64,000 bases of DNA from Lentzea sp. NBRC 105346. GTDB taxonomy: Bacteria > Actinomycetota > Actinomycetes > Mycobacteriales > Pseudonocardiaceae. The stretch covers positions 310,001 to 374,000 of the forward strand of contig NZ_BSTQ01000001.1 in NCBI RefSeq assembly GCF_030269605.1, given 5' to 3'. The translations under genes were made by a program, and so were the position numbers. The notes beneath the pieces were generated by a model, which worked only from the letters and a program-made list of their open reading frames with translations, did no database searches and was not told where the DNA came from. This document shows positions 1 through 64,000 of the stretch, in pieces. The first letter of the stretch is position 1. Every line of letters starts with the position of its first letter.

Positions 1-9
1 CGCGGTCAT
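1..9 (-). CDS. First three codons of a gene leaving the window
   Basis: An ATG read on the minus strand at 9-7 overlaps the TGA of the preceding gene (8-6) in an ATGA arrangement, the same coupling seen throughout this window. Only Met-Thr-Ala lies inside the window, so nothing can be said about function. It is inferred from the overlap alone. Confidence 0.3.
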
Positions 10-793
10 GCCGGTGCCTCCCGATCCCGCACGGCGCACGCCGCCGACATGTCGAGCCTGATCCGCAGCATCCGCCGGTACTTCGACGGTGCGGCGAGCG
101 CGGCCGGCAGCCGCCGAGCGCCTCCGTGCAGGGGCATCACCCGCTGCCGATAACCCTCGAACGCGGCCGGCTCGCGCAGCAGTGCCCGCAGCGCGGCCCT
201 TGCGTCGAGGTCCGTCCGCGTCGCCGCGCGCAGCCCGAGTGCCCGCGCGGTGTGGTGGCCCGACTCGATCGCGTGTGCCTGCAGCAATGTCGGCGTGCCG
301 TTCGCGAGGTCGTGGTCGTCCTGGGCACCGGTGGCCGCGTTGTCGTTGTGCAGCTGGTGCAGCACCCGTACGCGGCACCGGTCTTGCGGACGTAGGTCGC
401 CATCACCCGTCTCCACGTGATGGCCTGGGGTTCGCGGGCGACGTCCTGGCGCCGGCCTTCCGCGGCTTCGAGCTGGCAGCGCGTGAACGCCTCCAGCCAG
501 TACCCGCGCAGTTCCTCCGGGGCGCGGTGGACGACCGCGAGCGGCAGGACACCGCGACCGCGTCGACGCCGATCGCCGCCCGCGGCACCGAGCACCGCCA
601 TGGCGAGGAAGCGGGCATCGCAGCGCTCTTCGGCAGGGCTGTCGCCGGTGAGCACCGAAGTCAGCACGTCGAGGAGTGGAAGCGGCAGACAGGTCTCGTC
701 GATGATGTCCTGCATCAGTGTCGAGACCTGCCGGTTCCATTCGGCCAACACCGGCGCCCTGACGAGGTGGAGTGTGGGAGTCGGGTTGTTCAT
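6..793 (-). pseudogene. Frameshifted unknown gene, faint polyprenyl-synthetase look
   Basis: The gene starts 11 bases after the sigma factor stop and should encode about 262 residues. About 142 residues (MNNPTPTLHL to RKTGAAY) read in one frame; the rest (VLHQLHNDNAATGAQ to the TGA at 6) reads in another. One base seems to be missing near 364-370, in the stretch coding for AAYG. The second half carries an acidic QDDHDL..GTPTLL segment that loosely resembles the second Asp-rich motif of class I isoprenoid synthases. No clear first DDxxD motif is visible, so that family call is weak. Position suggests co-transcription with the sigma factor. It may be intact if the indel is a sequencing error. 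Confidence 0.45.
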
Positions 794-804
794 CGTGGAC
801 GGTG

Positions 805-1359
805 TCAGGCGGCGACGAGGAGTTCCTCGTCGGCGACCGGCGACTCGGCCGCGGCGAGGTGGCGGCGCAACGCGACCAGCGCGGAGTGCGCGCGGGACTT
901 GACTGTGCCCAGCGGGATGCCGAGCTCCGCCGCGGTCTCCGGATGCGTGCGCTCCATGATGAAGATCTGGCCGATGATCTCGCGCTGGTACGGCGTCAGC
1001 TGCGACATCGCCTGATGCAACGCCATCCTGGTCACGGAGCGGTCGGCGACGCACCAGCCCATCGGGATGTCGGTGAGCATGGCGTCCGACGTCTCCTGGG
1101 GCCTGCGTGAGCGGCGGCGCAGTGAGTCGATGAGCAGGTTGCGCGCGACGGTCACGAGCCACGCACGGCACGCCTCCGGGGGAGCACTGAGCACCTCGGG
1201 CGTCCGCCACGCTCGCAGGAACGTCTCCTGCAGGATGTCCTCCGCGGTGTGTGGGTCGACGTGGACGCGGGTGCGCAGGTACCACATCAACGTCCGCCGG
1301 TGCAGGCGGTAGAGCTCCTCCAGGCTGCCTGTGTCGGCAGTGCGGTTCATGGTGGTCAT
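805..1359 (-). CDS. ECF (group 4) RNA polymerase sigma factor
   Basis: This 184-residue protein has the two-domain plan of extracytoplasmic-function sigma factors. Region 2 is at residues 13-83, with the core-binding stretch AEDILQETFLRAWR; region 4 is at about 118-168, with a helix-turn-helix in TAAELGIPLGTVKSR. It would direct RNA polymerase to a small promoter set. The ATG at 1359 is chosen over upstream in-frame starts because AGGCGGAGG precedes it by about ten bases and region 2 follows at once. No zinc-binding anti-sigma gene follows; the downstream gene is an unrelated broken one. The shared upstream motif at 1427-1437 and 1501-1511 suggests autoregulation together with the divergent peptide gene. 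Confidence 0.9.
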   Translation of the reverse strand: MTTMNRTADTGSLEELYRLHRRTLMWYLRTRVHVDPHTAEDILQETFLRAWRTPEVLSAPPEACRAWLVTVARNLLIDSLRRRSRRPQETSDAMLTDIPMGWCVADRSVTRMALHQAMSQLTPYQREIIGQIFIMERTHPETAAELGIPLGTVKSRAHSALVALRRHLAAAESPVADEELLVAA

Positions 1360-1426
1360 CGGCCCGGCCTCCGCCTCAGGTGAGCGTGGTGCGACGACCC
1401 ATACGGTCTTCCGGAGCCGATCTCGA

Positions 1427-1511
1427 AACATCGGTATACACACGTAGTTCAGGCACATACGTACTTCGTGCGGCCGCGGCGCCTTCCCGGCTCGGTGAAC
1501 ATACCGATGTT
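1427..1511. promoter_or_regulatory. Divergent promoter region with mirrored ATACCGATGTT motifs
   Basis: ATACCGATGTT occurs exactly twice here. One copy reads on the plus strand at 1501-1511, 55 bases before the 19-residue peptide start. The other reads on the minus strand at 1437-1427, 67 bases before the sigma factor start. Each points in the direction of transcription, with similar flanks (GTG six bases before, CG shortly after). Either a shared sigma-factor promoter element or a regulator site would explain it. Confidence 0.55.
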
Positions 1512-1566
1512 CCGCACGCTGCTTCCCGTGATGGTCGACGCATCACCTCGACACCGGGAGCCGACC

Positions 1567-1626
1567 ATGAACACCACAGAACTGCTCACCAAGTCCGGTA
1601 GCTACAGCGGCAACTTCAGCGCATGA
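1567..1626 (+). CDS. 19-residue peptide coupled to the next gene
   Basis: The ORF encodes MNTTELLTKSGSYSGNFSA. GGGAG lies about seven bases before its ATG, and its TGA overlaps the ATG of the next gene (ATGA at 1623-1626), which argues that it is translated. It is rich in Ser, Thr, Gly and Asn and has no Cys or Trp. It might be a leader peptide that couples translation to the next gene, or a small secreted or modified peptide. The family is not recognised. It sits behind the motif shared with the sigma factor gene. Confidence 0.5.
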   Translation: MNTTELLTKSGSYSGNFSA

Positions 1627-1859
1627 TCGACCCGGATCCGATGGAGGCGTTGCGGATCTGCCCCGTGCGTGCCGCGGGGGAGGAGATCGACGGCGCCATC
1701 GAGTACGTGCGTTCGCTTGTGGACATGGCGCTGGACCTCGGTGACCTGGAGTGGGCGGCACAGGCGAGCCGGACGCACCGGGTGCTGTTGGCCGCGCGCG
1801 ATCTGGGCATCGGCCGGAGACTTCGCCAGGAACCGGGAGAAGAGCGCGCGGCCGCGTGA
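1623..1859 (+). CDS. Small helical hypothetical protein (78 aa)
   Basis: This 78-residue, mostly helical protein starts inside the stop codon of the 19-residue peptide ORF. Central residues (GAIEYVRSLVDMALDLGDLEWAAQA as a general region) form an amphipathic helix, and the tail is basic then acidic. There is no signal peptide, membrane segment or recognised family. Translational coupling and the shared divergent promoter make it a likely member of the sigma factor response. Confidence 0.5.
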   Translation: MIDPDPMEALRICPVRAAGEEIDGAIEYVRSLVDMALDLGDLEWAAQASRTHRVLLAARDLGIGRRLRQEPGEERAAA

Positions 1860-1960
1860 GGACGATGCGCTCGGTCCACTATGGATGGATCCACCGATCG
1901 TCGCCCTGAGCTCGGCACGCCGGGCAGCCCGCTGGTCCGGGTGCCCGGCGTGCCCGTTCC

Positions 1961-2563
1961 TCACGGCAACCAGCTGAGCGGATCGACTTTCCTTCCGCCC
2001 TGCCACACTTCGAAATGAAGATGTGGCCCGGTGGACTGCCCCCGATTGCCCATCTTGGCGATTTCTTCGCCGGCGCGGACACGTTTACCCGTGGGCACCG
2101 TGAACCGGTCCACGTGGCCGTATACGGTGACGGTGCCGTCGTCATGCCGCACCCGGATCCACAGCCCGAAGCCCTGTGCCGGGCCTGCCTCGACCACCAC
2201 GCCGTCGGCGGCCGACCGGATGGGCGTTCCGATCGCGTTCGCGATGTCGATTCCCTGATGCATTACGCCCCAGCGTGCGCCGAATCCCGAGGTCAGCACC
2301 CCCGTCGTCGGGTAGACACGCTTGGGCCTGCGGGCCTCGGCCTCCTCGGCCGCGTGTCTTGCCGCCTCGGCCTGCCGTGCCTCATGGGCGCGATGTGCCT
2401 GTGCGGCCGCGTCCGTGAGCCGCACCGTGAGCACGTCCTGCAGCTCTTCGATCAGCCGTAGTGCGGTGTGGGCAGGCTCGAACTCGGTGTCGGCATTTCC
2501 AGTTGCCGTGTTTGTCGCCAGCATCAATGCGGCGATCGTGGGCAGCACAATTTTCCGGGACAT
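1961..2563 (-). CDS. Secreted M23 (LytM) peptidoglycan endopeptidase
   Basis: This 200-residue protein would cleave peptide cross-links in the cell wall outside the membrane. Residues 1-24 form a signal peptide. Residues 30-80 are a charged, Ala/Glu/Arg-rich helix likely to be coiled coil. Residues 84-200 are the LytM domain, with zinc ligands H102 and D106 in HQGID and the paired histidines H181 and H183 in HLHFE; H150 in VYGH is also conserved in the family. All metal and catalytic residues are present, so it should be active. It appears to be a single-gene unit. GAGAGGG precedes the ATG. Confidence 0.92.
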   Translation of the reverse strand: MSRKIVLPTIAALMLATNTATGNADTEFEPAHTALRLIEELQDVLTVRLTDAAAQAHRAHEARQAEAARHAAEEAEARRPKRVYPTTGVLTSGFGARWGVMHQGIDIANAIGTPIRSAADGVVVEAGPAQGFGLWIRVRHDDGTVTVYGHVDRFTVPTGKRVRAGEEIAKMGNRGQSTGPHLHFEVWQGGRKVDPLSWLP

Positions 2564-2898
2564 GTCGTCGCCCTCTCGATGGATTGCATCGAAGGTAAGG
2601 CAACAATGTCGGACAGGTAAGGCCGTTGTTTTAAGTACGAGAATCTGCGACCTAACCGGGGCGGCTGCTTCCTGATCTAGGTGACGATCGTCGGCGAGGT
2701 TCCATGCGGACTGGACTTCCAGCTACGTCCCATGCTCGCAACTCTCCGTCCGTAATTGAGACGGATTTGATTCTATTAACGGTCTGACGGGTGTAACTAT
2801 AGATCAAACGAATTGATGCGAAGCGGCTGCCTTCTTCGCTGTCGGGCCTCCTGTTGAAGTTCGTAACGTGGTGGTCTGAATTGGGAGGAGGTGCCACT
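2564..2898. other. Intergenic stretch without a supported gene
   Basis: The 335 bases upstream of the M23 peptidase contain AT-richer DNA around 2750-2820 that could hold promoters. No ORF with a ribosome site and protein-like content is visible, and I see no repeat in it. Confidence 0.5.
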
Positions 2899-3110
2899 AT
2901 GTGGGAAGAAGCGATCTACGTGACGCCGTCCCTGGATGAGGCAAGCCGGACAAGGTCGCAAAGCTCTACCAGGACCTCGGGATCGAGCTGGAGTACGACA
3001 AAGCAAAAGAGGCCGTCTATGCGACGACCTCTCCGCGTGTGTTTAGCGAGTGTGTCCGAGGAGGAAGTCGCACACTATCCACCCACGTAGCCCTCCGCGG
3101 CTCTGCGTAG
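2899..3110 (+). pseudogene. C-terminal remnant of a large serine recombinase
   Basis: Reading from an ATG at 2899 behind a strong GGGAGGAGGTG ribosome site, and adding one base near 2943-2947, gives about 70 residues. The key stretch is KLYQDLGIELEYD followed by TSPRVFSECVRGGS. Large serine recombinases of actinobacterial elements commonly end in a (A/K)LY-x-DLG-(I/V)-x-(L/V) segment, a beta hairpin and a VRGGT-like tail, and the second remnant at 41.4 kb ends the same way. The catalytic N-terminal domain is absent. The ribosome site may be fortuitous, or a short tail protein may be made. It marks one edge of the island. Confidence 0.65.
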
Positions 3111-3426
3111 ACGAACCTAGCTCGGCAGGGATGTTTGGCCCGTCCTGCGGTGAGCACGAAGCTTCGCAGCCTGAGGTTGAACGCGGGCCTATCGCCTGCG
3201 AACTCGGTTTCGAGGTGCTCTGCAGCCTTCCCTGCGTATCGGCCTTGTACAGGTGATGGGTGGACAAGTAGCCGCGTATGAGGGCTCTGATCGACAGCGC
3301 AGTTGCCACAGCGAGCGCGGCTTCGATCTGCACTGCCAGGTCTTAGCGGTCTCCACTGAGCTCAAGGCGTCCGCAGTGGACATGCCGCGCGATGAGTTCG
3401 CCGTGATGCCCTGACAACGGCGTGGA
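3111..3426. other. Spacer between recombinase remnant and GTPase operon
   Basis: These 316 bases separate the recombinase tail from the stop codon of the six-gene operon. Open frames are short and overlapping, with no ribosome sites or recognisable motifs. Any operon terminator should lie here, but no strong hairpin was identified by eye. Confidence 0.5.
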
Positions 3427-5259
3427 CTAGCCTAAGGACACAACGATGGGTTTGTTCCAGCTCGTGTTCGAATATACGAAGTTGTTGGTGTTGGCTGTGC
3501 GGTCCAACCCGCGAACATCCTCCGCCGGAACTATGACGGCGACCAGTTCTCCATCCATGGCCTTGGGATCAACGGTCGCAGCGCACCTCCACTTCACGTG
3601 TCTTTCATCTGCGGCCAAGCAGGACATCTGTGGATAGTAGAGTTGGGGCTGGCGCTTGATTCGGACGAACCCGTAGACCTGCTGCCCCTCGGCAGGTGCG
3701 GAATTCAGGCTCGCGGTACCTGCAATGGGCTGGGGAGCGATCGGCGGAGGCTGTGCTGGTGCGGCGGTCGCGGGTGTGGTCGTAGGTTGCTGTGGCGACT
3801 CAGGTTGGCCGGTCGCGAGGCCGAACCAGAACCCTGAGCCGAGCAGTCCGAGCACGGCCACCGCGATCCCGACGGACAGGATCCACGTTCTAAGTACGCG
3901 CTTCAGCGTTCGCCGTGGTCGTCTCAGCTTGATCCGACGGGGTGGACGGCCACCGTCCGCCCACCTCTTGACGACCGATGTGGAGATGTCCCTGCCCCGG
4001 TCCCAGGCGCTCACCGTCATCATCATCGCGAGGTGCTCGGACCGGGTGCCGTTGACCAGGTCCTCGGCGTGTTTCAGTGCGCCGTCGGCCTGATGGAGGT
4101 CCTCGAGTCCTCGTCCGTAGAGCGCGAGAAGCAGGCCTTGCAACATCTCGCCCGTGGCACGAACCTCCACGATGTCGGCGATCTTGTCCAGCGCGCGAAC
4201 GTCCATGGCTGCGCGCAGCTGCTGGCGCTCCGCGGCGCTCACCTTCGCCAGCTCGGCCAGGTAGCCGAGCAGCTCGTCGACCGAGCCGGCGCTGAGCAGC
4301 TTGTTCACCCACGCGGATCCGAGGTCGGGTGCCGCGTACCCGCCCTTGTCATCCCTCGCCGCCATCACGTGCTGTGTCGCGGGGACGATGGGCTGCGGCC
4401 GGGGTGCTGGCGCGACCGGATGTTGTCGCCGCGTGGGCGTGGAGTCGAAGTTGGGAGCAGGCCCGCCCCTGAGCACGGTGTCGACGAGCTGGCAGGCGAG
4501 TGGCCTGGACGGGCTGTCCTCCGGTTCCCGGCGGAGATCGACGACCGTGCGACTCGCGACTCCACGTCCTGGAATGCCCGACAGAAACACGATTTCCGGC
4601 AGGCTGCGAACGCTGTCGTCGTGCCGGTCCTCGTAGGTGGAGAAGGACCAGCGCAGGTTTCTGCCCGCGCGGCGAAGATATCCGTCTGCTGCCTCGCGGA
4701 GGCCCCACACCATCGCGAGCCGGTGGGAGTCCGGACAGCCGATGACGCTCAGCGGCATGGCTGGGTTGTCGAGCAGACGCGCCAGCACCTCGACGAGCTG
4801 GTCCTCCACCTCCGAGATCAGCGATGGCCAGTTCGGCTGGACGGTGGCTCCGGCGAGATACCGAGCGCTGATCGTGCCCATCCCCACTCCTGTGGAGGGA
4901 GGGGTGACCCGCCACTCGGACCAGGTGTCCAGAGCGAGTGCGAGCGTCACGTCGAGCGCGGCGGGGGAGCCGATGAGCACGTGTGCGTTGCCACGCCCTG
5001 CGGAGTGACCGACGTTGACCCGGCGCACGATCGCCACGGATCTGTCGTCGCCTTCGTTCTCGAAGGTGAGGTAGGACATCGCGGAGGGCGGCACTGTGCC
5101 CGCTCCGTCAGGTTGAAGACGGGTGAGGTCGCTCAACCTCGCTCGCCATCGGTTCACCGCTGGCCCTTCGAACGAGTAGGCGATCAAGGTGTGCTTGTTC
5201 TCGTGGGAGACGCCGAAGAAGGCTTGCTCGACGACATCATCACGCCGAGGGTCGGTCAT
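3427..5259 (-). CDS. Membrane-anchored GTPase-associated protein (GAP1-like)
   Basis: The last gene of the six-gene operon encodes 610 residues. The first ~270 form a soluble domain beginning VEQAFFGVSHENKHTLIAYS, followed by a Pro-rich linker, a helical segment (about 310-430), one membrane helix near 460-485 and a Pro/Thr-rich then beta-rich tail of about 100 residues. The start overlaps the GTPase stop by four bases. By position, length and N-terminal character it resembles the GAP1-type proteins that accompany GTPases in predicted bacterial conflict systems; I infer this and cannot confirm it without profile searches. It would place the GTPase at the membrane. It contains no enzyme motif that I recognise. 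Confidence 0.75.
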   Translation of the reverse strand: MTDPRRDDVVEQAFFGVSHENKHTLIAYSFEGPAVNRWRARLSDLTRLQPDGAGTVPPSAMSYLTFENEGDDRSVAIVRRVNVGHSAGRGNAHVLIGSPAALDVTLALALDTWSEWRVTPPSTGVGMGTISARYLAGATVQPNWPSLISEVEDQLVEVLARLLDNPAMPLSVIGCPDSHRLAMVWGLREAADGYLRRAGRNLRWSFSTYEDRHDDSVRSLPEIVFLSGIPGRGVASRTVVDLRREPEDSPSRPLACQLVDTVLRGGPAPNFDSTPTRRQHPVAPAPRPQPIVPATQHVMAARDDKGGYAAPDLGSAWVNKLLSAGSVDELLGYLAELAKVSAAERQQLRAAMDVRALDKIADIVEVRATGEMLQGLLLALYGRGLEDLHQADGALKHAEDLVNGTRSEHLAMMMTVSAWDRGRDISTSVVKRWADGGRPPRRIKLRRPRRTLKRVLRTWILSVGIAVAVLGLLGSGFWFGLATGQPESPQQPTTTPATAAPAQPPPIAPQPIAGTASLNSAPAEGQQVYGFVRIKRQPQLYYPQMSCLAADERHVKWRCAATVDPKAMDGELVAVIVPAEDVRGLDRTANTNNFVYSNTSWNKPIVVSLG

Positions 5260-6329
5260 GGCAGTCCTACCTTCTCAGCCTCGGCTCCGGTGATCACGCC
5301 AGTCATCGCGAGGATCGACACCAGCGGTTCGAGCACTCTGATCGAACGGAATCCACGCGGATAGTGGTTCTTCGTCGGGTCGTCCGGGTTGGGGACCGCG
5401 TCGGCTCCACTGGCTGAGACGAAGTGCAGCGTGCACCGGGTGAACTCGTCGAACGGGCGGGATGACGCCCCCGCGCCGGAATGCTGCAGATAGGCGTACA
5501 CGTCCCTGCTCTCTGCATGCATCCTCGCCGCGTTCAGGTCGTGCTCGTCCCCTCGGTGCAGCCAGTGGTCGGCCGGGGGCGCGTGCCGCAACCTGTCCGA
5601 CTTGGTGACTGCGATCGCGACGGGCAGTCGACTGTCGGGCAACTGGCCTAGGGCCATCTGGAACGCTCTGTTCTCGGTCGCGGTCGACGACTGCCCTGTC
5701 TCCAGAGGATCTTCTGGTGCGTGCACGAAGATCACGGCGTTCGTCGCGATCAGGAACCTGTTCGCACGGGGGGCGATGCTCTCCAGGTCCTCGCCCGCGA
5801 CGTCGAAGAACGTCACCGGGCGCAGGCCACCGGGGCCGCGCAGCAGCAGGATGTCGGCTGCCTCGATCAGGCCGGTACCCGTACCAGGGAGGGCCTCTCC
5901 TCGCTCGAGCGGCACGATGAACTGGTCGTGGAAGTGCTTGTGTCGCTGAAAGTCCAAGGCAGTCGCAGTGACCCCGTACCTTGAGAGCCCGTTGAGGTAG
6001 ACCTGGCGGATCATCGCCGTCAACAGGTGTGTCTTGCCTGAGATCGGTGCGCCGACGAGGCCGATCACCAGAGGGTTGCGGTAGTCGGCGTACGTCGCGG
6101 GCAGGTAATGCGCCGCCGTGTCACGGGACGGGTTCGGGCACTTCCGGTAACCCTTGCGCAGACGGTTGATGGCCTTCGCCGGAGGAAGCTTGGAGAGATC
6201 ATCGACCTCGTAACGGTCGTTCATCTCGTCGTACAGCGAGATGAACGGGTCCTCCGGCCACACGAACTCGTCGGCGCAGACGGGACAGCGGACATAGCGG
6301 GGAGGTTGACCGCTTCCGGGAGGCGTCAT
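5256..6329 (-). CDS. Zinc-finger TRAFAC-like GTPase (double-GTPase type)
   Basis: The 357-residue protein starts with a probable zinc ribbon (C15-P-V-C18, and C64 in KCPN) and then a P-loop GTPase domain. The Walker A is GAPISGKT at 93-100. A DVAGED switch II motif lies at 176-181, and TKSD (242-245) replaces the usual NKxD base-specificity motif. The motif set fits signalling-type GTPases found next to tubulin-like and vWA proteins in bacterial conflict loci. It overlaps both neighbours by four bases (pseudokinase upstream, GAP1-like downstream), so near-equal synthesis is likely. The C-terminal 100 residues are less distinctive. It should bind GTP; activity is unproven. Confidence 0.85.
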   Translation of the reverse strand: MTPPGSGQPPRYVRCPVCADEFVWPEDPFISLYDEMNDRYEVDDLSKLPPAKAINRLRKGYRKCPNPSRDTAAHYLPATYADYRNPLVIGLVGAPISGKTHLLTAMIRQVYLNGLSRYGVTATALDFQRHKHFHDQFIVPLERGEALPGTGTGLIEAADILLLRGPGGLRPVTFFDVAGEDLESIAPRANRFLIATNAVIFVHAPEDPLETGQSSTATENRAFQMALGQLPDSRLPVAIAVTKSDRLRHAPPADHWLHRGDEHDLNAARMHAESRDVYAYLQHSGAGASSRPFDEFTRCTLHFVSASGADAVPNPDDPTKNHYPRGFRSIRVLEPLVSILAMTGVITGAEAEKVGLP

Positions 6330-7264
6330 CGGAACATCACCACGACGCCCGCGACCACCGCGTTGATCAGGAGGACCATCCTGGTCATGAACCGGAAGAA
6401 CGACCGCTTGGCCGGTTTGCCTTGTTCCGGTGGTGGCGCGGCGTTCCCGGTCACCGGCCCTCGCTTGCGCAGACAGACCTGGTCGAACAGCCTGCGGCCT
6501 TGCTCGAAGGCGGCGTCGGGGTTGGCGACGATGGGCAGGTGGTTGTCCGCCCGCACCACGGCGAGCAGCTGAGCCGCGGTCGGCTGTTGCTCGACGGGAT
6601 TGTCGAAGACGGGGTCGAGCAACGTGCGCAACCGTTGTGGGTCCTGACTTCGATCGGATGAGGTCTCACCGAGGTGCAGTCGGCGGATGACCTGACCGGC
6701 GCCCCACAAGTCGTCGCGTTGGTCCACGATGCCGCCGCAGCGTCGCGACTCGCCGACCCGTTCGGCGAACTCGAAGTCGACGAGCTGCACTTGCCCGTCG
6801 TGACAGCGCACTGCGTCCATGCTCACTGCGCCGTGCACCACGTCCGCCACCGATGTCAGGTACACGGCGCGCAACAGGCCGTGTTCGAACCGCCTGCGCT
6901 GGGTGTCGTCGAACCGGTGGACCTTGCTCGACGCTGGTGTCCCGATGTACTCACGCAGCAGCACAAACGGCTCCTCGGCGTCCAAGTTGTACGCGACGAG
7001 GTGAGCCAGTTCCGCCGGGTACCTCCCGGGGAACACCTGCGCGAGGCGTGCGCCCGCGCGGACCTCGTTGTACAGCAGGTCGTAGAGGCGCTGGTTGGCG
7101 CTGCCGGCCGTGCGCGAGACGAACTTTCGCACATACACCCGGCCGTTGACCCTCACCAGGCGTTGCTCGAGCACCGAGCCCGGCGTGACGAACTCGTTGA
7201 GGTCTTCGATCTCGATCTCCTGCAGCACACCGGTCACGTACCGGCAGCGCACCACCTCCGCCAT
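6326..7264 (-). CDS. Membrane-anchored protein kinase-like pseudokinase
   Basis: The 312-residue protein has a eukaryotic-type kinase fold outline: a VxK lysine (K47 in VYVRKF), a candidate alpha-C glutamate (E67), a hinge (VLLREYIG, 101-108), the catalytic loop position HGAVSMDAV (144-152) and a DFE metal motif (D163). In active kinases the loop reads HxDxxxxN; here alanine stands at 146 where the catalytic Asp belongs and the Asn is also lost. It is therefore probably a pseudokinase that binds nucleotide or partners rather than phosphorylating them. A single C-terminal membrane helix spans about 290-312. Its ATG abuts the upstream gene stop directly. Confidence 0.8.
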   Translation of the reverse strand: MAEVVRCRYVTGVLQEIEIEDLNEFVTPGSVLEQRLVRVNGRVYVRKFVSRTAGSANQRLYDLLYNEVRAGARLAQVFPGRYPAELAHLVAYNLDAEEPFVLLREYIGTPASSKVHRFDDTQRRRFEHGLLRAVYLTSVADVVHGAVSMDAVRCHDGQVQLVDFEFAERVGESRRCGGIVDQRDDLWGAGQVIRRLHLGETSSDRSQDPQRLRTLLDPVFDNPVEQQPTAAQLLAVVRADNHLPIVANPDAAFEQGRRLFDQVCLRKRGPVTGNAAPPPEQGKPAKRSFFRFMTRMVLLINAVVAGVVVMFR

Positions 7265-9472
7265 CTACCGCCCACCACCCAGCACCTGACGCACTGACTC
7301 CGGTCGCAACGGCAGCAGTCGCAGCGCTCCGATGAGCTCCCCGCGCTCACTCCAGGCAACACCAGGGTCTGCTGTGAGTCCTCTGTGGACACCCTCGCGT
7401 TCGAGGACGTCGCGCAGCCGTTGTGGTGCGAAGCGGACGAGGCCGGGCTCGGCAGCGGTGCTGAGGAAGCCGAGCTGGCCGCCGCGGCACAACTGCGTCA
7501 TGTCTCCGTTCACCCCGGTGCGCATTACCGCGAGGGCCGCAGGCGACTCCGACCAGACCCGAGCCATCAGCGCGTCCCGCGGACCCTGGTCGCGGCTGAA
7601 CCTGGTGGCCGTCAAGAGCCCGTTGCGCCGGACGTCCGTGCCGTATTCGTCGAGCAACCGGTCCAGCCGTTGTGCGTACACGCCTTCCCTCGTGTGCATG
7701 ACTCGTTCCGCGGGAGGCCATGCAGGCTTCAGCGCGTCGCGGCACACGTTGACGAGATCGCCACGGATCACCGCATACAGCTCCTGCGGTACCGGCCTGG
7801 CCATCCGCACATGACCGTCCTCCGCAGACTCAGGCGCGTTGAAGAGCCGCTCCCCGGAGACCTTGAGGGTCGCGGTGACCTCCTCCAGCCCGGCCGCCAC
7901 CTCGGTAGCCGCCGCGGCGAGGGTCTGTCTGCGCAGCAAGGGCAACCACTCGTGCGCTGTCACCTCCTCGGCGATCCGCGAGAGGTCGCTCACGATGCCG
8001 CGCAGCGCCTCCACCCGCAGCCGGCCGCGCCAGTCACGCACGGCCGAACGCCAGCTCAGCAGGACGGTCGCGGCGCAGAGCACCACCATCAGCACTGCGA
8101 CCGCGGGGCCTGCCCACGGTGGGATGTCAGCGATGATCTGGAGGAGTCGCACTGCGAACAGTTCCCCGACGAGGCCACCGGCCAGCGCTCCCGACATCGC
8201 GGCGAGCCCGTAGGTCAGCGCAGCACGCGGGAGTGCGGCTTCGAGTCCGTACTCGGCCTCCGGCCCAGGTCGTCGCCCGAGCAGCAGCCAGCCCGATCCC
8301 CACCACGCCAAGGCGAGAAGTCCGCCGGCGAGCCAGCCCGGCCCCGCAGGCCCGAACACCAGGGTGAGCAGTGCGCAGCTCAGGAAGATCAGCGGGAGCG
8401 TGACGAGCGGCAGCGGCCAAGGGCGAAACGGTGGCATCGCAAGGGTCACCGGACCTCGCCGGTCGACCTCCTCCAGTGCGGCCGCGCATCCCTGCGGGCC
8501 GGTGTTGGCGGCGACCAACCTCAGGTCATGCGCCAGCCTCGAGAGCGCAGCGCCGTCGTCGAGCCGGGCGTCGACTGCCTGCTGCAGATCCGCCGCGATC
8601 TCGCCACCGTCCGCCTCCCTGGGACGGGGCACACCAAGCTCCACCACGTCCTCAATGGACGGACGTCCGACCTGCAGGTGGCCGTCCACGCGGTTGAGCA
8701 GTTCGGCGAGCAGGCGGCGGTAGTTCTCCACCGCCTGGCCCGCCCAGCTCACCTGGCTGCCGAGCGTCGCCGTCGGCCGAGGTGACGCGAGCAGCGCCTT
8801 CACCGTCCCCAGTGCGCGAGCGAGTTGGCTGACGTGGTCGAGCCGCCGCAACGCTTCCGTTCGCGCCTCCTGTGTGGGCCCGGACAGCACCGCGCCGTCG
8901 TGGGCGCGGGGCAGGTACGAACGGCGGATCGACGCGTCGAGATCGTGCGGCGCCGAATGGTCCGATGCGCACAACGACCGGACCGCCGCCGCACTGGCCT
9001 CGGCCAGCTCGACCGGGTCGGCCGAGCCGACCACCAGCCGGATCCCGGGGTTGGCTGCGGCGCCGGACAGCCCCTCGGCGGCCGCCACGACCTCGTCGAA
9101 CAACTTCGGAACCCGTAACGCGGCGATCAGGCTGTCGAGTGCGTTCCCCGGCTGCTCCACCGGGCGTGGGACCGAGCTCTCCGGCGCCCAGTCGACGCCT
9201 CGTGGATCACCGACCCACAGCACGGTGGCGTGCCGCAGCGCGGGTGGCACGGAGAGAACCACCCCGTCGTTGGGGTTGTCCGACCCCGGCTCGCCGACCG
9301 CGACGCACACGACGGCCGTGACCATGTCCCCTCCGACGAGCGACAGGTAGGTTTCCGCGTGCTCGACCAGCGCGCTCGCGTGGTCGATGACCACCACGCC
9401 GCCGGCGATCTCGGCAGGCGGCTCGGCACCGGCGCCGCGCAGGTCGACCAGAACGATCTTCGACGTGTTCAT
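7265..9472 (-). CDS. Large polytopic membrane protein of the GTPase operon
   Basis: The 735-residue protein has a soluble N-terminal part (1-350) with alternating alpha/beta character (KIVLVDLRGAG, TAVVCVAVGEP). About four membrane helices follow between 360 and 485, then a 250-residue soluble C-terminal part. I do not recognise the family. Its start overlaps the tubulin-like gene stop by four bases (ATGA at 9469-9472) and its stop abuts the pseudokinase start, so it is an obligate operon partner. It may be the membrane hub of the system. Its N-terminus looks like a Rossmann-like domain without a P-loop. Confidence 0.8.
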   Translation of the reverse strand: MNTSKIVLVDLRGAGAEPPAEIAGGVVVIDHASALVEHAETYLSLVGGDMVTAVVCVAVGEPGSDNPNDGVVLSVPPALRHATVLWVGDPRGVDWAPESSVPRPVEQPGNALDSLIAALRVPKLFDEVVAAAEGLSGAAANPGIRLVVGSADPVELAEASAAAVRSLCASDHSAPHDLDASIRRSYLPRAHDGAVLSGPTQEARTEALRRLDHVSQLARALGTVKALLASPRPTATLGSQVSWAGQAVENYRRLLAELLNRVDGHLQVGRPSIEDVVELGVPRPREADGGEIAADLQQAVDARLDDGAALSRLAHDLRLVAANTGPQGCAAALEEVDRRGPVTLAMPPFRPWPLPLVTLPLIFLSCALLTLVFGPAGPGWLAGGLLALAWWGSGWLLLGRRPGPEAEYGLEAALPRAALTYGLAAMSGALAGGLVGELFAVRLLQIIADIPPWAGPAVAVLMVVLCAATVLLSWRSAVRDWRGRLRVEALRGIVSDLSRIAEEVTAHEWLPLLRRQTLAAAATEVAAGLEEVTATLKVSGERLFNAPESAEDGHVRMARPVPQELYAVIRGDLVNVCRDALKPAWPPAERVMHTREGVYAQRLDRLLDEYGTDVRRNGLLTATRFSRDQGPRDALMARVWSESPAALAVMRTGVNGDMTQLCRGGQLGFLSTAAEPGLVRFAPQRLRDVLEREGVHRGLTADPGVAWSERGELIGALRLLPLRPESVRQVLGGGR

Positions 9473-12400
9473 ACGCGTTGGTCACCACCGAGTCCGTTTG
9501 CGAAGTCCACTTGCTCGCGCAGGTCGACGAGGCTCTTGGTGGTGGCGCCGACCTGCTGGTGCAGTGCGGCGGGCAGTGTGTGCGTCCAGAACTCGCGGAA
9601 GGCCGCGAGCTGGGCGTCCTTGCTGAGCACTCGGTTCTGTTCCGCTTGCTTGACCTTGAGCAGTTCGGGTGTCGCGAGGTCGACGATGGTCGTGAACTCC
9701 GGTGCGGGTGGCGACGGCGACCGGTCCGCCTGTGCGGGGATCGACGACATCAGCCTGGCCGCGAGGGCGCGCCGCTCGGGCTTGTCATCGGCGAGCACCC
9801 ACTGTTCGTAGGCCTGCAACATGCTGGCCCACGACGACAGGGCGCCGAGCGGCGTCAGTTCCAGCTGCATCTTCACCGCTTCCCGGCCGCCGAGCTGCAC
9901 CGTGATGCGGTCGGGGCTGACCGGGTCTCCCTCGACGACGAATTTGCCGTCCCACGCCGCACAGAGCAGGCGGTGCAACACCTGCTGCCGATCTCCCTCG
10001 CTCATCAAGAGGTAGTTGCTGTCCTGGCTCAGTCGCCGTCGCCAGGGGAGGGTGTCCTCGCGCTCCGGTTTGCGCTGGGCGCTCGCCCAGAGCCAGATGG
10101 CCTGGCGCAGTTCAGGCACCTCGGTGATGCCCATTGAGCTGCGGGTCAGCACGACGACCATCGCGTCGGCCTGCACCGCGCGGAACTCCGGCTCACCGGC
10201 CAGGTCCACCGGCAGCGCCACCTCGCGGCGCAAGAACCGCTCGATGTCCTCGTCCTGCTGTACGGCGGGGTAGGTGAACAGAGCCTGGAGCGGCGCGCGG
10301 CCGTCCGGGGCGAAGCCTCCCGGCACCAGTTCGGCCAGCTTCATCCGGAACCTGTTCAGGTCGCTCTCGGTGACGCTGTTGTCCCTGCGCTGCACCGCGT
10401 TCGCGAGCAGGTCCTCCATTCTCGGGACCAGCGCCGGCCGGGTGCGGTCGCCGGGACGCACCACTTCCGCGACGGCTTCCTTGACCTGCTGCCGGACGCA
10501 GGCGACAGCGGCCTCCGGATCCTTCATCCCCGCGCTGAAGGCGTCGGCCCAGCCGTCCTGTCCCAGCAACAGGTTCAGCACGTGCCCCTCGTGGGAACCA
10601 GGGCTGAGGTGCTCGGACAGATCTTCCTTCAGGCGCTGGAGAACTGCCTGGTAGAAACCTTCGAGGCCGTCATCCTCCGGTGGCAGCAGGTAGGCGACGC
10701 CGACGCGGGGTTTGTACAGGTCCTTCGTTCGCTGGTCGAACTGCGTCGCGTCGTCGCGGGCATGAGTGAGGAACGCTTCGTGGATGGCGCGGAACTTCTC
10801 CACGAACGCCTGCCACGGCCTGTTCCACAGTCGATGGCTGTCGTTCCACGCCGCGTTCCAGATCCGCCGCGACTGCCACCTGTGCCACTCGTCCTGCTGC
10901 CTGATCACCGCCTGCGCGGCGTCGTCCGCGATCCGCAGCCGATGCAGAAGCTTCTTCGGCAGATTGCTCGGCAGCGGAGCAGCCGCGGGATTGAGTCCGG
11001 GTGGCGCTGCGGGCGGCACCCGCCACGTCTCGAGCATCGCCCGAAACCCGTCCCTGTCCAACTGCTCCGTGAGGTCGCGATGGCCGAAAACGGTGCGGTG
11101 CAACCGGAACAGGTCGAGCTCACGCAGCAGGACCGTGGCAGCCGCGGACGGGTCGAACTTCTGCGCCAGCGTGGCGACCGGACCGCCGAGCTTGCCCTTG
11201 TCGGTGTCGATCCCGGCGCCCATCATGTTCGCGCGCTCGGTCAGGGCCGCGACAACCGGTCCGTATCCGACCGGGTTCCCCTGTGGTGGTATCCGTGACG
11301 GAGCTGCCTCCAGCACCCGGTCGAGGCCCGCGGCGTTGATGAACTTCCGGATGTGCGCCTTGTTGGTCTCGGCCGCTCCCGGCGGGACACGCAGCTCCTT
11401 GATCGCGTTGGCGAGCAGGTGCGAGCTGACCACGTCGGTGAGCTCGAGCAGCGGCGTGGTCAACGCGGCGACGGCACTCGTGGTGACACCGCGTCTGCCG
11501 ACGCCGGTGTCCGCGACGGCGTGGCGGTTTACCTTGCTGTTGATGAAACCGTCCGCAAAGGACTGATACGGTCGGTTCGGTCCGTTGTCATCATCGTCCT
11601 GCTCGGTCGGGCCGGCGCCGATGAGCGACATCATCAGCGACACCATGGACCGGTTGAGGTCGTCCCTGCGCACACCACCGACTGGACGCCCGAACAGGAA
11701 CGCGGTCTGTACCGTGTTCGGCGGCAGTTGCACCTGTCCAAGGGTCGAGTGCGGGTAATGAACCGAAACCGCGCCGTGCGTACCCTTGTGGTCCAATGCC
11801 TCCAGCGAACCCTGTGCGTTCTGGTCGTCGATCAGACGGAACAGGTCGACGAGCGCGGAGCCCGCGTTGAGCTCGGCGGCGCGGCCGCCACCCTGACCGT
11901 TGTCGAACGCCGACGGCATGAGGACGAGCGGGTAGATCTCGGCCTCCTTGTTGCCCCTCCGGATCTGCTCGCCGATCAGGTGCAGGTAGTCGTAGTAGAT
12001 CCCGCTGCCGGTGCCCCCGGCCACGGAGAACACCACGAACACGGTCACCGGGTCGACCCGATGGGTGCGTTTGCCGCTGACCACGTGCAGGTCGCCGCCG
12101 GACTCGTTGATGTCCGACAACGCGTTCTTGATCCCGAGCAACGCGGTGTCCGGGTTGCGTCTGAGCGTCTCGAACAGCACGCCGCGGCCGACGGTCGGCA
12201 GCTGGCCGGCCCCGCGGAGCAGCGGACCGATCCGCGGGTCGCTTTCCCTGGAGGGCAACCAGCCGATGGTGTCCTCGTCGGCGTTGATCCGAAGACTCTG
12301 TGCGACATCCGCGGAGCTTCCCAGTCTGGCGGGCACCAGGTCGGCGATCTGGTGCATCGTCTTCTGGGCTGCCTGCTCGTGTTCGCGTCCCGGCACTACC

Positions 12401-12624
12401 TCCCGGCGGACCCGTTGCAGCTCGTTCGTGCTGAGGTCTGCGTAGACGAACTGAAGGCACGACGGCAGTTGGTACGGCAGGAAGTTCGGGTCCTGGATGT
12501 CCGTCAGCAGCCTGGTGCCGTCAGGGCCGCAGAGTTCCTCGCGGAGTCGCTTCTCGAGCTCGGCGCCGACCTTGCAGCCGGTCCCGCCAAGACCGATGAA
12601 CAGCATCGGTTGATAGATCCTCAT
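9469..12624 (-). CDS. Tubulin-like GTPase (Tubulin_2 type)
   Basis: This is the largest operon gene, 1051 residues. The N-terminus reads MLFIGLGGTGCKVG, a nucleotide-binding loop. The tubulin/FtsZ signature GGTGSG lies at 203-208 in FSVAGGTGSG, followed by a long C-terminal helical region absent from FtsZ (usual length about 400). The layout fits the tubulin-like family found in actinobacterial clusters with vWA and GTPase genes. It would bind GTP and might polymerise or act as a nucleotide-gated scaffold. It follows the vWA gene after 36 bases and overlaps the membrane protein gene. The signature residues are intact. Confidence 0.88.
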   Translation of the reverse strand: MRIYQPMLFIGLGGTGCKVGAELEKRLREELCGPDGTRLLTDIQDPNFLPYQLPSCLQFVYADLSTNELQRVRREVVPGREHEQAAQKTMHQIADLVPARLGSSADVAQSLRINADEDTIGWLPSRESDPRIGPLLRGAGQLPTVGRGVLFETLRRNPDTALLGIKNALSDINESGGDLHVVSGKRTHRVDPVTVFVVFSVAGGTGSGIYYDYLHLIGEQIRRGNKEAEIYPLVLMPSAFDNGQGGGRAAELNAGSALVDLFRLIDDQNAQGSLEALDHKGTHGAVSVHYPHSTLGQVQLPPNTVQTAFLFGRPVGGVRRDDLNRSMVSLMMSLIGAGPTEQDDDDNGPNRPYQSFADGFINSKVNRHAVADTGVGRRGVTTSAVAALTTPLLELTDVVSSHLLANAIKELRVPPGAAETNKAHIRKFINAAGLDRVLEAAPSRIPPQGNPVGYGPVVAALTERANMMGAGIDTDKGKLGGPVATLAQKFDPSAAATVLLRELDLFRLHRTVFGHRDLTEQLDRDGFRAMLETWRVPPAAPPGLNPAAAPLPSNLPKKLLHRLRIADDAAQAVIRQQDEWHRWQSRRIWNAAWNDSHRLWNRPWQAFVEKFRAIHEAFLTHARDDATQFDQRTKDLYKPRVGVAYLLPPEDDGLEGFYQAVLQRLKEDLSEHLSPGSHEGHVLNLLLGQDGWADAFSAGMKDPEAAVACVRQQVKEAVAEVVRPGDRTRPALVPRMEDLLANAVQRRDNSVTESDLNRFRMKLAELVPGGFAPDGRAPLQALFTYPAVQQDEDIERFLRREVALPVDLAGEPEFRAVQADAMVVVLTRSSMGITEVPELRQAIWLWASAQRKPEREDTLPWRRRLSQDSNYLLMSEGDRQQVLHRLLCAAWDGKFVVEGDPVSPDRITVQLGGREAVKMQLELTPLGALSSWASMLQAYEQWVLADDKPERRALAARLMSSIPAQADRSPSPPAPEFTTIVDLATPELLKVKQAEQNRVLSKDAQLAAFREFWTHTLPAALHQQVGATTKSLVDLREQVDFANGLGGDQRV

Positions 12625-12660
12625 TGGTGCGTCGTCCTCACGGTCACGGCGGGCAGATGG

Positions 12661-14976
12661 TCACGCGAAAGGGTTGTTGGGGTCCACATAGGAGTCGCGG
12701 TCGGTTGCGTGTCGGCCCTCGCCGGTAGGACCGCTGTCGAACGGGTTCGTGGGCGGCGACTGCGTTGGCACGGCAGAAGACCTGTGGTACAAGTCGCCGG
12801 ACTGGTCTGCTGTGGACAGTACGAACGGATCTGCCGGAGGTCCGGCCGCTAGGCCGCCCGTCGCCCCTCGTTCGTCGGCGAAGGCGATCGCCAGATCCTG
12901 GCCGATGTCGTGTCGTTCGCCTATGGCCAGCTGGACCGGCTGCTGTCCGGGTGGGACGAGAGTGACCCTCCCTGCAAGCCGGCGCACTTCGTACGCGGTC
13001 GTCTCGTCCGGGCCGGCGTGCTGCAGCTGAAGTCCGGTGAAGTCGTTGTGCAGGATGAATCGGAACAACTTGCTGTCAGGGTCGCGGGGCATCAGTTCGG
13101 AGGTGGGGAACCCGCCCTGCCACAGCTGGGCCAGTAGTCCGCGCGTCTTGGCAGCCTCGCGGCGTGCACGCAGGCGGGCCAGCAACCAGAGCACACCGAC
13201 GAGCAGCAGCACAGCCAGCGTGATCCACACCCAGTAGAACTTCTGCCAGATTCCCGGCTCGGGAGCGACCTCGATGGCGAGCAGGCGGTTGTCGACGACG
13301 GCGTTCGAGCTGTCGATCAGCTGGACCGTCGCCGCGCTCGGACCGATCCGGGCATCCAGGCCGACCTTCACCGAGAAGGTTGTCTTGCTGGTTCCAGGCG
13401 CCGCCTGCACCGTGGCAGGTTCCACGGTCATGGTCGTCCCATCGGTCAGACCGTCCAGGTTCAGCCGCAGCTGCGCCGATTGACCCGAGTTGTTGGCGAC
13501 CGTGACCGACCCGGTCACCGTGCCCCCCGGCGCCACCGGCCCGCTGTTGGCGTCGAACAGGATCTGAGCCTGGACCGGTGCGGCACCCTTCAGCACCTTG
13601 GTCGGATAGGTGCGCGTGTCTCCGCCGACTCCGATACCGGTGACCTGGCCGGTGAACAACAGGTCTCCCGACGCGTTGTCCGGCAGGGTGAACTTGCCCG
13701 CGAAGGTTCCGTCCCCGTCGGGATCGCTGAGCGTTGCTTTCTGCTCAGGGAGATTGCCGGTCATGGTGGTGACGAACGTCAGCCCCTTCAGCGTGCCCGG
13801 ATCGATAACGGCCCGGCCGCGCGCTCTGATCTGCATGCTGACCTCGACCGTCTGTCCCGCCTCGGGCTGCGGAGGGCTGGCCGTGATGGTCGCCTTGACA
13901 GCGGCCTGGTAGATCACGGTGGCCGCTACCTGCTGCGCGGGTATGCCCGACGCGGACAGCCGGACTTTCCAACGGCCCGGCTCCGGGTCGCTGATTCGCA
14001 CCGACTCCGTCTCGGTCGACGACCCCGCGATCTCGAAGCGCGACCCACCAGCGGCCGGTGCGGGCTTGTCGCTGTTGGGTGCCTGGTACTCGACCCGCAC
14101 ACCCTGGTGGCGTTTGTAGACAACGATGGAGGCATCGCTCGCGACGGCGGGGATGTCGACGTCCAGCACGACCGAGCTGTTCTCCCCGAGGGTATCGATC
14201 ACCGGTGGTTTGATCTCGGCGCAACTGGCCGAGCTGAAGGCCCTCGCGACGGCCGTGGTCAGCTCCTCGAGGTTCGGAACGACCTGTTCCTTCGGGTCGG
14301 GAGCCGACGGCGTGCAGCTCTTGCCTTTCGCGAAACCGCGTAATGCGGCGACGTCGACATCGCCGAATCCGAGCGGCCACACCTGGGCCCCAGCTCTGTC
14401 CAGGTCACCGAGTAGTTGCTGGGCCCTGGCCGCTGCGGCGGCGTTACGTCGCTCAGGTGTGTCGCCCCACGAGTCGCTGGCCGAGACATCGAGTTTTCCG
14501 TCGGTCAGCAGGAATACGATCTTCTTTTCCTGTTTGGCCGACGATGCATAGGTGAGTGCCTGCTCCAGGGCGGCAGCGTGGTCTGTTCCGTCGCCTTCTT
14601 CGTCTTTGCGCTTGCGCAGGTCGCCAATGCATTTGGCGAGCCTGTCGCGCTGTTGCGGCGCGTCGAGCTGGATGGACTGGCACACCGCGTCGACCGCTGA
14701 CTGTCCCGGCTTCTCGGCACTGGCAAAACCGACGACGGACACCTCCGAGCCGGAGCCCAGCACACTGGCAGCGATGGTCCTAGCTGCCTCTTTCTCGGCG
14801 ACGACAGCACTGTCGGACAGGCTGCCCGACTGGTCGACCAACAGGACGACCTGGAGCGCGGGGAGCGTGGCCGGCTGGTCCTGGGTGGCGCCGCCGACCG
14901 CCGTGAACGGCAGAATCAATGACCCGGCGCCCAGCGTGGAAGCCAATAGGAACGCCTTGACCCGGCGATATTCCAT
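12661..14976 (-). CDS. Secreted/anchored von Willebrand factor A protein
   Basis: The first gene of the operon. From the ATG at 14976 it encodes 771 residues: signal peptide (1-30), vWA domain (about 41-235) with a MIDAS DQSGS at 48-52 and a FLLTDG strand, two Ig-like beta domains, a membrane helix near 575-602 and a 165-residue cytoplasmic tail ending in Pro/Asn/Phe motifs. The vWA domain would bind a ligand through a metal ion outside the cell, with the tail inside. An upstream ATG at 15135 is open, but this start gives a proper signal peptide after GGCGGA. A TTGACA-like box on the minus strand at 15077-15072 is a possible promoter. Confidence 0.87.
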   Translation of the reverse strand: MEYRRVKAFLLASTLGAGSLILPFTAVGGATQDQPATLPALQVVLLVDQSGSLSDSAVVAEKEAARTIAASVLGSGSEVSVVGFASAEKPGQSAVDAVCQSIQLDAPQQRDRLAKCIGDLRKRKDEEGDGTDHAAALEQALTYASSAKQEKKIVFLLTDGKLDVSASDSWGDTPERRNAAAAARAQQLLGDLDRAGAQVWPLGFGDVDVAALRGFAKGKSCTPSAPDPKEQVVPNLEELTTAVARAFSSASCAEIKPPVIDTLGENSSVVLDVDIPAVASDASIVVYKRHQGVRVEYQAPNSDKPAPAAGGSRFEIAGSSTETESVRISDPEPGRWKVRLSASGIPAQQVAATVIYQAAVKATITASPPQPEAGQTVEVSMQIRARGRAVIDPGTLKGLTFVTTMTGNLPEQKATLSDPDGDGTFAGKFTLPDNASGDLLFTGQVTGIGVGGDTRTYPTKVLKGAAPVQAQILFDANSGPVAPGGTVTGSVTVANNSGQSAQLRLNLDGLTDGTTMTVEPATVQAAPGTSKTTFSVKVGLDARIGPSAATVQLIDSSNAVVDNRLLAIEVAPEPGIWQKFYWVWITLAVLLLVGVLWLLARLRARREAAKTRGLLAQLWQGGFPTSELMPRDPDSKLFRFILHNDFTGLQLQHAGPDETTAYEVRRLAGRVTLVPPGQQPVQLAIGERHDIGQDLAIAFADERGATGGLAAGPPADPFVLSTADQSGDLYHRSSAVPTQSPPTNPFDSGPTGEGRHATDRDSYVDPNNPFA

Positions 14977-15178
14977 GCGATCCGCCAATCCACTCTCGTG
15001 TGCTCCACGACATCGACCCTGATCGGCGATCGAGGACGTACTGTTACGCCGTGGAAAGGCCGATGAGTGCGTGTCAACGTTCTGACCGGATTTTGTCAGG
15101 TTCCTGCCGTTCGACATTCTCTCTTGTGTCGTCACAATTACTGCGTGTGATAGTTCGCCGGTGTGTCCTCTCCCGCAA

Positions 15179-15215
15179 TCCGATCCTTCTGCCTGGTGTG
15201 GGCAGAAGGATCGGA
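15179..15215. terminator. Strong hairpin terminator, 15-bp stem
   Basis: A perfect inverted repeat (15179-15193 with 15201-15215; stem core CGATCCTTCTGCC) encloses a seven-base loop. It lies 95 bases after the stop of the secreted protease gene on the minus strand and before the vWA start. A long stem without a U-tract is common for high-GC actinobacteria. It insulates the two transcription units in the otherwise empty stretch 14977-15309. Confidence 0.75.
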
Positions 15216-15309
15216 CTCGTCGTTCTGAGGGGTCGTCGATCGTGGATCGCTCGCTTGGAATTGCAGACGGCCGGTCCAGGTCGACCCGGACGGCGGGTTC
15301 GGGCGATCG

Positions 15310-16353
15310 TCAGTAGCGGTACCGGACCAGGTTGTAGAGCGACCCGGCGAGGCTGCCGAAATACGGGCTGTAGATACTGCCCGGCAGCCAGGAGTACTTG
15401 TAGCTGTTGACCCCGTTGACGTAGCCGAATGTGCCGTTGAAATACGCGAGCCACGGGCCACCGCTGGCGCCGGGTGTCATGTCGCAGTCGAGACCGAGGT
15501 TCGCCCATCCCGACCACGGGTCGGAGTAGGTGTAGCCCTCGCAGTACTTCAGTTGTTGCCCGTCGTACGGAGGGTCCGCAGGGTAGCCGAAGACGTGCAC
15601 GTACAGCCCGTGCGGTTGGTTCCACGCGATACCTTGCCCGCCAACGGTGTTGACCAACTTGCCGCCGTTGTCGTACATGACGGCCGCGCCGATGTCGTAG
15701 CGGAAGTCCGATCCGCTGAACCACGCGCCGAGCGTGCCCAGCTCGCGGGCGACCCACATGCCGAACGGCTGGTAGCCGTAGTAGTAGTCGGGTACGAACA
15801 CCCAGTTGGTGTGCCAGTGCCCCTGGCCGTCGCTCACGCAGTGGCCGGCCGTGAACACCGTGTTCTTGGCTTCGCTGTTGACCGCACTGCCCGAGCAGGA
15901 GCGGTAGGTGCCGTCCGCGTGGGTGAAGAAGACCCTGCCGGTGGTCGTGGCGGGTGGGCTCCAGAACGAGCCGTACCAGTTGGATGCCGTGTTGACAGCA
16001 CTGGGGTTCACGGTGGAGGCATCAGCGCTCGATACGGTGCCCGCCGGCATGGCCGGTGCCACGGTGACGGGAGCACCGGCGGCTTCGGTCACCGCTGTGG
16101 CCGAGGCCTTGCTGTCCGGCGTGGCGTCCGCGGGCTTGGCCGACTTCATGCGCTCTTCGGTCCAGAAGGAGCGAATCGACGCCTCTGTGCTGTTGGCCGC
16201 CGTGGTGGCGTCGCCTGACGCGAGCGCTGTCGACATGACCGGGCCTGTGTCCGGCCGGTCGGTCTGAGCGGTGGCCGGAACGCCGGTGAACGAGCCGGCT
16301 GCGACGAGGCCGGCGATGACCAGCGACGTGCGTAATCGGGATCTTGTCCTCAT
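15310..16353 (-). CDS. Secreted trypsin-like serine protease
   Basis: From the ATG at 16353 (GGGGAGCAG upstream) the protein has 347 residues. A signal peptide covers 1-29, a Ser/Thr/Ala-rich propeptide runs to about 125, and a chymotrypsin-fold domain follows. The triad is visible: H171 in TAGHC, D220 in FRYDIG, S297 in GASGGP. Cysteines near H171 and S297 suggest disulphides. It resembles the V8/glutamyl endopeptidase-like secreted proteases of actinobacteria. It is a single gene with its own terminator and is probably unrelated to the neighbouring GTPase operon. Confidence 0.9.
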   Translation of the reverse strand: MRTRSRLRTSLVIAGLVAAGSFTGVPATAQTDRPDTGPVMSTALASGDATTAANSTEASIRSFWTEERMKSAKPADATPDSKASATAVTEAAGAPVTVAPAMPAGTVSSADASTVNPSAVNTASNWYGSFWSPPATTTGRVFFTHADGTYRSCSGSAVNSEAKNTVFTAGHCVSDGQGHWHTNWVFVPDYYYGYQPFGMWVARELGTLGAWFSGSDFRYDIGAAVMYDNGGKLVNTVGGQGIAWNQPHGLYVHVFGYPADPPYDGQQLKYCEGYTYSDPWSGWANLGLDCDMTPGASGGPWLAYFNGTFGYVNGVNSYKYSWLPGSIYSPYFGSLAGSLYNLVRYRY

Positions 16354-16537
16354 CGACTGCTCCCCTTCAAGTTCGGTACGGACCATCTGCACCAGTGAAA
16401 TTGGTTGAGGAGTTTCGCGAAATCAGGAAATGTGCGTACGTCGAGGCTCTGGTAACGGACAGTCGGGAATTGCGACTATTCAAGTGGTCGCGCTCGTGTC
16501 GTGGGTGCCGGTATTGATCTGGAAGGTCTTGATCGCA

Positions 16538-17077
16538 ATGGGGTCCAGCAGGATTCATCATTGTTCGATTGATGTCCGGCGTCGATCCGTCGGCGCGGTG
16601 CTGCTGAGTGTTCTCCTCGCCGGTTGCGGGACGACCACCACGACGGGCCGTCCCGTGGCCGGTCCGCACACGGTGGTGATGGAGTCGACCTCCGCTCCGC
16701 CGCCTGCTCCGTCCTCGGCCGAGATCGCGGCCGTGCCGCGCGAGCTGATCGGCACCTGGGAGAGCCAGGCTCAGGGGGATGCGCTCGATGTGATCGTCTT
16801 CGTCGATCCTGCGCGGTTCAAGCGGGCGGAAGTGCTGACCCAGCAACGTGATTCCGGCCTGTTCGAGTACAGCATCGCGTCACGCGGCACGGTGCGTGTG
16901 ACCGGCAACGAGCTGGTGCTCGCGCCGGACTGGGGGACCCAGACGCTGAAGGATCCGGACGGCCCCGGATGGGAGCGGCCTATCGAACTCGTCCCTGTGC
17001 GATTCCGGTGGTCGGTCAACGGAAACGAGCTACGGCTGGAGGGATCGACGGGCGAGGTCGTCTACGCCCGCGGTTGA
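16538..17077 (+). CDS. Lipoprotein of unknown function
   Basis: The 179-residue protein has a basic N-terminus, a hydrophobic stretch and a lipobox LLAGC near residue 29, so it should be lipidated and anchored outside the membrane. A Thr/Pro-rich linker leads to a beta-rich domain (ELIGTWESQ... to VVYARG) like small lipocalin-type lipid- or ligand-binding folds, which is inference from the GTW start and strand pattern. The ATG at 16538 was chosen because it leaves a normal signal length; upstream starts would bury the lipobox. The membrane protein at 17105 follows after 27 bases. Confidence 0.75.
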   Translation: MGSSRIHHCSIDVRRRSVGAVLLSVLLAGCGTTTTTGRPVAGPHTVVMESTSAPPPAPSSAEIAAVPRELIGTWESQAQGDALDVIVFVDPARFKRAEVLTQQRDSGLFEYSIASRGTVRVTGNELVLAPDWGTQTLKDPDGPGWERPIELVPVRFRWSVNGNELRLEGSTGEVVYARG

Positions 17078-17104
17078 TGGTGGCGCGAACTGAGGGGTAC
17101 CGAG

Positions 17105-18427
17105 TTGAGCCAGCTGATTCCCGCGCCGGGCGGGAAAGCCCTGTGGAGGAACCGTTTCGGACGCGCAGTCGGCGTGCTCGTCGGAGCGACTCCCGCCGGT
17201 GTGGTCATGCGTCAGGCCGTGGTGACGGTGGCGACTGCGGCGACCATATCGGGGGCGACCCTGTTGTCCGCTCAGGCCGCGGACGAGTGGCATGAGGCGT
17301 TGCGTCAAGAGATCAAGTGGTCGGCGGCGGTGCAGAGCGACGTGCACCGCGTCTACCTGGACGAGGCGCCGCTCGCGTGGAGGATGGAGATCGCGGACGT
17401 GCTCGCGAGGCCGGGTGCGGTGGTGCACGCACCTGGGCTCACGGGCGACCTGGCGAGGATCGACGCCGGCGCGCATGCGGCGGTGGTGGCGCAATACCGT
17501 GCCACCTACGTCGGCAGCGACACGCTGCTCGGTTCTGATCGCTACCGCATGCCGCAAGGAGGCCAGGACCTGCCCCGCAGGCTCGCGGACGTCCGGCGCT
17601 CGAACGGCGGTGCCTCGCTGGACGGGCCGGCGGACGGCGATCAGCGCTTCCTGGTGGCGTCCTTGCTGGCTGGAGCGTCGATTCCGTTGGTAGGACTGCA
17701 TCTTCTGCTGATCGTGGTGGCGCGGGGCCGTCGGCGCCGCGCAGACTCGCATGGCATCGAACCGATGGTCGGCGACTCGGTGGTGGTGCGATCTCGTGGA
17801 CCTGCGGCAGTCGCACGACGAGCCGCGGCGGTGGTTCCGCTGCTCGCCTGGGCTGCGGTCACGACGTTGCCCGCTGTCCAGCTGCACCAGGCGAAGCTCG
17901 AGATCCGTGCGCAGCAGGTCGCCGCCATTCAATCTGTCCGCACGTCCACCGCGATCGCGTGCAGCACGACCCGCACGACGTTCTCCACGGAGGCCAAGCA
18001 AACTCTGCTCGTGATGTCGGCGACGTCGTTGGGTGCTCAGCTCGCGTCGCTCGACGCGGACGACGCCGCGGCAGCAGCAGCCGCGACGGCGCTCAGCTCC
18101 GCGCACGAGGCCGTGTGGCCGCGGTTGGAACAGCTGGAACAGGCGATGAGCCGGCCTCCCGCCCTCGCTGACGGCGTGGACCGGCCTACAGCGGAGGTCG
18201 TGAACGCATCACCCGCGGACTGGGAACGGCTCTCCGCTGTCCAGCGGCAGTCGGCGGATCTCGCTCACGAGCTCGGACAGCGAGCCGGCCTGCTGAGCCT
18301 CGCCATCTTCCTCGCAGCCCTCGTCGGGGTCGCGCGGCGACCAGGAGCCGGATCGTGGTCGCCCACCGTGAACCTCTTGTTGATGGCCGCGTCCGCAACG
18401 GTGACCGCGTGGGCGTTCGCTGGCTGA
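17105..18427 (+). CDS. Multi-pass membrane protein of unknown function
   Basis: The 440-residue protein starts at a TTG preceded by GAGGGG. It shows hydrophobic segments near 30-55, 185-210, 235-260, 385-410 and 415-438, separated by two large charged regions likely to lie on one membrane face. The second loop is Ala-rich and helical. I recognise no family. It probably forms a unit with the upstream lipoprotein. The end is 12 bases from the convergent small gene. Confidence 0.7.
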   Translation: MSQLIPAPGGKALWRNRFGRAVGVLVGATPAGVVMRQAVVTVATAATISGATLLSAQAADEWHEALRQEIKWSAAVQSDVHRVYLDEAPLAWRMEIADVLARPGAVVHAPGLTGDLARIDAGAHAAVVAQYRATYVGSDTLLGSDRYRMPQGGQDLPRRLADVRRSNGGASLDGPADGDQRFLVASLLAGASIPLVGLHLLLIVVARGRRRRADSHGIEPMVGDSVVVRSRGPAAVARRAAAVVPLLAWAAVTTLPAVQLHQAKLEIRAQQVAAIQSVRTSTAIACSTTRTTFSTEAKQTLLVMSATSLGAQLASLDADDAAAAAAATALSSAHEAVWPRLEQLEQAMSRPPALADGVDRPTAEVVNASPADWERLSAVQRQSADLAHELGQRAGLLSLAIFLAALVGVARRPGAGSWSPTVNLLLMAASATVTAWAFAG

Positions 18428-18439
18428 TGTCATTGGGAG

Positions 18440-18682
18440 TCAAGGATAGTTCGCCAGCACTGTCCGGCGCGCCCACTGCAGGCGGACGACCGTCGAGTGT
18501 GGACTCTCTCCGTATGCGCCACCCATCTTCGCGGCACAACCGCGAATCCCGTGATGCGCGCGGGTGGCGTCGCGGATGGCGCGGTCGGTGGCTTCGCGGT
18601 TGAGCGTTGCCCCGGTCTCGACGGTACTCGCGAACAAGGCCTCGGTACGAGCGCGGGTCAGCAGATCGAATTTGTCCGGCAT
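18440..18682 (-). CDS. Small conserved actinobacterial protein (80 aa)
   Basis: The ATG at 18682 follows GAAGGGAGC. The protein has the pattern LFAST (residues 17-21), a central AIRDATRAHHGIRGCA and a C-terminal YGE..TVVRLQWAR. This matches a common small actinobacterial protein of unknown function often seen near regulators. It has no membrane segment and is probably all helical. It runs convergent to the membrane protein and lies downstream of nothing obvious, so it looks monocistronic. Confidence 0.65.
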   Translation of the reverse strand: MPDKFDLLTRARTEALFASTVETGATLNREATDRAIRDATRAHHGIRGCAAKMGGAYGESPHSTVVRLQWARRTVLANYP

Positions 18683-18767
18683 GGTGTGCTCCCTTCCTCG
18701 GAAAGAGTGGTGCACCAGGGGAAAGCGAGCATCGGGACAATTGCCTAGGTCTGCCCCCGCAGTTACC

Positions 18768-21576
18768 TCAGAACGCGCTGTGCCCGGCGAGTACCCTGCT
18801 CACCTCGCCGTGGCGGCCGAGCGGAGCGCCCGCCCACAGGTACCTGCGGAGCAGTTCCGCCACCTCGAGCCCGGTCCGGCGTTCGAACTTGGCCTGCAAT
18901 GCCAGACCGAGATGCAGACTGCAGCGGGGATCGTCGGGCGCCAGCTCGTGGGCCCTGCGCAGCACGGACACGGCTTCGTCGAGGTCGGCTGGCTCGGCCG
19001 GTTGCTCGTACAGCAGCTGGCTCAAGTGGTACGAGGCCTCACGAAGCCCTTCGGTGAAGCCGGCGCCGGTGGGGTCGTCGTTGTAGAGGTTGCGCGCCGC
19101 GCGCAAGAACCGGATCGCGTCGGGGATCCGGCCGAGTGCACGGCAGGCCAGCCCCATCGCCAGGTTCGCGAAAGGTGATCTCGTGCGCTGTTCTTCCGCC
19201 CTATCGGCCTGTATCGCGGCGAGCCGGTACGCGACGGCCGCACCCGCGGTGTCGAGCGTCGTGACCTCGGCCCGCACCGCGGCGAGTCTGGTGTGGTGCC
19301 AGAACACGCCGTCGTCGGCCGACGGGCCGCTTGCGACGATCTTCACGTCGGCCGAGGTCGAAGCCAGTTCCGCCCAGCGGTGATAGGTGATCCCGTCCAG
19401 GCCGCCGGCAGCCGCCCGGATCAGGTGGTCTGTGAGCAGGCCGCCCGGTACTCCCGGAGTCACCGGCTGCAGGGTGGCGGCACCCGACGGCCGTCCAGGG
19501 TTGGGCTGATCGAGGATCGTGACGAGGTTGGGTGCGTCCCCGGCCGGCTGGAAGGACGGATCGCAGAGATGCAGCACACCGAGCTGATCCACGCTGTGGT
19601 CGAGCAGACGACGGTGCTCGGCGGCGACCACGTCGGCGGGCAGACCTTCGGCGACAACGATCTCGTCGGCCGCGAACCCTTGGCGCATCAGGAATTGGCG
19701 CATGGAGTCGACCTGTGCGCCCTGCCCGGTTCCGATGAGCAGGGCGCGAGGTCTGCTCGATGCCGACGTTTCGGCCGCTGCCCGTGCCGGCGCGTAGTCG
19801 CGGGGCCATGGACCGGGGTCGGCGACCGAGGCGGCCGCGGTGAGCGCCTCCGCCACCACCGGGATTCGGTTCGCGGCCGCCGCCAGCACCGCGACGTCGA
19901 GCCACGCCCGCACGTCACCGCGATCGGCAGCCCTCGCACGCAACAGGTCCAGTGCCCCGGTCGCATCGCCGACGGCTTCGAGATGACGGGCGAGCAGACG
20001 GCGGCCGTTGGGCCAGCCACCGGCCTGGCATGCCGTCACGGTCAGTGGTCCGGGCGGCAACGGACGCCGGACCCGATCCGCCCGCCACAGCACCGCCGCG
20101 GGGAACGAGCCCCGCGGCAGGGCTCTCGCGGAGTCACCGAGGAGAAGCGCCGTCTGGGTGTCGTTCCGTCCGAAACTGGCCGTTATCTCCGCTAGTCGCC
20201 AGACCTGCGTGGCGAGCTGGGTCATGACAGTCGCGTCGTTGCGTGAGCCCGCGGCCAGCACAGATCCGTGATCTCTGATGCTCACGGCGATCAGCAACAC
20301 GCGGATCGTGCCGTCGGCGCGAAGTGATGCCGCGTAGTCCGGCGCCCAACCGGCATCGGGGAGCGGCGGAGTCGTGTCGGCGAAGGTGGTCAGCTCGCGC
20401 GCAGCGGCGCCGGAGTCGCCCATCGCAGCGAGTGCAAGGCCTCGATGGAGGTGTTGATCAGGGCCGGGCTCGAAGACGGCGTCGAGGACGTCCAGCGCGG
20501 ACGCGAACTCACCTGCGGCGAGCAATGCTTCGCCCGCGAGCGCCGCGCTCCCGCCGTCCGGGACGTCAGCAGCCGCGGCGAGCGTGATGGCCTCATGTGC
20601 CTCACGGACCGTGACGAGGAACGGTGCTGGATCGTCGAGCAGCCAGCCGACCTCGAGAAAGGCCCGCGCCATCTCGTCGTGCCGATGGAAGTCCAGCTCA
20701 TCGACCACAGCCATCGGGAGTGTGCGTGGGAAGTCGCCACCGCCCAGCTCCGGTTCCTGGCCCATGCGCGTCTCGCGTCGCACCTGGTCCGTGACGTACT
20801 CCGCGAGCTCGTCGAGGGTGACCAGGCCGTCCTTGACGCGGCCGCTGCCGTATCCGTCGGCGGCTTCCCGCATTCCTTCCAGGAGGAACCAGGTGAACAC
20901 GCCGTGGCCACCTCCCCACTTGACGTCCTCCAGCGACTGCTGTTCACGGCGTGCCGAGGTGAAGTACCCGATCCCGGGAGCCGACTCGCTGAGTACGCTC
21001 AGGTACCGGTTGAGAACTCTGGCGGAAAGCGGCGTCGTTGCCGGTGCCGGTCCGTCACACACCGGGCCCCCATACCGCAGACCCGCGCTGTGGCACGCGT
21101 CGGCGAGGATCACGACGCGCTTCGCCTGCACGTAGTGGCCTATGCACCGGGCGACTTCGTCCATCGGCAGGGCGGTGCCCCCGAGGTCGCGGAGATCGGT
21201 GTCGTGGGTCAGCAGGTACAGGGGCTGGGTAGCGCCTGCCAGGGTCCGGTGCGCCGTGGCAGGCGAAGTAGAGGAGCACGAGGTCCTCCGGTTTGGTGGC
21301 GGCGAGGAACACCCTGATCGCCCGTGTCACCTCATGGGTCGTCGCGTCCCCGTCAACCAGCAACCGGACCCGCTCGGCCGCGAAGCCGCCACCCGCCGGG
21401 GTCAGCAGGAAGTCGTACAAGGCCTGGGCGTCCTGATGAGCGAACTTGAGGGTGAGGTTGTCGTCCCGGTAGTCGGAGATCCCGACGATCACGGCCCACC
21501 GGTTCCCCAGAAGCCCGGCCACGTCGGCGTCGATGCGCATGGCGACGGCGTCGCGTGGAGCAGATAAGTCTGGCAT
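18768..21576 (-). pseudogene. Caspase-fold protease with TPR-like repeats, one-base frameshift
   Basis: The gene starts at 21576 after GGGGGAGCC and should give about 936 residues. The caspase domain is at 25-240, with catalytic H107 in YFACHG and Cys near residue 161 in ADACHSAG; helical repeats follow, then a second caspase-like module (RALLIGTGQGAQ... VLHLCDPSF) lacking the His/Cys pair, and TPR-like repeats at the C-terminus. The frames on either side of 21221-21224 differ by one base; removing one G from that GGGG run (CCCC on the coding strand) joins them. Both halves keep good coding character, so a sequencing error is plausible. It diverges from a second caspase gene 113 bases away. 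It would cleave protein substrates after oligomerisation. Confidence 0.8.
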
Positions 21577-21689
21577 CTCCGGCTCCCCCTACGAAAAAAT
21601 GCGTATACGGGCACTAAGTCCCTCGACCAGCGTGTGCGCTGAAGCGCAAGATAATTGCCGCTGTGATCGGCGACAGAGGGGTGCCAGCG
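21577..21689. promoter_or_regulatory. Divergent promoter region of two caspase genes
   Basis: These 113 bases separate the two divergent caspase-like genes and are AT-richer than the surroundings. A GATAAT hexamer at 21650-21655 is a possible -10 for the plus-strand gene, without a clear -35. The shared region suggests joint control. Confidence 0.4.
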
Positions 21690-23660
21690 ATGTCGAACGT
21701 GTATGCCTTGCTGGTCGGGATAGATAAATACCGGTCAAATGTGGGACATCTGCGCGGCTGCGTCAACGACGTCACCCGAATGCAGGAGTTCCTGACCGCC
21801 AGGGTGGGAGCTCGGCTCAAGATAAAAACTCTGCACAACGAGCAGGCCACCCGCGATGCGGTGATCGAACAGTGGCGAAGACACCTCGGCAAAGCCGGAC
21901 CTGGCGATGTGGCGATATTCCATATTGCCTGTCACGGTTCGCACGAGGACGTGCCGGACCGGTTCCGCCACCTTGAGCCGACCGGCCAGATGCAGACCCT
22001 GGTGTGCGCCGACAGCCGTGTGCCCGGTGTGCCTGACCTCGCCGACAAGGAGCTGTCGGTCCTGATCGACGAGGTGGCGGAACGGGGAGCGCACACCGTG
22101 GCGTTCGTCGACTCCTGTCACTCCGGGGGTGTGACCCGGGGGCCGGAGCCGTCCGTCAGCGTCAGGTCTGTTGATCCTGGTCCGAGCCGCACTGTTGGGT
22201 ATCTGACCCGTGAGGGCGTGCGTGACACCGCCGGCGGGGCGGCTGAGCCGGTTCACGTCGTGTTGTCGGCATGTCAGGGTGAGGAGACCGCCAAGGAACA
22301 GCTCGTTGACGGGCAGGTCCGCGGGGTGTTCAGCACGGCGCTGCTCAAGGCGTTGCAGAGCCTCGGTGCCGGTGCCACCTACCGCGAGTTGCTGACAGCG
22401 GCGCAGTGCGCTGTCGAGCAGCAGACCAGCGGCCAGGTACCCGTGCTGTACCCGGTGACGCTCGGCGGCATCGCGGACCAGCCGTTCCTGGGAGGAGCGG
22501 CGGCCAGGCCCCCGGCGGGATTCGTACTGCGCAACGTCGGGCACGACTGGGAGGTGGATGCCGGGCGCTACCACGGCATTCCCGCACCCGCCGACCACGG
22601 CGCCGTGGTGTTCGCCGCGGTCACGGGTGAGCATGAGGCGCGGCTGGCCGAGGTCACGGCGGTCGGTGGGGCCTCGTCGACGGTGAAGCCGGTGGGCTGG
22701 AGCCCCGATCCCGCCAAGCAGTATCCGGCGGTCATCGCCGATGTGCCGCTGCCCGCGGTGCGCGTGGTGATCGGTGGCCGTCGCGATGACGACCCCGACG
22801 CCCTGCGGAAGGTCGAGCAGGCGGTGCTGCATTCCGGACCTGGTGAGCGGCCGTCGGCCTACCTCCGCACGGTCCCGTCAGATGACCTGTCGGAAGGGCT
22901 CCGCCTTCGCGTGGTCGCGACGGATGGGGCCTTCCGCATCCTGAAGGGCGACGGGACCACTCCGGTCACCGCGGACGTGCCAGGGCTCACGGAGGCGAGC
23001 GCCCGCATCGTCGTCGCCCAGCTCGAGCACATCGCCCGCTGGCACTCGATCATGGATCTCGGCAACCCGGCCACCTCGCTCGTCGGCGCGGTCAAGATCG
23101 AGATCATCGCCGCGCGGCCGGGAGAGCAGGTGGCGCCGCTGGACGCGATGGCGATGACTCCGGACGAGCACGGCGAACTCCGCCTCGCCTATCGCCGGGG
23201 CGAGCACAGGTGGGAACCGCCGGCGGTGTTCGTGCGCCTGCGCAACACCTGGCACCGGCCGCTGTGGTGCGTGTTGCTGAACCTCACTGACAGGTTCCGC
23301 GTGCACCCCAACCTCTTCCCCGGCGGTCTCGTCGGGGACGGGCAGTCCGGTTTCGCGCTGCAGGGGAAGCGCATCACCGTCTCGCTGCCGCGTGGCCGGG
23401 ACAGCCGGCCCGGCGCGGAGGTGAAGGACTGGCTGAAGCTGCTCGTCGCCGAGGAACGGTTCGGCTCGCTCACGTTCGAGCTGCCGCCGCTGGGCGAGCC
23501 GGTGCGTGACGGTCTCCCTCACGACGTGCGCGGAGTGCTGGGCAGACTCGGTTTCCGGGCCACCAGCAGGGACTTCGACACCGAGATCTCCTCGGCGGGT
23601 GGTGGTGACTGGGCGACGGAAGTACTGCCATTGATCACGGATATCCCGACTGATTCATGA
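21690..23660 (+). CDS. Caspase-fold cysteine protease with C-terminal beta domain
   Basis: The 656-residue protein begins MSNVYALLVGIDKY, the classic peptidase C14 start. The catalytic dyad is intact: H82 in IACHGS and C143 in VDSCHSGG. The caspase domain covers 1-270. A middle region follows, and a beta-rich C-terminal part (about 520-600, with FVRLRNTW and VLLNLTDRFRV) resembles the DUF4384-type domain often fused to bacterial caspases. The ATG at 21690 has AGAGGGG upstream and fits the domain start better than the upstream ATG at 21663. No signal or membrane segment: it acts in the cytoplasm. A 192-base gap separates it from the GTPase genes. Confidence 0.88.
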   Translation: MSNVYALLVGIDKYRSNVGHLRGCVNDVTRMQEFLTARVGARLKIKTLHNEQATRDAVIEQWRRHLGKAGPGDVAIFHIACHGSHEDVPDRFRHLEPTGQMQTLVCADSRVPGVPDLADKELSVLIDEVAERGAHTVAFVDSCHSGGVTRGPEPSVSVRSVDPGPSRTVGYLTREGVRDTAGGAAEPVHVVLSACQGEETAKEQLVDGQVRGVFSTALLKALQSLGAGATYRELLTAAQCAVEQQTSGQVPVLYPVTLGGIADQPFLGGAAARPPAGFVLRNVGHDWEVDAGRYHGIPAPADHGAVVFAAVTGEHEARLAEVTAVGGASSTVKPVGWSPDPAKQYPAVIADVPLPAVRVVIGGRRDDDPDALRKVEQAVLHSGPGERPSAYLRTVPSDDLSEGLRLRVVATDGAFRILKGDGTTPVTADVPGLTEASARIVVAQLEHIARWHSIMDLGNPATSLVGAVKIEIIAARPGEQVAPLDAMAMTPDEHGELRLAYRRGEHRWEPPAVFVRLRNTWHRPLWCVLLNLTDRFRVHPNLFPGGLVGDGQSGFALQGKRITVSLPRGRDSRPGAEVKDWLKLLVAEERFGSLTFELPPLGEPVRDGLPHDVRGVLGRLGFRATSRDFDTEISSAGGGDWATEVLPLITDIPTDS

Positions 23661-23665
23661 TGAAT
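23653..23665. repeat. 13-bp palindrome at the caspase stop codon
   Basis: ATTCATGATGAAT is a perfect palindrome that includes the TGA stop at 23658-23660. It may be part of a terminator or an operator for the downstream GTPase operon, but it is short and could be chance. Confidence 0.3.
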
Positions 23666-23852
23666 GCAGTTGTGGCGCGACCGAACGGGTGAGTTCTGCT
23701 CGGTGGGTTAACAGCCAATCCGTTGTCGGCGATTCAATGGGCGCCGCTCTGCGGAGTATCACGCCGCGCGGCGTACGCAGTTCTGCTCATTTTGACGGGC
23801 TTTCACCTGTGTCACGGTCGTATCGCACAGAACCGCGAGAACGAGGTCAGGG

Positions 23853-26117
23853 ATGAGTGAGATCGCCAGCAGGATTGCCGCCGTCGTGCAGGCGCGCCAA
23901 AGTCGTTTGCCCGAGATTACGGCGGAGATGGCGACCTGGCGCAACGCGGATGAGGCAGTCGTCGCGCTGGACCGCGCCGTGACCGAACTCCGGCGCTACC
24001 CGGCGACGCCCGCTGAGGTGGCCGACCAGTTCGGTCTGGTGCGGGTGAAGGACGTGCGGCCCGCCATCAGCACGACCGTCGAGCACCTTCAGCGGGTGGA
24101 GGGCAGGTTCGGCAGGACCACGGTCAACATCGGGGTGAGCGGCAGCGCGCGGGTCGGCAAGAGCACGCTGCTGCAGACGATCTCCGGTCTGGCCGACGAT
24201 CAGATCCCCACCGGGTCAGGCATCCCGGTGACGGCCGTGCGCAGCCGCATCTATCACACGCCCGGCCGGCGCCGGGCGGTGCTGGAGATGCACGACTTCG
24301 ACAGCTTCCGCAGCGCCTACCTACAGCCGCGGCACGAGGAACTGGGTCTGCCCCCTGCACCGACGACCATGGCGGAGTACCGAGAGTGGCAATACCCGAG
24401 CGCGGGCGAGCTCGAGATCAAGAACGCGTACGCGTCGTTGCTCGAGGACCTCCGCGACATGCAGGCGTCTTTGCCTTCCTACGAAGCACTCCTGGAACGG
24501 GCCGGCCGTCCCGTCGAGCTCCTCGGCGACGACTTCGACCGGCTGCGCGAGTACGTGGCCTACCCGAAGGTCGAGGAAAAGCGCGCGCCGGACGTGGCGC
24601 GCAAGTACCTCGCCGTGCGGGATGCCCGGATCGAATGCCCCTTTCCGCACGCCGACGTCGGTGAGATCGCCTTCTGCGACATGAAGGGGTTCGGTGAGGT
24701 CACGGTCGACGCGGACAAGCACCACGTCGCGGGACTTCAGCACGAGGTGGACGCCGTTGTGCTGGTGAAACGGGCAGCGGAGGGGGAGGCGTACTGGAAG
24801 GAGTCCGACGTGGCCACGGTCCGCGTCCTCGACGAGGCGCGCGGGTTCGTGAGCCGGCGGCGCGACTTCGTGCTCATCGCGTTGAACATCGGCGCAGCCT
24901 CGGACGCGCTGGCCGAGAGCCTCCGCGACGACGTGCTGCGGCGGGTCAACGAACGGAAGGACGGGCTGCACCACCGGGTGCTCGAGGTGGACGCGAAAGA
25001 CCGGGCGGACGTCTCGGCCCGGCTGCTCGGCCCGGTGCTCGGACATCTCGCCGACCGGCTTCCGGTGATGGACGGGGAGGTGCTCGCCGGCACGAGGAGG
25101 CGGGCCGCGGTAGTACGCGAAGACCTCGTCGGACTGGCCACCGAAGTGCGGGCGATGCTCAAACAGGTACGCGGACTGACGGTCGGCGCCGCGGAGGACG
25201 TGTACGGGCGCGCTCGCGAGATGCACAAGAGCCTCGCGGTCGCGCTGCACTCGCTGCTCGCCGAGCTGCGGGAGCGCTCGGTGCGGCAGGACCCCGACTA
25301 CGCGGCCGCTGTGGAGGCCGTCTACGAGGACGTTCTCTCCTGGGTACGCGACGGGTTCGGGTATGGCGAGGCCGAGTGGTGCGAGGAGGCCGTGCGAAGC
25401 ATGATCCGCGACGGGGGAGCGGGCCTGTTCGCGACCACGGAGCTCAGCCGGATCCGAGTGGAGATCAGCAGGCGCTTCGCCCAGCTCGACCTGTTCTTCC
25501 ACGCACGGGTGGAGGAGGTCTGGCGACAGGTGGCCGATGGGCTCGCCGGCGAGTTGCACGGTGTGCTCGGCGGAAGTATCGCCGAGGAAGCGTTGGAACG
25601 ACTGATGAAGCTCGCAGCCGACGCGGCGGAGCCGTGCGAGGTCATGGAGACGTCGCTCGGCGAACTGCTGGGTCTGCGGCTCGACTACCGCACGCAGGTG
25701 CATCCACGGGTGCGGCCGGAGCTCGACTCGCTGAACCTCCAGGTGCGTGATCCTGTCACCGGGCACGAGTCCTTCCAATTCACGGTGGCGCCAACGCGGG
25801 ACGGCGCCGAGGAGCTCCTGCAGATCATCTGCGAGCTCGCCGAGCAGTCCGCCTTCCGCATCCGCGTCGCACTGCTGAAGGAATCGGTGCTACCGGGCCA
25901 GGTGTTGTTCGCGGCCGTCGAGCACTTCACCGACGTGCTGATCCGTTCCGGCGCCGCGGAACGGGAGATCCGGCAGTTCGCGCGGTCCTACCGGGACGAG
26001 CTGTGGCCCGGCGTGTTCCAGGGCCTCGACGGTGCCGACGCCCGTGTCGCCCGTGTCGCGCGGGCAGCCGACGCGCTGCTGGCGGTCACCGAGGAGCTGG
26101 AAGGGTACAGATCATGA
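23853..26117 (+). CDS. Dynamin-like large GTPase
   Basis: The 754-residue protein has an N-terminal helical part (1-90) and a P-loop GTPase domain with GSARVGKST at 97-105. A conserved Thr (TGSGIPVTAV region) serves as switch I candidate and a CDMKGFGE switch II lies near 270-278. The rest (400-754) is long and helical, as in dynamin-type stalks. No membrane helix is visible. Dynamin-family proteins remodel or guard membranes, and in bacteria several take part in stress and phage responses. It is translationally coupled by an ATGA overlap to a second GTPase gene, suggesting a hetero-pair. It is the first gene of an operon reaching 31355. Confidence 0.82.
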   Translation: MSEIASRIAAVVQARQSRLPEITAEMATWRNADEAVVALDRAVTELRRYPATPAEVADQFGLVRVKDVRPAISTTVEHLQRVEGRFGRTTVNIGVSGSARVGKSTLLQTISGLADDQIPTGSGIPVTAVRSRIYHTPGRRRAVLEMHDFDSFRSAYLQPRHEELGLPPAPTTMAEYREWQYPSAGELEIKNAYASLLEDLRDMQASLPSYEALLERAGRPVELLGDDFDRLREYVAYPKVEEKRAPDVARKYLAVRDARIECPFPHADVGEIAFCDMKGFGEVTVDADKHHVAGLQHEVDAVVLVKRAAEGEAYWKESDVATVRVLDEARGFVSRRRDFVLIALNIGAASDALAESLRDDVLRRVNERKDGLHHRVLEVDAKDRADVSARLLGPVLGHLADRLPVMDGEVLAGTRRRAAVVREDLVGLATEVRAMLKQVRGLTVGAAEDVYGRAREMHKSLAVALHSLLAELRERSVRQDPDYAAAVEAVYEDVLSWVRDGFGYGEAEWCEEAVRSMIRDGGAGLFATTELSRIRVEISRRFAQLDLFFHARVEEVWRQVADGLAGELHGVLGGSIAEEALERLMKLAADAAEPCEVMETSLGELLGLRLDYRTQVHPRVRPELDSLNLQVRDPVTGHESFQFTVAPTRDGAEELLQIICELAEQSAFRIRVALLKESVLPGQVLFAAVEHFTDVLIRSGAAEREIRQFARSYRDELWPGVFQGLDGADARVARVARAADALLAVTEELEGYRS

Positions 26118-27265
26118 CCGCTCCCGCCGAGGGAACGTCACTGCGGATCGGCATCATCGGGCCGACCAGGATCGGCAAGACCACGCTCGTCAACACATTG
26201 CTGCGCGCTGGGGAGACCGCGTTCGAGCAGACGGACGTCCGGATGCGGTGGGCCGACCACATGACGGAGCGGAAGATCCTGGAGCAGCGCGCCGAGCTGG
26301 AGGGCTGGCGGCTGAGCAAGCAGTTCAACCCCGGCGCGCTCCGCGGCACAGATGACGCGTTCGTGTTCCGCTTCGTGCTGGAGACCGGCTTCGGAGGACT
26401 GTCCATGCGGCTGGACGCGATGGACTACCCAGGCGGACTGGTGAACCCCGCACATCGGCTGGGCCGCGAGGCGGAGTGGGAGGAGTGCCGTGCGTTCATC
26501 GCGAACTCCACTGTCCTCGTGGTCCCCGCCGATGCCGCGATGCTGATGGAGACCGCGGGCGACGAGAACCGGCATCACCTGCCCGCCATCCTGACCACTC
26601 CCGAGATCGAGGATGTCGCACGGGACTGGGCACGCAACCGGCATCAGCACCGCCACGAGCCCGCGCTCGCGATCGTGTGCCCCGTCCGCACCGAGTCGTA
26701 CTTCGCTGACAACGGTGGCCGGAGAGATCGTTCGGACGAACTGCTCGAGCACGTGCGCGAGGTCTATCGGGACGTGCTCAAGGTGATCAGGGCGGAGGCC
26801 CCGGCGACCCGGATCCACTACTGCCCAGTCGATACCGTGGGCCCGGTGGAGTTCCTCTCCGCCCGGTGGTTGCCCGATGTCGCGGGCGGACACCCGCACT
26901 TCTCGGCGAAGTACCGGGTGCGCAGGCGGCCCGACGGGCATCCGCCGGAGATCAGCACGGCGGGGATCGACGACGTACTCGTGCTGCTCGCCCGCCATCT
27001 GATCGACCTCCGTCATCGTGAACTCGACGTCACGGCTCGGCACCACCGCACGAGCGCGAACGACTGGGCCGCGCAAGCCGTTCAGGACCTCGGCGCCATG
27101 CGCAACGTCTGGAACACGGTCTCGGGCAAACGGCGAAAGGCGCGGCGGATGGCGGAAGCGAAGCGGCTGGAGGCAGTGTCGGCCGAGGAACAGGTGAGTG
27201 GTCTGGCCGGCCAGCTCCTGCGGCTTGCGGAGCTCGGACTCGGCCCACGGCACCGCGAACTGTGA
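26114..27265 (+). CDS. Second P-loop GTPase, partner of the dynamin-like protein
   Basis: The 383-residue protein starts at the ATG inside the upstream stop codon. The Walker A GPTRIGKTT lies at 16-24 and a DYPGG switch II at 104-108. The VCPVRTESYF strand near 195 sits where the base-specificity motif would be, though it does not match NKxD. Its C-terminus is basic and helical (GKRRKARRMAEAKR), which could contact membrane or the first GTPase. Fold and context suggest a TRAFAC-type GTPase. It is followed after ten bases by the membrane-anchored partner gene. Confidence 0.82.
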   Translation: MTAPAEGTSLRIGIIGPTRIGKTTLVNTLLRAGETAFEQTDVRMRWADHMTERKILEQRAELEGWRLSKQFNPGALRGTDDAFVFRFVLETGFGGLSMRLDAMDYPGGLVNPAHRLGREAEWEECRAFIANSTVLVVPADAAMLMETAGDENRHHLPAILTTPEIEDVARDWARNRHQHRHEPALAIVCPVRTESYFADNGGRRDRSDELLEHVREVYRDVLKVIRAEAPATRIHYCPVDTVGPVEFLSARWLPDVAGGHPHFSAKYRVRRRPDGHPPEISTAGIDDVLVLLARHLIDLRHRELDVTARHHRTSANDWAAQAVQDLGAMRNVWNTVSGKRRKARRMAEAKRLEAVSAEEQVSGLAGQLLRLAELGLGPRHREL

Positions 27266-27275
27266 GGGCGGCGCC

Positions 27276-28100
27276 ATGCGAACCCATGTGCTGACCCGCG
27301 GCGTCGGTGCCGACTACCGGTTCCTCGGCAGCGTGCCCGCTACTCGCTGGTGGCAGGAGTTCCGCCAGCTCACTTCGTTCGAGCGGCCGACTCTGCTGGT
27401 GCACCGGCACGCCGAGGGCTGGGAGCTGTACGCCAGTGCGGTCCCGACCGAGCGCAAGGACCGGATGGAGACCGTGATCAGGATGAGCCTTGTGTTGTCC
27501 GCCTCCGAATTCGTGGAGGAGGACGCCGATCTCGTGCTCGCACTCGTCGGCGAGTGGCTCGCCGGCGCGGAGCCGTCGCCGGGCCGGTTGGGGACACTGC
27601 TGGACGAGCGTTTTCCCGCTGAGGACACCGAGGAACTGCTCGCCGGCTCGGGGCCGGACAACGACGAGGAGGTCGCCGGCCGGGTGCGCGCGGCCTTGGC
27701 GCAGCTCAGGGACGAGTCACCCGCTGACGACGGCGAGGCCGAGACGATCCTCGCGGAATCCTGGGCCGGTGCCGTCACCGATGCCGTGGTGCGGTCCTCG
27801 TTCGTCCGCAGGGTACGGTCGATGCTCAACGCGGACGCGTGCGGGTGGGCCGTGCAGCTCACCCTTGCCGGAGCCGAGGACGTTGGCGCTCACCACGCGC
27901 AGCAGGACGAACCGTTGGTGGCGCTGGTCAACGAACGGATTCCGGGCGGGTGGATCGAGCTCGCCCCAAAAGCCGTGCGACGGCGTCGCCCAGGGACGGT
28001 GGTGATCTGGACGATAGCGGTGGCCACCGCGATCGTCATCGGACTGATCACCTGGGTGGTGCACGTCTGGCAGCCCGTCGTGCCGGCGGGCTCCAGATGA
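27276..28100 (+). CDS. Tail-anchored partner protein of the GTPase pair
   Basis: From the ATG at 27276 (GAGGGCGG upstream) the protein has 274 residues: an N-terminal alpha/beta domain (LLVHRHAEGWELYAS), a variable acidic middle part, and one C-terminal membrane helix (about 244-266, TVVIWTIAVATAIVIG) with a short outside tail. The topology puts the bulk in the cytoplasm. Its place next to GTPases, plus a membrane anchor after a soluble domain, mirrors the GAP1-like protein at 3427-5259; sequence relatedness is uncertain. I do not recognise the family. Confidence 0.72.
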   Translation: MRTHVLTRGVGADYRFLGSVPATRWWQEFRQLTSFERPTLLVHRHAEGWELYASAVPTERKDRMETVIRMSLVLSASEFVEEDADLVLALVGEWLAGAEPSPGRLGTLLDERFPAEDTEELLAGSGPDNDEEVAGRVRAALAQLRDESPADDGEAETILAESWAGAVTDAVVRSSFVRRVRSMLNADACGWAVQLTLAGAEDVGAHHAQQDEPLVALVNERIPGGWIELAPKAVRRRRPGTVVIWTIAVATAIVIGLITWVVHVWQPVVPAGSR

Positions 28101-28107
28101 GTCTCGG

Positions 28108-31098
28108 GTGGTCGTGGTGAGTGCGGGGACAGCGGTTCCGTTCATCGGCAGGAGCGCCGAGCTCGCGCAACTGGACCGGATGCTCGGCCTGGCCGCGAAA
28201 GGCCAGCCCCGCACGGTGTTCGTGTGGGGTGAGGCAGGGGTCGGCAAGAGCAGGTTGCTGGCCGAGTTCGCGGACCGCGCTCGCACGGCGGGTGCGTGCG
28301 TGCTCAGCGGGTCGTGTGTCCCGCTCGGCAGGGGCGAGTTCCCGTACGCGCCGCTCATCGACGCGCTCCGGCGGCTCGTCAGGGAGACCGGCGAGGAGGC
28401 GCTGCGAGAACTCGGCGGACAGGCGTTCGTCGACCTGGCCAACCTGGTGTCCGACTCCGCCGCCGTGGTGCCGCCTGCCAGTGAGCCGACGTCGCAGCAG
28501 AGGGTTTTCGGCGCGGTGTTGCGGTTGCTCGACCGGCTCGGCGCCGACGGCCCGGTGCTGGTCGTGTTCGAGGATCTGCAGTGGGCTGATTCGTCCACAT
28601 TGGATCTGCTCGCGTATCTGGCGACCGCGCAGTCCGACGAGCGGGTGCTGCTCGTGTGCACCTACCGCTCGAACGATCTCCAGCCACGGCACCCGCTACG
28701 TGCCCTGGTCGCCGAGCTGGGCCTGGCCAGGAAGATTCAGCGCATCGAACTTTCCCGGTTCACCCGCACCGAACTACGACTGTTCCTCATAGCAGCCACG
28801 AGGACGGATGCCGGGCACGACCTCGTCGAGCGTGCCTTCGAGCTCTCCGACGGCAACGCGTTGTTCGCCGAGGAGCTCGTCATCGCGGACGCGCTCGGCT
28901 CGCCGGACGGCACGTTGCCGCGGTCGTTGCGGGAGCTCATGCTGACCAGGTTCGAGATGCTCGGCGACAGCGCCTGCGACGTCGTCAGGGTGGCCGCGAC
29001 AGCGGGCAGACGGGTGAGCCATCGCCTCCTGTCCGCGGTGAGCGAGCTGGACGAGCGGCAGCTGACCGCCGCGTTGCGCGAATGCGTGGCGCATCACGTG
29101 CTGGTGGCTGACCTGAGTGATCAGACCTACGTCTTCCGGCACGCGTTGCTGCGCGAAGCGGTGCACGACGACCTCCTGCCGGGTGAGCGCGTGCACCTGC
29201 ACCGGTGTGTGGCAGGGGCGCTCGCCGCCGACCCAGGCCTGAGCTACGCCGAGGATCTGACCGTCGCCGCGGAACTGGCCTATCACTGGTACGAGGCCGG
29301 TGTGTTCGCCGAAGCTCTAGCCGCGGCTGTCCCCGCCGGGGACACCGCGATGCGGGTGCGCGCTTTTCAGGAAGCCGAACAGCAGTACCAGCGCGCACTC
29401 GTCCTGTGGTCCAAAGTGGACGAGCCGGAGCTGGTGGCGCGAGTGACGAGGGAGCGCCTGCTGGGCTCGGCCGCGGATGCCGCGCGGTGGTCCGGTCGTG
29501 TCGACCTGGCGGTGGAGCTGGTGCGCAAGGCGCTGGCCGAGCCCGGCGTCGCGAGCAGGCCGCTGCGGGCGGGCGAACTGCAGGAGCGTCTCGCCAACTG
29601 CCTGTGGGAGGCAGGGGACAGCCGCAGCGCTCAGCGCGTGTACGCCGAGGCGGGCCTGCTGCTGGCGAATGAGCCGCCCTCCGCTGTCGCCGCGAGAGTG
29701 CTGGCCGGTAGTGCCACCGCGGACCTGCGCACCGGCCGTTACACACAGGCGCTGCGGCTCGGGAACGAGGCCGTCGAGATGGCCCGTATGGTCGGCGCCA
29801 AGCCAGAAGAGGGAAGGGCGCTCAACACCGTCGGCGTGGCTCTCACGTTGAGCGGGCACGCTGACGACGGAGTGCGGGCGTTGCAGGAGGCGATGCGCAT
29901 CGCGGACGCGGCGGACCAGCTGGAAGACCTGTTGCGCGCCTATGGGAACCTGGCTTTGGTGCTAGAGAACTCCGGTCGGCTGACGGAGGCCGTGTCGGTC
30001 GCGCTGACAGGCCTCGAACGCGCCCGCGGCTACGGTGTCGAGCACACCCGCAACGGCGCCCTGCTCGCCAACAACGCCAGCGCGGCGCTGGTGCCGCTGG
30101 GGCGCTGGGACGAAGCCGCCGAGATCATCGGGAACGTGCTGCTCGACCGTCCGTCGAGAGAAAGCCTCTACCCGCGTCTCACACTCGCCGAGATCTACGT
30201 GGCACGCGGCCGGTTCGACGAGGCGGATCGCCTGCTCGCCGCCGTCCGTGCCGCGGGAGGCAGCATCACGGAGCCGCAGTTCGTCGGTTCGCTGCGGTGC
30301 TGCGAGGCCGAGCGGGCGCTCTGGCTCGGCGAGCACGTCGCCGCGCACGATGCGGTGGCCGCAGGGCTACGGGTCGTGCGTGAGGTCGAGAACGTCGTCG
30401 TCCTCTTGCGGCTCTACGTGCTGGGACTGCGGGCCGAGGCCGACGATTCGGTGCGCCGGCGCGCACTGCGCAGGGGAGCGCACGCCGGCGAGGCCGCGGT
30501 GACATCGTTTGTGGACGAGTTCGGTGCGCTGGCCGTCGCCGACACCCTGCCCGAGGTCGCGGCCCTGCGACTGCAGTGCTCGGCGGAGATCCTCAGGATC
30601 GGCGGAGACGTGGATCCCTCGCGGTGGGCTGAGGTCGCGCAGGCGTGGGAGTCGCTCGACCGACCTTACCCTGCGGCGTACGCGCACTGGCGCGAGGCGG
30701 AATGCGCGGCCGCGGGCAAGGATCGGGATCGGGCGGCGCTGGCGGCCCGGCAGGCGCGTCGCGTCGCCGCCGTCCTGGACGCGCGTCCGTTGCGCACCGA
30801 GGTCGAGGCACTGGCGCGGCACGCGCGGCTCGATCTCGACGAGCCCGGCGTCGTGGTTCGCGCGCCGGAGCGGGCGCCCGACCCGTTCGGGCTCACCGCC
30901 CGCGAACGGGAAGTGCTGCGCCACCTCGGCCGAGGACATTCGAACCGGAAGATCGCTCGTGCGCTCTTCATCACGGAGAAGACGGTCAGCGTGCACGTCT
31001 CCCACCTTCTGATGAAGCTCGCCGTCCCCAGTCGCGGTGAGGCGGCCGCTGTCGCCCACCGGTTCCACCTGCTAGATGACGACGAAGACAGGAGTTGA
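28108..31098 (+). CDS. LAL-type LuxR regulator with STAND ATPase
   Basis: The 996-residue protein is a large ATP-binding LuxR-family regulator. The N-terminal ATPase begins PFIGRSAEL with Walker A GEAGVGKS at 41-48 and Walker B LVVFEDLQWAD near 150-161. A long TPR-like helical middle part would sense a ligand or partner, and a LuxR helix-turn-helix lies at about 930-985 (LTAREREVLRHLGRGHSN). It starts at a GTG seven bases after the tail-anchored protein gene; GTG codons at 28114 and 28117 are alternatives. As a member of the GTPase operon it probably switches the system on when its sensor part is triggered. Confidence 0.9.
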   Translation: MVVVSAGTAVPFIGRSAELAQLDRMLGLAAKGQPRTVFVWGEAGVGKSRLLAEFADRARTAGACVLSGSCVPLGRGEFPYAPLIDALRRLVRETGEEALRELGGQAFVDLANLVSDSAAVVPPASEPTSQQRVFGAVLRLLDRLGADGPVLVVFEDLQWADSSTLDLLAYLATAQSDERVLLVCTYRSNDLQPRHPLRALVAELGLARKIQRIELSRFTRTELRLFLIAATRTDAGHDLVERAFELSDGNALFAEELVIADALGSPDGTLPRSLRELMLTRFEMLGDSACDVVRVAATAGRRVSHRLLSAVSELDERQLTAALRECVAHHVLVADLSDQTYVFRHALLREAVHDDLLPGERVHLHRCVAGALAADPGLSYAEDLTVAAELAYHWYEAGVFAEALAAAVPAGDTAMRVRAFQEAEQQYQRALVLWSKVDEPELVARVTRERLLGSAADAARWSGRVDLAVELVRKALAEPGVASRPLRAGELQERLANCLWEAGDSRSAQRVYAEAGLLLANEPPSAVAARVLAGSATADLRTGRYTQALRLGNEAVEMARMVGAKPEEGRALNTVGVALTLSGHADDGVRALQEAMRIADAADQLEDLLRAYGNLALVLENSGRLTEAVSVALTGLERARGYGVEHTRNGALLANNASAALVPLGRWDEAAEIIGNVLLDRPSRESLYPRLTLAEIYVARGRFDEADRLLAAVRAAGGSITEPQFVGSLRCCEAERALWLGEHVAAHDAVAAGLRVVREVENVVVLLRLYVLGLRAEADDSVRRRALRRGAHAGEAAVTSFVDEFGALAVADTLPEVAALRLQCSAEILRIGGDVDPSRWAEVAQAWESLDRPYPAAYAHWREAECAAAGKDRDRAALAARQARRVAAVLDARPLRTEVEALARHARLDLDEPGVVVRAPERAPDPFGLTAREREVLRHLGRGHSNRKIARALFITEKTVSVHVSHLLMKLAVPSRGEAAAVAHRFHLLDDDEDRS

Positions 31099-31100
31099 CC

Positions 31101-31355
31101 ATGGCAGGCAAGGCGACGCAGCTGATCGGTGTCGGTGGCGACAGGTGGGTGCTCGATTTCGAGGGTCTCACCGAGGATCAAGTCTCCACGATCGTCCTTG
31201 ACATCAGGAACGCCGTCGAGAACGGGACCTTCATCGAGATCAAGGTCCTGGATCTGAATGGCCGGCCGAAGACGTTGTGGCTCAACGGTGCGAATGTCGA
31301 CTACGTGGAATATGACTCGGGTTTGTGTCCGCGCCCGAGCGAGATCGGCCGTTGA
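31101..31355 (+). CDS. Small protein ending the GTPase/LAL operon (84 aa)
   Basis: The ATG at 31101 follows AGGAGTTGACC, and the gene starts two bases after the LAL stop, so it belongs to the operon. The protein looks alpha/beta (WVLDFEGLTEDQVSTIVL, then IEIKVLDLNG) without signal, membrane helix or cysteine pairs other than C78. No family is recognised. Small size and location in a protease/GTPase cluster make it a candidate adaptor, inhibitor or cleavage substrate. Confidence 0.65.
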   Translation: MAGKATQLIGVGGDRWVLDFEGLTEDQVSTIVLDIRNAVENGTFIEIKVLDLNGRPKTLWLNGANVDYVEYDSGLCPRPSEIGR

Positions 31356-31913
31356 TCAGTTCAGGGTGATGACGATGCCGAGTCGTTGGGCGCGCAGGAC
31401 AGTGGTGAGCCGGTCCGAGGTGCCGAGCTTGCGGTACAGGCGCTCCTGGTGCTTGGTGACCGTGCGGGCGGAGACGTCGAGCCTGCGCGCTATCGCGTCG
31501 GCGGTGAGGCCTTCGCACAGCAGCTGGAGCACGTCGAGCTCACGCGGGGTGATGCCGAGATCGGCGGGGCGCGACCCGCCCCGCCGGATCCTGGTGACGA
31601 CCAGGTGCGGTTCGCCGATCGACCGGGTCAAGGTTTCCCACGCGTCGAGCTGAGCCTCGTCCTCGCCCTGGACGTGGGACTCGACCAGCCGGGCCAGCTG
31701 TGCGGACACCGAGTGCGACGCGCCGCCCCAATGCCACTCGCCGAGGCGGAAGGTGAGCACGCCTAGCGCTTGGCCGACCAGGACGAGCGCGCGGAGCAGG
31801 GTGGGGTCGCCGCGCGTCGCGGTGCACAGCAGGCCGAGGGTCGTACGGGTGACGGGACCGCCCAGCATTTCGGCGAGGTTGCCGTTGACGGCCGTGCGCA
31901 GATGAGGTTCCAC
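31356..31913 (-). CDS. Small LuxR-family transcription regulator
   Basis: The 185-residue protein starts at a GTG with CGGAG eight bases upstream. Residues 1-110 resemble the end of a STAND-type regulator sensor part, and a LuxR helix-turn-helix covers about 120-175 (ITPRELDVLQLLCEGLT, TVTKHQERLYRKLG). No receiver or ATPase motif is present, so it may be a trimmed relative of the LAL regulator. Its stop codon abuts the stop of the convergent 84-residue protein gene without a gap. It diverges from the third caspase gene, so it may control it through the inverted repeat at 31935-31950. Confidence 0.82.
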   Translation of the reverse strand: MEPHLRTAVNGNLAEMLGGPVTRTTLGLLCTATRGDPTLLRALVLVGQALGVLTFRLGEWHWGGASHSVSAQLARLVESHVQGEDEAQLDAWETLTRSIGEPHLVVTRIRRGGSRPADLGITPRELDVLQLLCEGLTADAIARRLDVSARTVTKHQERLYRKLGTSDRLTTVLRAQRLGIVITLN

Positions 31914-31934
31914 GGTGTGACTCCGGTTCGACGA

Positions 31935-31950
31935 CTGACGGGTTCGTCAG
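31935..31950. promoter_or_regulatory. Inverted repeat in the LuxR/caspase divergent region
   Basis: CTGACGGGTTCGTCAG has perfect 6-bp arms around GGTT. It sits 21 bases before the small LuxR gene start and 74 bases before the caspase start. It is a candidate operator for both, though a chance hairpin cannot be excluded. Confidence 0.4.
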
Positions 31951-32023
31951 CGTTGCGAAGCACCGGTTCGGGGTCATGGGGAGAACTTCGTATTTCGCAG
32001 GGGCAGATGCCTTAGGGGGAGTG

Positions 32024-34414
32024 GTGACTCGGAGAGCTTTGATCATCGGGCCGGTGTCGGACGGCCTCAACGGCGTGGTCAACGACGTCGAGATGATGAG
32101 CGAGGTGTTGGAGGAACGCGGTTTCGAGGTACGCCGATGTGTGAATGACGAGGCGACCAGGATCGGGATCCTTTCCGCCTACGACAGGCTGATCGCGGAC
32201 ACCTCCGCCGGTGACGCGGCGTTCGTCGGCATCAGCTGTCACGGCGGTCTCGCCGCCGCGCCGGACGGCGTTCCCGGCGACCGCGACTACCTGCAGTTCC
32301 TGTCGCCGACCGACATCGAGGCATCGACGCCGGACGACTTCCGCGGCCTGATGAGCATCGAGTGGTCCGACCGGCTCGCTCAGCTCACCGCCAAAACTCC
32401 CAACTGCACGGCGCTGATCGACGCTTGTCACTCGGCCCATATGTTCCGCGACGCGGGGCTGCGCACGAAGTCCCTGTCGCACATCACATATGTCGACCTG
32501 GTCGCACATGAAGCCCGGCTGCGGGCCGAAGGGCTGCGGGTGCGGCTGTTGGACCCCGAGAGCAACCCCAACGCGGTTCGCCTGGTCGCCTGTGGTGCCC
32601 GGCAGCGTGCATTCGAACGCATCAACCAGCAGGGGAAGGCCGTCGGGATCATGACCGAGGCGTTCTACCTCGCGTTGCGGGAGGCGAAGGGACTGCCGGT
32701 CAGCTGGACCACGCTCGTGCAACGCATGCGCACCAGGACCATGGCGCTCGGGTCGGGACAGCGCGCGGAGGCCGAGGGGCCGGCGGACCGGCTCCTCTTC
32801 GACACCGTGCCGGGTTCGCCGATGCTGACGCTCGAGGTCGCCGTGGCCGGGTCGAAGAGGGTTCGGCTACCGGGTGCTCCGCTGCTCGGCTTCGGACCGG
32901 GGGACGAGTTCGCGATCATGCCGGCGACGGAGGCCGAGGTGGTGGACTCGAAGACGATCGGCATCGCGACGGTGGACCGCAGTGGCGGTGTCGCAGCCGA
33001 GGCCGTCGTGGTGTTCCAGAACGGGCACACCGCAATCCCCGCAGGGGCGCGGGCACACCCGATCAGCATGTCGGCCCGTCGCTGGCCGGTGCTGGTGCGC
33101 GGCGACGGTGCGGTCGCCGATCGACTCCGGGCTGCCACGGCCTTGTCGCCAGTGCTGCGCGAGCCCGGCCCGGATGACGCGGAACCGCTGGCGGTTGTCG
33201 ACGTCAACGGCATCCTGTCGCTGCACGACGCCGTTGGAGACGTGGTTCCGCCCGTCAACGCCGACCATGCGGGAGAAGTCCGAACGCTCGCCAACCTCAC
33301 ACAGCTGGCCCGAGCCGCGACATTGCGGGTGTTGTCGCCCGCCGAGAACGAGGCGTTGCCCGATGAGTTCACGATCACCTGGGGACTGGTCGAGAACGGC
33401 GTCGCCCGGCCCTTGCCCAGATCGGGTGCGTTAGTGCACACCGGTGAGCTGGCATTTGTGAAGGTGCGCAACGACCGTCCCCAGATCGTCTACTGCCACC
33501 TGATGGACCTCGGCGTGGCCGGTGCGGTGCGCCAGCTCCTGGCAGCGGATCCCTCCGGCGTCGCGCTGTCCCCAGGCGAGGAGTACGTGTTCGGTGCGAA
33601 CGCGGACCACGAACTGGTTGGCAAGTCGTTGACGTGGCCGGCCGGGACGGCGAACGCCGTACCTCGTCCGGAGACCATCCTCGTGCTGCTGGCAACGCAA
33701 CCCGAAGACCTCTCGGTGCTCCAGCAGCCAGGAGCGCGCGGACGCGGATCGTCGCTCATGCGGTTGCTGACCCAGGCGGCGCACGGCGGAGCCCGCACCC
33801 TGCTCGCGGGCCGGGCCTGGGCGAACATGCGTTTCGCGGCGCACCGCATCGACTTCCAGCTGAGCCCCTTGCCCGCGGCACCGGTGGAACGGTCGGCCTT
33901 CCTGTTCACGGACCGGCTCGACAGGTCCGTGCGGCTGACCACTAGCGGCGGGAGCGGACACGTCGTCGTGCGACTGCACGAGTTCGAAGGATCTGACGGT
34001 GAAGCTCTACGGCTGGACACACTGGTGATTACCGGTGACGGCGTCCGCGCGAAGACCGTGACGCTGCCGTCACAGGACCGCGTGATCTACGAGGGACCGG
34101 TCCGGGATCACCTCGACATCGCGTTCTGGGCAGGGCCGGTCGCAACGGATGACCGCGGTCTCGCCCAGTTGCTCACGCTCCCGGACGTCGATGTGGCACG
34201 GCCTGCGGGCCGGCATGCCGCAGAGGTGGCGGAACTCCGCTTGGTCGCGCGCACGATCGACGCCGCGCACGACGAACTGTCCACTGTGGTGCCTCCCAGA
34301 GTCGCGCTCTGCCGAGCGACCTTCCTGGCCGAGGACGACTTCGGTGCCGGCCGCCATCCGGCGACCGGGCGGATCAGCGTGGGCGGTTACTCGTTCTCGT
34401 TCTCCATCGACTGA
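32024..34414 (+). CDS. Third caspase-fold cysteine protease
   Basis: The 796-residue protein opens TRRALIIGPVSDGLNGVVND, a C14-type start. The dyad is intact: H73 in GISCHGG and C135 in IDACHSAH. The protease domain runs to about 260. A middle region follows, and the C-terminal half is beta-rich and may hold a DUF4384-like domain and a further beta sandwich (about 640-796). GTG at 32024, close behind TTAGGGGGAG, is preferred because it places the first strand at residue 2; the ATG at 31976 would add 16 odd residues. It lies 17 bases upstream of the CHAT gene, so the two proteases are probably made together. Confidence 0.87.
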   Translation: MTRRALIIGPVSDGLNGVVNDVEMMSEVLEERGFEVRRCVNDEATRIGILSAYDRLIADTSAGDAAFVGISCHGGLAAAPDGVPGDRDYLQFLSPTDIEASTPDDFRGLMSIEWSDRLAQLTAKTPNCTALIDACHSAHMFRDAGLRTKSLSHITYVDLVAHEARLRAEGLRVRLLDPESNPNAVRLVACGARQRAFERINQQGKAVGIMTEAFYLALREAKGLPVSWTTLVQRMRTRTMALGSGQRAEAEGPADRLLFDTVPGSPMLTLEVAVAGSKRVRLPGAPLLGFGPGDEFAIMPATEAEVVDSKTIGIATVDRSGGVAAEAVVVFQNGHTAIPAGARAHPISMSARRWPVLVRGDGAVADRLRAATALSPVLREPGPDDAEPLAVVDVNGILSLHDAVGDVVPPVNADHAGEVRTLANLTQLARAATLRVLSPAENEALPDEFTITWGLVENGVARPLPRSGALVHTGELAFVKVRNDRPQIVYCHLMDLGVAGAVRQLLAADPSGVALSPGEEYVFGANADHELVGKSLTWPAGTANAVPRPETILVLLATQPEDLSVLQQPGARGRGSSLMRLLTQAAHGGARTLLAGRAWANMRFAAHRIDFQLSPLPAAPVERSAFLFTDRLDRSVRLTTSGGSGHVVVRLHEFEGSDGEALRLDTLVITGDGVRAKTVTLPSQDRVIYEGPVRDHLDIAFWAGPVATDDRGLAQLLTLPDVDVARPAGRHAAEVAELRLVARTIDAAHDELSTVVPPRVALCRATFLAEDDFGAGRHPATGRISVGGYSFSFSID

Positions 34415-34431
34415 TTTGCGGAGGTGTTGGG

Positions 34432-37400
34432 ATGGCTGGTACATCGGTCGAAACCCTGCCCGGTGGCCTGATCGACCGCATCACGTCGGGGGGCAGGGTG
34501 GCCGTGACGACACAGGCCTGGCGCCGGTTCGCCTGGGACACCAACTGGATGGCCCTGCCCGACGGCACCGCGCGCCCCCTGACGGAGGTGGGCGAACAGG
34601 TGCTGGACCGGCCGGGTCTGGACGGCATCGACTCCGCAGGCGTTGAAGAGTGGATCATCGGCTGCCTCGTGTCAGAACTCCGCGGATGGCGAGCCACGCT
34701 GCCCCAGTACGCCTTCGTGCAGACGCCGGAGCTCGGGGGGATGGCGCTCGACATGGCGTCGGAAGTGTTGGTGGAGGCGCAGCGGCGAACCGCTGAGCGG
34801 CCGGACCTGTCGGGGTTCGTGCATCTGCTCGCGGCAGATCTGGGGAAGAGGGCGTGGCGCCACGACGTCGCCGAGGAGCAGTGGGAGCTCGCTCGCCGCA
34901 GGCTCGCGGGAGACGCAGTGGGGCAGGCGGTAGCGTGGCTCGTGCGGGGCGACTGGCATGCGGCTCCGTTCACCTCGCCGCTCAACTGGAACTGTGCGCT
35001 CGAGCAGATGAGCGCGTCCGTCGGCAACGAGCTCCCGGACGTCGTCGAGGCGGCCGAGTTCGATGGCACGAAGGCGGACGTGGCGGTGGCCGAGGTCGCG
35101 TACGGTGAGGCCGCTCTGCTGTACGAGAGGGCAGGAGATCGCGCCGGACTGGCCGCCGTCGAACTCCGCCGCAGCTATCTTGCTCTGCAGGCCGGTGACG
35201 TCGCTCAGGCGTTGAAGATGGCAGAACACGCTCGAGTCGTGTTCGAACAGGAAGGCCGGTGGCTGGACGCCACGGTGGCCGCGACACACGTGGCGTTGGC
35301 CGCGATCACGAACGACCGGGCTCCCAAGGACTTCGAGCCTGGCCCGGTGCATGAGTCGGTGGGCCACGCTGCGATGTTCGGGCGAGGGCTGCTCTGTGTG
35401 CGCATGGCACGGCACTGGGCAGGAAAGGGACAGCAACCGGAACGCGCTCAGGCCGTGTTGGGGCTGGCGCGGCGGCTCTGGAAGAGCCTCAACGAGCGAG
35501 ACCTGCACCTGCGCACGATCGTCGACAATGGCGAGATCGCCGCCTCGCTCGGTCGAGTGGCCGCTGCGCGGGTCGCACTGCAGGAAGCTCTGGAGGCCAG
35601 CGCACAGCCATCGGACGCCCCGAAGGGAGTCTTCGACCCGCAGCGAACTCGGAAAGCGTTTCTGGCCGCACGCATGCACATGCTGGCCAACATGATCGGC
35701 GACGAGACGGGCATGGAACGAGCGAGCCGGATCCTGCGCGACACAGTCGAGCCGTTGCGCACGGAAATGGACGGCATGTCCGACGGCCAGCGCACGATCG
35801 CCGAGTGGTTGCTGAGCCTTGCCGATACCTTGACCACGACCGTCGCTGGTCTGCTCTACCGGGCTCGCGCGGCTCAGATGCGGGGTGATGCCTCGGCTGC
35901 CGCCGAACTGTTCGCAGAGGCTCGTGCCAGAGCGCGGCAAATGCCGATCGAGCAACGAGACCAGAACGAAGCCATGGTCATGGCGTACGAGGGTGACAAC
36001 GCGGGTGCCTCGGACGTGTTCGAGCGCCACGTGACGCGGGCCTTGCGGGGTGTCCCGGCCGCCAGCACGGAGGCGAGGATGCTGCATGTGCAGGCAATGG
36101 ATTTTCAAGTCGTGGTTGAGAACTCGCAGCGTGCACGGTTCCACCGAGACGCTCTCACTGGAGTGCATCCGTGGTGGGCAGGGTTGGGGCCGGCTTGGAA
36201 GCATCTCGGGCTGGAGGGCAGGCTCCTCGCTCTGGAGAACCGCCTTCCCGAGGCGAAGAACACCATGGACCTGGCGCTGGCGGACGTCGAACTCGTGCGT
36301 GCCAGGCTACGACCGGACGACGCGAAGAGTTCATTGTTCGCACTGAAAGACGTGCAGGACCTTTACCTCGACGGGATCCGGCTCGCGTTGCGGATGGGCG
36401 ACGAGCAGGCCGCGTTCTCGTACGCCGAGCGCGCCAGGGCCCGCGCGTTGCTGGACCTGATGACCGCCAACGAAGAGCTGGACACCACCGGCCTGCCGGG
36501 AGACCTCGTGACGCGGTGGAGAGCCGCGAGCGCCGAAGTGGCGCTGGCCCAGTCACGGCTGGGAAAGGCAGGTGAAGAAGGCCTGCCCGAGCACCGCCTG
36601 GGCACGTTGAGACAGCTTCTCACCACGGCGCTCGACTCCTTGGACGCGGTCGAAACCGAGCTGCGGCAGGTAGATCCGGGGTACTGGCGGGCGGTGAACC
36701 CGCAGGCGGATGTCACCGGTCTGGACATGGTATCCGGCGCGCTGCCGGCGGATGCCGCGCTGATCCAGTACGTGATGGGAAGCACGGATGTCATGTGCTG
36801 GGCCGTGACAGACGGCGGAATGGTCGCGTCGAAGCAGTTCACTGTGGACCGTGGACTGGTTGATCGGCTCGTGGACGAGGTCCTGGCCGCCTGCACGACG
36901 GGAGGTGACTACCTGCCCGCGGCCCAGCGTCTGGCCAAGCTGCTGGTGGAGCCGTTCGACGAGGTGATCGAGCAGTGTGGCTCTTTGTTCGTCGTACCTG
37001 GTGGCGCGACCATGCGACTTCCGTTCGCCGTACTGCCTTGGCGCGGTGAGCCGCTCGGTGCGGCACAGCCGATCTCGGTGTTGCCGAGCGCGAGCATGCT
37101 TTGCCTGCCACAGCGGGCTCGGACCGGGAACGGCCACGCACTGGTCGTCGGCAACCCGCAGGCGATGTCCTGGAGACCAGGCCCGGACCAGCCTGCCGTG
37201 GCGCTCTCGTCACTGCCTGGCGCCGAGAGCGAAGCTGTTGCCGTGGCGCGAGTGTTGGGTGACGTGGAGCCGTTGATCGGGCCGGACGCCACGCTTGATC
37301 GGGTGTTGCCACGGCTGCCGGAGGCGTCCGTGGTCCACCTGGCCACCCACGGCATCCTGGCCGCGGACGCTCCTCTGGCGTCGGCGATCGCGTTGGCGGG

Positions 37401-37809
37401 TGGTGCGCAGCTGACGGTCGGTGCCCTTGTCGGGCAACAGTTGTCCGCTGATCTCGTCGTGCTGAGCGCCTGCCACACCGGCACCGGTGCTGCAGTGCGC
37501 GGCGATGAACTGCTGGGCTTCGGCAGGGCCCTGCTCGCCGCGGGAGCACGGGCGGCTGTCGTCACCTCTTGGGCGGTGAACGACACGTCTGCGGCTCTCT
37601 TGATGACGGAGTTCCATCGTCGCCGAGTGGCCGGTGCGTCCGATCTGAAAGCGTTGTGGCAGGCCTGTAGGTTTCTCAGGACGTTCGATGGAGAGGATGC
37701 CGCGGCGTCACAACGCGTCCGTGACCTAGGTGCGACGGAACACGAAGGTACTCTGTACAACCATCCCCACCACTGGGCCCCGTTCACGATCGTCTCGATT
37801 GGACAGTGA
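34432..37809 (+). CDS. TPR-CHAT protease
   Basis: The 1125-residue protein has a long helical-repeat region (about 160-730) of tetratricopeptide style and a C-terminal CHAT domain (about 790-1125). The CHAT catalytic pair is intact: H973 in VHLATHG and C1014 in LSACHTG. TPR-CHAT proteases relatives include the craspase protease Csx29 and eukaryotic separase; they cut a partner protein once the repeats are engaged. The gene has GCGGAGG before its ATG and no effector-binding motif that would name the trigger. The N-terminal 150 residues (with a WRRFAWDTNW segment) are unassigned. It is followed by a small unknown gene after 93 bases. Confidence 0.9.
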   Translation: MAGTSVETLPGGLIDRITSGGRVAVTTQAWRRFAWDTNWMALPDGTARPLTEVGEQVLDRPGLDGIDSAGVEEWIIGCLVSELRGWRATLPQYAFVQTPELGGMALDMASEVLVEAQRRTAERPDLSGFVHLLAADLGKRAWRHDVAEEQWELARRRLAGDAVGQAVAWLVRGDWHAAPFTSPLNWNCALEQMSASVGNELPDVVEAAEFDGTKADVAVAEVAYGEAALLYERAGDRAGLAAVELRRSYLALQAGDVAQALKMAEHARVVFEQEGRWLDATVAATHVALAAITNDRAPKDFEPGPVHESVGHAAMFGRGLLCVRMARHWAGKGQQPERAQAVLGLARRLWKSLNERDLHLRTIVDNGEIAASLGRVAAARVALQEALEASAQPSDAPKGVFDPQRTRKAFLAARMHMLANMIGDETGMERASRILRDTVEPLRTEMDGMSDGQRTIAEWLLSLADTLTTTVAGLLYRARAAQMRGDASAAAELFAEARARARQMPIEQRDQNEAMVMAYEGDNAGASDVFERHVTRALRGVPAASTEARMLHVQAMDFQVVVENSQRARFHRDALTGVHPWWAGLGPAWKHLGLEGRLLALENRLPEAKNTMDLALADVELVRARLRPDDAKSSLFALKDVQDLYLDGIRLALRMGDEQAAFSYAERARARALLDLMTANEELDTTGLPGDLVTRWRAASAEVALAQSRLGKAGEEGLPEHRLGTLRQLLTTALDSLDAVETELRQVDPGYWRAVNPQADVTGLDMVSGALPADAALIQYVMGSTDVMCWAVTDGGMVASKQFTVDRGLVDRLVDEVLAACTTGGDYLPAAQRLAKLLVEPFDEVIEQCGSLFVVPGGATMRLPFAVLPWRGEPLGAAQPISVLPSASMLCLPQRARTGNGHALVVGNPQAMSWRPGPDQPAVALSSLPGAESEAVAVARVLGDVEPLIGPDATLDRVLPRLPEASVVHLATHGILAADAPLASAIALAGGAQLTVGALVGQQLSADLVVLSACHTGTGAAVRGDELLGFGRALLAAGARAAVVTSWAVNDTSAALLMTEFHRRRVAGASDLKALWQACRFLRTFDGEDAAASQRVRDLGATEHEGTLYNHPHHWAPFTIVSIGQ

Positions 37810-37902
37810 CCGGCGGGCTGCCGCTACGTGGTTCTCCGTATTTCCCTCGCAACCGGGCTCACGGATGCTGGCAGCTCAAGGGATTGCCCGAGGGGAGACG
37901 TG

Positions 37903-38226
37903 ATGGCGCTCGACGACCTGATTGTTCCGGTGGTGGCGGAGAAGCTCGCGAAGTTTGGTCCCGGCGAAGGCGGCAAGGCCGCACAGATCAACTACAGCGT
38001 GCCGCAGCCGGGCGCTCACTCCTGCGATCGAATCGTGGAGCTGGACTTCGACCAGGGCTGGTTGTCCGATGAGGCGCGCGTGGCCGGCAAGTCGCTGCGG
38101 GAACTCGGCGTGATCGAAGGCGACGAGCGTCGCGTGGTGGTAAACACGGAGAAGCAGACCAAGTTCTACCGACAGACGTTGCCGGCGACGGCACGGCCAT
38201 CGCTGCGGCTTGTGATCCGCGAGTAG
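37903..38226 (+). CDS. Small unknown protein after the CHAT gene (107 aa)
   Basis: The ATG at 37903 follows GGGGAGACGTG. The 107-residue protein starts with an amphipathic helix ([16 protein letters not shown]) and continues in beta-type strands, with one Cys (C41). It is basic toward the end. No signal or family is recognised. As the last gene of the caspase-CHAT run it may be a target or regulator of the proteases. Confidence 0.6.
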
Positions 38227-38360
38227 CCCGACGCCATGACCAGCACCGGCGGCCGCCCGGCCTGCTCGAACCCGATGGACATTGCTTCTGTTACAGCATT
38301 GGCCCGGACAGCAAACCGTGCTCGGCCAGCTACTGGCCGGCACGGGGTGAGAGACAAGGG

Positions 38361-38574
38361 CTTGATCTCGCGCTCGGCCAACTCCGGCGAATCCGAGCCG
38401 TGCACGAGGTCGAACTGGACCTCGAGGCCGAAGTCGCCGCGTATGGTGCGTGGCGTCGTCTTCTCGACGGGTCCGTGCCACCGGCGAACTGACGGAACGC
38501 GGCGATGGCGCGCGTGCCCTCGACGACCGCGATGCCCCGCGGGCCACCGGTGATGAACTCACCGCGAAGTTGCA
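38361..38574 (-). pseudogene. ndk: C-terminal fragment of nucleoside diphosphate kinase
   Basis: Reading the minus strand from 38574, about 70 codons match the C-terminal half of nucleoside diphosphate kinase: [29 protein letters not shown], then after adding one base near 38468, [15 protein letters not shown] and [17 protein letters not shown]. The active-site histidine (in VHGSDS) is kept, but the N-terminal half is gone, the frame is broken and the C-terminus runs into unrelated DNA. A working ndk should exist elsewhere, so this is a transferred or duplicated remnant, recognised from the highly conserved family sequence. Confidence 0.8.
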
Positions 38575-38576
38575 CA

Positions 38577-39179
38577 TCAGCTCGCGCCGGTGGCGCGCGG
38601 ATCGTCTGCCTCGATGATCTCCGCTTCGAGCACGGGGCCAAGTTTGTCGACGGCACCGCTCGTCATTAATGACGCGTGGTCGAGCAGTTCGGTGACCGCG
38701 TCGTGCGACTGGGGTTCGGCGGGGTCTACGTTTCGCTCCTCCAGCTCTGCTTCCGCGTGACGCCGCATCAACGCACGGCGCTCCTCAAGGTAGAGCCGGT
38801 GCCGCTGGTACGCCATAAGCATGACGAGCAGTCGTTGAAGGCTATAAAGTCCAGCCAGTGAGTACGCGATCGGCGTCGACTTCTCGGCCACCGAACCCAG
38901 CACGGTTACCCATGGGCTTGACAGATGAGTTCGGATCACCCGCATACCGGAAGTTCTTTCCCATCTGGGTGGACGGAATGTGCCGGGCGACGTGCTTGTG
39001 GCACGTTCATCGGCGAGTCTCGTGGCTGTGTCCACTACCTTGATCGCGTGTTCGGAGATTCTCGTCAATGCTTCGACTTGCTCGCCCAATTTCGGTAGAG
39101 GTGGTCGCTCGCCGAGGTCGATCGCGATATGCAACAGCTGAGGGGATACGCGCAGTTCGGACTGGGTCACCATCGCCAT
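38577..39179 (-). CDS. Hypothetical protein (200 aa)
   Basis: The frame from ATG 39179 gives 200 residues: an N-terminal helical part (LLHIAIDLGERPPLPKL), a Pro/Arg-rich middle and a charged helix (RRALMRRHAEAELEERN). No ribosome site is strong, and the composition is less typical than that of the neighbours. Its stop codon borders the ndk fragment. It lies in the decayed region, so it could be a remnant of a phage or plasmid gene. Function unknown. Confidence 0.4.
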   Translation of the reverse strand: MAMVTQSELRVSPQLLHIAIDLGERPPLPKLGEQVEALTRISEHAIKVVDTATRLADERATSTSPGTFRPPRWERTSGMRVIRTHLSSPWVTVLGSVAEKSTPIAYSLAGLYSLQRLLVMLMAYQRHRLYLEERRALMRRHAEAELEERNVDPAEPQSHDAVTELLDHASLMTSGAVDKLGPVLEAEIIEADDPRATGAS

Positions 39180-39588
39180 GACTGACCATCGAACCAGGCC
39201 GCCACCGGCATGTCGCCTGAGTCGACCCATCTAGACCGGTAGGTCGAAGCGGAGCGCAACATCTTGGTGACCCGCGCTGAGCCACCTGCCGAGTCGGCGC
39301 CGTCCAGGCGGAGGCGTTGAGTTGAGTACCTCCCCAGAGTGCCCGAACAACTTCTGGCGTAGTCGGTCGGTGTACCGCTCTCGTGGTTGTCTACCTGTGG
39401 CGCGTAGTGGTGGAGCTCTATTTGGCACCTCGCGGCAGTCGCGGTCGAGTGGCGGACGCGTATGTGATCAACGTCGGGGGTGTGTGGCTGTACTTCGCGA
39501 GGTACGGCTCGGTATGTGCCGATCATCCGCCGGCCGCGTCGTCCGCTGCTGTGGTGTCCAGCCTGCGTTATAAAAGGGTCCGCTAGAG
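39180..39588. other. Non-coding stretch in the remnant region
   Basis: These 409 bases hold only short overlapping frames with no ribosome sites. Around 39560-39575 there is an unusually AT-rich TTATAAAAG run that may be a promoter. I see no recognisable gene fragment. Confidence 0.45.
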
Positions 39589-40458
39589 CTAGTGCCCTTC
39601 GACGAGTCGAACGCCTCCCGGCGTTGGTCCGCTGATGGCTGTGATGCCGTCGTCGCCTCTCATCGCAATGATCAAACTCTCCGCGTGCAGATGCTCTAGG
39701 CACCGCCGGACCAGTGCTTCGTCCAGCCCTAGTTCCTGGGGCAGCAGAGGGACATCGATGGGTGTGTCGCTGCGCTTGCGGTCCACGATCAGGCTGAGAA
39801 GTTGGAACCTGATGTCGTGCTCCGTCGGAGCCGCGGATGCTTGGCTCTCGTGCGGCGCGTACCCCAAGGTGGAGCTCACGCGTTCTGGCGTGTCATCGTT
39901 GGTTCGCCGCCACCGTTGCCCGCTGCCATCGGTGAAGCTGAAGACGATGTCGTAGCGGTTACCCACCATGCGTTTCATCTCGCCCGTCGGTGACACGAAT
40001 TCGACGGGCCAACGCTTCTCCTCGCCTGGGTAGAGAGCTGGCGCGACTTCACGCAGACCGAAGACGCGCGAGTTGAAGCGCCATTGATGACTCGGATCCT
40101 CAACGGGCACGACGCTGTTCAGAACCAGGTCGAACACCTGGGAGGTCGAGTGGTTCGTGATGTTGATCCAGAGACCTCCACCCCCAGTCCGTTCCACTCT
40201 GATCTTGCGCGCCTCGGCGACTTCCGCTGCGTCGCGCTCGGCCCGCTCGCGCGCGTCCTTCTCTCGCATGAACTCGTTCGCCTTGCGGGCCTCGGCCGCA
40301 CTCTCCTCGGCGGCGACGCGTGCTTTCTCCGCTTCGGCGGCTTGCTTCATCGCTGAGCCAGCCTGGGATCTCGCTGAGTTCGCGTTGTGCATCGCGATCC
40401 AGGCAGCGCCGATCGCGACGAGCGCCGCGACCCAGGCGGCCACCTCTCCCTTATCCAC
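39589..40458 (-). CDS. Membrane-anchored coiled-coil protein with winged-helix end
   Basis: The 289-residue protein has an N-terminal membrane helix (7-25, AAWVAALVAIGAAWIAM), an Ala/Glu-rich coiled coil to about residue 90 (EKARVAAEESAAEARKA), a beta domain (93-195) and a C-terminal part with winged-helix character (LLPQELGLDEALVRRCLEHL). The family is not recognised. The long coiled coil suggests oligomerisation at the membrane. No neighbour is co-directional and close, so it may be a stand-alone gene of the island. Confidence 0.7.
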   Translation of the reverse strand: MDKGEVAAWVAALVAIGAAWIAMHNANSARSQAGSAMKQAAEAEKARVAAEESAAEARKANEFMREKDARERAERDAAEVAEARKIRVERTGGGGLWINITNHSTSQVFDLVLNSVVPVEDPSHQWRFNSRVFGLREVAPALYPGEEKRWPVEFVSPTGEMKRMVGNRYDIVFSFTDGSGQRWRRTNDDTPERVSSTLGYAPHESQASAAPTEHDIRFQLLSLIVDRKRSDTPIDVPLLPQELGLDEALVRRCLEHLHAESLIIAMRGDDGITAISGPTPGGVRLVEGH

Positions 40459-40566
40459 CTATGTCTTCCTGTCTCACGAAGTCGGCGAGAACGTCGTGCC
40501 GGGAGGCTACTTGGATGTCCGCGCGCGTGCGCGGGATTACTACTGCGCCAACGGAGAATCAACTCC

Positions 40567-40801
40567 ATGACCAGCACGTTCACGCCTGGGCACCGCGGAT
40601 CCCGATGACGACGGCACCGTTGAGGCGTTCGTCGCCGTCACTGGCGTGGTGGACGACGTCGGCGACGTGATCGTGCCGGGCGCGTTCACGCGCACCCTCG
40701 CGCGGCTCAAGCCGAAGGGTGCGGACGCCCACGACTGGAGGACACCGATCCCTCGGACACTGGGCGTCCGCGAGCTGCCGCCTGGCGACCGGCGTCTGTC
40801 T
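40567..40801 (+). pseudogene. Prophage prohead-protease fragment
   Basis: An ATG at 40567 begins MTSTFTP; the next frame carries DGTVEAFVAVTGVVDD, then VGDVIVPGAFTRTL and HDWRTPIPRTL...LPPGD. This order matches the start of HK97-type prohead proteases (VGD-x-(I/V)-x-PGAF, later a HDW-type segment). About 75 codons remain, the frame shifts near 40590, and the rest is replaced by a transposase piece. It proves past phage DNA here. Confidence 0.65.
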
Positions 40802-40813
40802 CAGTGCACGGCC

Positions 40814-41005
40814 GACGGTCAGCCTGCCCGACGCGATCACCACCGTCTGGCCCGCAGACGATCACCCAGACCTGCATCGTGCACCTGCTGCGCAACAGTT
40901 TCCGCTACGCCGGACGTCAGCACTGGGACGCCATCGCCAAAGCCTTCAAACCTGTCTACACCGCACAGACCGAGGCCGCCCAGCTCGACACCAACTCCAA
41001 CGCTT
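40814..41005 (+). pseudogene. IS256-family transposase fragment
   Basis: VSLPDAITTVWP in one frame and TCIVHLLRNSFRYAGRQHW with AFKPVYTAQTEAA in another match the middle of IS256 (mutator-type) transposases, with a frame break near 40852. Both ends are missing, no inverted repeats are visible, and the fragment interrupts the prohead-protease remnant. It is an inactive insertion-sequence scar. Confidence 0.8.
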
Positions 41006-41403
41006 GGTCTGGAAGCCGGACGCGGACCGACAACCGAAGGGGGTGTTCGACGTGGCCGCATGTTGCTCCCGTCGCAGGACAGCCGTCGGACGCCTTTCGG
41101 GCTTAACACCCGCACCGCCACGTCCGGTCCGACGACTTCTCGGCGAATCGTCGGGACCCACTCGAGCCGCCATGTCCCACACGCACGGCCCATTCGGGAG
41201 AGGTGATCAATCTCAGTTGCCAGTCTCAAACCTCGTGGTATTTCCAAAGTGCATGACCGATTGGTCAGACCACCTGATCGGCGGAGCCCTCACGACGCTG
41301 GTCTCGACGTAGGCTGCCCGTTTGTGTCCGAAGAATTATCCGACTGTATTCGCACCGGAGAACGTTAATCGAACGGTGGCGCTGTTCGTCGCCGCGCAGG
41401 ATC
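41006..41403. other. Spacer with an isolated TetR-like palindrome
   Basis: Between the transposase scar and the recombinase tail I see no gene. TGACCGATTGGTCA at 41254-41267 is a perfect 5-bp-arm palindrome of the kind bound by many TetR regulators, but no intact gene lies next to it, so it may be left from a deleted promoter. Confidence 0.4.
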
Positions 41404-41802
41404 GTGGACCAGTTCAGCCGGACGGGCGTGAGGCTGCGAGGAATCGGCCTTGCCAAGGCGGAAACACAACTGACTCGGCTGCAGGACGCGATCAAGGCGG
41501 GCGTGGACCCGGCGGCGCTCGTCGAGGCCATCAACGAGGCCCAGGCAGTACGGGCGGCCGCGCGCGCTGAACTGGAGGGAACGCCCGCGCCCAACACGAT
41601 CACGGACGCTGACATCTACGCCATGATCGACGGACTCGGCGACGTCGGCGCGAAGCTGGCGGAAGCGAAGGACGAGAGCCTGGCAGCGTTGTACGAAGAC
41701 CTTGACCTGCACGTCCGCTTCACGCACACGAGCCGCGAGGCTGATGTGTCCATCAATCTCGCGGCTCGTGTGAATAGTGCGAATGTCCGAGGGGGGACTT
41801 GA
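41404..41802 (+). pseudogene. C-terminal part of a second large serine recombinase
   Basis: The open frame reads as the end of an actinobacterial large serine recombinase: a helical coiled segment (TQLTRLQDAIKAGVDPAA), MIDGLGDVGAKLAEA, ALYEDLDLHVRF and a final RVNSANVRGGT. The catalytic domain and zinc ribbon are missing upstream. The end shows the same VRGG tail pattern as the remnant at 2899-3110, in the same orientation. This marks the far edge of the island. Synthesis of a short protein is possible but not expected. Confidence 0.75.
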
Positions 41803-42092
41803 GCTCTCACAGTGGGGATGCAACCCCGGATTGGGGAAGATCCGCCCGCTGTGAATCTCTTGTGGACACCGAACCGACTGGGGACATCTCCCCGCTTTGG
41901 GGGAATGTTGCACACCGGAAGACGTTACCAGGACCGGTGCCGCGGCGGGAGATGGGGCCTCGTGAACCTTCTGACTCGCGGGTACGGACGTGGGCTTGCG
42001 CAACGATCTGGCGTGAACTGATGCACGTCGGGGCTCAGGTGGTGTACGTGTCCGGTGGACGTGTCGTCGTGGCGTATGTCCAATGTGGATGG

Positions 42093-42593
42093 TCATGCGA
42101 TTCTGTAGTGGCGTGGTGAGCACACGCGGATCGCTTCCTGGTTGCAGTTTCCTATGGCCGGGGGGTGGTTGATGAGGTGAGCGGCCAGTATCGTTCCCAG
42201 TGTTGTGGCTGGGAATGCGATCAGGACGTCGTTGTCGGGAGCGGCGGCGAGGAGCTTGTCACCGGTGTGGATCCGGAACTGTGTTTGTGCGCCGGCCGGT
42301 ATGAGGATCTGGCGTCGACAGTCGATTTTGGCGTTTCCCTCGGTTGATCGGCGAATTGTGATCGCTGAGGCGTTGAGGGATGCGATTGTTGTGTCGCCGA
42401 TTCTCCAGTCGAGCGCGGTGATCTGGTCGATGGCGGCGACGCGGCCGGAGTGATCGATTCTCGCGATGCTGATGACGGCTGTCGTGGGCGTTGGCGGAAT
42501 GATCAGCTGGGGCAGGGGAGGTTGGTTCGTGCCGTCGCTCACCGGGGTGGCGGCGTGCGGCGGCACGAAGAGGGGAACGGTTTGCTCGTTCAT
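42093..42593 (-). CDS. AbrB-like (swapped-hairpin) protein beside integrase
   Basis: The 166-residue protein has two beta-rich stretches; the second (IDCRRQILIPAGAQTQFRIHTGDKLL) has the strand-turn pattern of AbrB/MazE-like DNA-binding hairpins. Its ATG lies inside the stop of the truncated integrase gene. The protein encoded at 63733-64000 looks related and also accompanies a tyrosine integrase, so this seems to be an integrase accessory factor. The first 35 residues are Pro/Thr-rich. DNA binding is inferred from fold only. Confidence 0.65.
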   Translation of the reverse strand: MNEQTVPLFVPPHAATPVSDGTNQPPLPQLIIPPTPTTAVISIARIDHSGRVAAIDQITALDWRIGDTTIASLNASAITIRRSTEGNAKIDCRRQILIPAGAQTQFRIHTGDKLLAAAPDNDVLIAFPATTLGTILAAHLINHPPAIGNCNQEAIRVCSPRHYRIA

Positions 42594-43018
42594 GGCGTCA
42601 CGCCTGGTTCAAAGGGTTTCTCGGCGAGTGGGTGTGTTTCGCTGACCAGGGCGGCGAGTGCGGCGGCGATTTCGGGGAGTTGGGCGCGGGTGTAGACGCT
42701 GGTGCTGTCGTGGTGGTGGTGGTGGTTGTCGGTGTGGCCGGCGTAGGCGTGGGCGATGGCGTGTCCGAAGTGGCGTTCGACCCAGGTGAGCGTGGTGTGG
42801 CGCAGCCAGTGGGTGGAGATGTTGCGGGTGGCGACCCAGGGGAGGTGGGTGCCGATGCGTTCCCAGAGGTGGTCGTAGCGGCGACTCGAGATCGGGGTGC
42901 CCTCGCGGTAGCGCAACAGCGGCTCAGGTGCGCATGGTCGACGCTGCCGAGTCTCCCGCCCGCTGATCGCCGAGTCGGACACCGTGCGCTGGTAGTGGCT
43001 GTGCACCCGGCTCGACAT
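42590..43018 (-). pseudogene. Truncated tyrosine integrase (C-terminal third)
   Basis: From about residue 34 on, the frame matches the C-terminal part of the integrase encoded at 62730-63743: LLRYREGTPISSRRYDHLW, STHWLRHTTLTWVERHFG, AYAGHTD and a Tyr in STSVYTRA. The second-half catalytic residues (HxxR, H and Y) remain, but the N-terminal core-binding domain and the first catalytic Arg are gone, and the first 33 residues are unrelated. It cannot recombine on its own. It still overlaps the AbrB-like gene. Confidence 0.82.
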
Positions 43019-43233
43019 GGCGCCACAACCTGGGCATCCGACATGCGGCGCGGTGCTGCTCGCGTGGTCGTGCGCAGGGGCCTTTCATTGGTATTTGTCG
43101 GCGGTCGAGATGGTGCTCGGAGCTACCTGCAACCGAGTTGCACCCGATCTGCACCCGAAACCAAGTGCGGGCTTCCGCGAGTTGGTCGAGCCTGGAATCG
43201 CCGCAGGAGTTGGTGTCACAGGGGAGATCGACG

Positions 43234-44760
<1,527 letters not shown>

Positions 44761-44784
<24 letters not shown>

Positions 44785-44862
44785 ACGTGGACCCCACCTG
44801 CGGAAGGCGCAGGTTGGGCCGGAACCAAGGCGTACGGCTCAGAAGGTGAGCTGCCAGAAGTC
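44761..44862. repeat. 24-bp perfect inverted repeat and terminator after subtilase
   Basis: The last 24 bases of the subtilase gene (44761-44784, encoding DFWQLTF and stop) recur as an exact reverse complement at 44839-44862. On the minus strand the second arm reads GRGYLDFWQLTF and stop, like the end of a related P-domain protein. Between the arms a second hairpin (ccCACCTGCG with CGCAGGTTGGG, about 44791-44818) forms. The structure should stop transcription from both sides and looks like the remnant of a convergent paralogue. Confidence 0.75.
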
Positions 44863-44921
44863 GAGGTATCCCCTTCCGTGGAGCGGATGGCACCGGCCGC
44901 ACCTTGCGAACTGCTGACGAT

Positions 44922-45332
44922 ATGTTGCAATCGTTAATTGCAGAGAGCAACTATTGTGTTGTGCGCACATCTGACCGAGTGGTCGCGAGCAGGGTCGGTG
45001 TCGTCAACTTCCTGGCCGGCATCTGGCTGACGATCGCTCCCCTGCTCATCGACTTCTCCGCCGCGGCAAGCGGGTTCAGACCGTATCGGACCGCGATCCT
45101 GCTCGCGGTACTGGTGATGGTGCTCGGCGTGATCGGCGCGGTTGCTCCGCTGGTCGTGCCCTGGCTCAGCATCGCCACTGGGGTGCTGGGGATGTGCCTG
45201 CTCTTTGCGCCGTTCGTGTCGGCCGGCGACAAGGCGGATGACGTCGTGCGGGTCAACCAGCTGGTGTTCGGTGGCGTGGTCGTCGTCGCCAGTCTGGCGG
45301 ATGTCCTGTTCAGAGGGATGCGGAGGGTCTGA
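44922..45332 (+). CDS. SPW-type small membrane protein
   Basis: From the ATG at 44922 the protein has 136 residues with about four membrane helices. It begins its core with VVNFLAGIWLTIAPLL, similar to the SPW repeat family of small bacterial membrane proteins, and ends with a short basic tail. A TTG at 44904 is an alternative start. Function is unknown. It is not coupled to the regulator that follows 72 bases later. Confidence 0.65.
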   Translation: MLQSLIAESNYCVVRTSDRVVASRVGVVNFLAGIWLTIAPLLIDFSAAASGFRPYRTAILLAVLVMVLGVIGAVAPLVVPWLSIATGVLGMCLLFAPFVSAGDKADDVVRVNQLVFGGVVVVASLADVLFRGMRRV

Positions 45333-45365
45333 ACGCAGGCAGATACGAACACTTGTGCCATACAA

Positions 45366-45384
45366 CACTTGCATTATGCAAATG
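45366..45384. promoter_or_regulatory. TetR operator candidate
   Basis: CACTTGCATTATGCAAATG is a 19-base palindrome with one mismatched pair, placed 20 bases before the TetR gene start, the usual position for self-repression. Confidence 0.65.
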
Positions 45385-45404
45385 AATGGGCGTAGCTTGG
45401 GTAC

Positions 45405-46007
45405 GTGCCCAAGTCGAGTGCCTGGGTGGCCGGCGGTTCGGCGGAACGCGGCGAGCGAACGCGGGAACGATTGCTCGACGCCGCGGTCGTGCTGGTCGGT
45501 GAGGTGGGCTGGGGAGCTGTGACGACGCGGCTGGTCACCCAACGCGCGGGAGTCAATCCCGCGCTCGTGCACTACCACTTCGCGTCGGTCGCCGACCTGC
45601 TGACGACCGCGACCGTCCGGTTCGCGCGGCAGGTGCTGGCGGAGTTCGGTGTGGTGCTGAGGGCCGCGCCGAGTGCGGCCGAGGGAGTCGGGTCGATGCT
45701 CGCCGAGCTCGGCCGGTACTCCGGGACCGACCCGGCCTCGCTGCTGATGGCCGAGGCGTTCCTCGCGGCGAACCGGTTGCCCGTGTTGCGCGAGTCGATG
45801 GCGGAACTGGTCGCCGAGTTCCGTGCGGCGGTCAGTGAGTGGTTGCGAGTGCATGGTCACGGTGACGACTCCGACGCGCTGGCGATGCTGCTCGCCGCCT
45901 CGTTGGACGGCCTGTTGCTGCATAGCGCACTCGATCCGGCGCTCGACTTGGGGGCGGCCGCCGCACCACTGCGGCGACTACTGGCTGAACAGGGGAGGGC
46001 TCGATGA
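45405..46007 (+). CDS. TetR-family repressor
   Basis: The 200-residue protein has a TetR N-terminal helix-turn-helix (about 18-62, TRERLLDAAVVLVGEVGWGAVTTRL and ALVHYHFASVADLL region) and an all-helical ligand domain. It starts at GTG. Its stop overlaps the start of the flavoprotein gene (ATGA at 46004-46007), so it probably represses its own operon through the palindrome at 45366 and is released by a substrate of the flavoprotein. Confidence 0.9.
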   Translation: MPKSSAWVAGGSAERGERTRERLLDAAVVLVGEVGWGAVTTRLVTQRAGVNPALVHYHFASVADLLTTATVRFARQVLAEFGVVLRAAPSAAEGVGSMLAELGRYSGTDPASLLMAEAFLAANRLPVLRESMAELVAEFRAAVSEWLRVHGHGDDSDALAMLLAASLDGLLLHSALDPALDLGAAAAPLRRLLAEQGRAR

Positions 46008-47176
46008 GAACTGTGATCGTCGGAGCGGGGATCGCGGGTGTGTCGTTGGCCTGGTGGCTGGAACGCGCGGGATGGGATGTCCTCGTGCTGGAGCAGGCGC
46101 CCGCCTTCCGCGAAGGCGGCTACATGATCGACTTCTTCGGGCCCGGCTACCGGGTTGCGGACCGAATGGGTCTGCTGGACGAGCTGAAACGACTCCGCGC
46201 GCCGATCTCCAGTGTCACCTATGTCGATCACGAGGGGCGGCGCAGGAGCGAGCTCGACGAGTCCTCGTACGACATGATCGCGGACGACGTGATCAGTCTG
46301 CCGCGCGGTGACCTCGCGCGAACGGTGTACGAGCACCTGCGGTCTCAGGTGCGGTTCGGCGTCACGGTCGACCAGATCGAGGAGATCGGTGGGGGAGTGC
46401 GTGTGACACTGACCGACGGCAGCGTGGAACACGCGGATCTGCTGGTCGGCGCGGACGGCGTGCACTCACGTGTACGCGAGCTCGTGTTCGGGCGGGAGGA
46501 GCGGTTCGTGCGCTATCTCGGCTACCACACGGCGGCGTTCACCACGGACAACGCCGAGCTGAGCGCGCGGATCGGTCCCCGCTACCAGATGCTGACCGTG
46601 CCCGGCCGGATGATGGGCTGCTACGCCATGCGTGACAGCGTGCTGGCGGCGCTGTTCCTGTACCGCAGCAACGAGTGGGACCTGCCACGCGATGCGGGCG
46701 CGGCGCTGCGCGAGGAGTTCGCCGGTTTCGGCTGGGTGACGCCCGAGGTGCTGCGCGCTCTGCCGGACGATCTCTATTTCGACCAGGTGTGCCAGGTCGA
46801 ACTCGACTCGTGGCACGAAGGCCGGGTCGTGCTGCTGGGCGACTCGTGCCAGGCCGTGTCGCTGTTCGCCGGTCACGGCGCTTCGCTCGCGGTGACCGCG
46901 GCCTTCGTCCTGGCCGAGGAACTCCAGGCCGATGCGGAGGTGGAGACCGCACTCGGGCGCTACCAGGACCGAATGCGGCCGGTCGCCACGAAGACCCAGG
47001 AGTTCGGTCGCCGGTTCATCGAGTGGATGGCGCCGTCGACCCGGTGGCGGATCCTCGCCCGCGACATGTTCCTGAAGCTCGCACGTGTACCGGTCATCAA
47101 GGGGATGCTGCGGAAGTCGGTCAGCCCGGACACGGGCGACGTGCTCGTCCGGCCCGGCGTCAGCCCTGTGCGCTGA
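46004..47176 (+). CDS. FAD-dependent aromatic hydroxylase-type monooxygenase
   Basis: The 390-residue protein has the motifs of class A flavin monooxygenases: GAGIAG at 7-12 for FAD, LVGADGVHS (DG motif) near 150, and LLGDSCQAVSLFAGHGASLA (GD motif) near 280. Such enzymes use NAD(P)H and oxygen to hydroxylate small aromatic or polycyclic molecules, including antibiotics. The substrate cannot be read from sequence. Coupling to a TetR gene suggests inducible detoxification. Length is normal for the family. Confidence 0.88.
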   Translation: MRTVIVGAGIAGVSLAWWLERAGWDVLVLEQAPAFREGGYMIDFFGPGYRVADRMGLLDELKRLRAPISSVTYVDHEGRRRSELDESSYDMIADDVISLPRGDLARTVYEHLRSQVRFGVTVDQIEEIGGGVRVTLTDGSVEHADLLVGADGVHSRVRELVFGREERFVRYLGYHTAAFTTDNAELSARIGPRYQMLTVPGRMMGCYAMRDSVLAALFLYRSNEWDLPRDAGAALREEFAGFGWVTPEVLRALPDDLYFDQVCQVELDSWHEGRVVLLGDSCQAVSLFAGHGASLAVTAAFVLAEELQADAEVETALGRYQDRMRPVATKTQEFGRRFIEWMAPSTRWRILARDMFLKLARVPVIKGMLRKSVSPDTGDVLVRPGVSPVR

Positions 47177-47216
47177 ATCATGCACAGAGCAAAGATTGCC
47201 CCCAGTATGGCTGGTG

Positions 47217-47705
47217 TCAGATCCAGCCGAGGTCTCCCGCCGAGGCGTTGACCAGAGGTTCGCCGCCCGCCTCGCTGAACGCGTTGAGCGCCTCGATGAG
47301 ACCGCGGCGCTTGTCTTCCGGCATGCGGGCGATTATCCGGCCGATCGCGACGCGCCGGCGGCGGGTGACTCCGCGAACGAGCTTGCGGCCCTCCAGGGTG
47401 AGTTCGACGACCACCTCGCGGCGCGAGGCCGGGTTGGGCTGGCGTGCGAGCAGCCCGGTCATCAGCAGCCGGTCGACCATGCGCGTGGCCGTGGACGGGT
47501 TCACATCGAGCAGATCGGCGAGGGTGGTGAGTTTCATCGGTCCACGGCTGTCCAGGACGACGAGCACGCGGAACTGCGGGAGCGTGATCGTGTCGTCGGC
47601 GGCCGCGATGGATTGCGCGGACACGGCGACGAGCAGGCGGGAGGCGGTGAGCACCGCGTCGGTGAGCGCGTCGACGTCGCTCGTGTCGAGCTTGGACCGA
47701 GTCAT
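47217..47705 (-). CDS. MarR-family regulator
   Basis: The 162-residue protein is a winged-helix regulator: helices around LPQFRVLVVLDSRGP, recognition part LADLLDVNPSTATRMVDRLL and a wing with RREVVVELT. It starts at the ATG at 47705; reading further upstream would cross the inverted repeat. It is preceded 29 bases upstream by the end of the SRPBCC gene on the same strand. It probably binds the repeat at 47706-47727 and controls itself. Confidence 0.88.
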   Translation of the reverse strand: MTRSKLDTSDVDALTDAVLTASRLLVAVSAQSIAAADDTITLPQFRVLVVLDSRGPMKLTTLADLLDVNPSTATRMVDRLLMTGLLARQPNPASRREVVVELTLEGRKLVRGVTRRRRVAIGRIIARMPEDKRRGLIEALNAFSEAGGEPLVNASAGDLGWI

Positions 47706-47727
47706 GCCACTGTTGTACCCCAGTGGC
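47706..47727. promoter_or_regulatory. Inverted repeat before the MarR gene
   Basis: GCCACTG and CAGTGGC face each other with eight bases between, ending right at the MarR start codon. This position fits an autoregulatory operator acting on a short leader. Confidence 0.5.
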
Positions 47728-47734
47728 ACCGGTT

Positions 47735-48157
47735 TCAGTGCCCCGCGGCCGGGCGACTTGGCGGACGCGGTTCGGCGGCGATCACCGTTTCCAGTGCGCC
47801 GAGGGCTTCCTCGACCCAGGCCTCGACACGGCAGCGCGGCACGCCTTCGGCGCCGGTGATCTCGACCGTGACCGTGACCGCGCTGCGGTCCGGTGCCAGG
47901 CGCAGGACCTGCAGCGAGCCCGAGTAGCTGGTGGTCGAGTCGATGCCCCAGTCGATGCGGAGTCGTTCCCAGTCGATCGAGACCTGCCGTTCGAGATCGA
48001 TATCGTGATCCGCGCCCGGCAACCACAACCGGACGAGGTTCGGGCCGGACAGCTCGACCTCGATCGACCTGGGCAGCCATGTCGTCATGTACTCGAGGTC
48101 GGTGACGACGTCGAAGACGACTTCCGCGTCGGCTGGCATGGATCGGCTTCGGGGCAA
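47735..48157 (-). CDS. SRPBCC (polyketide cyclase-like) protein
   Basis: The 140-residue protein has the START/Bet v1-type pattern: RSMPADAEVVFDVVTDLEYMTTWLP at the beginning, strands with VRLWLPG, and a long C-terminal helix (EAWVEEALGALETVIA). These proteins bind hydrophobic ligands in a cavity and range from cyclases to stress proteins. A TTG at 48157 after GTGAGGA is favoured over the ATG at 48139, which lacks a ribosome site. Function beyond ligand binding is not readable. Confidence 0.78.
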   Translation of the reverse strand: MPRSRSMPADAEVVFDVVTDLEYMTTWLPRSIEVELSGPNLVRLWLPGADHDIDLERQVSIDWERLRIDWGIDSTTSYSGSLQVLRLAPDRSAVTVTVEITGAEGVPRCRVEAWVEEALGALETVIAAEPRPPSRPAAGH

Positions 48158-48242
48158 GACGAAGTCCTCACGTGGTTCGGCGGATTTGTCTCATCGTCGC
48201 TGAGGCCGCGCTGCAGCGACCTGACGAGTCGCTGACGATCGG

Positions 48243-48443
48243 TCACGGCGACGATGGCGCAGTCGTCGACGGGGCTGGTGAGCTGCTCGGCGTCGACGTC
48301 GAGGTGGGGTCTGGCCGCTCGTTCACCGTTGGTGTGGGCGCGTTGGCGGTCGGCACCGGGGTCAGGCGCTCTGGCTGGTCCTGTGTGGACACTCCGCATG
48401 AGGTCAGCGCCACACAAAGGATCACCGCCGCTGTGGTCCTCAT
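48243..48443 (-). CDS. Small lipoprotein coupled to the histidine kinase gene
   Basis: The 66-residue protein has a signal peptide with lipobox LTSCG (Cys at about 16), then a Thr/Pro/Ser-rich tail without a folded domain. Its ATG overlaps the kinase stop codon (ATGA at 48440-48443), so it belongs to the two-component operon. It may be a surface-exposed signal partner or simply a linker-type lipoprotein; nothing more can be said. Confidence 0.65.
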   Translation of the reverse strand: MRTTAAVILCVALTSCGVSTQDQPERLTPVPTANAPTPTVNERPDPTSTSTPSSSPAPSTTAPSSP

Positions 48444-49813
48444 GGCTGGGCCTCCGGAATCTCGACGACGAAGCGCGCTCCACCCCCAGGACGATCCTCG
48501 ACCCACACCTTGCCGTGGTGCCGCTGGACGTGTTCCGCGACCAGGGCCAGGCCGAGCCCGCTGCCGGTGTCGCTGCCGCGGCGACCCGCCCTCGAGCCGC
48601 GTGTGAAGCGCTCGAACACCTGTGTCCGCAGGTCTTCCGGCACGCCGGGGCCCGCGTCGTCGACCTCCACCCTGACCTTCCCGTCCCGATGCAGTACCGC
48701 GACCCGGACCGGACCCCCGGCGTGCCGTTCGGCGTTCTCCAGGAGGTTGCCGACCACGCGGTCCATCCGGCGCCGGTCGCCGAGCACGACTGGTGAGGGA
48801 GAATCGACGACCACCTCGGTGGAGTCGGTGAGCCTCAGCGCGGCGATGTTGCGGACGATATCCCCCACGTCGAGCTGCTCGAATGCGTCACCGTCACCGT
48901 ACTGGTCGTCTCTCGTGATCTCCATGAGATCGACCACCATGCGGGCGAATCTGTCCACTTCGGACGTGAGAAGTTCGAGTGCCTTGCCAGACGTGCCGGG
49001 GAGTTCGGCCTGCCTGCGGCGCAGCACGGCGGCGGCGTTGACCATGGTCGTCAGCGGGGAACGCAGCTCGTGGCTGACGTCGCCGGCGAATCGCGCGTCC
49101 CGCATTACACGTCGCTCGAGTGCGTCGGCGGTTGCGTTGAAGGTCGCCGCGAGAGGGGCGAGGTCCGGGTCGGCGTGCATCGGCAGGCGCGACTTGAGGT
49201 CGCCGCCGGCGATCCGTGAGGCGGCGCCGGTGAGCTCGGTCAGCGGCCGCAGGGCCCGTCTGCTCGCCCACCAGCCGAGCGCGACGCCGAGCAGTCCGCT
49301 CAGCACGGTGCCCGCGATCAGGAGCCCGCTGAGGAACCGGAAGGTTCGATCGATCTGCACCAGTGGGAACAGCTCGACGTAGACGCCGTCGGCGGTGTCG
49401 ATGGGCTGGGTGACCGCGAGCACCGGAATCCCGTCGGCACGGATCCGCTGCCTGGCGGGCACGCCGTCGCGACCGAGCGTCAGCAACTGGGCGGGAAGCA
49501 CGTCCGGATGGATCTGGCGCCCGCTGGTGACGACCTGACCGGATTGGAAAAGCAGGATCGTCGAGTCGGGATCGGTGGTGAGGCCGGTGAGCAACTCGGT
49601 GAGTCCGTCCGAGCCGGAGCGCAGGGACTCGTCGACGAGCCGGACGTTGACCTCGGCCTGCCGGGTTGCGCCCTGCAGGCGTTGCCGCAGCATGTAGTCC
49701 GACGCGAGATTCCATGTGGCGACGGCAAGCACACTGGTGATGAGGAACGATCCGAGCCCCAGTGCCGCCGCGACCCGCCAGCGCAGGGACAGGCGTAACA
49801 CCGGTCGGATCAT
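48440..49813 (-). CDS. Two-component sensor histidine kinase
   Basis: The 457-residue protein has a membrane helix at about 12-36, an extracellular sensor part, a second helix near 175-200, a HAMP domain, a phosphoacceptor helix with H248 in DVSHELRSPL, and an ATPase domain with N box NLLENAERHAGG, G1 DDAGPGVP and G2 GSGLGLAL. All boxes are intact. It should sense an outside signal and phosphorylate the coupled response regulator, with which it overlaps by four bases. The signal is unknown. Confidence 0.93.
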   Translation of the reverse strand: MIRPVLRLSLRWRVAAALGLGSFLITSVLAVATWNLASDYMLRQRLQGATRQAEVNVRLVDESLRSGSDGLTELLTGLTTDPDSTILLFQSGQVVTSGRQIHPDVLPAQLLTLGRDGVPARQRIRADGIPVLAVTQPIDTADGVYVELFPLVQIDRTFRFLSGLLIAGTVLSGLLGVALGWWASRRALRPLTELTGAASRIAGGDLKSRLPMHADPDLAPLAATFNATADALERRVMRDARFAGDVSHELRSPLTTMVNAAAVLRRRQAELPGTSGKALELLTSEVDRFARMVVDLMEITRDDQYGDGDAFEQLDVGDIVRNIAALRLTDSTEVVVDSPSPVVLGDRRRMDRVVGNLLENAERHAGGPVRVAVLHRDGKVRVEVDDAGPGVPEDLRTQVFERFTRGSRAGRRGSDTGSGLGLALVAEHVQRHHGKVWVEDRPGGGARFVVEIPEAQP

Positions 49814-50493
49814 CGAGGTGGGCCGATCTTGTAACCGGCGCCGCGCACCGTCAGCACGACGGCGGGCTGGTCGGGGTTGCGCTCGACCTTCATCCGCAGG
49901 CGCCGGACGTGGACGTCGAGCAGGCGGGTGTCGCCGTAGTAGTCGTATCCCCACACTCGTTGCAGTAGCTGCTCCCTGGTGACGATGCGGCCTTCGGCCG
50001 CGGCGAGCTCGACCAGCAACCGGAACTCGGTGCGGGTCAGGTAGAGCTCCTCGCCCGCGCGATGTACTACGCCCTCGTCAGGCCAGATCTCGAGGTCCTC
50101 GATCGTCAGCGACGTGTTCTGCCTGCCGCCTCCCCGGCGGCGGAGCAGGGCCCGGATGCGTGCGGCGAGCTCGCTGGCGATCAGTGGTTTCGTGACGTAG
50201 TCGTCGGCACCGGCCTCCAGCCCCGCGATCACGTCGGGCGTGTCGGTCCGCGCGGTCACGATGATGATCGGAAGGTCCCCGCGTGAGCGCAGCATGCGGC
50301 ACACGTCGAGCCCGTCCACGCCGGGCAGCATGAGATCGAGCAGCACGACGTCGAACCCGGCTGAATCGAGCTGCCGCAGCGCATCCTCGCCGGACTCCGC
50401 CTCCTCGACTGTGAATCCCTCGTCGGTCAGTGCGAGACCGAGCGCCTGCCGGATGCGCTCGTCGTCATCCACAAGCAGCACGGAGACGTTCAT
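49810..50493 (-). CDS. OmpR-type response regulator
   Basis: The 227-residue protein has a receiver domain (1-118) with acidic pocket DDDE (9-12) and phosphoacceptor D53 in VVLLDLMLPG, K in VTKP, and a winged-helix effector (130-225, LTRTEFRLLVELAAAEGRIVTREQLL region). The ATG at 50493 starts the receiver directly; upstream frame extension lacks domain content. It should control its own operon and unknown targets. Confidence 0.93.
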   Translation of the reverse strand: MNVSVLLVDDDERIRQALGLALTDEGFTVEEAESGEDALRQLDSAGFDVVLLDLMLPGVDGLDVCRMLRSRGDLPIIIVTARTDTPDVIAGLEAGADDYVTKPLIASELAARIRALLRRRGGGRQNTSLTIEDLEIWPDEGVVHRAGEELYLTRTEFRLLVELAAAEGRIVTREQLLQRVWGYDYYGDTRLLDVHVRRLRMKVERNPDQPAVVLTVRGAGYKIGPPR

Positions 50494-50765
50494 GTCCTGC
50501 CGATCCTCGTTGGTTTCCAGTGCTGCTTCTATCACGCTGCCATGGTCTCCGCACGTGAGCGTCTTGGCGTGCCTTCGGAAGGAGTTCGTAAGGTTGCCCT
50601 GTGCATCAATGAAGGCGTTGTCAGGCAAGCTTTCGCTGCGGGCTTGTCACCACGGTGGCGTGGCCCTAGCGCAAGCGATGCCGGGGAAGACCAGGCGCCG
50701 GCCGCCGAGGAACGGCCGGTGCCTGCTCCGGTCGACCGAAAGGGCAGCAACCTCCTGTGACGGGC

Positions 50766-50945
50766 ATGCCGAGTGCCAGCGACACCGCGGAGACCGTTCT
50801 GGTCTGCGACGGCTGCGGCCGGTCGCGCAGGATCGACGATGGCCCCAGTGCGTGGGGCCTGCTGTGGATGCAGGCGACGAAGGATGGCTGGAAGGGGTCG
50901 GATCGCGCCCTGGGCCCGCACTACTGCACAGTCTGCGTTGGGTAA
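50766..50945 (+). CDS. Small zinc-ribbon-like protein (59 aa)
   Basis: The short protein has a CDGCG pair at the start and HYCTVC at the end, a typical four-cysteine zinc-binding arrangement. A GTG at 50757 is an alternative start. It resembles small actinobacterial zinc-ribbon proteins of unknown role. Nothing links it to the neighbours. Confidence 0.6.
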   Translation: MPSASDTAETVLVCDGCGRSRRIDDGPSAWGLLWMQATKDGWKGSDRALGPHYCTVCVG

Positions 50946-51051
50946 CGAAAAGATAACGTTTGCACTGGGCAATAATCTGCCCTGACCGATTCGTCCGTAT
51001 TCCTTCCCGTTGGCATCCGTGTTCCGCAGGGCCACGAAAGGAGACGAACCG

Positions 51052-51867
51052 GTGATCATTCGCCTCTGTCGGGTGGTGCTCGCACTGTTGGCTACCTGTT
51101 TGGTCTTGGTTCCGGCCGCAGGCGCCCAGCCGCAGTTCGGTCCCGGCTACACGCAGACGCCGTTCGGGCCGTTGGGGCCGGCGGGTCGCGACATGCTGGT
51201 GAAGGTGCGGCTGGCTGGTCTGTGGGAGGGGCCGGGCGGTCGCCTGGGCATGGAGAAGTCGGCCAATCCGCGAGTGCGGGAGGCGGGCCGGCATCTGGTC
51301 GGCGGGCACGAGGAACTGGATCGCAAGGTGCTCGAGCTCGGTCGCGCGCTGGGAGTCGAACTGCCGACGGAACCCAACGCCGACCAGCGGGGCTGGATTG
51401 CCGAGATGACCGCGGCGCCCGCGCGGAGCGTCGAGTTCGACCGGGTCTTCGCCAACCGGCTGCGTGCCGCGCACGGCGGCGTCTACAAGTTCCTGGCCGT
51501 GGTCCGCACCGGTACCCGTAACACGCTCATCCGTGATTTCGCCAAGCGCTGCATGGAAGTCGTGCTGGACCACATCCAGGTACTGGAGGCGACCGGCATG
51601 GTCGACTTCACCGACACGCAGGCCATCCCGCTCGCCACGGTGGCCGCTTCCCCGCCGGGATCGGCGCGGCCAACAGCTGGGCAAGTCGCACCGGATGGAC
51701 GCGGGTCCCAGAACGTCGCGCAGAACGCCCCGTCTCGGGACTTCGAAGGTTCAGGTTCCGATGCTCTGCTGGGCCTGGGTGTTGTCGCGGCGGTCGTCGT
51801 CGGCATCTACCTGTGGACGGGTGGAGGGTGGAGAAGGAGCTCGAAGCGGAAGAGAACTGTCCACTGA
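51052..51867 (+). CDS. Secreted DUF4142 protein with C-terminal membrane helix
   Basis: From GTG 51052 (AAAGGAG upstream) the protein has 271 residues: signal peptide (1-24), a ferritin-like four-helix DUF4142-type domain (about 38-180, DMLVKVRLAGLWE, EELDRKVLELGRALG), a Pro/Gln-rich linker and a membrane helix near 240-260. It is probably held at the outer face of the membrane. The molecular role of this family is not established. Its last bases reach the stop of the convergent methyltransferase-like gene. Confidence 0.8.
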   Translation: MIIRLCRVVLALLATCLVLVPAAGAQPQFGPGYTQTPFGPLGPAGRDMLVKVRLAGLWEGPGGRLGMEKSANPRVREAGRHLVGGHEELDRKVLELGRALGVELPTEPNADQRGWIAEMTAAPARSVEFDRVFANRLRAAHGGVYKFLAVVRTGTRNTLIRDFAKRCMEVVLDHIQVLEATGMVDFTDTQAIPLATVAASPPGSARPTAGQVAPDGRGSQNVAQNAPSRDFEGSGSDALLGLGVVAAVVVGIYLWTGGGWRRSSKRKRTVH

Positions 51868-51870
51868 GGA

Positions 51871-52373
51871 TCAGTTCGGCCGCCAAGGGTGCAGGCGCGG
51901 CAGCCAGCCGGGAACGGCTTGCGGTATTCGGTGTACTGGTCGCCGAAGTTGCGGCTCAGCTCGGGTTCCTCGTGCCAGTGCACCATCGCGGCGAACGCGG
52001 CGGTCACCACAGCGGCGTAGGCGACGAGAACCCACTGTCCGAACAGGAGCGCCTGGCCGACGATCGTGGACAGCACCGCCAGATACATCGGGTTGCGCAC
52101 ATATCGATACAAGCCGCCGATCACCAGGCGGTCCGGTGGCGCGACGGGCGCGGGTGTGCCGAAGCCCTCGCGCACGAATCGCACGAACGCGGACACCAGC
52201 ACGGCCAGCGCCACCAGGACGACAACCGTGCCGAGGAGTTGGAACGGGAGCCACCACGACACCGGTCGCTCGACCCGCCAGCGGGTCAGCAGCCAGGGGA
52301 TCAGGCCGGCCACGGTGCCCGGAGCGATGACGAAGAACGCCGCGGAGCCCAGTGCCGCAGTCCGGGATTGCAC
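51871..52373 (-). pseudogene. ICMT/phospholipid-methyltransferase-like membrane protein, 3' frameshift
   Basis: The protein should have about 167 residues with four or five membrane helices and the SAM-binding end of isoprenylcysteine-methyltransferase-like enzymes (RYVRNPMYLAV, HWHEEPELSRNFGDQYTEYRK). The frame goes wrong near 51915-51922: with one base added the tail reads AVPGWLPRLHPWRPN, the normal family ending, and stops at 51871; uncorrected it runs into the opposite gene. GTG 52373 with AAGGA upstream is the likely start. The core is intact, so the break may be a sequencing error. Substrate unknown. Confidence 0.75.
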
Positions 52374-52463
52374 GCCGCAATCCTTGCTCGGTGGCACCCA
52401 CTACGGGTAGTGGTCCGCCCCGGTTCGAATAGTTACTTCACCCGAACGGTCTACAAGCTCTGG

Positions 52464-53246
52464 TCAATGGGAGCTGGCTTGGTCGGCATTCCGCCACCAG
52501 GCCACGGTGGTGAGCACGCCGCCGAGGCCCACCACTGCCACCGACGCGTAACCAATGACCCCCGGCGCGTCGCGGCCGGGCCCGGCGAGGCCGCTGAACA
52601 GTGCGGGCACGGACCATGGGAAGTAGTGGCCGTAGCCGAGCGCGGCGACGATCTGCGCCAGGAACGTCGCCGTGATCATCATGCCGATGCCGGGCAGGTA
52701 GCCGCGGCCGGCGCTGGCCGCCAGTGCGATGGGAGTCGTCAGCAGGATGGTCATCAGTGCGGTCGCCAGGAGCTTCGTCAGTCCCGCGGCCGCGACGGCC
52801 GCGGACCAGCCGGGCAGTCGCAGTATCGCGCCCGCCACCAGGCCGAGCCCGTAGACGTAGACCGACAACGCCGAGCACCAGACCGCGGCCACGGCGAACT
52901 TCGCGGTGACGATCGCGGTCCGCGTCGTCGGCAACGCCAGGAGGTCCTTGACCGTGTTCTGGCTGAACTCTCGGCCGAAGATCCAGGTCAGCACGAGCCC
53001 GAAGACGATGAAGCCGCCGACGGCCGTGGTCTGCGCCAGCAACGCGAAGTAGGTGGGCCAGGTGGCGTCGCCTCCGACGAGTGAGGCCTTCGTCCCGAGC
53101 AGTCCGAGGTCTCGGGCGCGGTCCTGGTCCTGCAGGATGAACATGAACAACGCGCCCACGAACGCGATGACCGTGAACGCCGACAGCGTCACCCACGGCA
53201 CGTGCGAGCGGCGTGCCTTCAGCCACTCCGTCCAGGCCGCGTTCAT
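52464..53246 (-). CDS. ABC-2 type permease
   Basis: The 260-residue protein has six membrane helices and the ABC-2 layout (MNAAWTEWLKARRS start, then FGREFSQNTVKDLLALP between helices). It is coupled to the ATPase gene by an ATGA overlap and should form an exporter with it. The substrate is unknown; permeases of this size often handle antibiotics, peptides or lipids. Confidence 0.88.
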   Translation of the reverse strand: MNAAWTEWLKARRSHVPWVTLSAFTVIAFVGALFMFILQDQDRARDLGLLGTKASLVGGDATWPTYFALLAQTTAVGGFIVFGLVLTWIFGREFSQNTVKDLLALPTTRTAIVTAKFAVAAVWCSALSVYVYGLGLVAGAILRLPGWSAAVAAAGLTKLLATALMTILLTTPIALAASAGRGYLPGIGMMITATFLAQIVAALGYGHYFPWSVPALFSGLAGPGRDAPGVIGYASVAVVGLGGVLTTVAWWRNADQASSH

Positions 53247-54145
53247 CGCCCGCCGACCAGGCGGAGAAAGCAGGTCTCCAGATCGTCCTGCTCGACCGCG
53301 AGGCGCGTGGGAGGGCATCCCGCCGCCACCAACGCGGTCGCGACCAGTTCCGGATGCCGTACGGCGCTGTCGTCGGTGAGCCGGAAGCCCGAGTCGCCGT
53401 CCGGCTCGGGAGAGAAGCCCGCGCAACGCAGGACGACGCCGGCGGTGTGCTGGTCCAGGGTGGTCACGCTCAGCCGGGGACGCGTCTGGGTGGCGATGTC
53501 GTGTGGGGTGAGCTCGTGCACGAGACGTCCGTTGTGGATGACGCCGATGCGGGTGGCGAGCCGGGCGACCTCGGTGAGTATGTGGCTGGACAGCAGCACG
53601 GTGACGCCGTGCTCGTGGCTGAGGTCGAGCAGCAGCGTGCGGATCTCGGCGACCCCGGCGGGATCCAGGCCGTTGGCGGGCTCGTCGAGGATCAGTAGAT
53701 CGGGCTTGTGCAGCAACGCCTTCGCCAGGCCCAGGCGTTGCGCGTTGCCCAGCGAGAGCGTGCCCGCCCGCCGGTCGGCGTAGGGGGTCAGGCCGAGCAG
53801 GGTGATCACGTCAGTGACGGCTTGCGGAGCGGTCCGGCCGCGCAGTCGTTGCGCGACAAGGAGATTCTCGGTGACGGTGAGCTCCGGGTAGGCCGCCGGG
53901 GTCTCCACGAGATAGCCGACGCGGGACCAGACCGCGTGCTCGCCTGGACATACCTCGGTACCCAGCACCGACACGGTGCCGCGGGTGGGGCGGACCATGC
54001 CGAGCAGCATCCGGATGGTGGTCGTCTTGCCCGCGCCGTTGAGGCCGAGCAGGGCGTAGATCTCGCCGGGCTCGATGCGCAGCGACACCCGGTCCACCGC
54101 GACGACGTCGCCATAGTGCTTGGTCAGGCCCGATGTCTCGATCAC
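53243..54145 (-). CDS. ABC transporter ATPase
   Basis: The 300-residue protein has Walker A GLNGAGKT (34-41), Walker B LLILDEPANGLD and a signature reading LSLGNAQR, in which the usual LSGGQ is altered. A C-terminal extension of about 80 residues is typical of drug/bacitracin-type exporters. It starts at GTG, only 27 bases after the shared leader element copy at 54173-54210, and pairs with the permease downstream. Confidence 0.92.
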   Translation of the reverse strand: MIETSGLTKHYGDVVAVDRVSLRIEPGEIYALLGLNGAGKTTTIRMLLGMVRPTRGTVSVLGTEVCPGEHAVWSRVGYLVETPAAYPELTVTENLLVAQRLRGRTAPQAVTDVITLLGLTPYADRRAGTLSLGNAQRLGLAKALLHKPDLLILDEPANGLDPAGVAEIRTLLLDLSHEHGVTVLLSSHILTEVARLATRIGVIHNGRLVHELTPHDIATQTRPRLSVTTLDQHTAGVVLRCAGFSPEPDGDSGFRLTDDSAVRHPELVATALVAAGCPPTRLAVEQDDLETCFLRLVGGR

Positions 54146-54172
54146 GGCCGGCTCCTGTTCGCGCGTCGACGA

Positions 54173-54210
54173 CGCCGACCAGGCTTCCCGGCACTCCGGA
54201 CATCAGCGTA
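54173..54210 (-). promoter_or_regulatory. Shared leader element, copy A (before ABC ATPase)
   Basis: In the sense direction of the ABC gene the DNA reads CTGATGTCCGGAGTGCC followed by GGGAAGCCTGGTCGGC. Copies C and D share this core with few changes. The core 22 bases (54173-54194) form a perfect inverted repeat with copy B at 54293-54314. It lies in the untranslated leader. Confidence 0.65.
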
Positions 54211-54279
54211 CGCCCCATCGACCGGTTCGGTCGGCCGTGGGAACAGGTCGAGCAGCGGGAAGGCCCGACCTCGGGTTAG

Positions 54280-54314
54280 TCTTCTCCCTGGTGTGCCGGG
54301 AAGCCTGGTCGGCG
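54280..54314 (+). promoter_or_regulatory. Shared leader element, copy B
   Basis: The core GTGCCGGGAAGCCTGGTCGG is identical to copy A but on the opposite strand, pointing toward the CBS/ArsB-type genes. It is about 220 bases from the CBS gene start, much further than the other copies, with a decayed fragment between. Confidence 0.6.
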
Positions 54315-54393
54315 AGTGGTACCTGTCGTTCCCGAGACCAGGAGGGCCTCGATGGCCGCGCACACCTCGCCGAGTCAGGCGACCGTGTGGTCA

Positions 54394-54520
54394 GCGGCGC
54401 TCGATCGCGCGCAACGTCAGCGCGACGAGCACGAAGCCCCGATGAGCAGGAACGCCACTGCCAGGCCGGACATGCACGCCATCGTAGCGCCGATCGTGAC
54501 GGCGATCACATCGACTTGGT
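54394..54520 (-). pseudogene. Possible membrane-transporter C-terminal fragment
   Basis: On the minus strand, MACMSGLAVAFLLIGA in one frame and FVLVALTLRAIERR with a stop in another (joined by adding one base near 54440) look like the last membrane helix and basic tail of an MFS-type transporter. It lies between leader copy B and the CBS gene. The match is short and composition-driven, so it is tentative. Confidence 0.3.
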
Positions 54521-54534
54521 CGAAGGGTTTCATC

Positions 54535-55002
54535 ATGCGTGCTCGTGATCTCGCCGAGGACTATCCGCTGGTCCATCTCACAGACGACGCGCTGACCGCG
54601 GCCCGGCTGATCGCCGAGCAGCGGCGGCCCGGTGTCGTGGTGGTCGACGCGGACGGCCGTCCGGTGACCGTGCTGCCCGGCTCGCAGGTGCTGCGCTTCA
54701 TCATCCCCGGCTACGTACAGGAGGACCCGTCCCTGGCGCGCGTGTACGACGAGCGCGGCGGCGCCGAGGCGTGCGTGAGCAAGCTGGAAGGACGGACGGT
54801 CAAGGAGTTGTTGCCGTCCAAGGAGAAACGCTACGAGCTGCCGAACGTCTCAGGCGACGCGACGCTGATCGAGTGCGCCGCGATGATGGCCCGGCTGCAC
54901 TCACCGCTGCTGCTGGTCAGTGACGGCGACACGGTCCACGGTGTCGTCACCACCTCGCACCTGCTCGAGGTCATCCTCGCCACGCCGGGGAAGACGCCAT
55001 GA
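54535..55002 (+). CDS. CBS-domain protein
   Basis: The 155-residue protein consists of a CBS pair: VHLTDDALTAARLIAEQRRPGVVVVD in the first half and DATLIECAAMMARLHSPLLLVSD in the second. CBS pairs bind adenine nucleotides such as ATP, AMP or c-di-AMP. Its stop overlaps the transporter start (ATGA at 54999), so it probably gates that transporter. GAAGGG precedes the ATG. Confidence 0.85.
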   Translation: MRARDLAEDYPLVHLTDDALTAARLIAEQRRPGVVVVDADGRPVTVLPGSQVLRFIIPGYVQEDPSLARVYDERGGAEACVSKLEGRTVKELLPSKEKRYELPNVSGDATLIECAAMMARLHSPLLLVSDGDTVHGVVTTSHLLEVILATPGKTP

Positions 55003-56297
55003 GCGCGAGCCAGATCCTGTCGGTCGCCGTCTTCGTCGGCGCCTACATCCTGATCGCGACCGAACGCGTGCACCGCGTCGCCGCCGCGCTCGGCGGGGCC
55101 GCGCTCATGCTGGCGCTCGGGCTGACCAACGGTGAGACCGCGTTCCACTCGATCGAGGCAGGCATCGACTGGAACGTCGTGTTCCTGCTGCTCGGCATGA
55201 TGATCATCGTCGGGGTCATCAAACAGACCGGCCTGTTCGAGTTCCTGGCCATCGCGGCGGCCAAGCGCGCCAGGGGAAAGCCGTTCGCGGTGCTGGCGAT
55301 GTTCGTGGTCATCACGGCAGTCGCCTCGGCCGCGCTGGACAACGTCACCACCGTGCTGCTGATCGCCCCGGTCACCTTCCTGGTGTGCGACCGGCTGGGG
55401 CTCAACCCGATCCCGTTCCTGATCGCGGAGGTGCTCGCCTCGAACATCGGCGGCACGGCGACGCTGATCGGTGACCCGCCGAACATCATCATCGCCAGCC
55501 GCGGCGGCCTGTCGTTCAACGACTTCCTGGTGCACCTGGCGCCGTTCATCGTGGTGCTGATGGTCGTGTTCGTCGTGGTGTGCCGGTGGCTGTTCCGGGA
55601 CGCGTTCCAGTATGACGAGAAGCGCGTCGCCGAGGTCATGGCGCTGTCGGAACGCGAAGCCATCCGCGACAAGACCCTGCTGTGGCAGAGCCTCCTCGTG
55701 CTCTTCCTCGTGCTCACGGCGTTCGTCCTGCACGGCGTGCTGCACCTGGAACCGTCGGTCGTCGCCCTGCTCGGCGCCGGGCTGCTGGTGCTGATCTCCA
55801 AGGTCACCACCGAGGACGCCATCGCCGACGTCGAGTGGGAGACGCTCATCTTCTTCATGGGTCTCTTCGTGATGGTCGGTGCACTGGTGCGCACTGGCGT
55901 GATCGACCAGGTCTCCCACGCGCTCGCGAACGCGGTGGGCGGCGACCCGCTGCTGGCCGTCATGGCATTGCTGCTCATCTCCGCGGTGCTGTCGGCCATC
56001 GTGGACAACATTCCGTATGTGGCGACGATGGCGCCGATCGTGGCGGAGCTCGTTGCCGCGCAGGGTTCGACACCGCAGGCGCATTCGATGTGGTGGTCGC
56101 TCGCGCTGGGCGCGGATCTCGGCGGCAACGCCACCGCCGTGGGCGCGAGCGCGAACGTGGTCGTGCTCGGGCTGGCCGCGCGCAACGGCACACCGATCAG
56201 CTTCTGGCAGTTCACCCGGTACGGCGTGGTGGTCGCGGGACTGTCGATCCTGCTCGCCGCGCCCTACCTGTGGCTGCGGTACTTCGTGCTGGCTTGA
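54999..56297 (+). CDS. ArsB/NhaD-type ion transporter
   Basis: The 432-residue protein has about eleven membrane helices and the ion transporter superfamily repeats, including ASNIGGTATLIGDPPN in the first half and LGADLGGNATAVGASAN in the second. These motifs are shared by ArsB, NhaD-type Na+/H+ antiporters and P-protein relatives; the exact ion cannot be told. No arsenic resistance genes accompany it, which favours a cation antiporter. It is coupled to the CBS gene. Confidence 0.88.
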   Translation: MSASQILSVAVFVGAYILIATERVHRVAAALGGAALMLALGLTNGETAFHSIEAGIDWNVVFLLLGMMIIVGVIKQTGLFEFLAIAAAKRARGKPFAVLAMFVVITAVASAALDNVTTVLLIAPVTFLVCDRLGLNPIPFLIAEVLASNIGGTATLIGDPPNIIIASRGGLSFNDFLVHLAPFIVVLMVVFVVVCRWLFRDAFQYDEKRVAEVMALSEREAIRDKTLLWQSLLVLFLVLTAFVLHGVLHLEPSVVALLGAGLLVLISKVTTEDAIADVEWETLIFFMGLFVMVGALVRTGVIDQVSHALANAVGGDPLLAVMALLLISAVLSAIVDNIPYVATMAPIVAELVAAQGSTPQAHSMWWSLALGADLGGNATAVGASANVVVLGLAARNGTPISFWQFTRYGVVVAGLSILLAAPYLWLRYFVLA

Positions 56298-56307
56298 GGA
56301 GGTGATG

Positions 56308-57163
56308 ATGGCGGACAGGGCGGCCGGAACGGCAGTCGGTCCCATGGTGATCACAGCGGTGGAGCAGCATTACCCGCTCGACCGCCGGCTGCTCCACGAC
56401 GACCTCGCGATCGAGATGCTTCCGCCGAGCATGCGTTGGGTTGTCCGCCTGACCCGATGGGGTGCGCTCCGCGGGTTTCTGGTGAAGGCGTCCGAGAAGA
56501 GCGCGCCGGGCATCTGGGGTTCGATCACGGGCCGCAAGCGCTACATCGACGACGAACTGCTCGCCGCGTTGCGGGCAGGCACCGAGGCCGTGGTGATTCT
56601 GGGAGCCGGGCTGGACACGCGTGGTCGTCGGCTCGTTCCTGCCGTGTTCCCCGTGTTCGAGGTGGACCCGCCGGTGAACATCGACGGGAAGCGCAAGCGG
56701 ATCTCGTTGCCGGACAACGTGAAACTGGTGCCGATCGACTTCGAGCGAGAAGATCTCGCGGTGGTGCTGGAGGAACACGGGTACGACGTCGGCACCCGGA
56801 CGGTGTTCGTCTGGGAAGGCGTGACGCAGTACCTCACCGAGCCCGCCGTCCGATCGACCTTCGAGTTCCTCGCCAAGGCGAGCAGAGAGAGCCGTTTTGG
56901 TGTTCACGTACGTGCGCAAGGACTTCCTCGAGGGCGTCACCATGTACGGCTCGGAGGTGCTGTACCGCAGGTTCGTGGAGAAGGAACGGCTCTGGCGCTT
57001 CGGCATGGATCCTGACGAGGTCGGTGACTTTCTCGCCGACTACGGATGGCGGGTGCTCGAGCAGGCGGGAGCGGAGGAGTTGATCGAGAAGTACGTGCGC
57101 CCCACCGGACGCGCGATGCCGGTGTCCGAGATCGAACGAACGGTTCTTGCCGAGAAAGTCTGA
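56308..57163 (+). pseudogene. SAM-dependent methyltransferase (LCMT/PPM-type), one-base frameshift
   Basis: From ATG 56308 after GAGGAGG, the first 195 residues show the family start (TAVEQHYPLDRRLLHDDLA), VILGAGLDTRG for SAM binding, FEVDPP and VFVWEGVTQYL. At the TTTT run 56895-56898 one extra T changes the frame; removing it continues as LVFTYVRKDFLEG to EIERTVLAEKV at 57163. Total would be 284 residues, normal for these O-methyltransferases. As both parts are well conserved, error in a homopolymer is likely. The substrate is unknown. Confidence 0.82.
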
Positions 57164-57285
57164 ACGTCTGTAACTGGCTGGCGTGCTCGTCGCAACTGCC
57201 ATCGGATTGCTGGTTATGGCGTGGTGTAGCGCGTGGCGCGACAATGGATGGCGATCGCGTCTGCGGACGTGGAGGTGACACGAGC

Positions 57286-57579
57286 ATGGGCTTGGCCGAA
57301 TACGAACGGCGGCAGCTCGATGAACTCGAGCAACGACTCACCGAAGATGATCCCCGCCTGGCGGCCAGACTCACCAACGCGGCTCCGGCGGTCTTCCTCT
57401 CCCGCCGGACACGCGCGGTCGTTGTGCTTCTTGCGAGCTATGTGATCGGCCTGGTCCTCGTCATCATGGGGGTGACGATCTCGTCGGTCGTGGTGATCGT
57501 GCTCGGCGCGGCCATCACGACGAGCTTGCCTGTGGCGACGTTCTGGAGGGCGTGGCGACGGCGGCGTCAGTCGCGTTGA
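57286..57579 (+). CDS. DUF3040 membrane protein
   Basis: The 97-residue protein begins MGLAEYERRQLDELEQRLTE and has two adjacent membrane helices, the pattern of the actinobacterial DUF3040 family of unknown function. GGAGGTG lies before the ATG. It ends overlapping the small convergent membrane gene by 13 bases. Confidence 0.85.
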   Translation: MGLAEYERRQLDELEQRLTEDDPRLAARLTNAAPAVFLSRRTRAVVVLLASYVIGLVLVIMGVTISSVVVIVLGAAITTSLPVATFWRAWRRRRQSR

Positions 57580-57797
57580 CCTTGCGGCTGCGCGATTATG
57601 GCCAGCCACAGCAGGCTCAGCCCTGTCACGGACGTCCCCAGCGAATCGGTCCAGTGGCCGGTGAACTGTCCGTCGATCCACACGAGCACCCAGCCCAGCA
57701 CCGCAGGCAACTGGATATACCAGTAGCGGCGCGGGATGAACGCGAGCGCGACCATGAACAGCGCGGCCAGCACCAGCCATCCTGAGAACTCGAACAT
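57567..57797 (-). CDS. Small membrane protein coupled to the antiporter
   Basis: The 76-residue protein has three hydrophobic stretches (WLVLAALFMVALAFI, YIQLPAVLGWVLVWI and a third near the end). It starts at the antiporter stop (TGATG, one base shared). It may be an accessory subunit of the antiporter; no family is recognised. Confidence 0.65.
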   Translation of the reverse strand: MFEFSGWLVLAALFMVALAFIPRRYWYIQLPAVLGWVLVWIDGQFTGHWTDSLGTSVTGLSLLWLAIIAQPQGQRD

Positions 57798-59005
57798 CAA
57801 TTTTTCCCGTGCGTCTCGACTTCGGGTTTCCCCGTGGGCAGGTTGTCCGGCGGTTCGACGCGCAGTGCCTTGGCCACCGGAACGTCGGTCGACGAGTGCA
57901 GCACGATCGACAACGCGATGGTGACGGCGACGAGGTCGAAGACGTGGTCTCCGGCCGGAATCCCGGCCTGTAGCGCGAGCAACCCGTAGACGACCGAGGC
58001 GAATCCCTTGGGGCCGAACCACGCCGCGACCGACCGTTCCCGCGGCGGCAAGGGCGTGCGCAGCAGCGACAGCATCATCGCCGCGGGGCGGACGAGCAGG
58101 ATCGCGATGACCGCCACCGCCCAGTCGCCGAACGAGAGGTGGGAGATCCGGTCGGGTGTGATGAGGGCGCCGAACACGAGCAGCGCGGCGAACTTCGTGG
58201 TCTCCGAGAGCAGGTCGCCGAAGTGCTCGAAGTGTTCTGCCGCAACACGATCCAGGGTCGCGATCGTGGAACCGGCGGCGAACGCGGCGAGGTAGGGGTT
58301 GGCGTGGGTGAGGTGGCACGTCGCGTAGAGGATCACCGCGATGGCCAGCGGTCCGAGCGCCTGCAGGCGTGGTTCCGCGGTGAGGATCTTGAGCCGCCAC
58401 GCCAAAACGATCACCGCGGGGATCACGATGCCGATCACGAGACCGCTGACCAGTTCGATGCCGATGGTGGCGAAGTCGGTGCCCCGGTTGGCCGCGGTGG
58501 CCAGGAAGATCAGCACGAACGGCAGGGCGAGGCCGTCGTTGAGGCCGGACTCGACGTTGAGCAGGCGCCGCAACCGCAGTGGCACGTCGGTGCGGCCGAC
58601 GATGGCGGCGGCGAAGACCGGGTCGGTAGGGGAGAGGATTGCGCCGATCAGGAACGAGGTGGTCCAGTCGAGCCCGGTGAGGAAGTGGGTGGGCACGGCG
58701 ATGCCGACCATGGTCAGCGGCATCGCCAGACCGAGCGCCCGGCCCGACAACCGCCAGCCTTCCTTCAGGTCGGGCAGGCCGGCGCGCTGGCCGTCGGTGA
58801 ACAACACCGTGAACAGCGCGAGGTCGGCCAGGCCGGTGACGAACGAGCCGTTGGAGGGGATGTCGACGAGGCCGAGACCGCCCTGCCCGATCAGCGCACC
58901 GGCGAGCAGGAACATCAACGCCGTCGACAGGATCGTGCGCGCCGCGACCCCGGACAGCGACACGCTGATCAGCAACACCAGGCCGAACGCCAGCACCAGC
59001 GCCAT
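57797..59005 (-). CDS. CPA1-type cation/H+ antiporter
   Basis: The 402-residue protein has about twelve membrane helices. Features of CPA1/NhaP-type antiporters are GQGGLGLVDIP near the start, LTGLDWTTSFLIGAILSPTDPVFAAAI with the ion-site Asp, and NVESGLNDGLALPFV. It should exchange Na+ or K+ for protons. The ATG at 59005 starts the first helix; the upstream frame runs through the leader element and is not coding. Copy C of the leader element sits 45 bases before this start. Confidence 0.88.
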   Translation of the reverse strand: MALVLAFGLVLLISVSLSGVAARTILSTALMFLLAGALIGQGGLGLVDIPSNGSFVTGLADLALFTVLFTDGQRAGLPDLKEGWRLSGRALGLAMPLTMVGIAVPTHFLTGLDWTTSFLIGAILSPTDPVFAAAIVGRTDVPLRLRRLLNVESGLNDGLALPFVLIFLATAANRGTDFATIGIELVSGLVIGIVIPAVIVLAWRLKILTAEPRLQALGPLAIAVILYATCHLTHANPYLAAFAAGSTIATLDRVAAEHFEHFGDLLSETTKFAALLVFGALITPDRISHLSFGDWAVAVIAILLVRPAAMMLSLLRTPLPPRERSVAAWFGPKGFASVVYGLLALQAGIPAGDHVFDLVAVTIALSIVLHSSTDVPVAKALRVEPPDNLPTGKPEVETHGKN

Positions 59006-59049
59006 CGAGAACCCCGTCCACGTCGAACACCCCACCACCGTGGGTGGGT

Positions 59050-59100
59050 GTGCCGACCAGACTTCCCGGCGCTCCGCGCGCAAAGATGCCGTAAAGGGGC
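59050..59100 (-). promoter_or_regulatory. Shared leader element, copy C (before antiporter)
   Basis: This 51-base block is nearly identical to copy D at 60001-60051. In the gene direction it contains CCCCTTTACGGCATCTT, then GGAGCGCCGGGAAGTCTGG and TCGGCAC. It lies in the leader of the CPA1 antiporter gene and can fold into hairpins (GCCG with CGGC). Confidence 0.7.
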
Positions 59101-59117
59101 AGACTGCGCAACTCAGC

Positions 59118-59954
59118 TCATTCAGCGATGGGCAGCGGGCTCAGATGTACCAGCAGGTCGCGGTAGAGCTGCCTCTCCCGTTCGACGACCGCGTTGATCC
59201 GGCTGTCCCACAAGGCCTTCCGGCGGGTGAGTAGCTCGTACAGCAAGACCGGGTCGGTGCTGGGCACGGTCCACCGTCCGGAGGCCGTGCGCAAGACCAC
59301 CGCGTGCCCGACCGCCGAGATCTCGACTATGTGGGAGAACGCCACGTTCGAGTCTGTGCGGGAGCCGTTGATCCACGTGGTCCACTCGATGACGTCGGAG
59401 CCGATCCCGACGCGGACCGCCCCTCCTGCGGGTAGCTGTTCGTCGAGCACGAGATCGAGCGGCGTCGAACCCAACTCGGCGATCACCGGCCGTAGCAACG
59501 TCAGATGCGCCTGATGAGCGATGGTGCAGGCCACTGCCAGGCCGACTGGAGCCAGCGCGAGCAAAGCTCCGGCCACCGTGCGGCCAACTCCGCTCGAGGA
59601 GCTGACAGCGAGGCAGAAGCCGGGCACCACGCCGAGCAGGAACTGTGCGCCGGTCATCATTCCGGTTGCCGGAAGCCACGACTGCGGCTCGGCACTACCG
59701 TCGCGGCGCAGCCAGACCGCGAGGGCGATGGCGTGCGCTGCGGCGGCGAACACCGTGATGAACGCCCACCACGCCAGGTCACGGTCGGCTGCCACAGTAA
59801 GCGCGGCGAGCGATACGCACATCAGCACCAGTGTGAATGGCAGAACCACCATGGAGGTCAGCAACAGCGAGCGAGTGCGGTGCCAGCGCGATCGGAGAGC
59901 CCGTGCGGTCTCGGGATCGCTGATCATCGGGAGAGCGCGTGGAACCAGTGTCAT
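59118..59954 (-). CDS. Four-helix membrane protein of unknown function
   Basis: From ATG 59954 (GGAGTC upstream) the protein has 278 residues: four membrane helices (about 35-155), a cytoplasmic domain with strands (VRVGIGSDVIEWTTWI, VVLRTASGRWTVPS) like a YcxB-type C-terminal domain, and a terminal charged helix. The YcxB resemblance is only by pattern. The upstream frame in the leader element is not coding. Confidence 0.7.
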   Translation of the reverse strand: MTLVPRALPMISDPETARALRSRWHRTRSLLLTSMVVLPFTLVLMCVSLAALTVAADRDLAWWAFITVFAAAAHAIALAVWLRRDGSAEPQSWLPATGMMTGAQFLLGVVPGFCLAVSSSSGVGRTVAGALLALAPVGLAVACTIAHQAHLTLLRPVIAELGSTPLDLVLDEQLPAGGAVRVGIGSDVIEWTTWINGSRTDSNVAFSHIVEISAVGHAVVLRTASGRWTVPSTDPVLLYELLTRRKALWDSRINAVVERERQLYRDLLVHLSPLPIAE

Positions 59955-60000
59955 GGAGACTCCGTCCGCATCGATCCGCCTTGCCACGGTCGTGACAAGC

Positions 60001-60051
60001 GTGCCGACCAGACTTCCCGGCGCTCCACACATCAAGATGCCGTAAAGGGGC
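60001..60051 (-). promoter_or_regulatory. Shared leader element, copy D
   Basis: The same 51-base block as copy C with a handful of differences clustered in the middle (ACACATCA in place of GCGCGCAA). It is 46 bases before the start of the four-helix membrane protein gene, a spacing matching copy C. Confidence 0.7.
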
Positions 60052-60253
60052 TGCTGGCGCAATCGTCCAGTGGCCTCATCCACTGACGCTCAGCAGTACT
60101 CAACGTCCCTGCCAGGTCCGGCAGCGATGCGCGTCTTGTGCACTGTGGACGGCCGCGACCTGGCAACTGTCAGCGATGTGTCAGCGCCCGCTGACAGCCT
60201 CGGCCCCGTACCGGCGACCGATTCGCCGGAAATGCCGATTGAAGGGATCTCGG

Positions 60254-60691
60254 ATGAAGCACGATCTGCGTCGAGCAGCGCGGGTTGTCTCCGTGCTCGG
60301 CACGGCGATCGCCCTCGCTTTGCTCCCCGTTGCCGTCGCCGAAGCCGCGACGAAGATCGAAGTCGGGCCGCACAACGCACTGGGCACCGGAATCGCCGGT
60401 GACTTCTGGTGGGGCGACTACGGCCAGTACACGATGAACTGGGACATCGCGGTCATCGACACCAGCGCGAACGGCTTCTGCGCGCAGGCGAAGATCATCG
60501 CTGACCTGCCCGCCTTCCCGGACCGCCAGTACTCCAGCCCACGCGTGTGCGGCCACCAGCAGGGCACGACCTGGCGAGCCGGCCAGAACGAGTCCTCCAC
60601 GATCAGGGGCGTCAAAGTCCAGGTCTGCCGGGTGCACTCCGACGGCAGCGACCAGCACTGCGAGACGAAGCAGTACATCTCGAAGGGCTGA
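60254..60691 (+). CDS. Small secreted protein (145 aa)
   Basis: The protein has a signal peptide (1-32, ending VAEAAT) and a compact exported domain with four cysteines (FCAQ, RVCGH, QVCRV, HCETK), likely two disulphides. GAAGGGATC precedes the ATG. The family is not recognised; size and cysteines fit small secreted proteins of actinobacteria. A strong terminator follows. Confidence 0.75.
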   Translation: MKHDLRRAARVVSVLGTAIALALLPVAVAEAATKIEVGPHNALGTGIAGDFWWGDYGQYTMNWDIAVIDTSANGFCAQAKIIADLPAFPDRQYSSPRVCGHQQGTTWRAGQNESSTIRGVKVQVCRVHSDGSDQHCETKQYISKG

Positions 60692-60719
60692 CGCGTGCAG
60701 CGCCGCTGCTTTCCAGCGC

Positions 60720-60762
60720 GAGGGGAACCTTCATCCACGTCGGGTGGGTGAGGGTTCCCCTC
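60720..60762. terminator. Bidirectional hairpin terminator
   Basis: GAGGGGAACC (60720-60729) pairs perfectly with GGTTCCCCTC (60753-60762), and the inner TCATCCAC pairs with GTGGGTGA with one weak pair, giving about 18 bp of stem with a short loop. It lies between two convergent genes and can serve both. Confidence 0.8.
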
Positions 60763-60846
60763 ACTGGAGGTTGCGCTGGTCCAGCTGGCGTTCCAGGGCT
60801 CACCCCTCCGCGGCTCGTCGATGTTCAGGAGTTCTGCCGCATACCG

Positions 60847-61473
60847 TCAACGGCTCTCGAACACCGCGGCGAGGTCTGCTTCGCGGCCACGTAGCTCGCC
60901 AGCCGCGACCGCCTGCTCGACAGACAACATGCCTGAAGCCAGGCCCAGCACAATGGCGGGCTCGCCCCGGAACACGGTGTTGGGCTGGTTGTCGCCGCAG
61001 AGTTCGACGCGTGTGCCGGTCTTGTCGGCGTGGACGGCGACCATCGCGTCGTCGGCGGACAGTCCGATGGTCATCGGTTTCTTCGATCTTCGGTCGCGTA
61101 GCAGCGCGTCCAGAGCGACTACTAGCCAGCGTCCATGGAAGATGTCACCCTGAGGGCCGGAGATCATCAGCGGAGTGCTCCACGTGACCAGCGATGCGAC
61201 CGTGTCACGGAGCTCCCTGCCCCACGGCGTGAGGACGTAGGCGACGCCGTTGCGGCCGGTGTCGAGCGTGCGCTGAACGACGCCCACTTCTTCGAGCTCT
61301 TTGAGGCGGGCGGCGAGGAGGTTGGTTGCGATGCCCGGCAGACCGGCCAGCAGTTCGCCGTAGCGGGCCGGGCCGACCAGCAGCTCCCTGACGATGAGCA
61401 GGCTCCACCGCGCTCCGACGACGTCGAGCGCCCGCGCCAGGCCGCAGTACTGACCGTAGGACCGCTTCGGCAT
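60847..61473 (-). CDS. HxlR-family regulator with C-terminal SCP2-like domain
   Basis: The 208-residue protein has a HxlR winged helix (1-100, GQYCGLARALDVVGARWSLL with the conserved Cys10, then GELLAGLPGIATNLLAARL) and an added domain of about 95 residues that looks like the SCP2/sterol-carrier fold seen in several actinobacterial HxlR proteins. It diverges from the dehalogenase-like gene and probably represses it through the repeat at 61497-61514. Confidence 0.87.
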   Translation of the reverse strand: MPKRSYGQYCGLARALDVVGARWSLLIVRELLVGPARYGELLAGLPGIATNLLAARLKELEEVGVVQRTLDTGRNGVAYVLTPWGRELRDTVASLVTWSTPLMISGPQGDIFHGRWLVVALDALLRDRRSKKPMTIGLSADDAMVAVHADKTGTRVELCGDNQPNTVFRGEPAIVLGLASGMLSVEQAVAAGELRGREADLAAVFESR

Positions 61474-61496
61474 TTGCCGTCCGCACCTCCTCGTGC

Positions 61497-61531
61497 TTGA
61501 CTTTCACTAGTCAACTTTAAATTAGTATAGT
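61497..61531. promoter_or_regulatory. Operator and promoter between HxlR and hydrolase genes
   Basis: TTGACT and AGTCAA form a perfect inverted repeat (61497-61514) in an AT-rich stretch. TTCACT (61503-61508), 17 bases and TATAGT (61526-61531) make a plausible promoter for the hydrolase gene, so the operator overlaps the -35 box. Confidence 0.6.
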
Positions 61532-61554
61532 CCCCGGACCGGGAGGCGCAGCAG

Positions 61555-62478
61555 ATGTCGTCCCAGCACACCGCAGGCACCCGACCGTCCTGGGTGGATG
61601 CCGACCTGTTTCCCTTCGAGAGCCACTTCGTCGAGCTGGGCGGGCACGTCGTCCACTACGTCGACGAGGGCTCAGGGCCGATTCTGCTGATGCTGCATGG
61701 CAATCCGACCTGGTCCTTTGTGTACCGGGACGTCATCAGGTCTCTGCGTGACCAGTTCCGGTGCGTCGCCCTCGACTACCCGGGGTTCGGGCTGTCCGTC
61801 GCCGCACCGGGTTATCGGTATCAGCCCGCCGACCACGCCGGTGTGGTCGTGGAGTTCCTCGACCGCATGGACCTCTCGGACGTCACGCTCGTGGCCCACG
61901 ACTGGGGCGGGCCGATCGGGCTCTTCACGGCCGAACGGCGATCGAACCGGTTCCAGCGAATCGTCCTGGCGAACACCTGGGCGTGGCCGACAAACGGCGA
62001 ACTGCGCGCTGAGATCGCTTCCCGCGTCATGGGCGGCCCGATCGGACGCGAGTTGATCAGGCGGTTCAACCTGTTCGTGAACGCGCTGATCCCCGCCGGA
62101 CACCGCCGCCGCAAGGTCTCCCAGACCGAGATGAACCACTACCGCGAGGCACTCGACACCTGGGAGCGCCGCAACGCGTGCGCGATCCTGCCGGGTGCCA
62201 TCACCGGAAGCCGCGAGTTTCTCGCCGGCATCGAAGGCAACCTGCAGCTGCTCGACAACCTCCCCACACTGATCGTATGGGCGGACCGCGACGTGGCTTT
62301 CAGCGACAAGGATCGCGAGCGCTTGGAGGAGAAGTTCCCGGACCACACCACCGTGGTCGTCAAGGGGGCTGGTCACTTCGTGCAGTCCGATGCGGCAGAT
62401 GAGATGAGCGAGGCAATCCGTTCGTGGTGGAGCGGATCGGTGGCTGACAAGGCGCCCGACCGGGGAGCCGACCGCTGA
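61555..62478 (+). CDS. Haloalkane dehalogenase-like alpha/beta hydrolase
   Basis: The 307-residue protein has the dehalogenase-type signature: oxyanion segment HGNPTW (49-54), nucleophile D116 in VAHDWGGP with the following W117, acid candidates D244/D246, and H274 in GAGHFVQ. Nucleophile Asp plus Trp is typical of haloalkane dehalogenases (and of luciferase-like relatives), which release halide from alkyl halides. Cytoplasmic, no signal. GGGAGG precedes the ATG. The true substrate is unknown. Confidence 0.88.
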   Translation: MSSQHTAGTRPSWVDADLFPFESHFVELGGHVVHYVDEGSGPILLMLHGNPTWSFVYRDVIRSLRDQFRCVALDYPGFGLSVAAPGYRYQPADHAGVVVEFLDRMDLSDVTLVAHDWGGPIGLFTAERRSNRFQRIVLANTWAWPTNGELRAEIASRVMGGPIGRELIRRFNLFVNALIPAGHRRRKVSQTEMNHYREALDTWERRNACAILPGAITGSREFLAGIEGNLQLLDNLPTLIVWADRDVAFSDKDRERLEEKFPDHTTVVVKGAGHFVQSDAADEMSEAIRSWWSGSVADKAPDRGADR

Positions 62479-62650
62479 CTCGACATCGCCGACACGTCAC
62501 GCGCCAGTTGATTCTCGTCGACCGACGACCGCGGTCGATTGCCGCGTGACCGTTCTGCGCGTCGCATTCCGGCGACTGGTCGCCGAGCCAGCGAAAACAC
62601 CGGGACAGTCTTCGCTGACAACGGACAGGGCGGTCAAAACCCGACCGACA

Positions 62651-62670
62651 TTGATCATGATAGTGATCAA
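62651..62670. repeat. Inverted repeat in the gap before the integrase end
   Basis: TTGATCA, six bases and TGATCAA form a perfect 7-bp-arm repeat between the hydrolase stop and the integrase stop. It could be a terminator piece or an attachment-site element for the integrase. No flanking direct repeat was found. Confidence 0.4.
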
Positions 62671-62729
62671 CTTGTGGGGTCACCCGTTCGATCGGGCAAG
62701 CCGCCGCGACACCGACGCCGATTCGTGAC

Positions 62730-63743
62730 TCAGGGATGGGCGAGAGGGTGTGGTTGTCCGGTCAGCGCGGCCAGGGCGGTGGCGACGGCGTGGAGGTCGG
62801 CTTTGATGTAGGTGGTGGTGGCGGGGCCGGTGCTGTCGGTGTGGCCGGCGTAGGCGCGGGCGATGCCGTAGCCGAAGTGGCGTTCGACCCAGGTCAGGGT
62901 GGTGTGGCGTAGCCAGTGGGTGGAGATGCCCTGGGTGGCGATCCAGGGCAGTTGGTGGCCGAGGCGTTTCCACAGGTGGTCGTAGCGGCGGCTGGTGAGC
63001 GGATTCCCGTTGCGGTATCGCAGAAGTGGGTCGGTGGGCAGGGCCGCGCCGCGGGCGGTGGCGTGGTCGGCCAGGCTCAGTGCCAGGGTGGGACTGATCG
63101 GTTGCCACCGGACGGTGCCGCCCTTCTCCCGGAGCCGCACCAGGCACTGGTCGGGGTCGAGGTCGGCCACCCGCAAGGCGAGTGCTCCGCCGCGTCGGCA
63201 GGCCGTCTCGGTGTGCAGCCGCAGCAGCAGCGCGTCGAGGATGACGTCGTTGCCGCTGGCGCGGGCGGCGGTGTTGATCTGGTCGAGTTCACCGGGCGTG
63301 AGCGCCCGGCGGGTGCTCGGCAGCCGCCGGGGCTTGGCGACCCGATGTGCGGGGCTGGCGGTGGGCGCGATCAGGCCGTCCGCGATCGCCCGGTTGTAGA
63401 TCGCGCGGGCGGCGGCGATGACGTGCTCGCCGGCGTGGCGGCCGTCCCGGCCGTTGCGCCGGGACCGGGCGGCAGCGGTCATCTCCCGCTGGAGCGCCTC
63501 GATGTCGCTGGCGGCGATCTGGTCCAGACGGCGGGTGCCCCACGCGGTGAGCATCCTGCTCCAGTAGCTGCCGTAGGTCCGGTTCGCGCCGTGGCCTGCT
63601 GCCGCGATGGCGCGGGGCAGGTAGTCGGCCAGGGTGGGGACATCGGATGCCGCGACGTCCCCGCGCTGCAGATCGGTGAGGGTGACGCCGATCCGCGCCA
63701 GCAGGCGGCGTGCCTGGGCGATCGCGGCCGGGTCAGCGGTCAT
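62730..63743 (-). CDS. Tyrosine recombinase/integrase
   Basis: The 337-residue protein has an N-terminal SAM-like core-binding domain (about 45-140) and the catalytic domain with R in TACRRGGAL, HWLRHTTL (HxxR), AYAGHTD and the nucleophile Tyr in TTTYIKA. All catalytic residues appear present. It overlaps the AbrB-like gene by 11 bases. A related truncated copy lies at 42590-43018. The element it would move is not evident in the window. Confidence 0.92.
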   Translation of the reverse strand: MTADPAAIAQARRLLARIGVTLTDLQRGDVAASDVPTLADYLPRAIAAAGHGANRTYGSYWSRMLTAWGTRRLDQIAASDIEALQREMTAAARSRRNGRDGRHAGEHVIAAARAIYNRAIADGLIAPTASPAHRVAKPRRLPSTRRALTPGELDQINTAARASGNDVILDALLLRLHTETACRRGGALALRVADLDPDQCLVRLREKGGTVRWQPISPTLALSLADHATARGAALPTDPLLRYRNGNPLTSRRYDHLWKRLGHQLPWIATQGISTHWLRHTTLTWVERHFGYGIARAYAGHTDSTGPATTTYIKADLHAVATALAALTGQPHPLAHP

Positions 63744-64000
63744 CGGGGTCGATCAGGTCGCGGTAGTGCGCGGCGAGCAGGGCAGCGACGGTCGCCGCGG
63801 GGTGGACCACGAGTACCTGCTGCCGCACCGCGGCGGCGAGCGTGAGCGGCGGGCCGAGCTCGACGCCGCACATGCGGCGGGCCGCGGCGGGCAGGGTGAT
63901 GGCACCCCGGTGGTCGACACTGTGCCGACCGGCCGGATCGGGCGTGATCACGATCAAGCCGTGGATCGTGTCCAACTCGAGTCTCCGGCCGGGCTCCCAG
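63733..64000 (-). CDS. AbrB-like protein, 5' end outside the window
   Basis: The frame remains open to the window edge, so the gene begins beyond base 64000. The visible part (WEPGRRLELDTIHG, then HSVDHRGAITLPAAARRMCG) has the AbrB/MazE-type hairpin pattern and parallels the protein encoded at 42093-42593. It overlaps the integrase start and is probably its accessory DNA-binding factor. Confidence 0.65.
   Translation of the reverse strand, partial: WEPGRRLELDTIHGLIVITPDPAGRHSVDHRGAITLPAAARRMCGVELGPPLTLAAAVRQQVLVVHPAATVAALLAAHYRDLIDPDDR

Follow-up and report, generated by a model that had tools for sequence, protein, structure and literature searches.

Does a dense row of protease, GTPase and regulator genes constitute one molecular system, or have separable parts been brought together at one site? 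This question is raised by an island in Lentzea sp. NBRC 105346, whose genome measures 9.39 Mb, located within the 64,000-nucleotide stretch of DNA analysed here, which is referred to as the window. The earlier note on this DNA had read the island as possibly one combined system of four caspase/CHAT proteases, a coupled GTPase pair, a tail-anchored protein, a STAND-type LAL regulator and two small proteins. In this study, the gene content of the island, the conservation of its parts among relatives and its likeness to known conflict systems were investigated.

Gene content of the island

The features discussed below are as follows.

18768..21576, minus strand: frame-disrupted caspase-TPR gene, with the Cys part and TPRs in ORF 18768-21164 and the His part in ORF 21055-21576
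21690..23660, plus strand: caspase 665, intact Peptidase_C14 (PF00656), in ORF 21663-23660
23853..26117, plus strand: GTPase1, 754 aa, P-loop GTPase with a long C-terminal part, appearing dynamin-like by its homologues
26114..27265, plus strand: GTPase2, 383 aa, DO-GTPase2/YcjX-like, with homologues over the PF19993 cut-off
27276..28100, plus strand: predicted tail-anchored protein, 274 aa, third gene of the GTPase operon
28108..31098, plus strand: LAL-type STAND regulator, 996 aa, with AAA_16, TPR and LuxR HTH (Pfam), the bridge between the modules
31356..31913, minus strand: short LuxR/GerE HTH gene (GerE 1e-14), opposite a 131-aa ORF
31976..34414, plus strand: caspase 812, N-terminal C14 domain and conserved long C-terminal region
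34432..37809, plus strand: CHAT protease, 1125 aa, CHAT domain (PF12770) at residues 829-1121
37828..38226, plus strand: 132-aa ORF, 18 bp after CHAT, without a family, candidate gene

On the plus strand, GTPase1 and GTPase2 overlap by 4 bp, which bears out the coupled pair that had been claimed, and gaps of 10 bp and 7 bp set GTPase2 apart from the tail-anchored gene and the latter from the LAL gene. A gap of 877 bp with an opposite-strand gene separates the LAL from caspase 812, after which the spacing is again short, with 17 bp between caspase 812 and CHAT and 18 bp between CHAT and the 132-aa ORF. The STAND-type LAL regulator was recovered with AAA_16, TPR and GerE in Pfam, and the tail anchor is predicted from the strongest hydrophobic stretch of the 274-aa protein, which lies at residues 240-258. 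PADLOC recognised the caspases and gave weak matches for the LAL, of 24.3 bits or less.

The proposal that all four proteases carry an intact His/Cys pair stands for caspase 665, caspase 812 and CHAT, but not for the minus-strand caspase, which is split over two frames. Caspase 665, with its likely start at the ATG at 21690, matched C14 at 1.7e-20 and 74.1 bits against the Pfam cut-off of 21.4 and displays the motifs IACHG and DSCHS. Caspase 812 matched the same domain at 1.2e-13 and 51.7 bits (cut-off 21.4), displays ISCHG and DACHS, and has its His and Cys invariant in an alignment of four of the eight sequences first chosen, while the CHAT domain reached 4.8e-51 and 174.4 bits against a Pfam cut-off of 24, with the motifs LATHG and SACHTG. 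In the minus-strand gene, ORF 18768-21164 begins downstream of the His part, and the His motif FACHG sits in the other ORF; no intact C14 domain is present in the gene as assembled, and since its His and Cys parts occupy different frames, we regard it as frame-disrupted as assembled. That it belongs to the system is not shown.

As regards the two small proteins, the 131-aa plus-strand ORF at 31258-31653 is probably spurious and placed on the wrong strand, because the opposite strand encodes a LuxR/GerE HTH protein, and it was rejected as a gene; it had no convincing family in Pfam, PADLOC or NCBIfam. The minus-strand LuxR/GerE reading at 31356-31913 is probably the real gene at this site, and possibly a regulator remnant. 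The 132-aa ORF, for which the same three collections yielded no family, is retained as a candidate.

Conservation and distribution of the two modules

The searches for GTPase1, caspase 812 and caspase 665 were taken as covering the same 390 family genomes, and all genome counts are lower bounds, with two to three candidates scored per genome for these three proteins, at most 33 for the LAL and at most 85 for GTPase2. The GTPase1 profile matched at least 20 of the 390 family genomes, its own included, and a two-sequence profile matched five of 296 genomes of the class, again including its own. Relatives beyond the actinobacteria were noticed, among the matches listed, in Dyadobacter and cyanobacteria. 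The closest named homologues among the matches listed belong to Pseudonocardiales.

Pfam gave no Dynamin_N match in the window GTPase1, and two homologues (L003 and L018) matched this domain at 2.3e-4 and 1.7e-4, under the curated cut-off; by these homologues, GTPase1 appears dynamin-like. Similarly, the window GTPase2 had no match to DO-GTPase2 (PF19993) at E<=1, whereas six of nine members of its family did, and the homologues of Dyadobacter and Phormidium exceeded the cut-off of 27 with 29.3 and 28.9 bits. Searches of solved structures with the GTPase1 and GTPase2 profiles returned weak matches, mostly to P-loop proteins, and hhalign against the 357-aa neighbour GTPase gave 2% for GTPase1 and 51% for GTPase2. 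An assignment of GTPase1 to PADLOC mad8 was rejected at 15.7 bits and E 0.002.

Of the 23 genomes with a GTPase1 match, 18 have GTPase2 directly 3' of GTPase1 on the same strand, at a distance of no more than about 110 bp. The genomes without an adjoining GTPase2 are G364 and G370, which were kept among the 23 despite their weak GTPase1 matches, together with G544, G561 and G289; the loci L015 and L016, which we infer to be G361 and G542, respectively, were each counted once. The pair is also present in Dyadobacter and Phormidium. A gene homologous to the tail-anchored one follows GTPase2 in seven aligned loci, Phormidium among them, with the copy in L016 frame-broken, and no tail-anchored-type ORF was found after GTPase2 in Dyadobacter. 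The tail-anchored homologues have no Pfam family in common, and the coiled-coil tail alone of the Phormidium homologue matches UPF0242 (0.0013). Our data show that GTPase1, GTPase2 and the tail-anchored gene form a conserved operon.

The partners of this operon in other genomes are mixed, some being switch or effector types and others ordinary, as observed in the 14 genomes, out of 23 with GTPase1, whose neighbour gene families were examined. A Ser/Thr kinase stands beside GTPase1 in G238, where it has beta-propeller matches, and in G289; an NB-ARC/TPR STAND protein lies near GTPase1 in G305, and a DUF7507 protein in G348. Two loci of Actinokineospora type (G361 and G359) harbor a STAND-like NTPase, with nSTAND3 under the cut-off, and a 371-378-aa protein that is 74% identical between both. 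G544 carries a divergent protein with CHAT, plus AAA_16 and TPR, both under cut-off, and G599 a HerA/DUF87-type ATPase further downstream. The remaining neighbours include a PAF-AH-type hydrolase (G412), a short-chain dehydrogenase (G699), a protein without a family (G602), and housekeeping genes around the pair in G542.

Turning to the protease side, at least 17 other family genomes, out of 390 searched, harbor a relative of caspase 812, which in most cases aligns over the greater part of the caspase 812 length, and a CHAT gene lies within 6 kb of the caspase in 16 of these 17. The exception is G409, in which the caspase lies close to the beginning of a contig and the nearest CHAT among the matches listed is 9.5 kb off. 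The closest homologue of the window LAL adjoins the caspase (about 110 bp) in 11 of the 17 genomes, scoring 643-707 bits, with the LAL of G429, one of the 11, split into two pieces of 394 and 279 bits; other scored LALs in the 25 searched genomes reached at most 414 bits. No adjoining closest LAL accompanies the caspase in G001, G500, G484, G562, G411 and G409. In G429, the genes for CHAT, a 493-aa protein, LAL and caspase share a strand and form an operon, with neighbouring genes overlapping or only slightly apart; its LAL shares 50% and 43% identity with that of the window over two long stretches, and the alignment of its CHAT with the window CHAT is restricted to part of the CHAT domain. 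The LAL, caspase 812 and CHAT genes are hence shown to constitute a conserved neighbourhood. The conserved neighbourhoods seen in relatives go well beyond what random gene placement would give.

Caspase 665 was matched in at least 14 of the 390 family genomes, its own included. Long relatives occur in G537, G566 and G027 (44-45% identity), a partial one in G591, and the remainder align with the caspase domain only. Each of the three long relatives has a CHAT gene adjoining or 2.1 kb off, and the family search gave no GTPase1 match in their genomes. The membership of caspase 665 in the system is uncertain.

Separation and joining of the modules

The earlier note had held that proteases and GTPases found regularly apart in relatives would argue against one system, and apart is what they are as a general rule. 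Of the 23 genomes, 2 have a caspase and 3 have a CHAT within 10 kb of GTPase1, the window genome (G000) and G001 being in both groups, and these counts are lower bounds, as several contigs stop within 10 kb of GTPase1; GTPase1 was accordingly without such a caspase in 21 and without such a CHAT in 20 of the 23 genomes. Of the 17 other genomes with a caspase-812 relative, 15 gave no GTPase1 match in the family search, and in G364, one of the remaining two, the weak match lies elsewhere in the genome. Because the proteases are seldom near GTPase1 and these 15 genomes are without a GTPase1 match, the island is composed of two separable modules and is not one fixed set. One fixed ten-gene system was rejected, since the modules are separate in most genomes examined.

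The separation also favours a different explanation, in which the LAL-caspase-CHAT genes and the GTPase1-GTPase2-tail-anchored genes are independent conflict systems placed at a hot spot of a defence island with no joint work. This is strengthened by a tubulin/vWA/GTPase set on the minus strand of the window, at 3.4 to 15.1 kb, which resembles DO-GTPase systems and because of which the region can be said to gather conflict-type genes. Mere co-location is nevertheless opposed by the LAL lying only 7 bp behind the GTPase operon in the window, and by the recurrence of the joined form, in a different gene order, in G001. We consider it a possible, though rather doubtful, explanation.

G001 belongs to the same genus as the window genome, and in it the genes for a CHAT (ORF of 1282 aa), a caspase (822 aa), GTPase1, GTPase2 and a tail-anchored protein stand in a row. 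Identity to the window proteins is 30% (partial) for CHAT, 31% (nearly full length) for the caspase, 37% for GTPase1, 36% for GTPase2 and 30% for the tail-anchored protein. The neighbours of this locus differ from those in the window: one side carries genes for glycoside hydrolase and glycosyltransferase, and a second, distantly related CHAT gene lies directly upstream; no LAL match was found there. Two joined loci were therefore found, the window being one of them. Under random placement, the probability that one or more of the remaining 22 genomes would have both protease types within about 10 kb of GTPase1 is about 0.003, a value that leaves out the clustering of defence genes and thus overstates the significance. 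For one protease type alone the result is weaker, with values of 0.18 (a caspase in one genome or more) and 0.04 (a CHAT in two genomes or more).

Searching relatives for the gene order, as had been suggested, thus revealed two conserved modules and one further joined locus, and no fixed full set. The claim of one system is weakened by GTPases and proteases that are mostly separate, but a combined system at the window locus is supported, because the joined form recurs in G001 and the caspase-associated LAL is operon-coupled to the GTPases here.

Comparison with known systems

The island is of a known kind, that of NTP-switch-coupled proteolytic conflict systems, and its gene combination is a variant not found described. 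A literature search of open-licence papers, covering the top-ranked results, found no description of this combination, in line with the earlier note, which knew of no described system with exactly this set.

Pfam contains models of GAP1, and no GAP1 partner was detected with Pfam in the window island, nor in the tail-anchored family at E<=10. The tail-anchored protein was rejected as a GAP1-N relative, with hhalign giving 0.2% against the 610-aa neighbour protein. The DO-GTPase/GAP1 systems, as far as the excerpts of Kaur et al. 2020 (PMC7159879) describe them, are alike in having a GTPase pair, a TM-containing partner and exchangeable neighbours. They differ in that GTPase1 here appears dynamin-like and is no DO-GTPase paralogue, and the word dynamin is absent from PMC7159879. 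In addition, caspase/CHAT partners are absent from the excerpts of the GAP1-N2 section of that paper. In nine GTPase2 sequences, D[YF]PG is followed by G, A, R, K or S, unlike the published Walker B Glu, whose position relative to this G3 motif we infer. Membership in the DO-GTPase/GAP1 systems was rejected, as there is no GAP1 match, no Glu after D[YF]PG, and an hhalign value of 0.2%. Again, the EACC1-caspase systems (Kaur et al. 2020) are touched by a weak match of caspase 665 to NF047832, and no EACC1 partner was recognised in the window scans. With 37 bits against a cut-off of 140, caspase 665 lies far under this model, and membership was rejected.

In the type III-B CRISPR SAVED-CHAT/PCaspase system of Steens et al. 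2024, CHAT reportedly activates the caspase. The window is alike in pairing a CHAT protease with a caspase, which hints at a cleavage cascade. SAVED-CHAT is also mentioned in the excerpts of PMC11417357. The window CHAT differs in having no SAVED or CARF match in Pfam, PADLOC or NCBIfam; its long N-terminal part is without an assigned domain, and no cas gene was seen among the scanned window proteins. A long N-terminal part on a CHAT protein likewise recalls Craspase, the type III-E TPR-CHAT, in the excerpts of PMC9935389 and PMC9729208. Compared with Craspase as presented in those excerpts, the window CHAT has no TPR match at E<=0.1 in Pfam, no CRISPR partner was seen, and a caspase and a LAL are its neighbours.

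Proposed circuit and its implications

The island looks like a self-destruct or defence circuit, and we give about an even chance to the proposal that two modules, separable in evolution, are united at this locus in one proteolytic circuit under the control of a switch. In this circuit, the tail-anchored protein would tether the GTPase pair to the inner membrane, and the pair, the LAL NTPase or both may serve as nucleotide switches through which infection or damage to the envelope is sensed. Once triggered, the switch would activate the CHAT protease, which, by analogy with type III-B CRISPR, might activate the caspase by cleavage; cleavage of cell proteins by the caspase could then bring about dormancy or death. 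The LAL may raise the transcription of the set or may itself be under proteolytic control. The idea of NTP switches combined with proteolysis follows Kaur et al. 2020 (PMC7159879), in its excerpts. STAND-like NTPases or kinases are also present at other loci of the GTPase pair, which was counted as support for the circuit, as were the joined row in G001, the CHAT and LAL genes near most caspase-812 relatives and the tight spacing from GTPase1 to the LAL. Counted against it, besides the usual distance between GTPase1 and the proteases, were the 877-bp gap before caspase 812, the joined locus of G001 being devoid of a LAL, the restricted alignment of the G429 CHAT, and the number of joined loci, which is two.

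LALs are transcription regulators in actinobacteria, and this was counted in favour of another reading, a regulon of development or envelope stress in which the LAL regulates transcription, the task of the proteases is the processing of proteins in the course of differentiation, and immunity plays no part. CHAT genes numbering 0 to 23 per genome, suggesting roles beyond one defence system, and the Ser/Thr kinases beside GTPase1 in two genomes would agree with such a regulon. However, the patchy spread (GTPase1 in 20 and caspase 812 in 18 of 390 genomes, own included) and the changing gene order are more in keeping with accessory conflict genes than with a core pathway of development, and we regard the regulon as unlikely.

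With regard to the proteolytic circuit, the protease module may, as a tentative suggestion of low probability, be a CRISPR-independent CHAT-caspase immune cascade with an exchangeable trigger, which would be the LAL in some genomes, the GTPase pair with the tail-anchored protein in G001, and both in the window. To our knowledge, two-step proteolysis from CHAT to caspase has been demonstrated only downstream of CRISPR sensing. If true, the circuit would be an inflammasome- or apoptosome-like one in bacteria, with a nucleotide switch, an initiator protease, an executioner caspase and a transcription output. A conserved LAL-caspase-CHAT neighbourhood without recognised CRISPR parts, joinable to GTPases, would show that such proteases can be wired to different NTP switches, and the locus would offer a small, defined gene set with which to test, in filamentous bacteria, whether such cascades bring about defence or regulated death.

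Genes beside the main locus

Besides the main locus, the window likely carries a second conflict gene set on its minus strand (3427-15135).

Minus-strand features of this set and the adjacent region
5256-6329, minus: GTPase-like protein, 357 aa, with CxxC, P-loop and DVAGED motif on motif reading
9469-12624, minus: Tubulin_2 protein, member of the set
12661-15135, minus: vWA protein, member of the set
within 3427-15135, minus: 610-aa and 735-aa proteins, both with hydrophobic stretches
15310-16392, minus: putative secreted trypsin-like serine protease, from the motifs AGHC and GASGGP only

The 610-aa and 735-aa proteins had no Pfam match, and the putative protease had none at E<=0.01. In its tubulin theme the set resembles the published GAP1-N2 DO-GTPase systems (Kaur et al. 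2020, PMC7159879); no GAP1 was recognised in it.

Variant loci in relatives

In two relatives' loci of Actinokineospora type (L015, 6072-9669; L042, 12985-16522), a STAND-like NTPase and a conserved protein of 371-378 aa, SPFH-like as judged by eye only, were observed immediately 5' of the GTPase pair. This arrangement is possibly an alternative form of the window's system. The GTPase1 locus of G289 was without a GTPase2 match; there (L013, 4667-12225), GTPase1 faces an ORF of WD40-like type together with two small proteins that have a P-loop and, on by-eye reading, D[HY]RGG motifs.

Between CHAT and LAL, G429 harbors a 493-aa protein with a weak TPR match (L073, 3215-4696), of which no counterpart was noticed in the window; ORFs of comparable length lie 3' of CHAT in L074 and L077. 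In two genomes (L070, 4775-9106; L074, 2286-7729), a 514-aa AAA+ ATPase is followed directly by a CHAT gene, with caspase genes nearby, and this couple is an additional CHAT-switch pairing.
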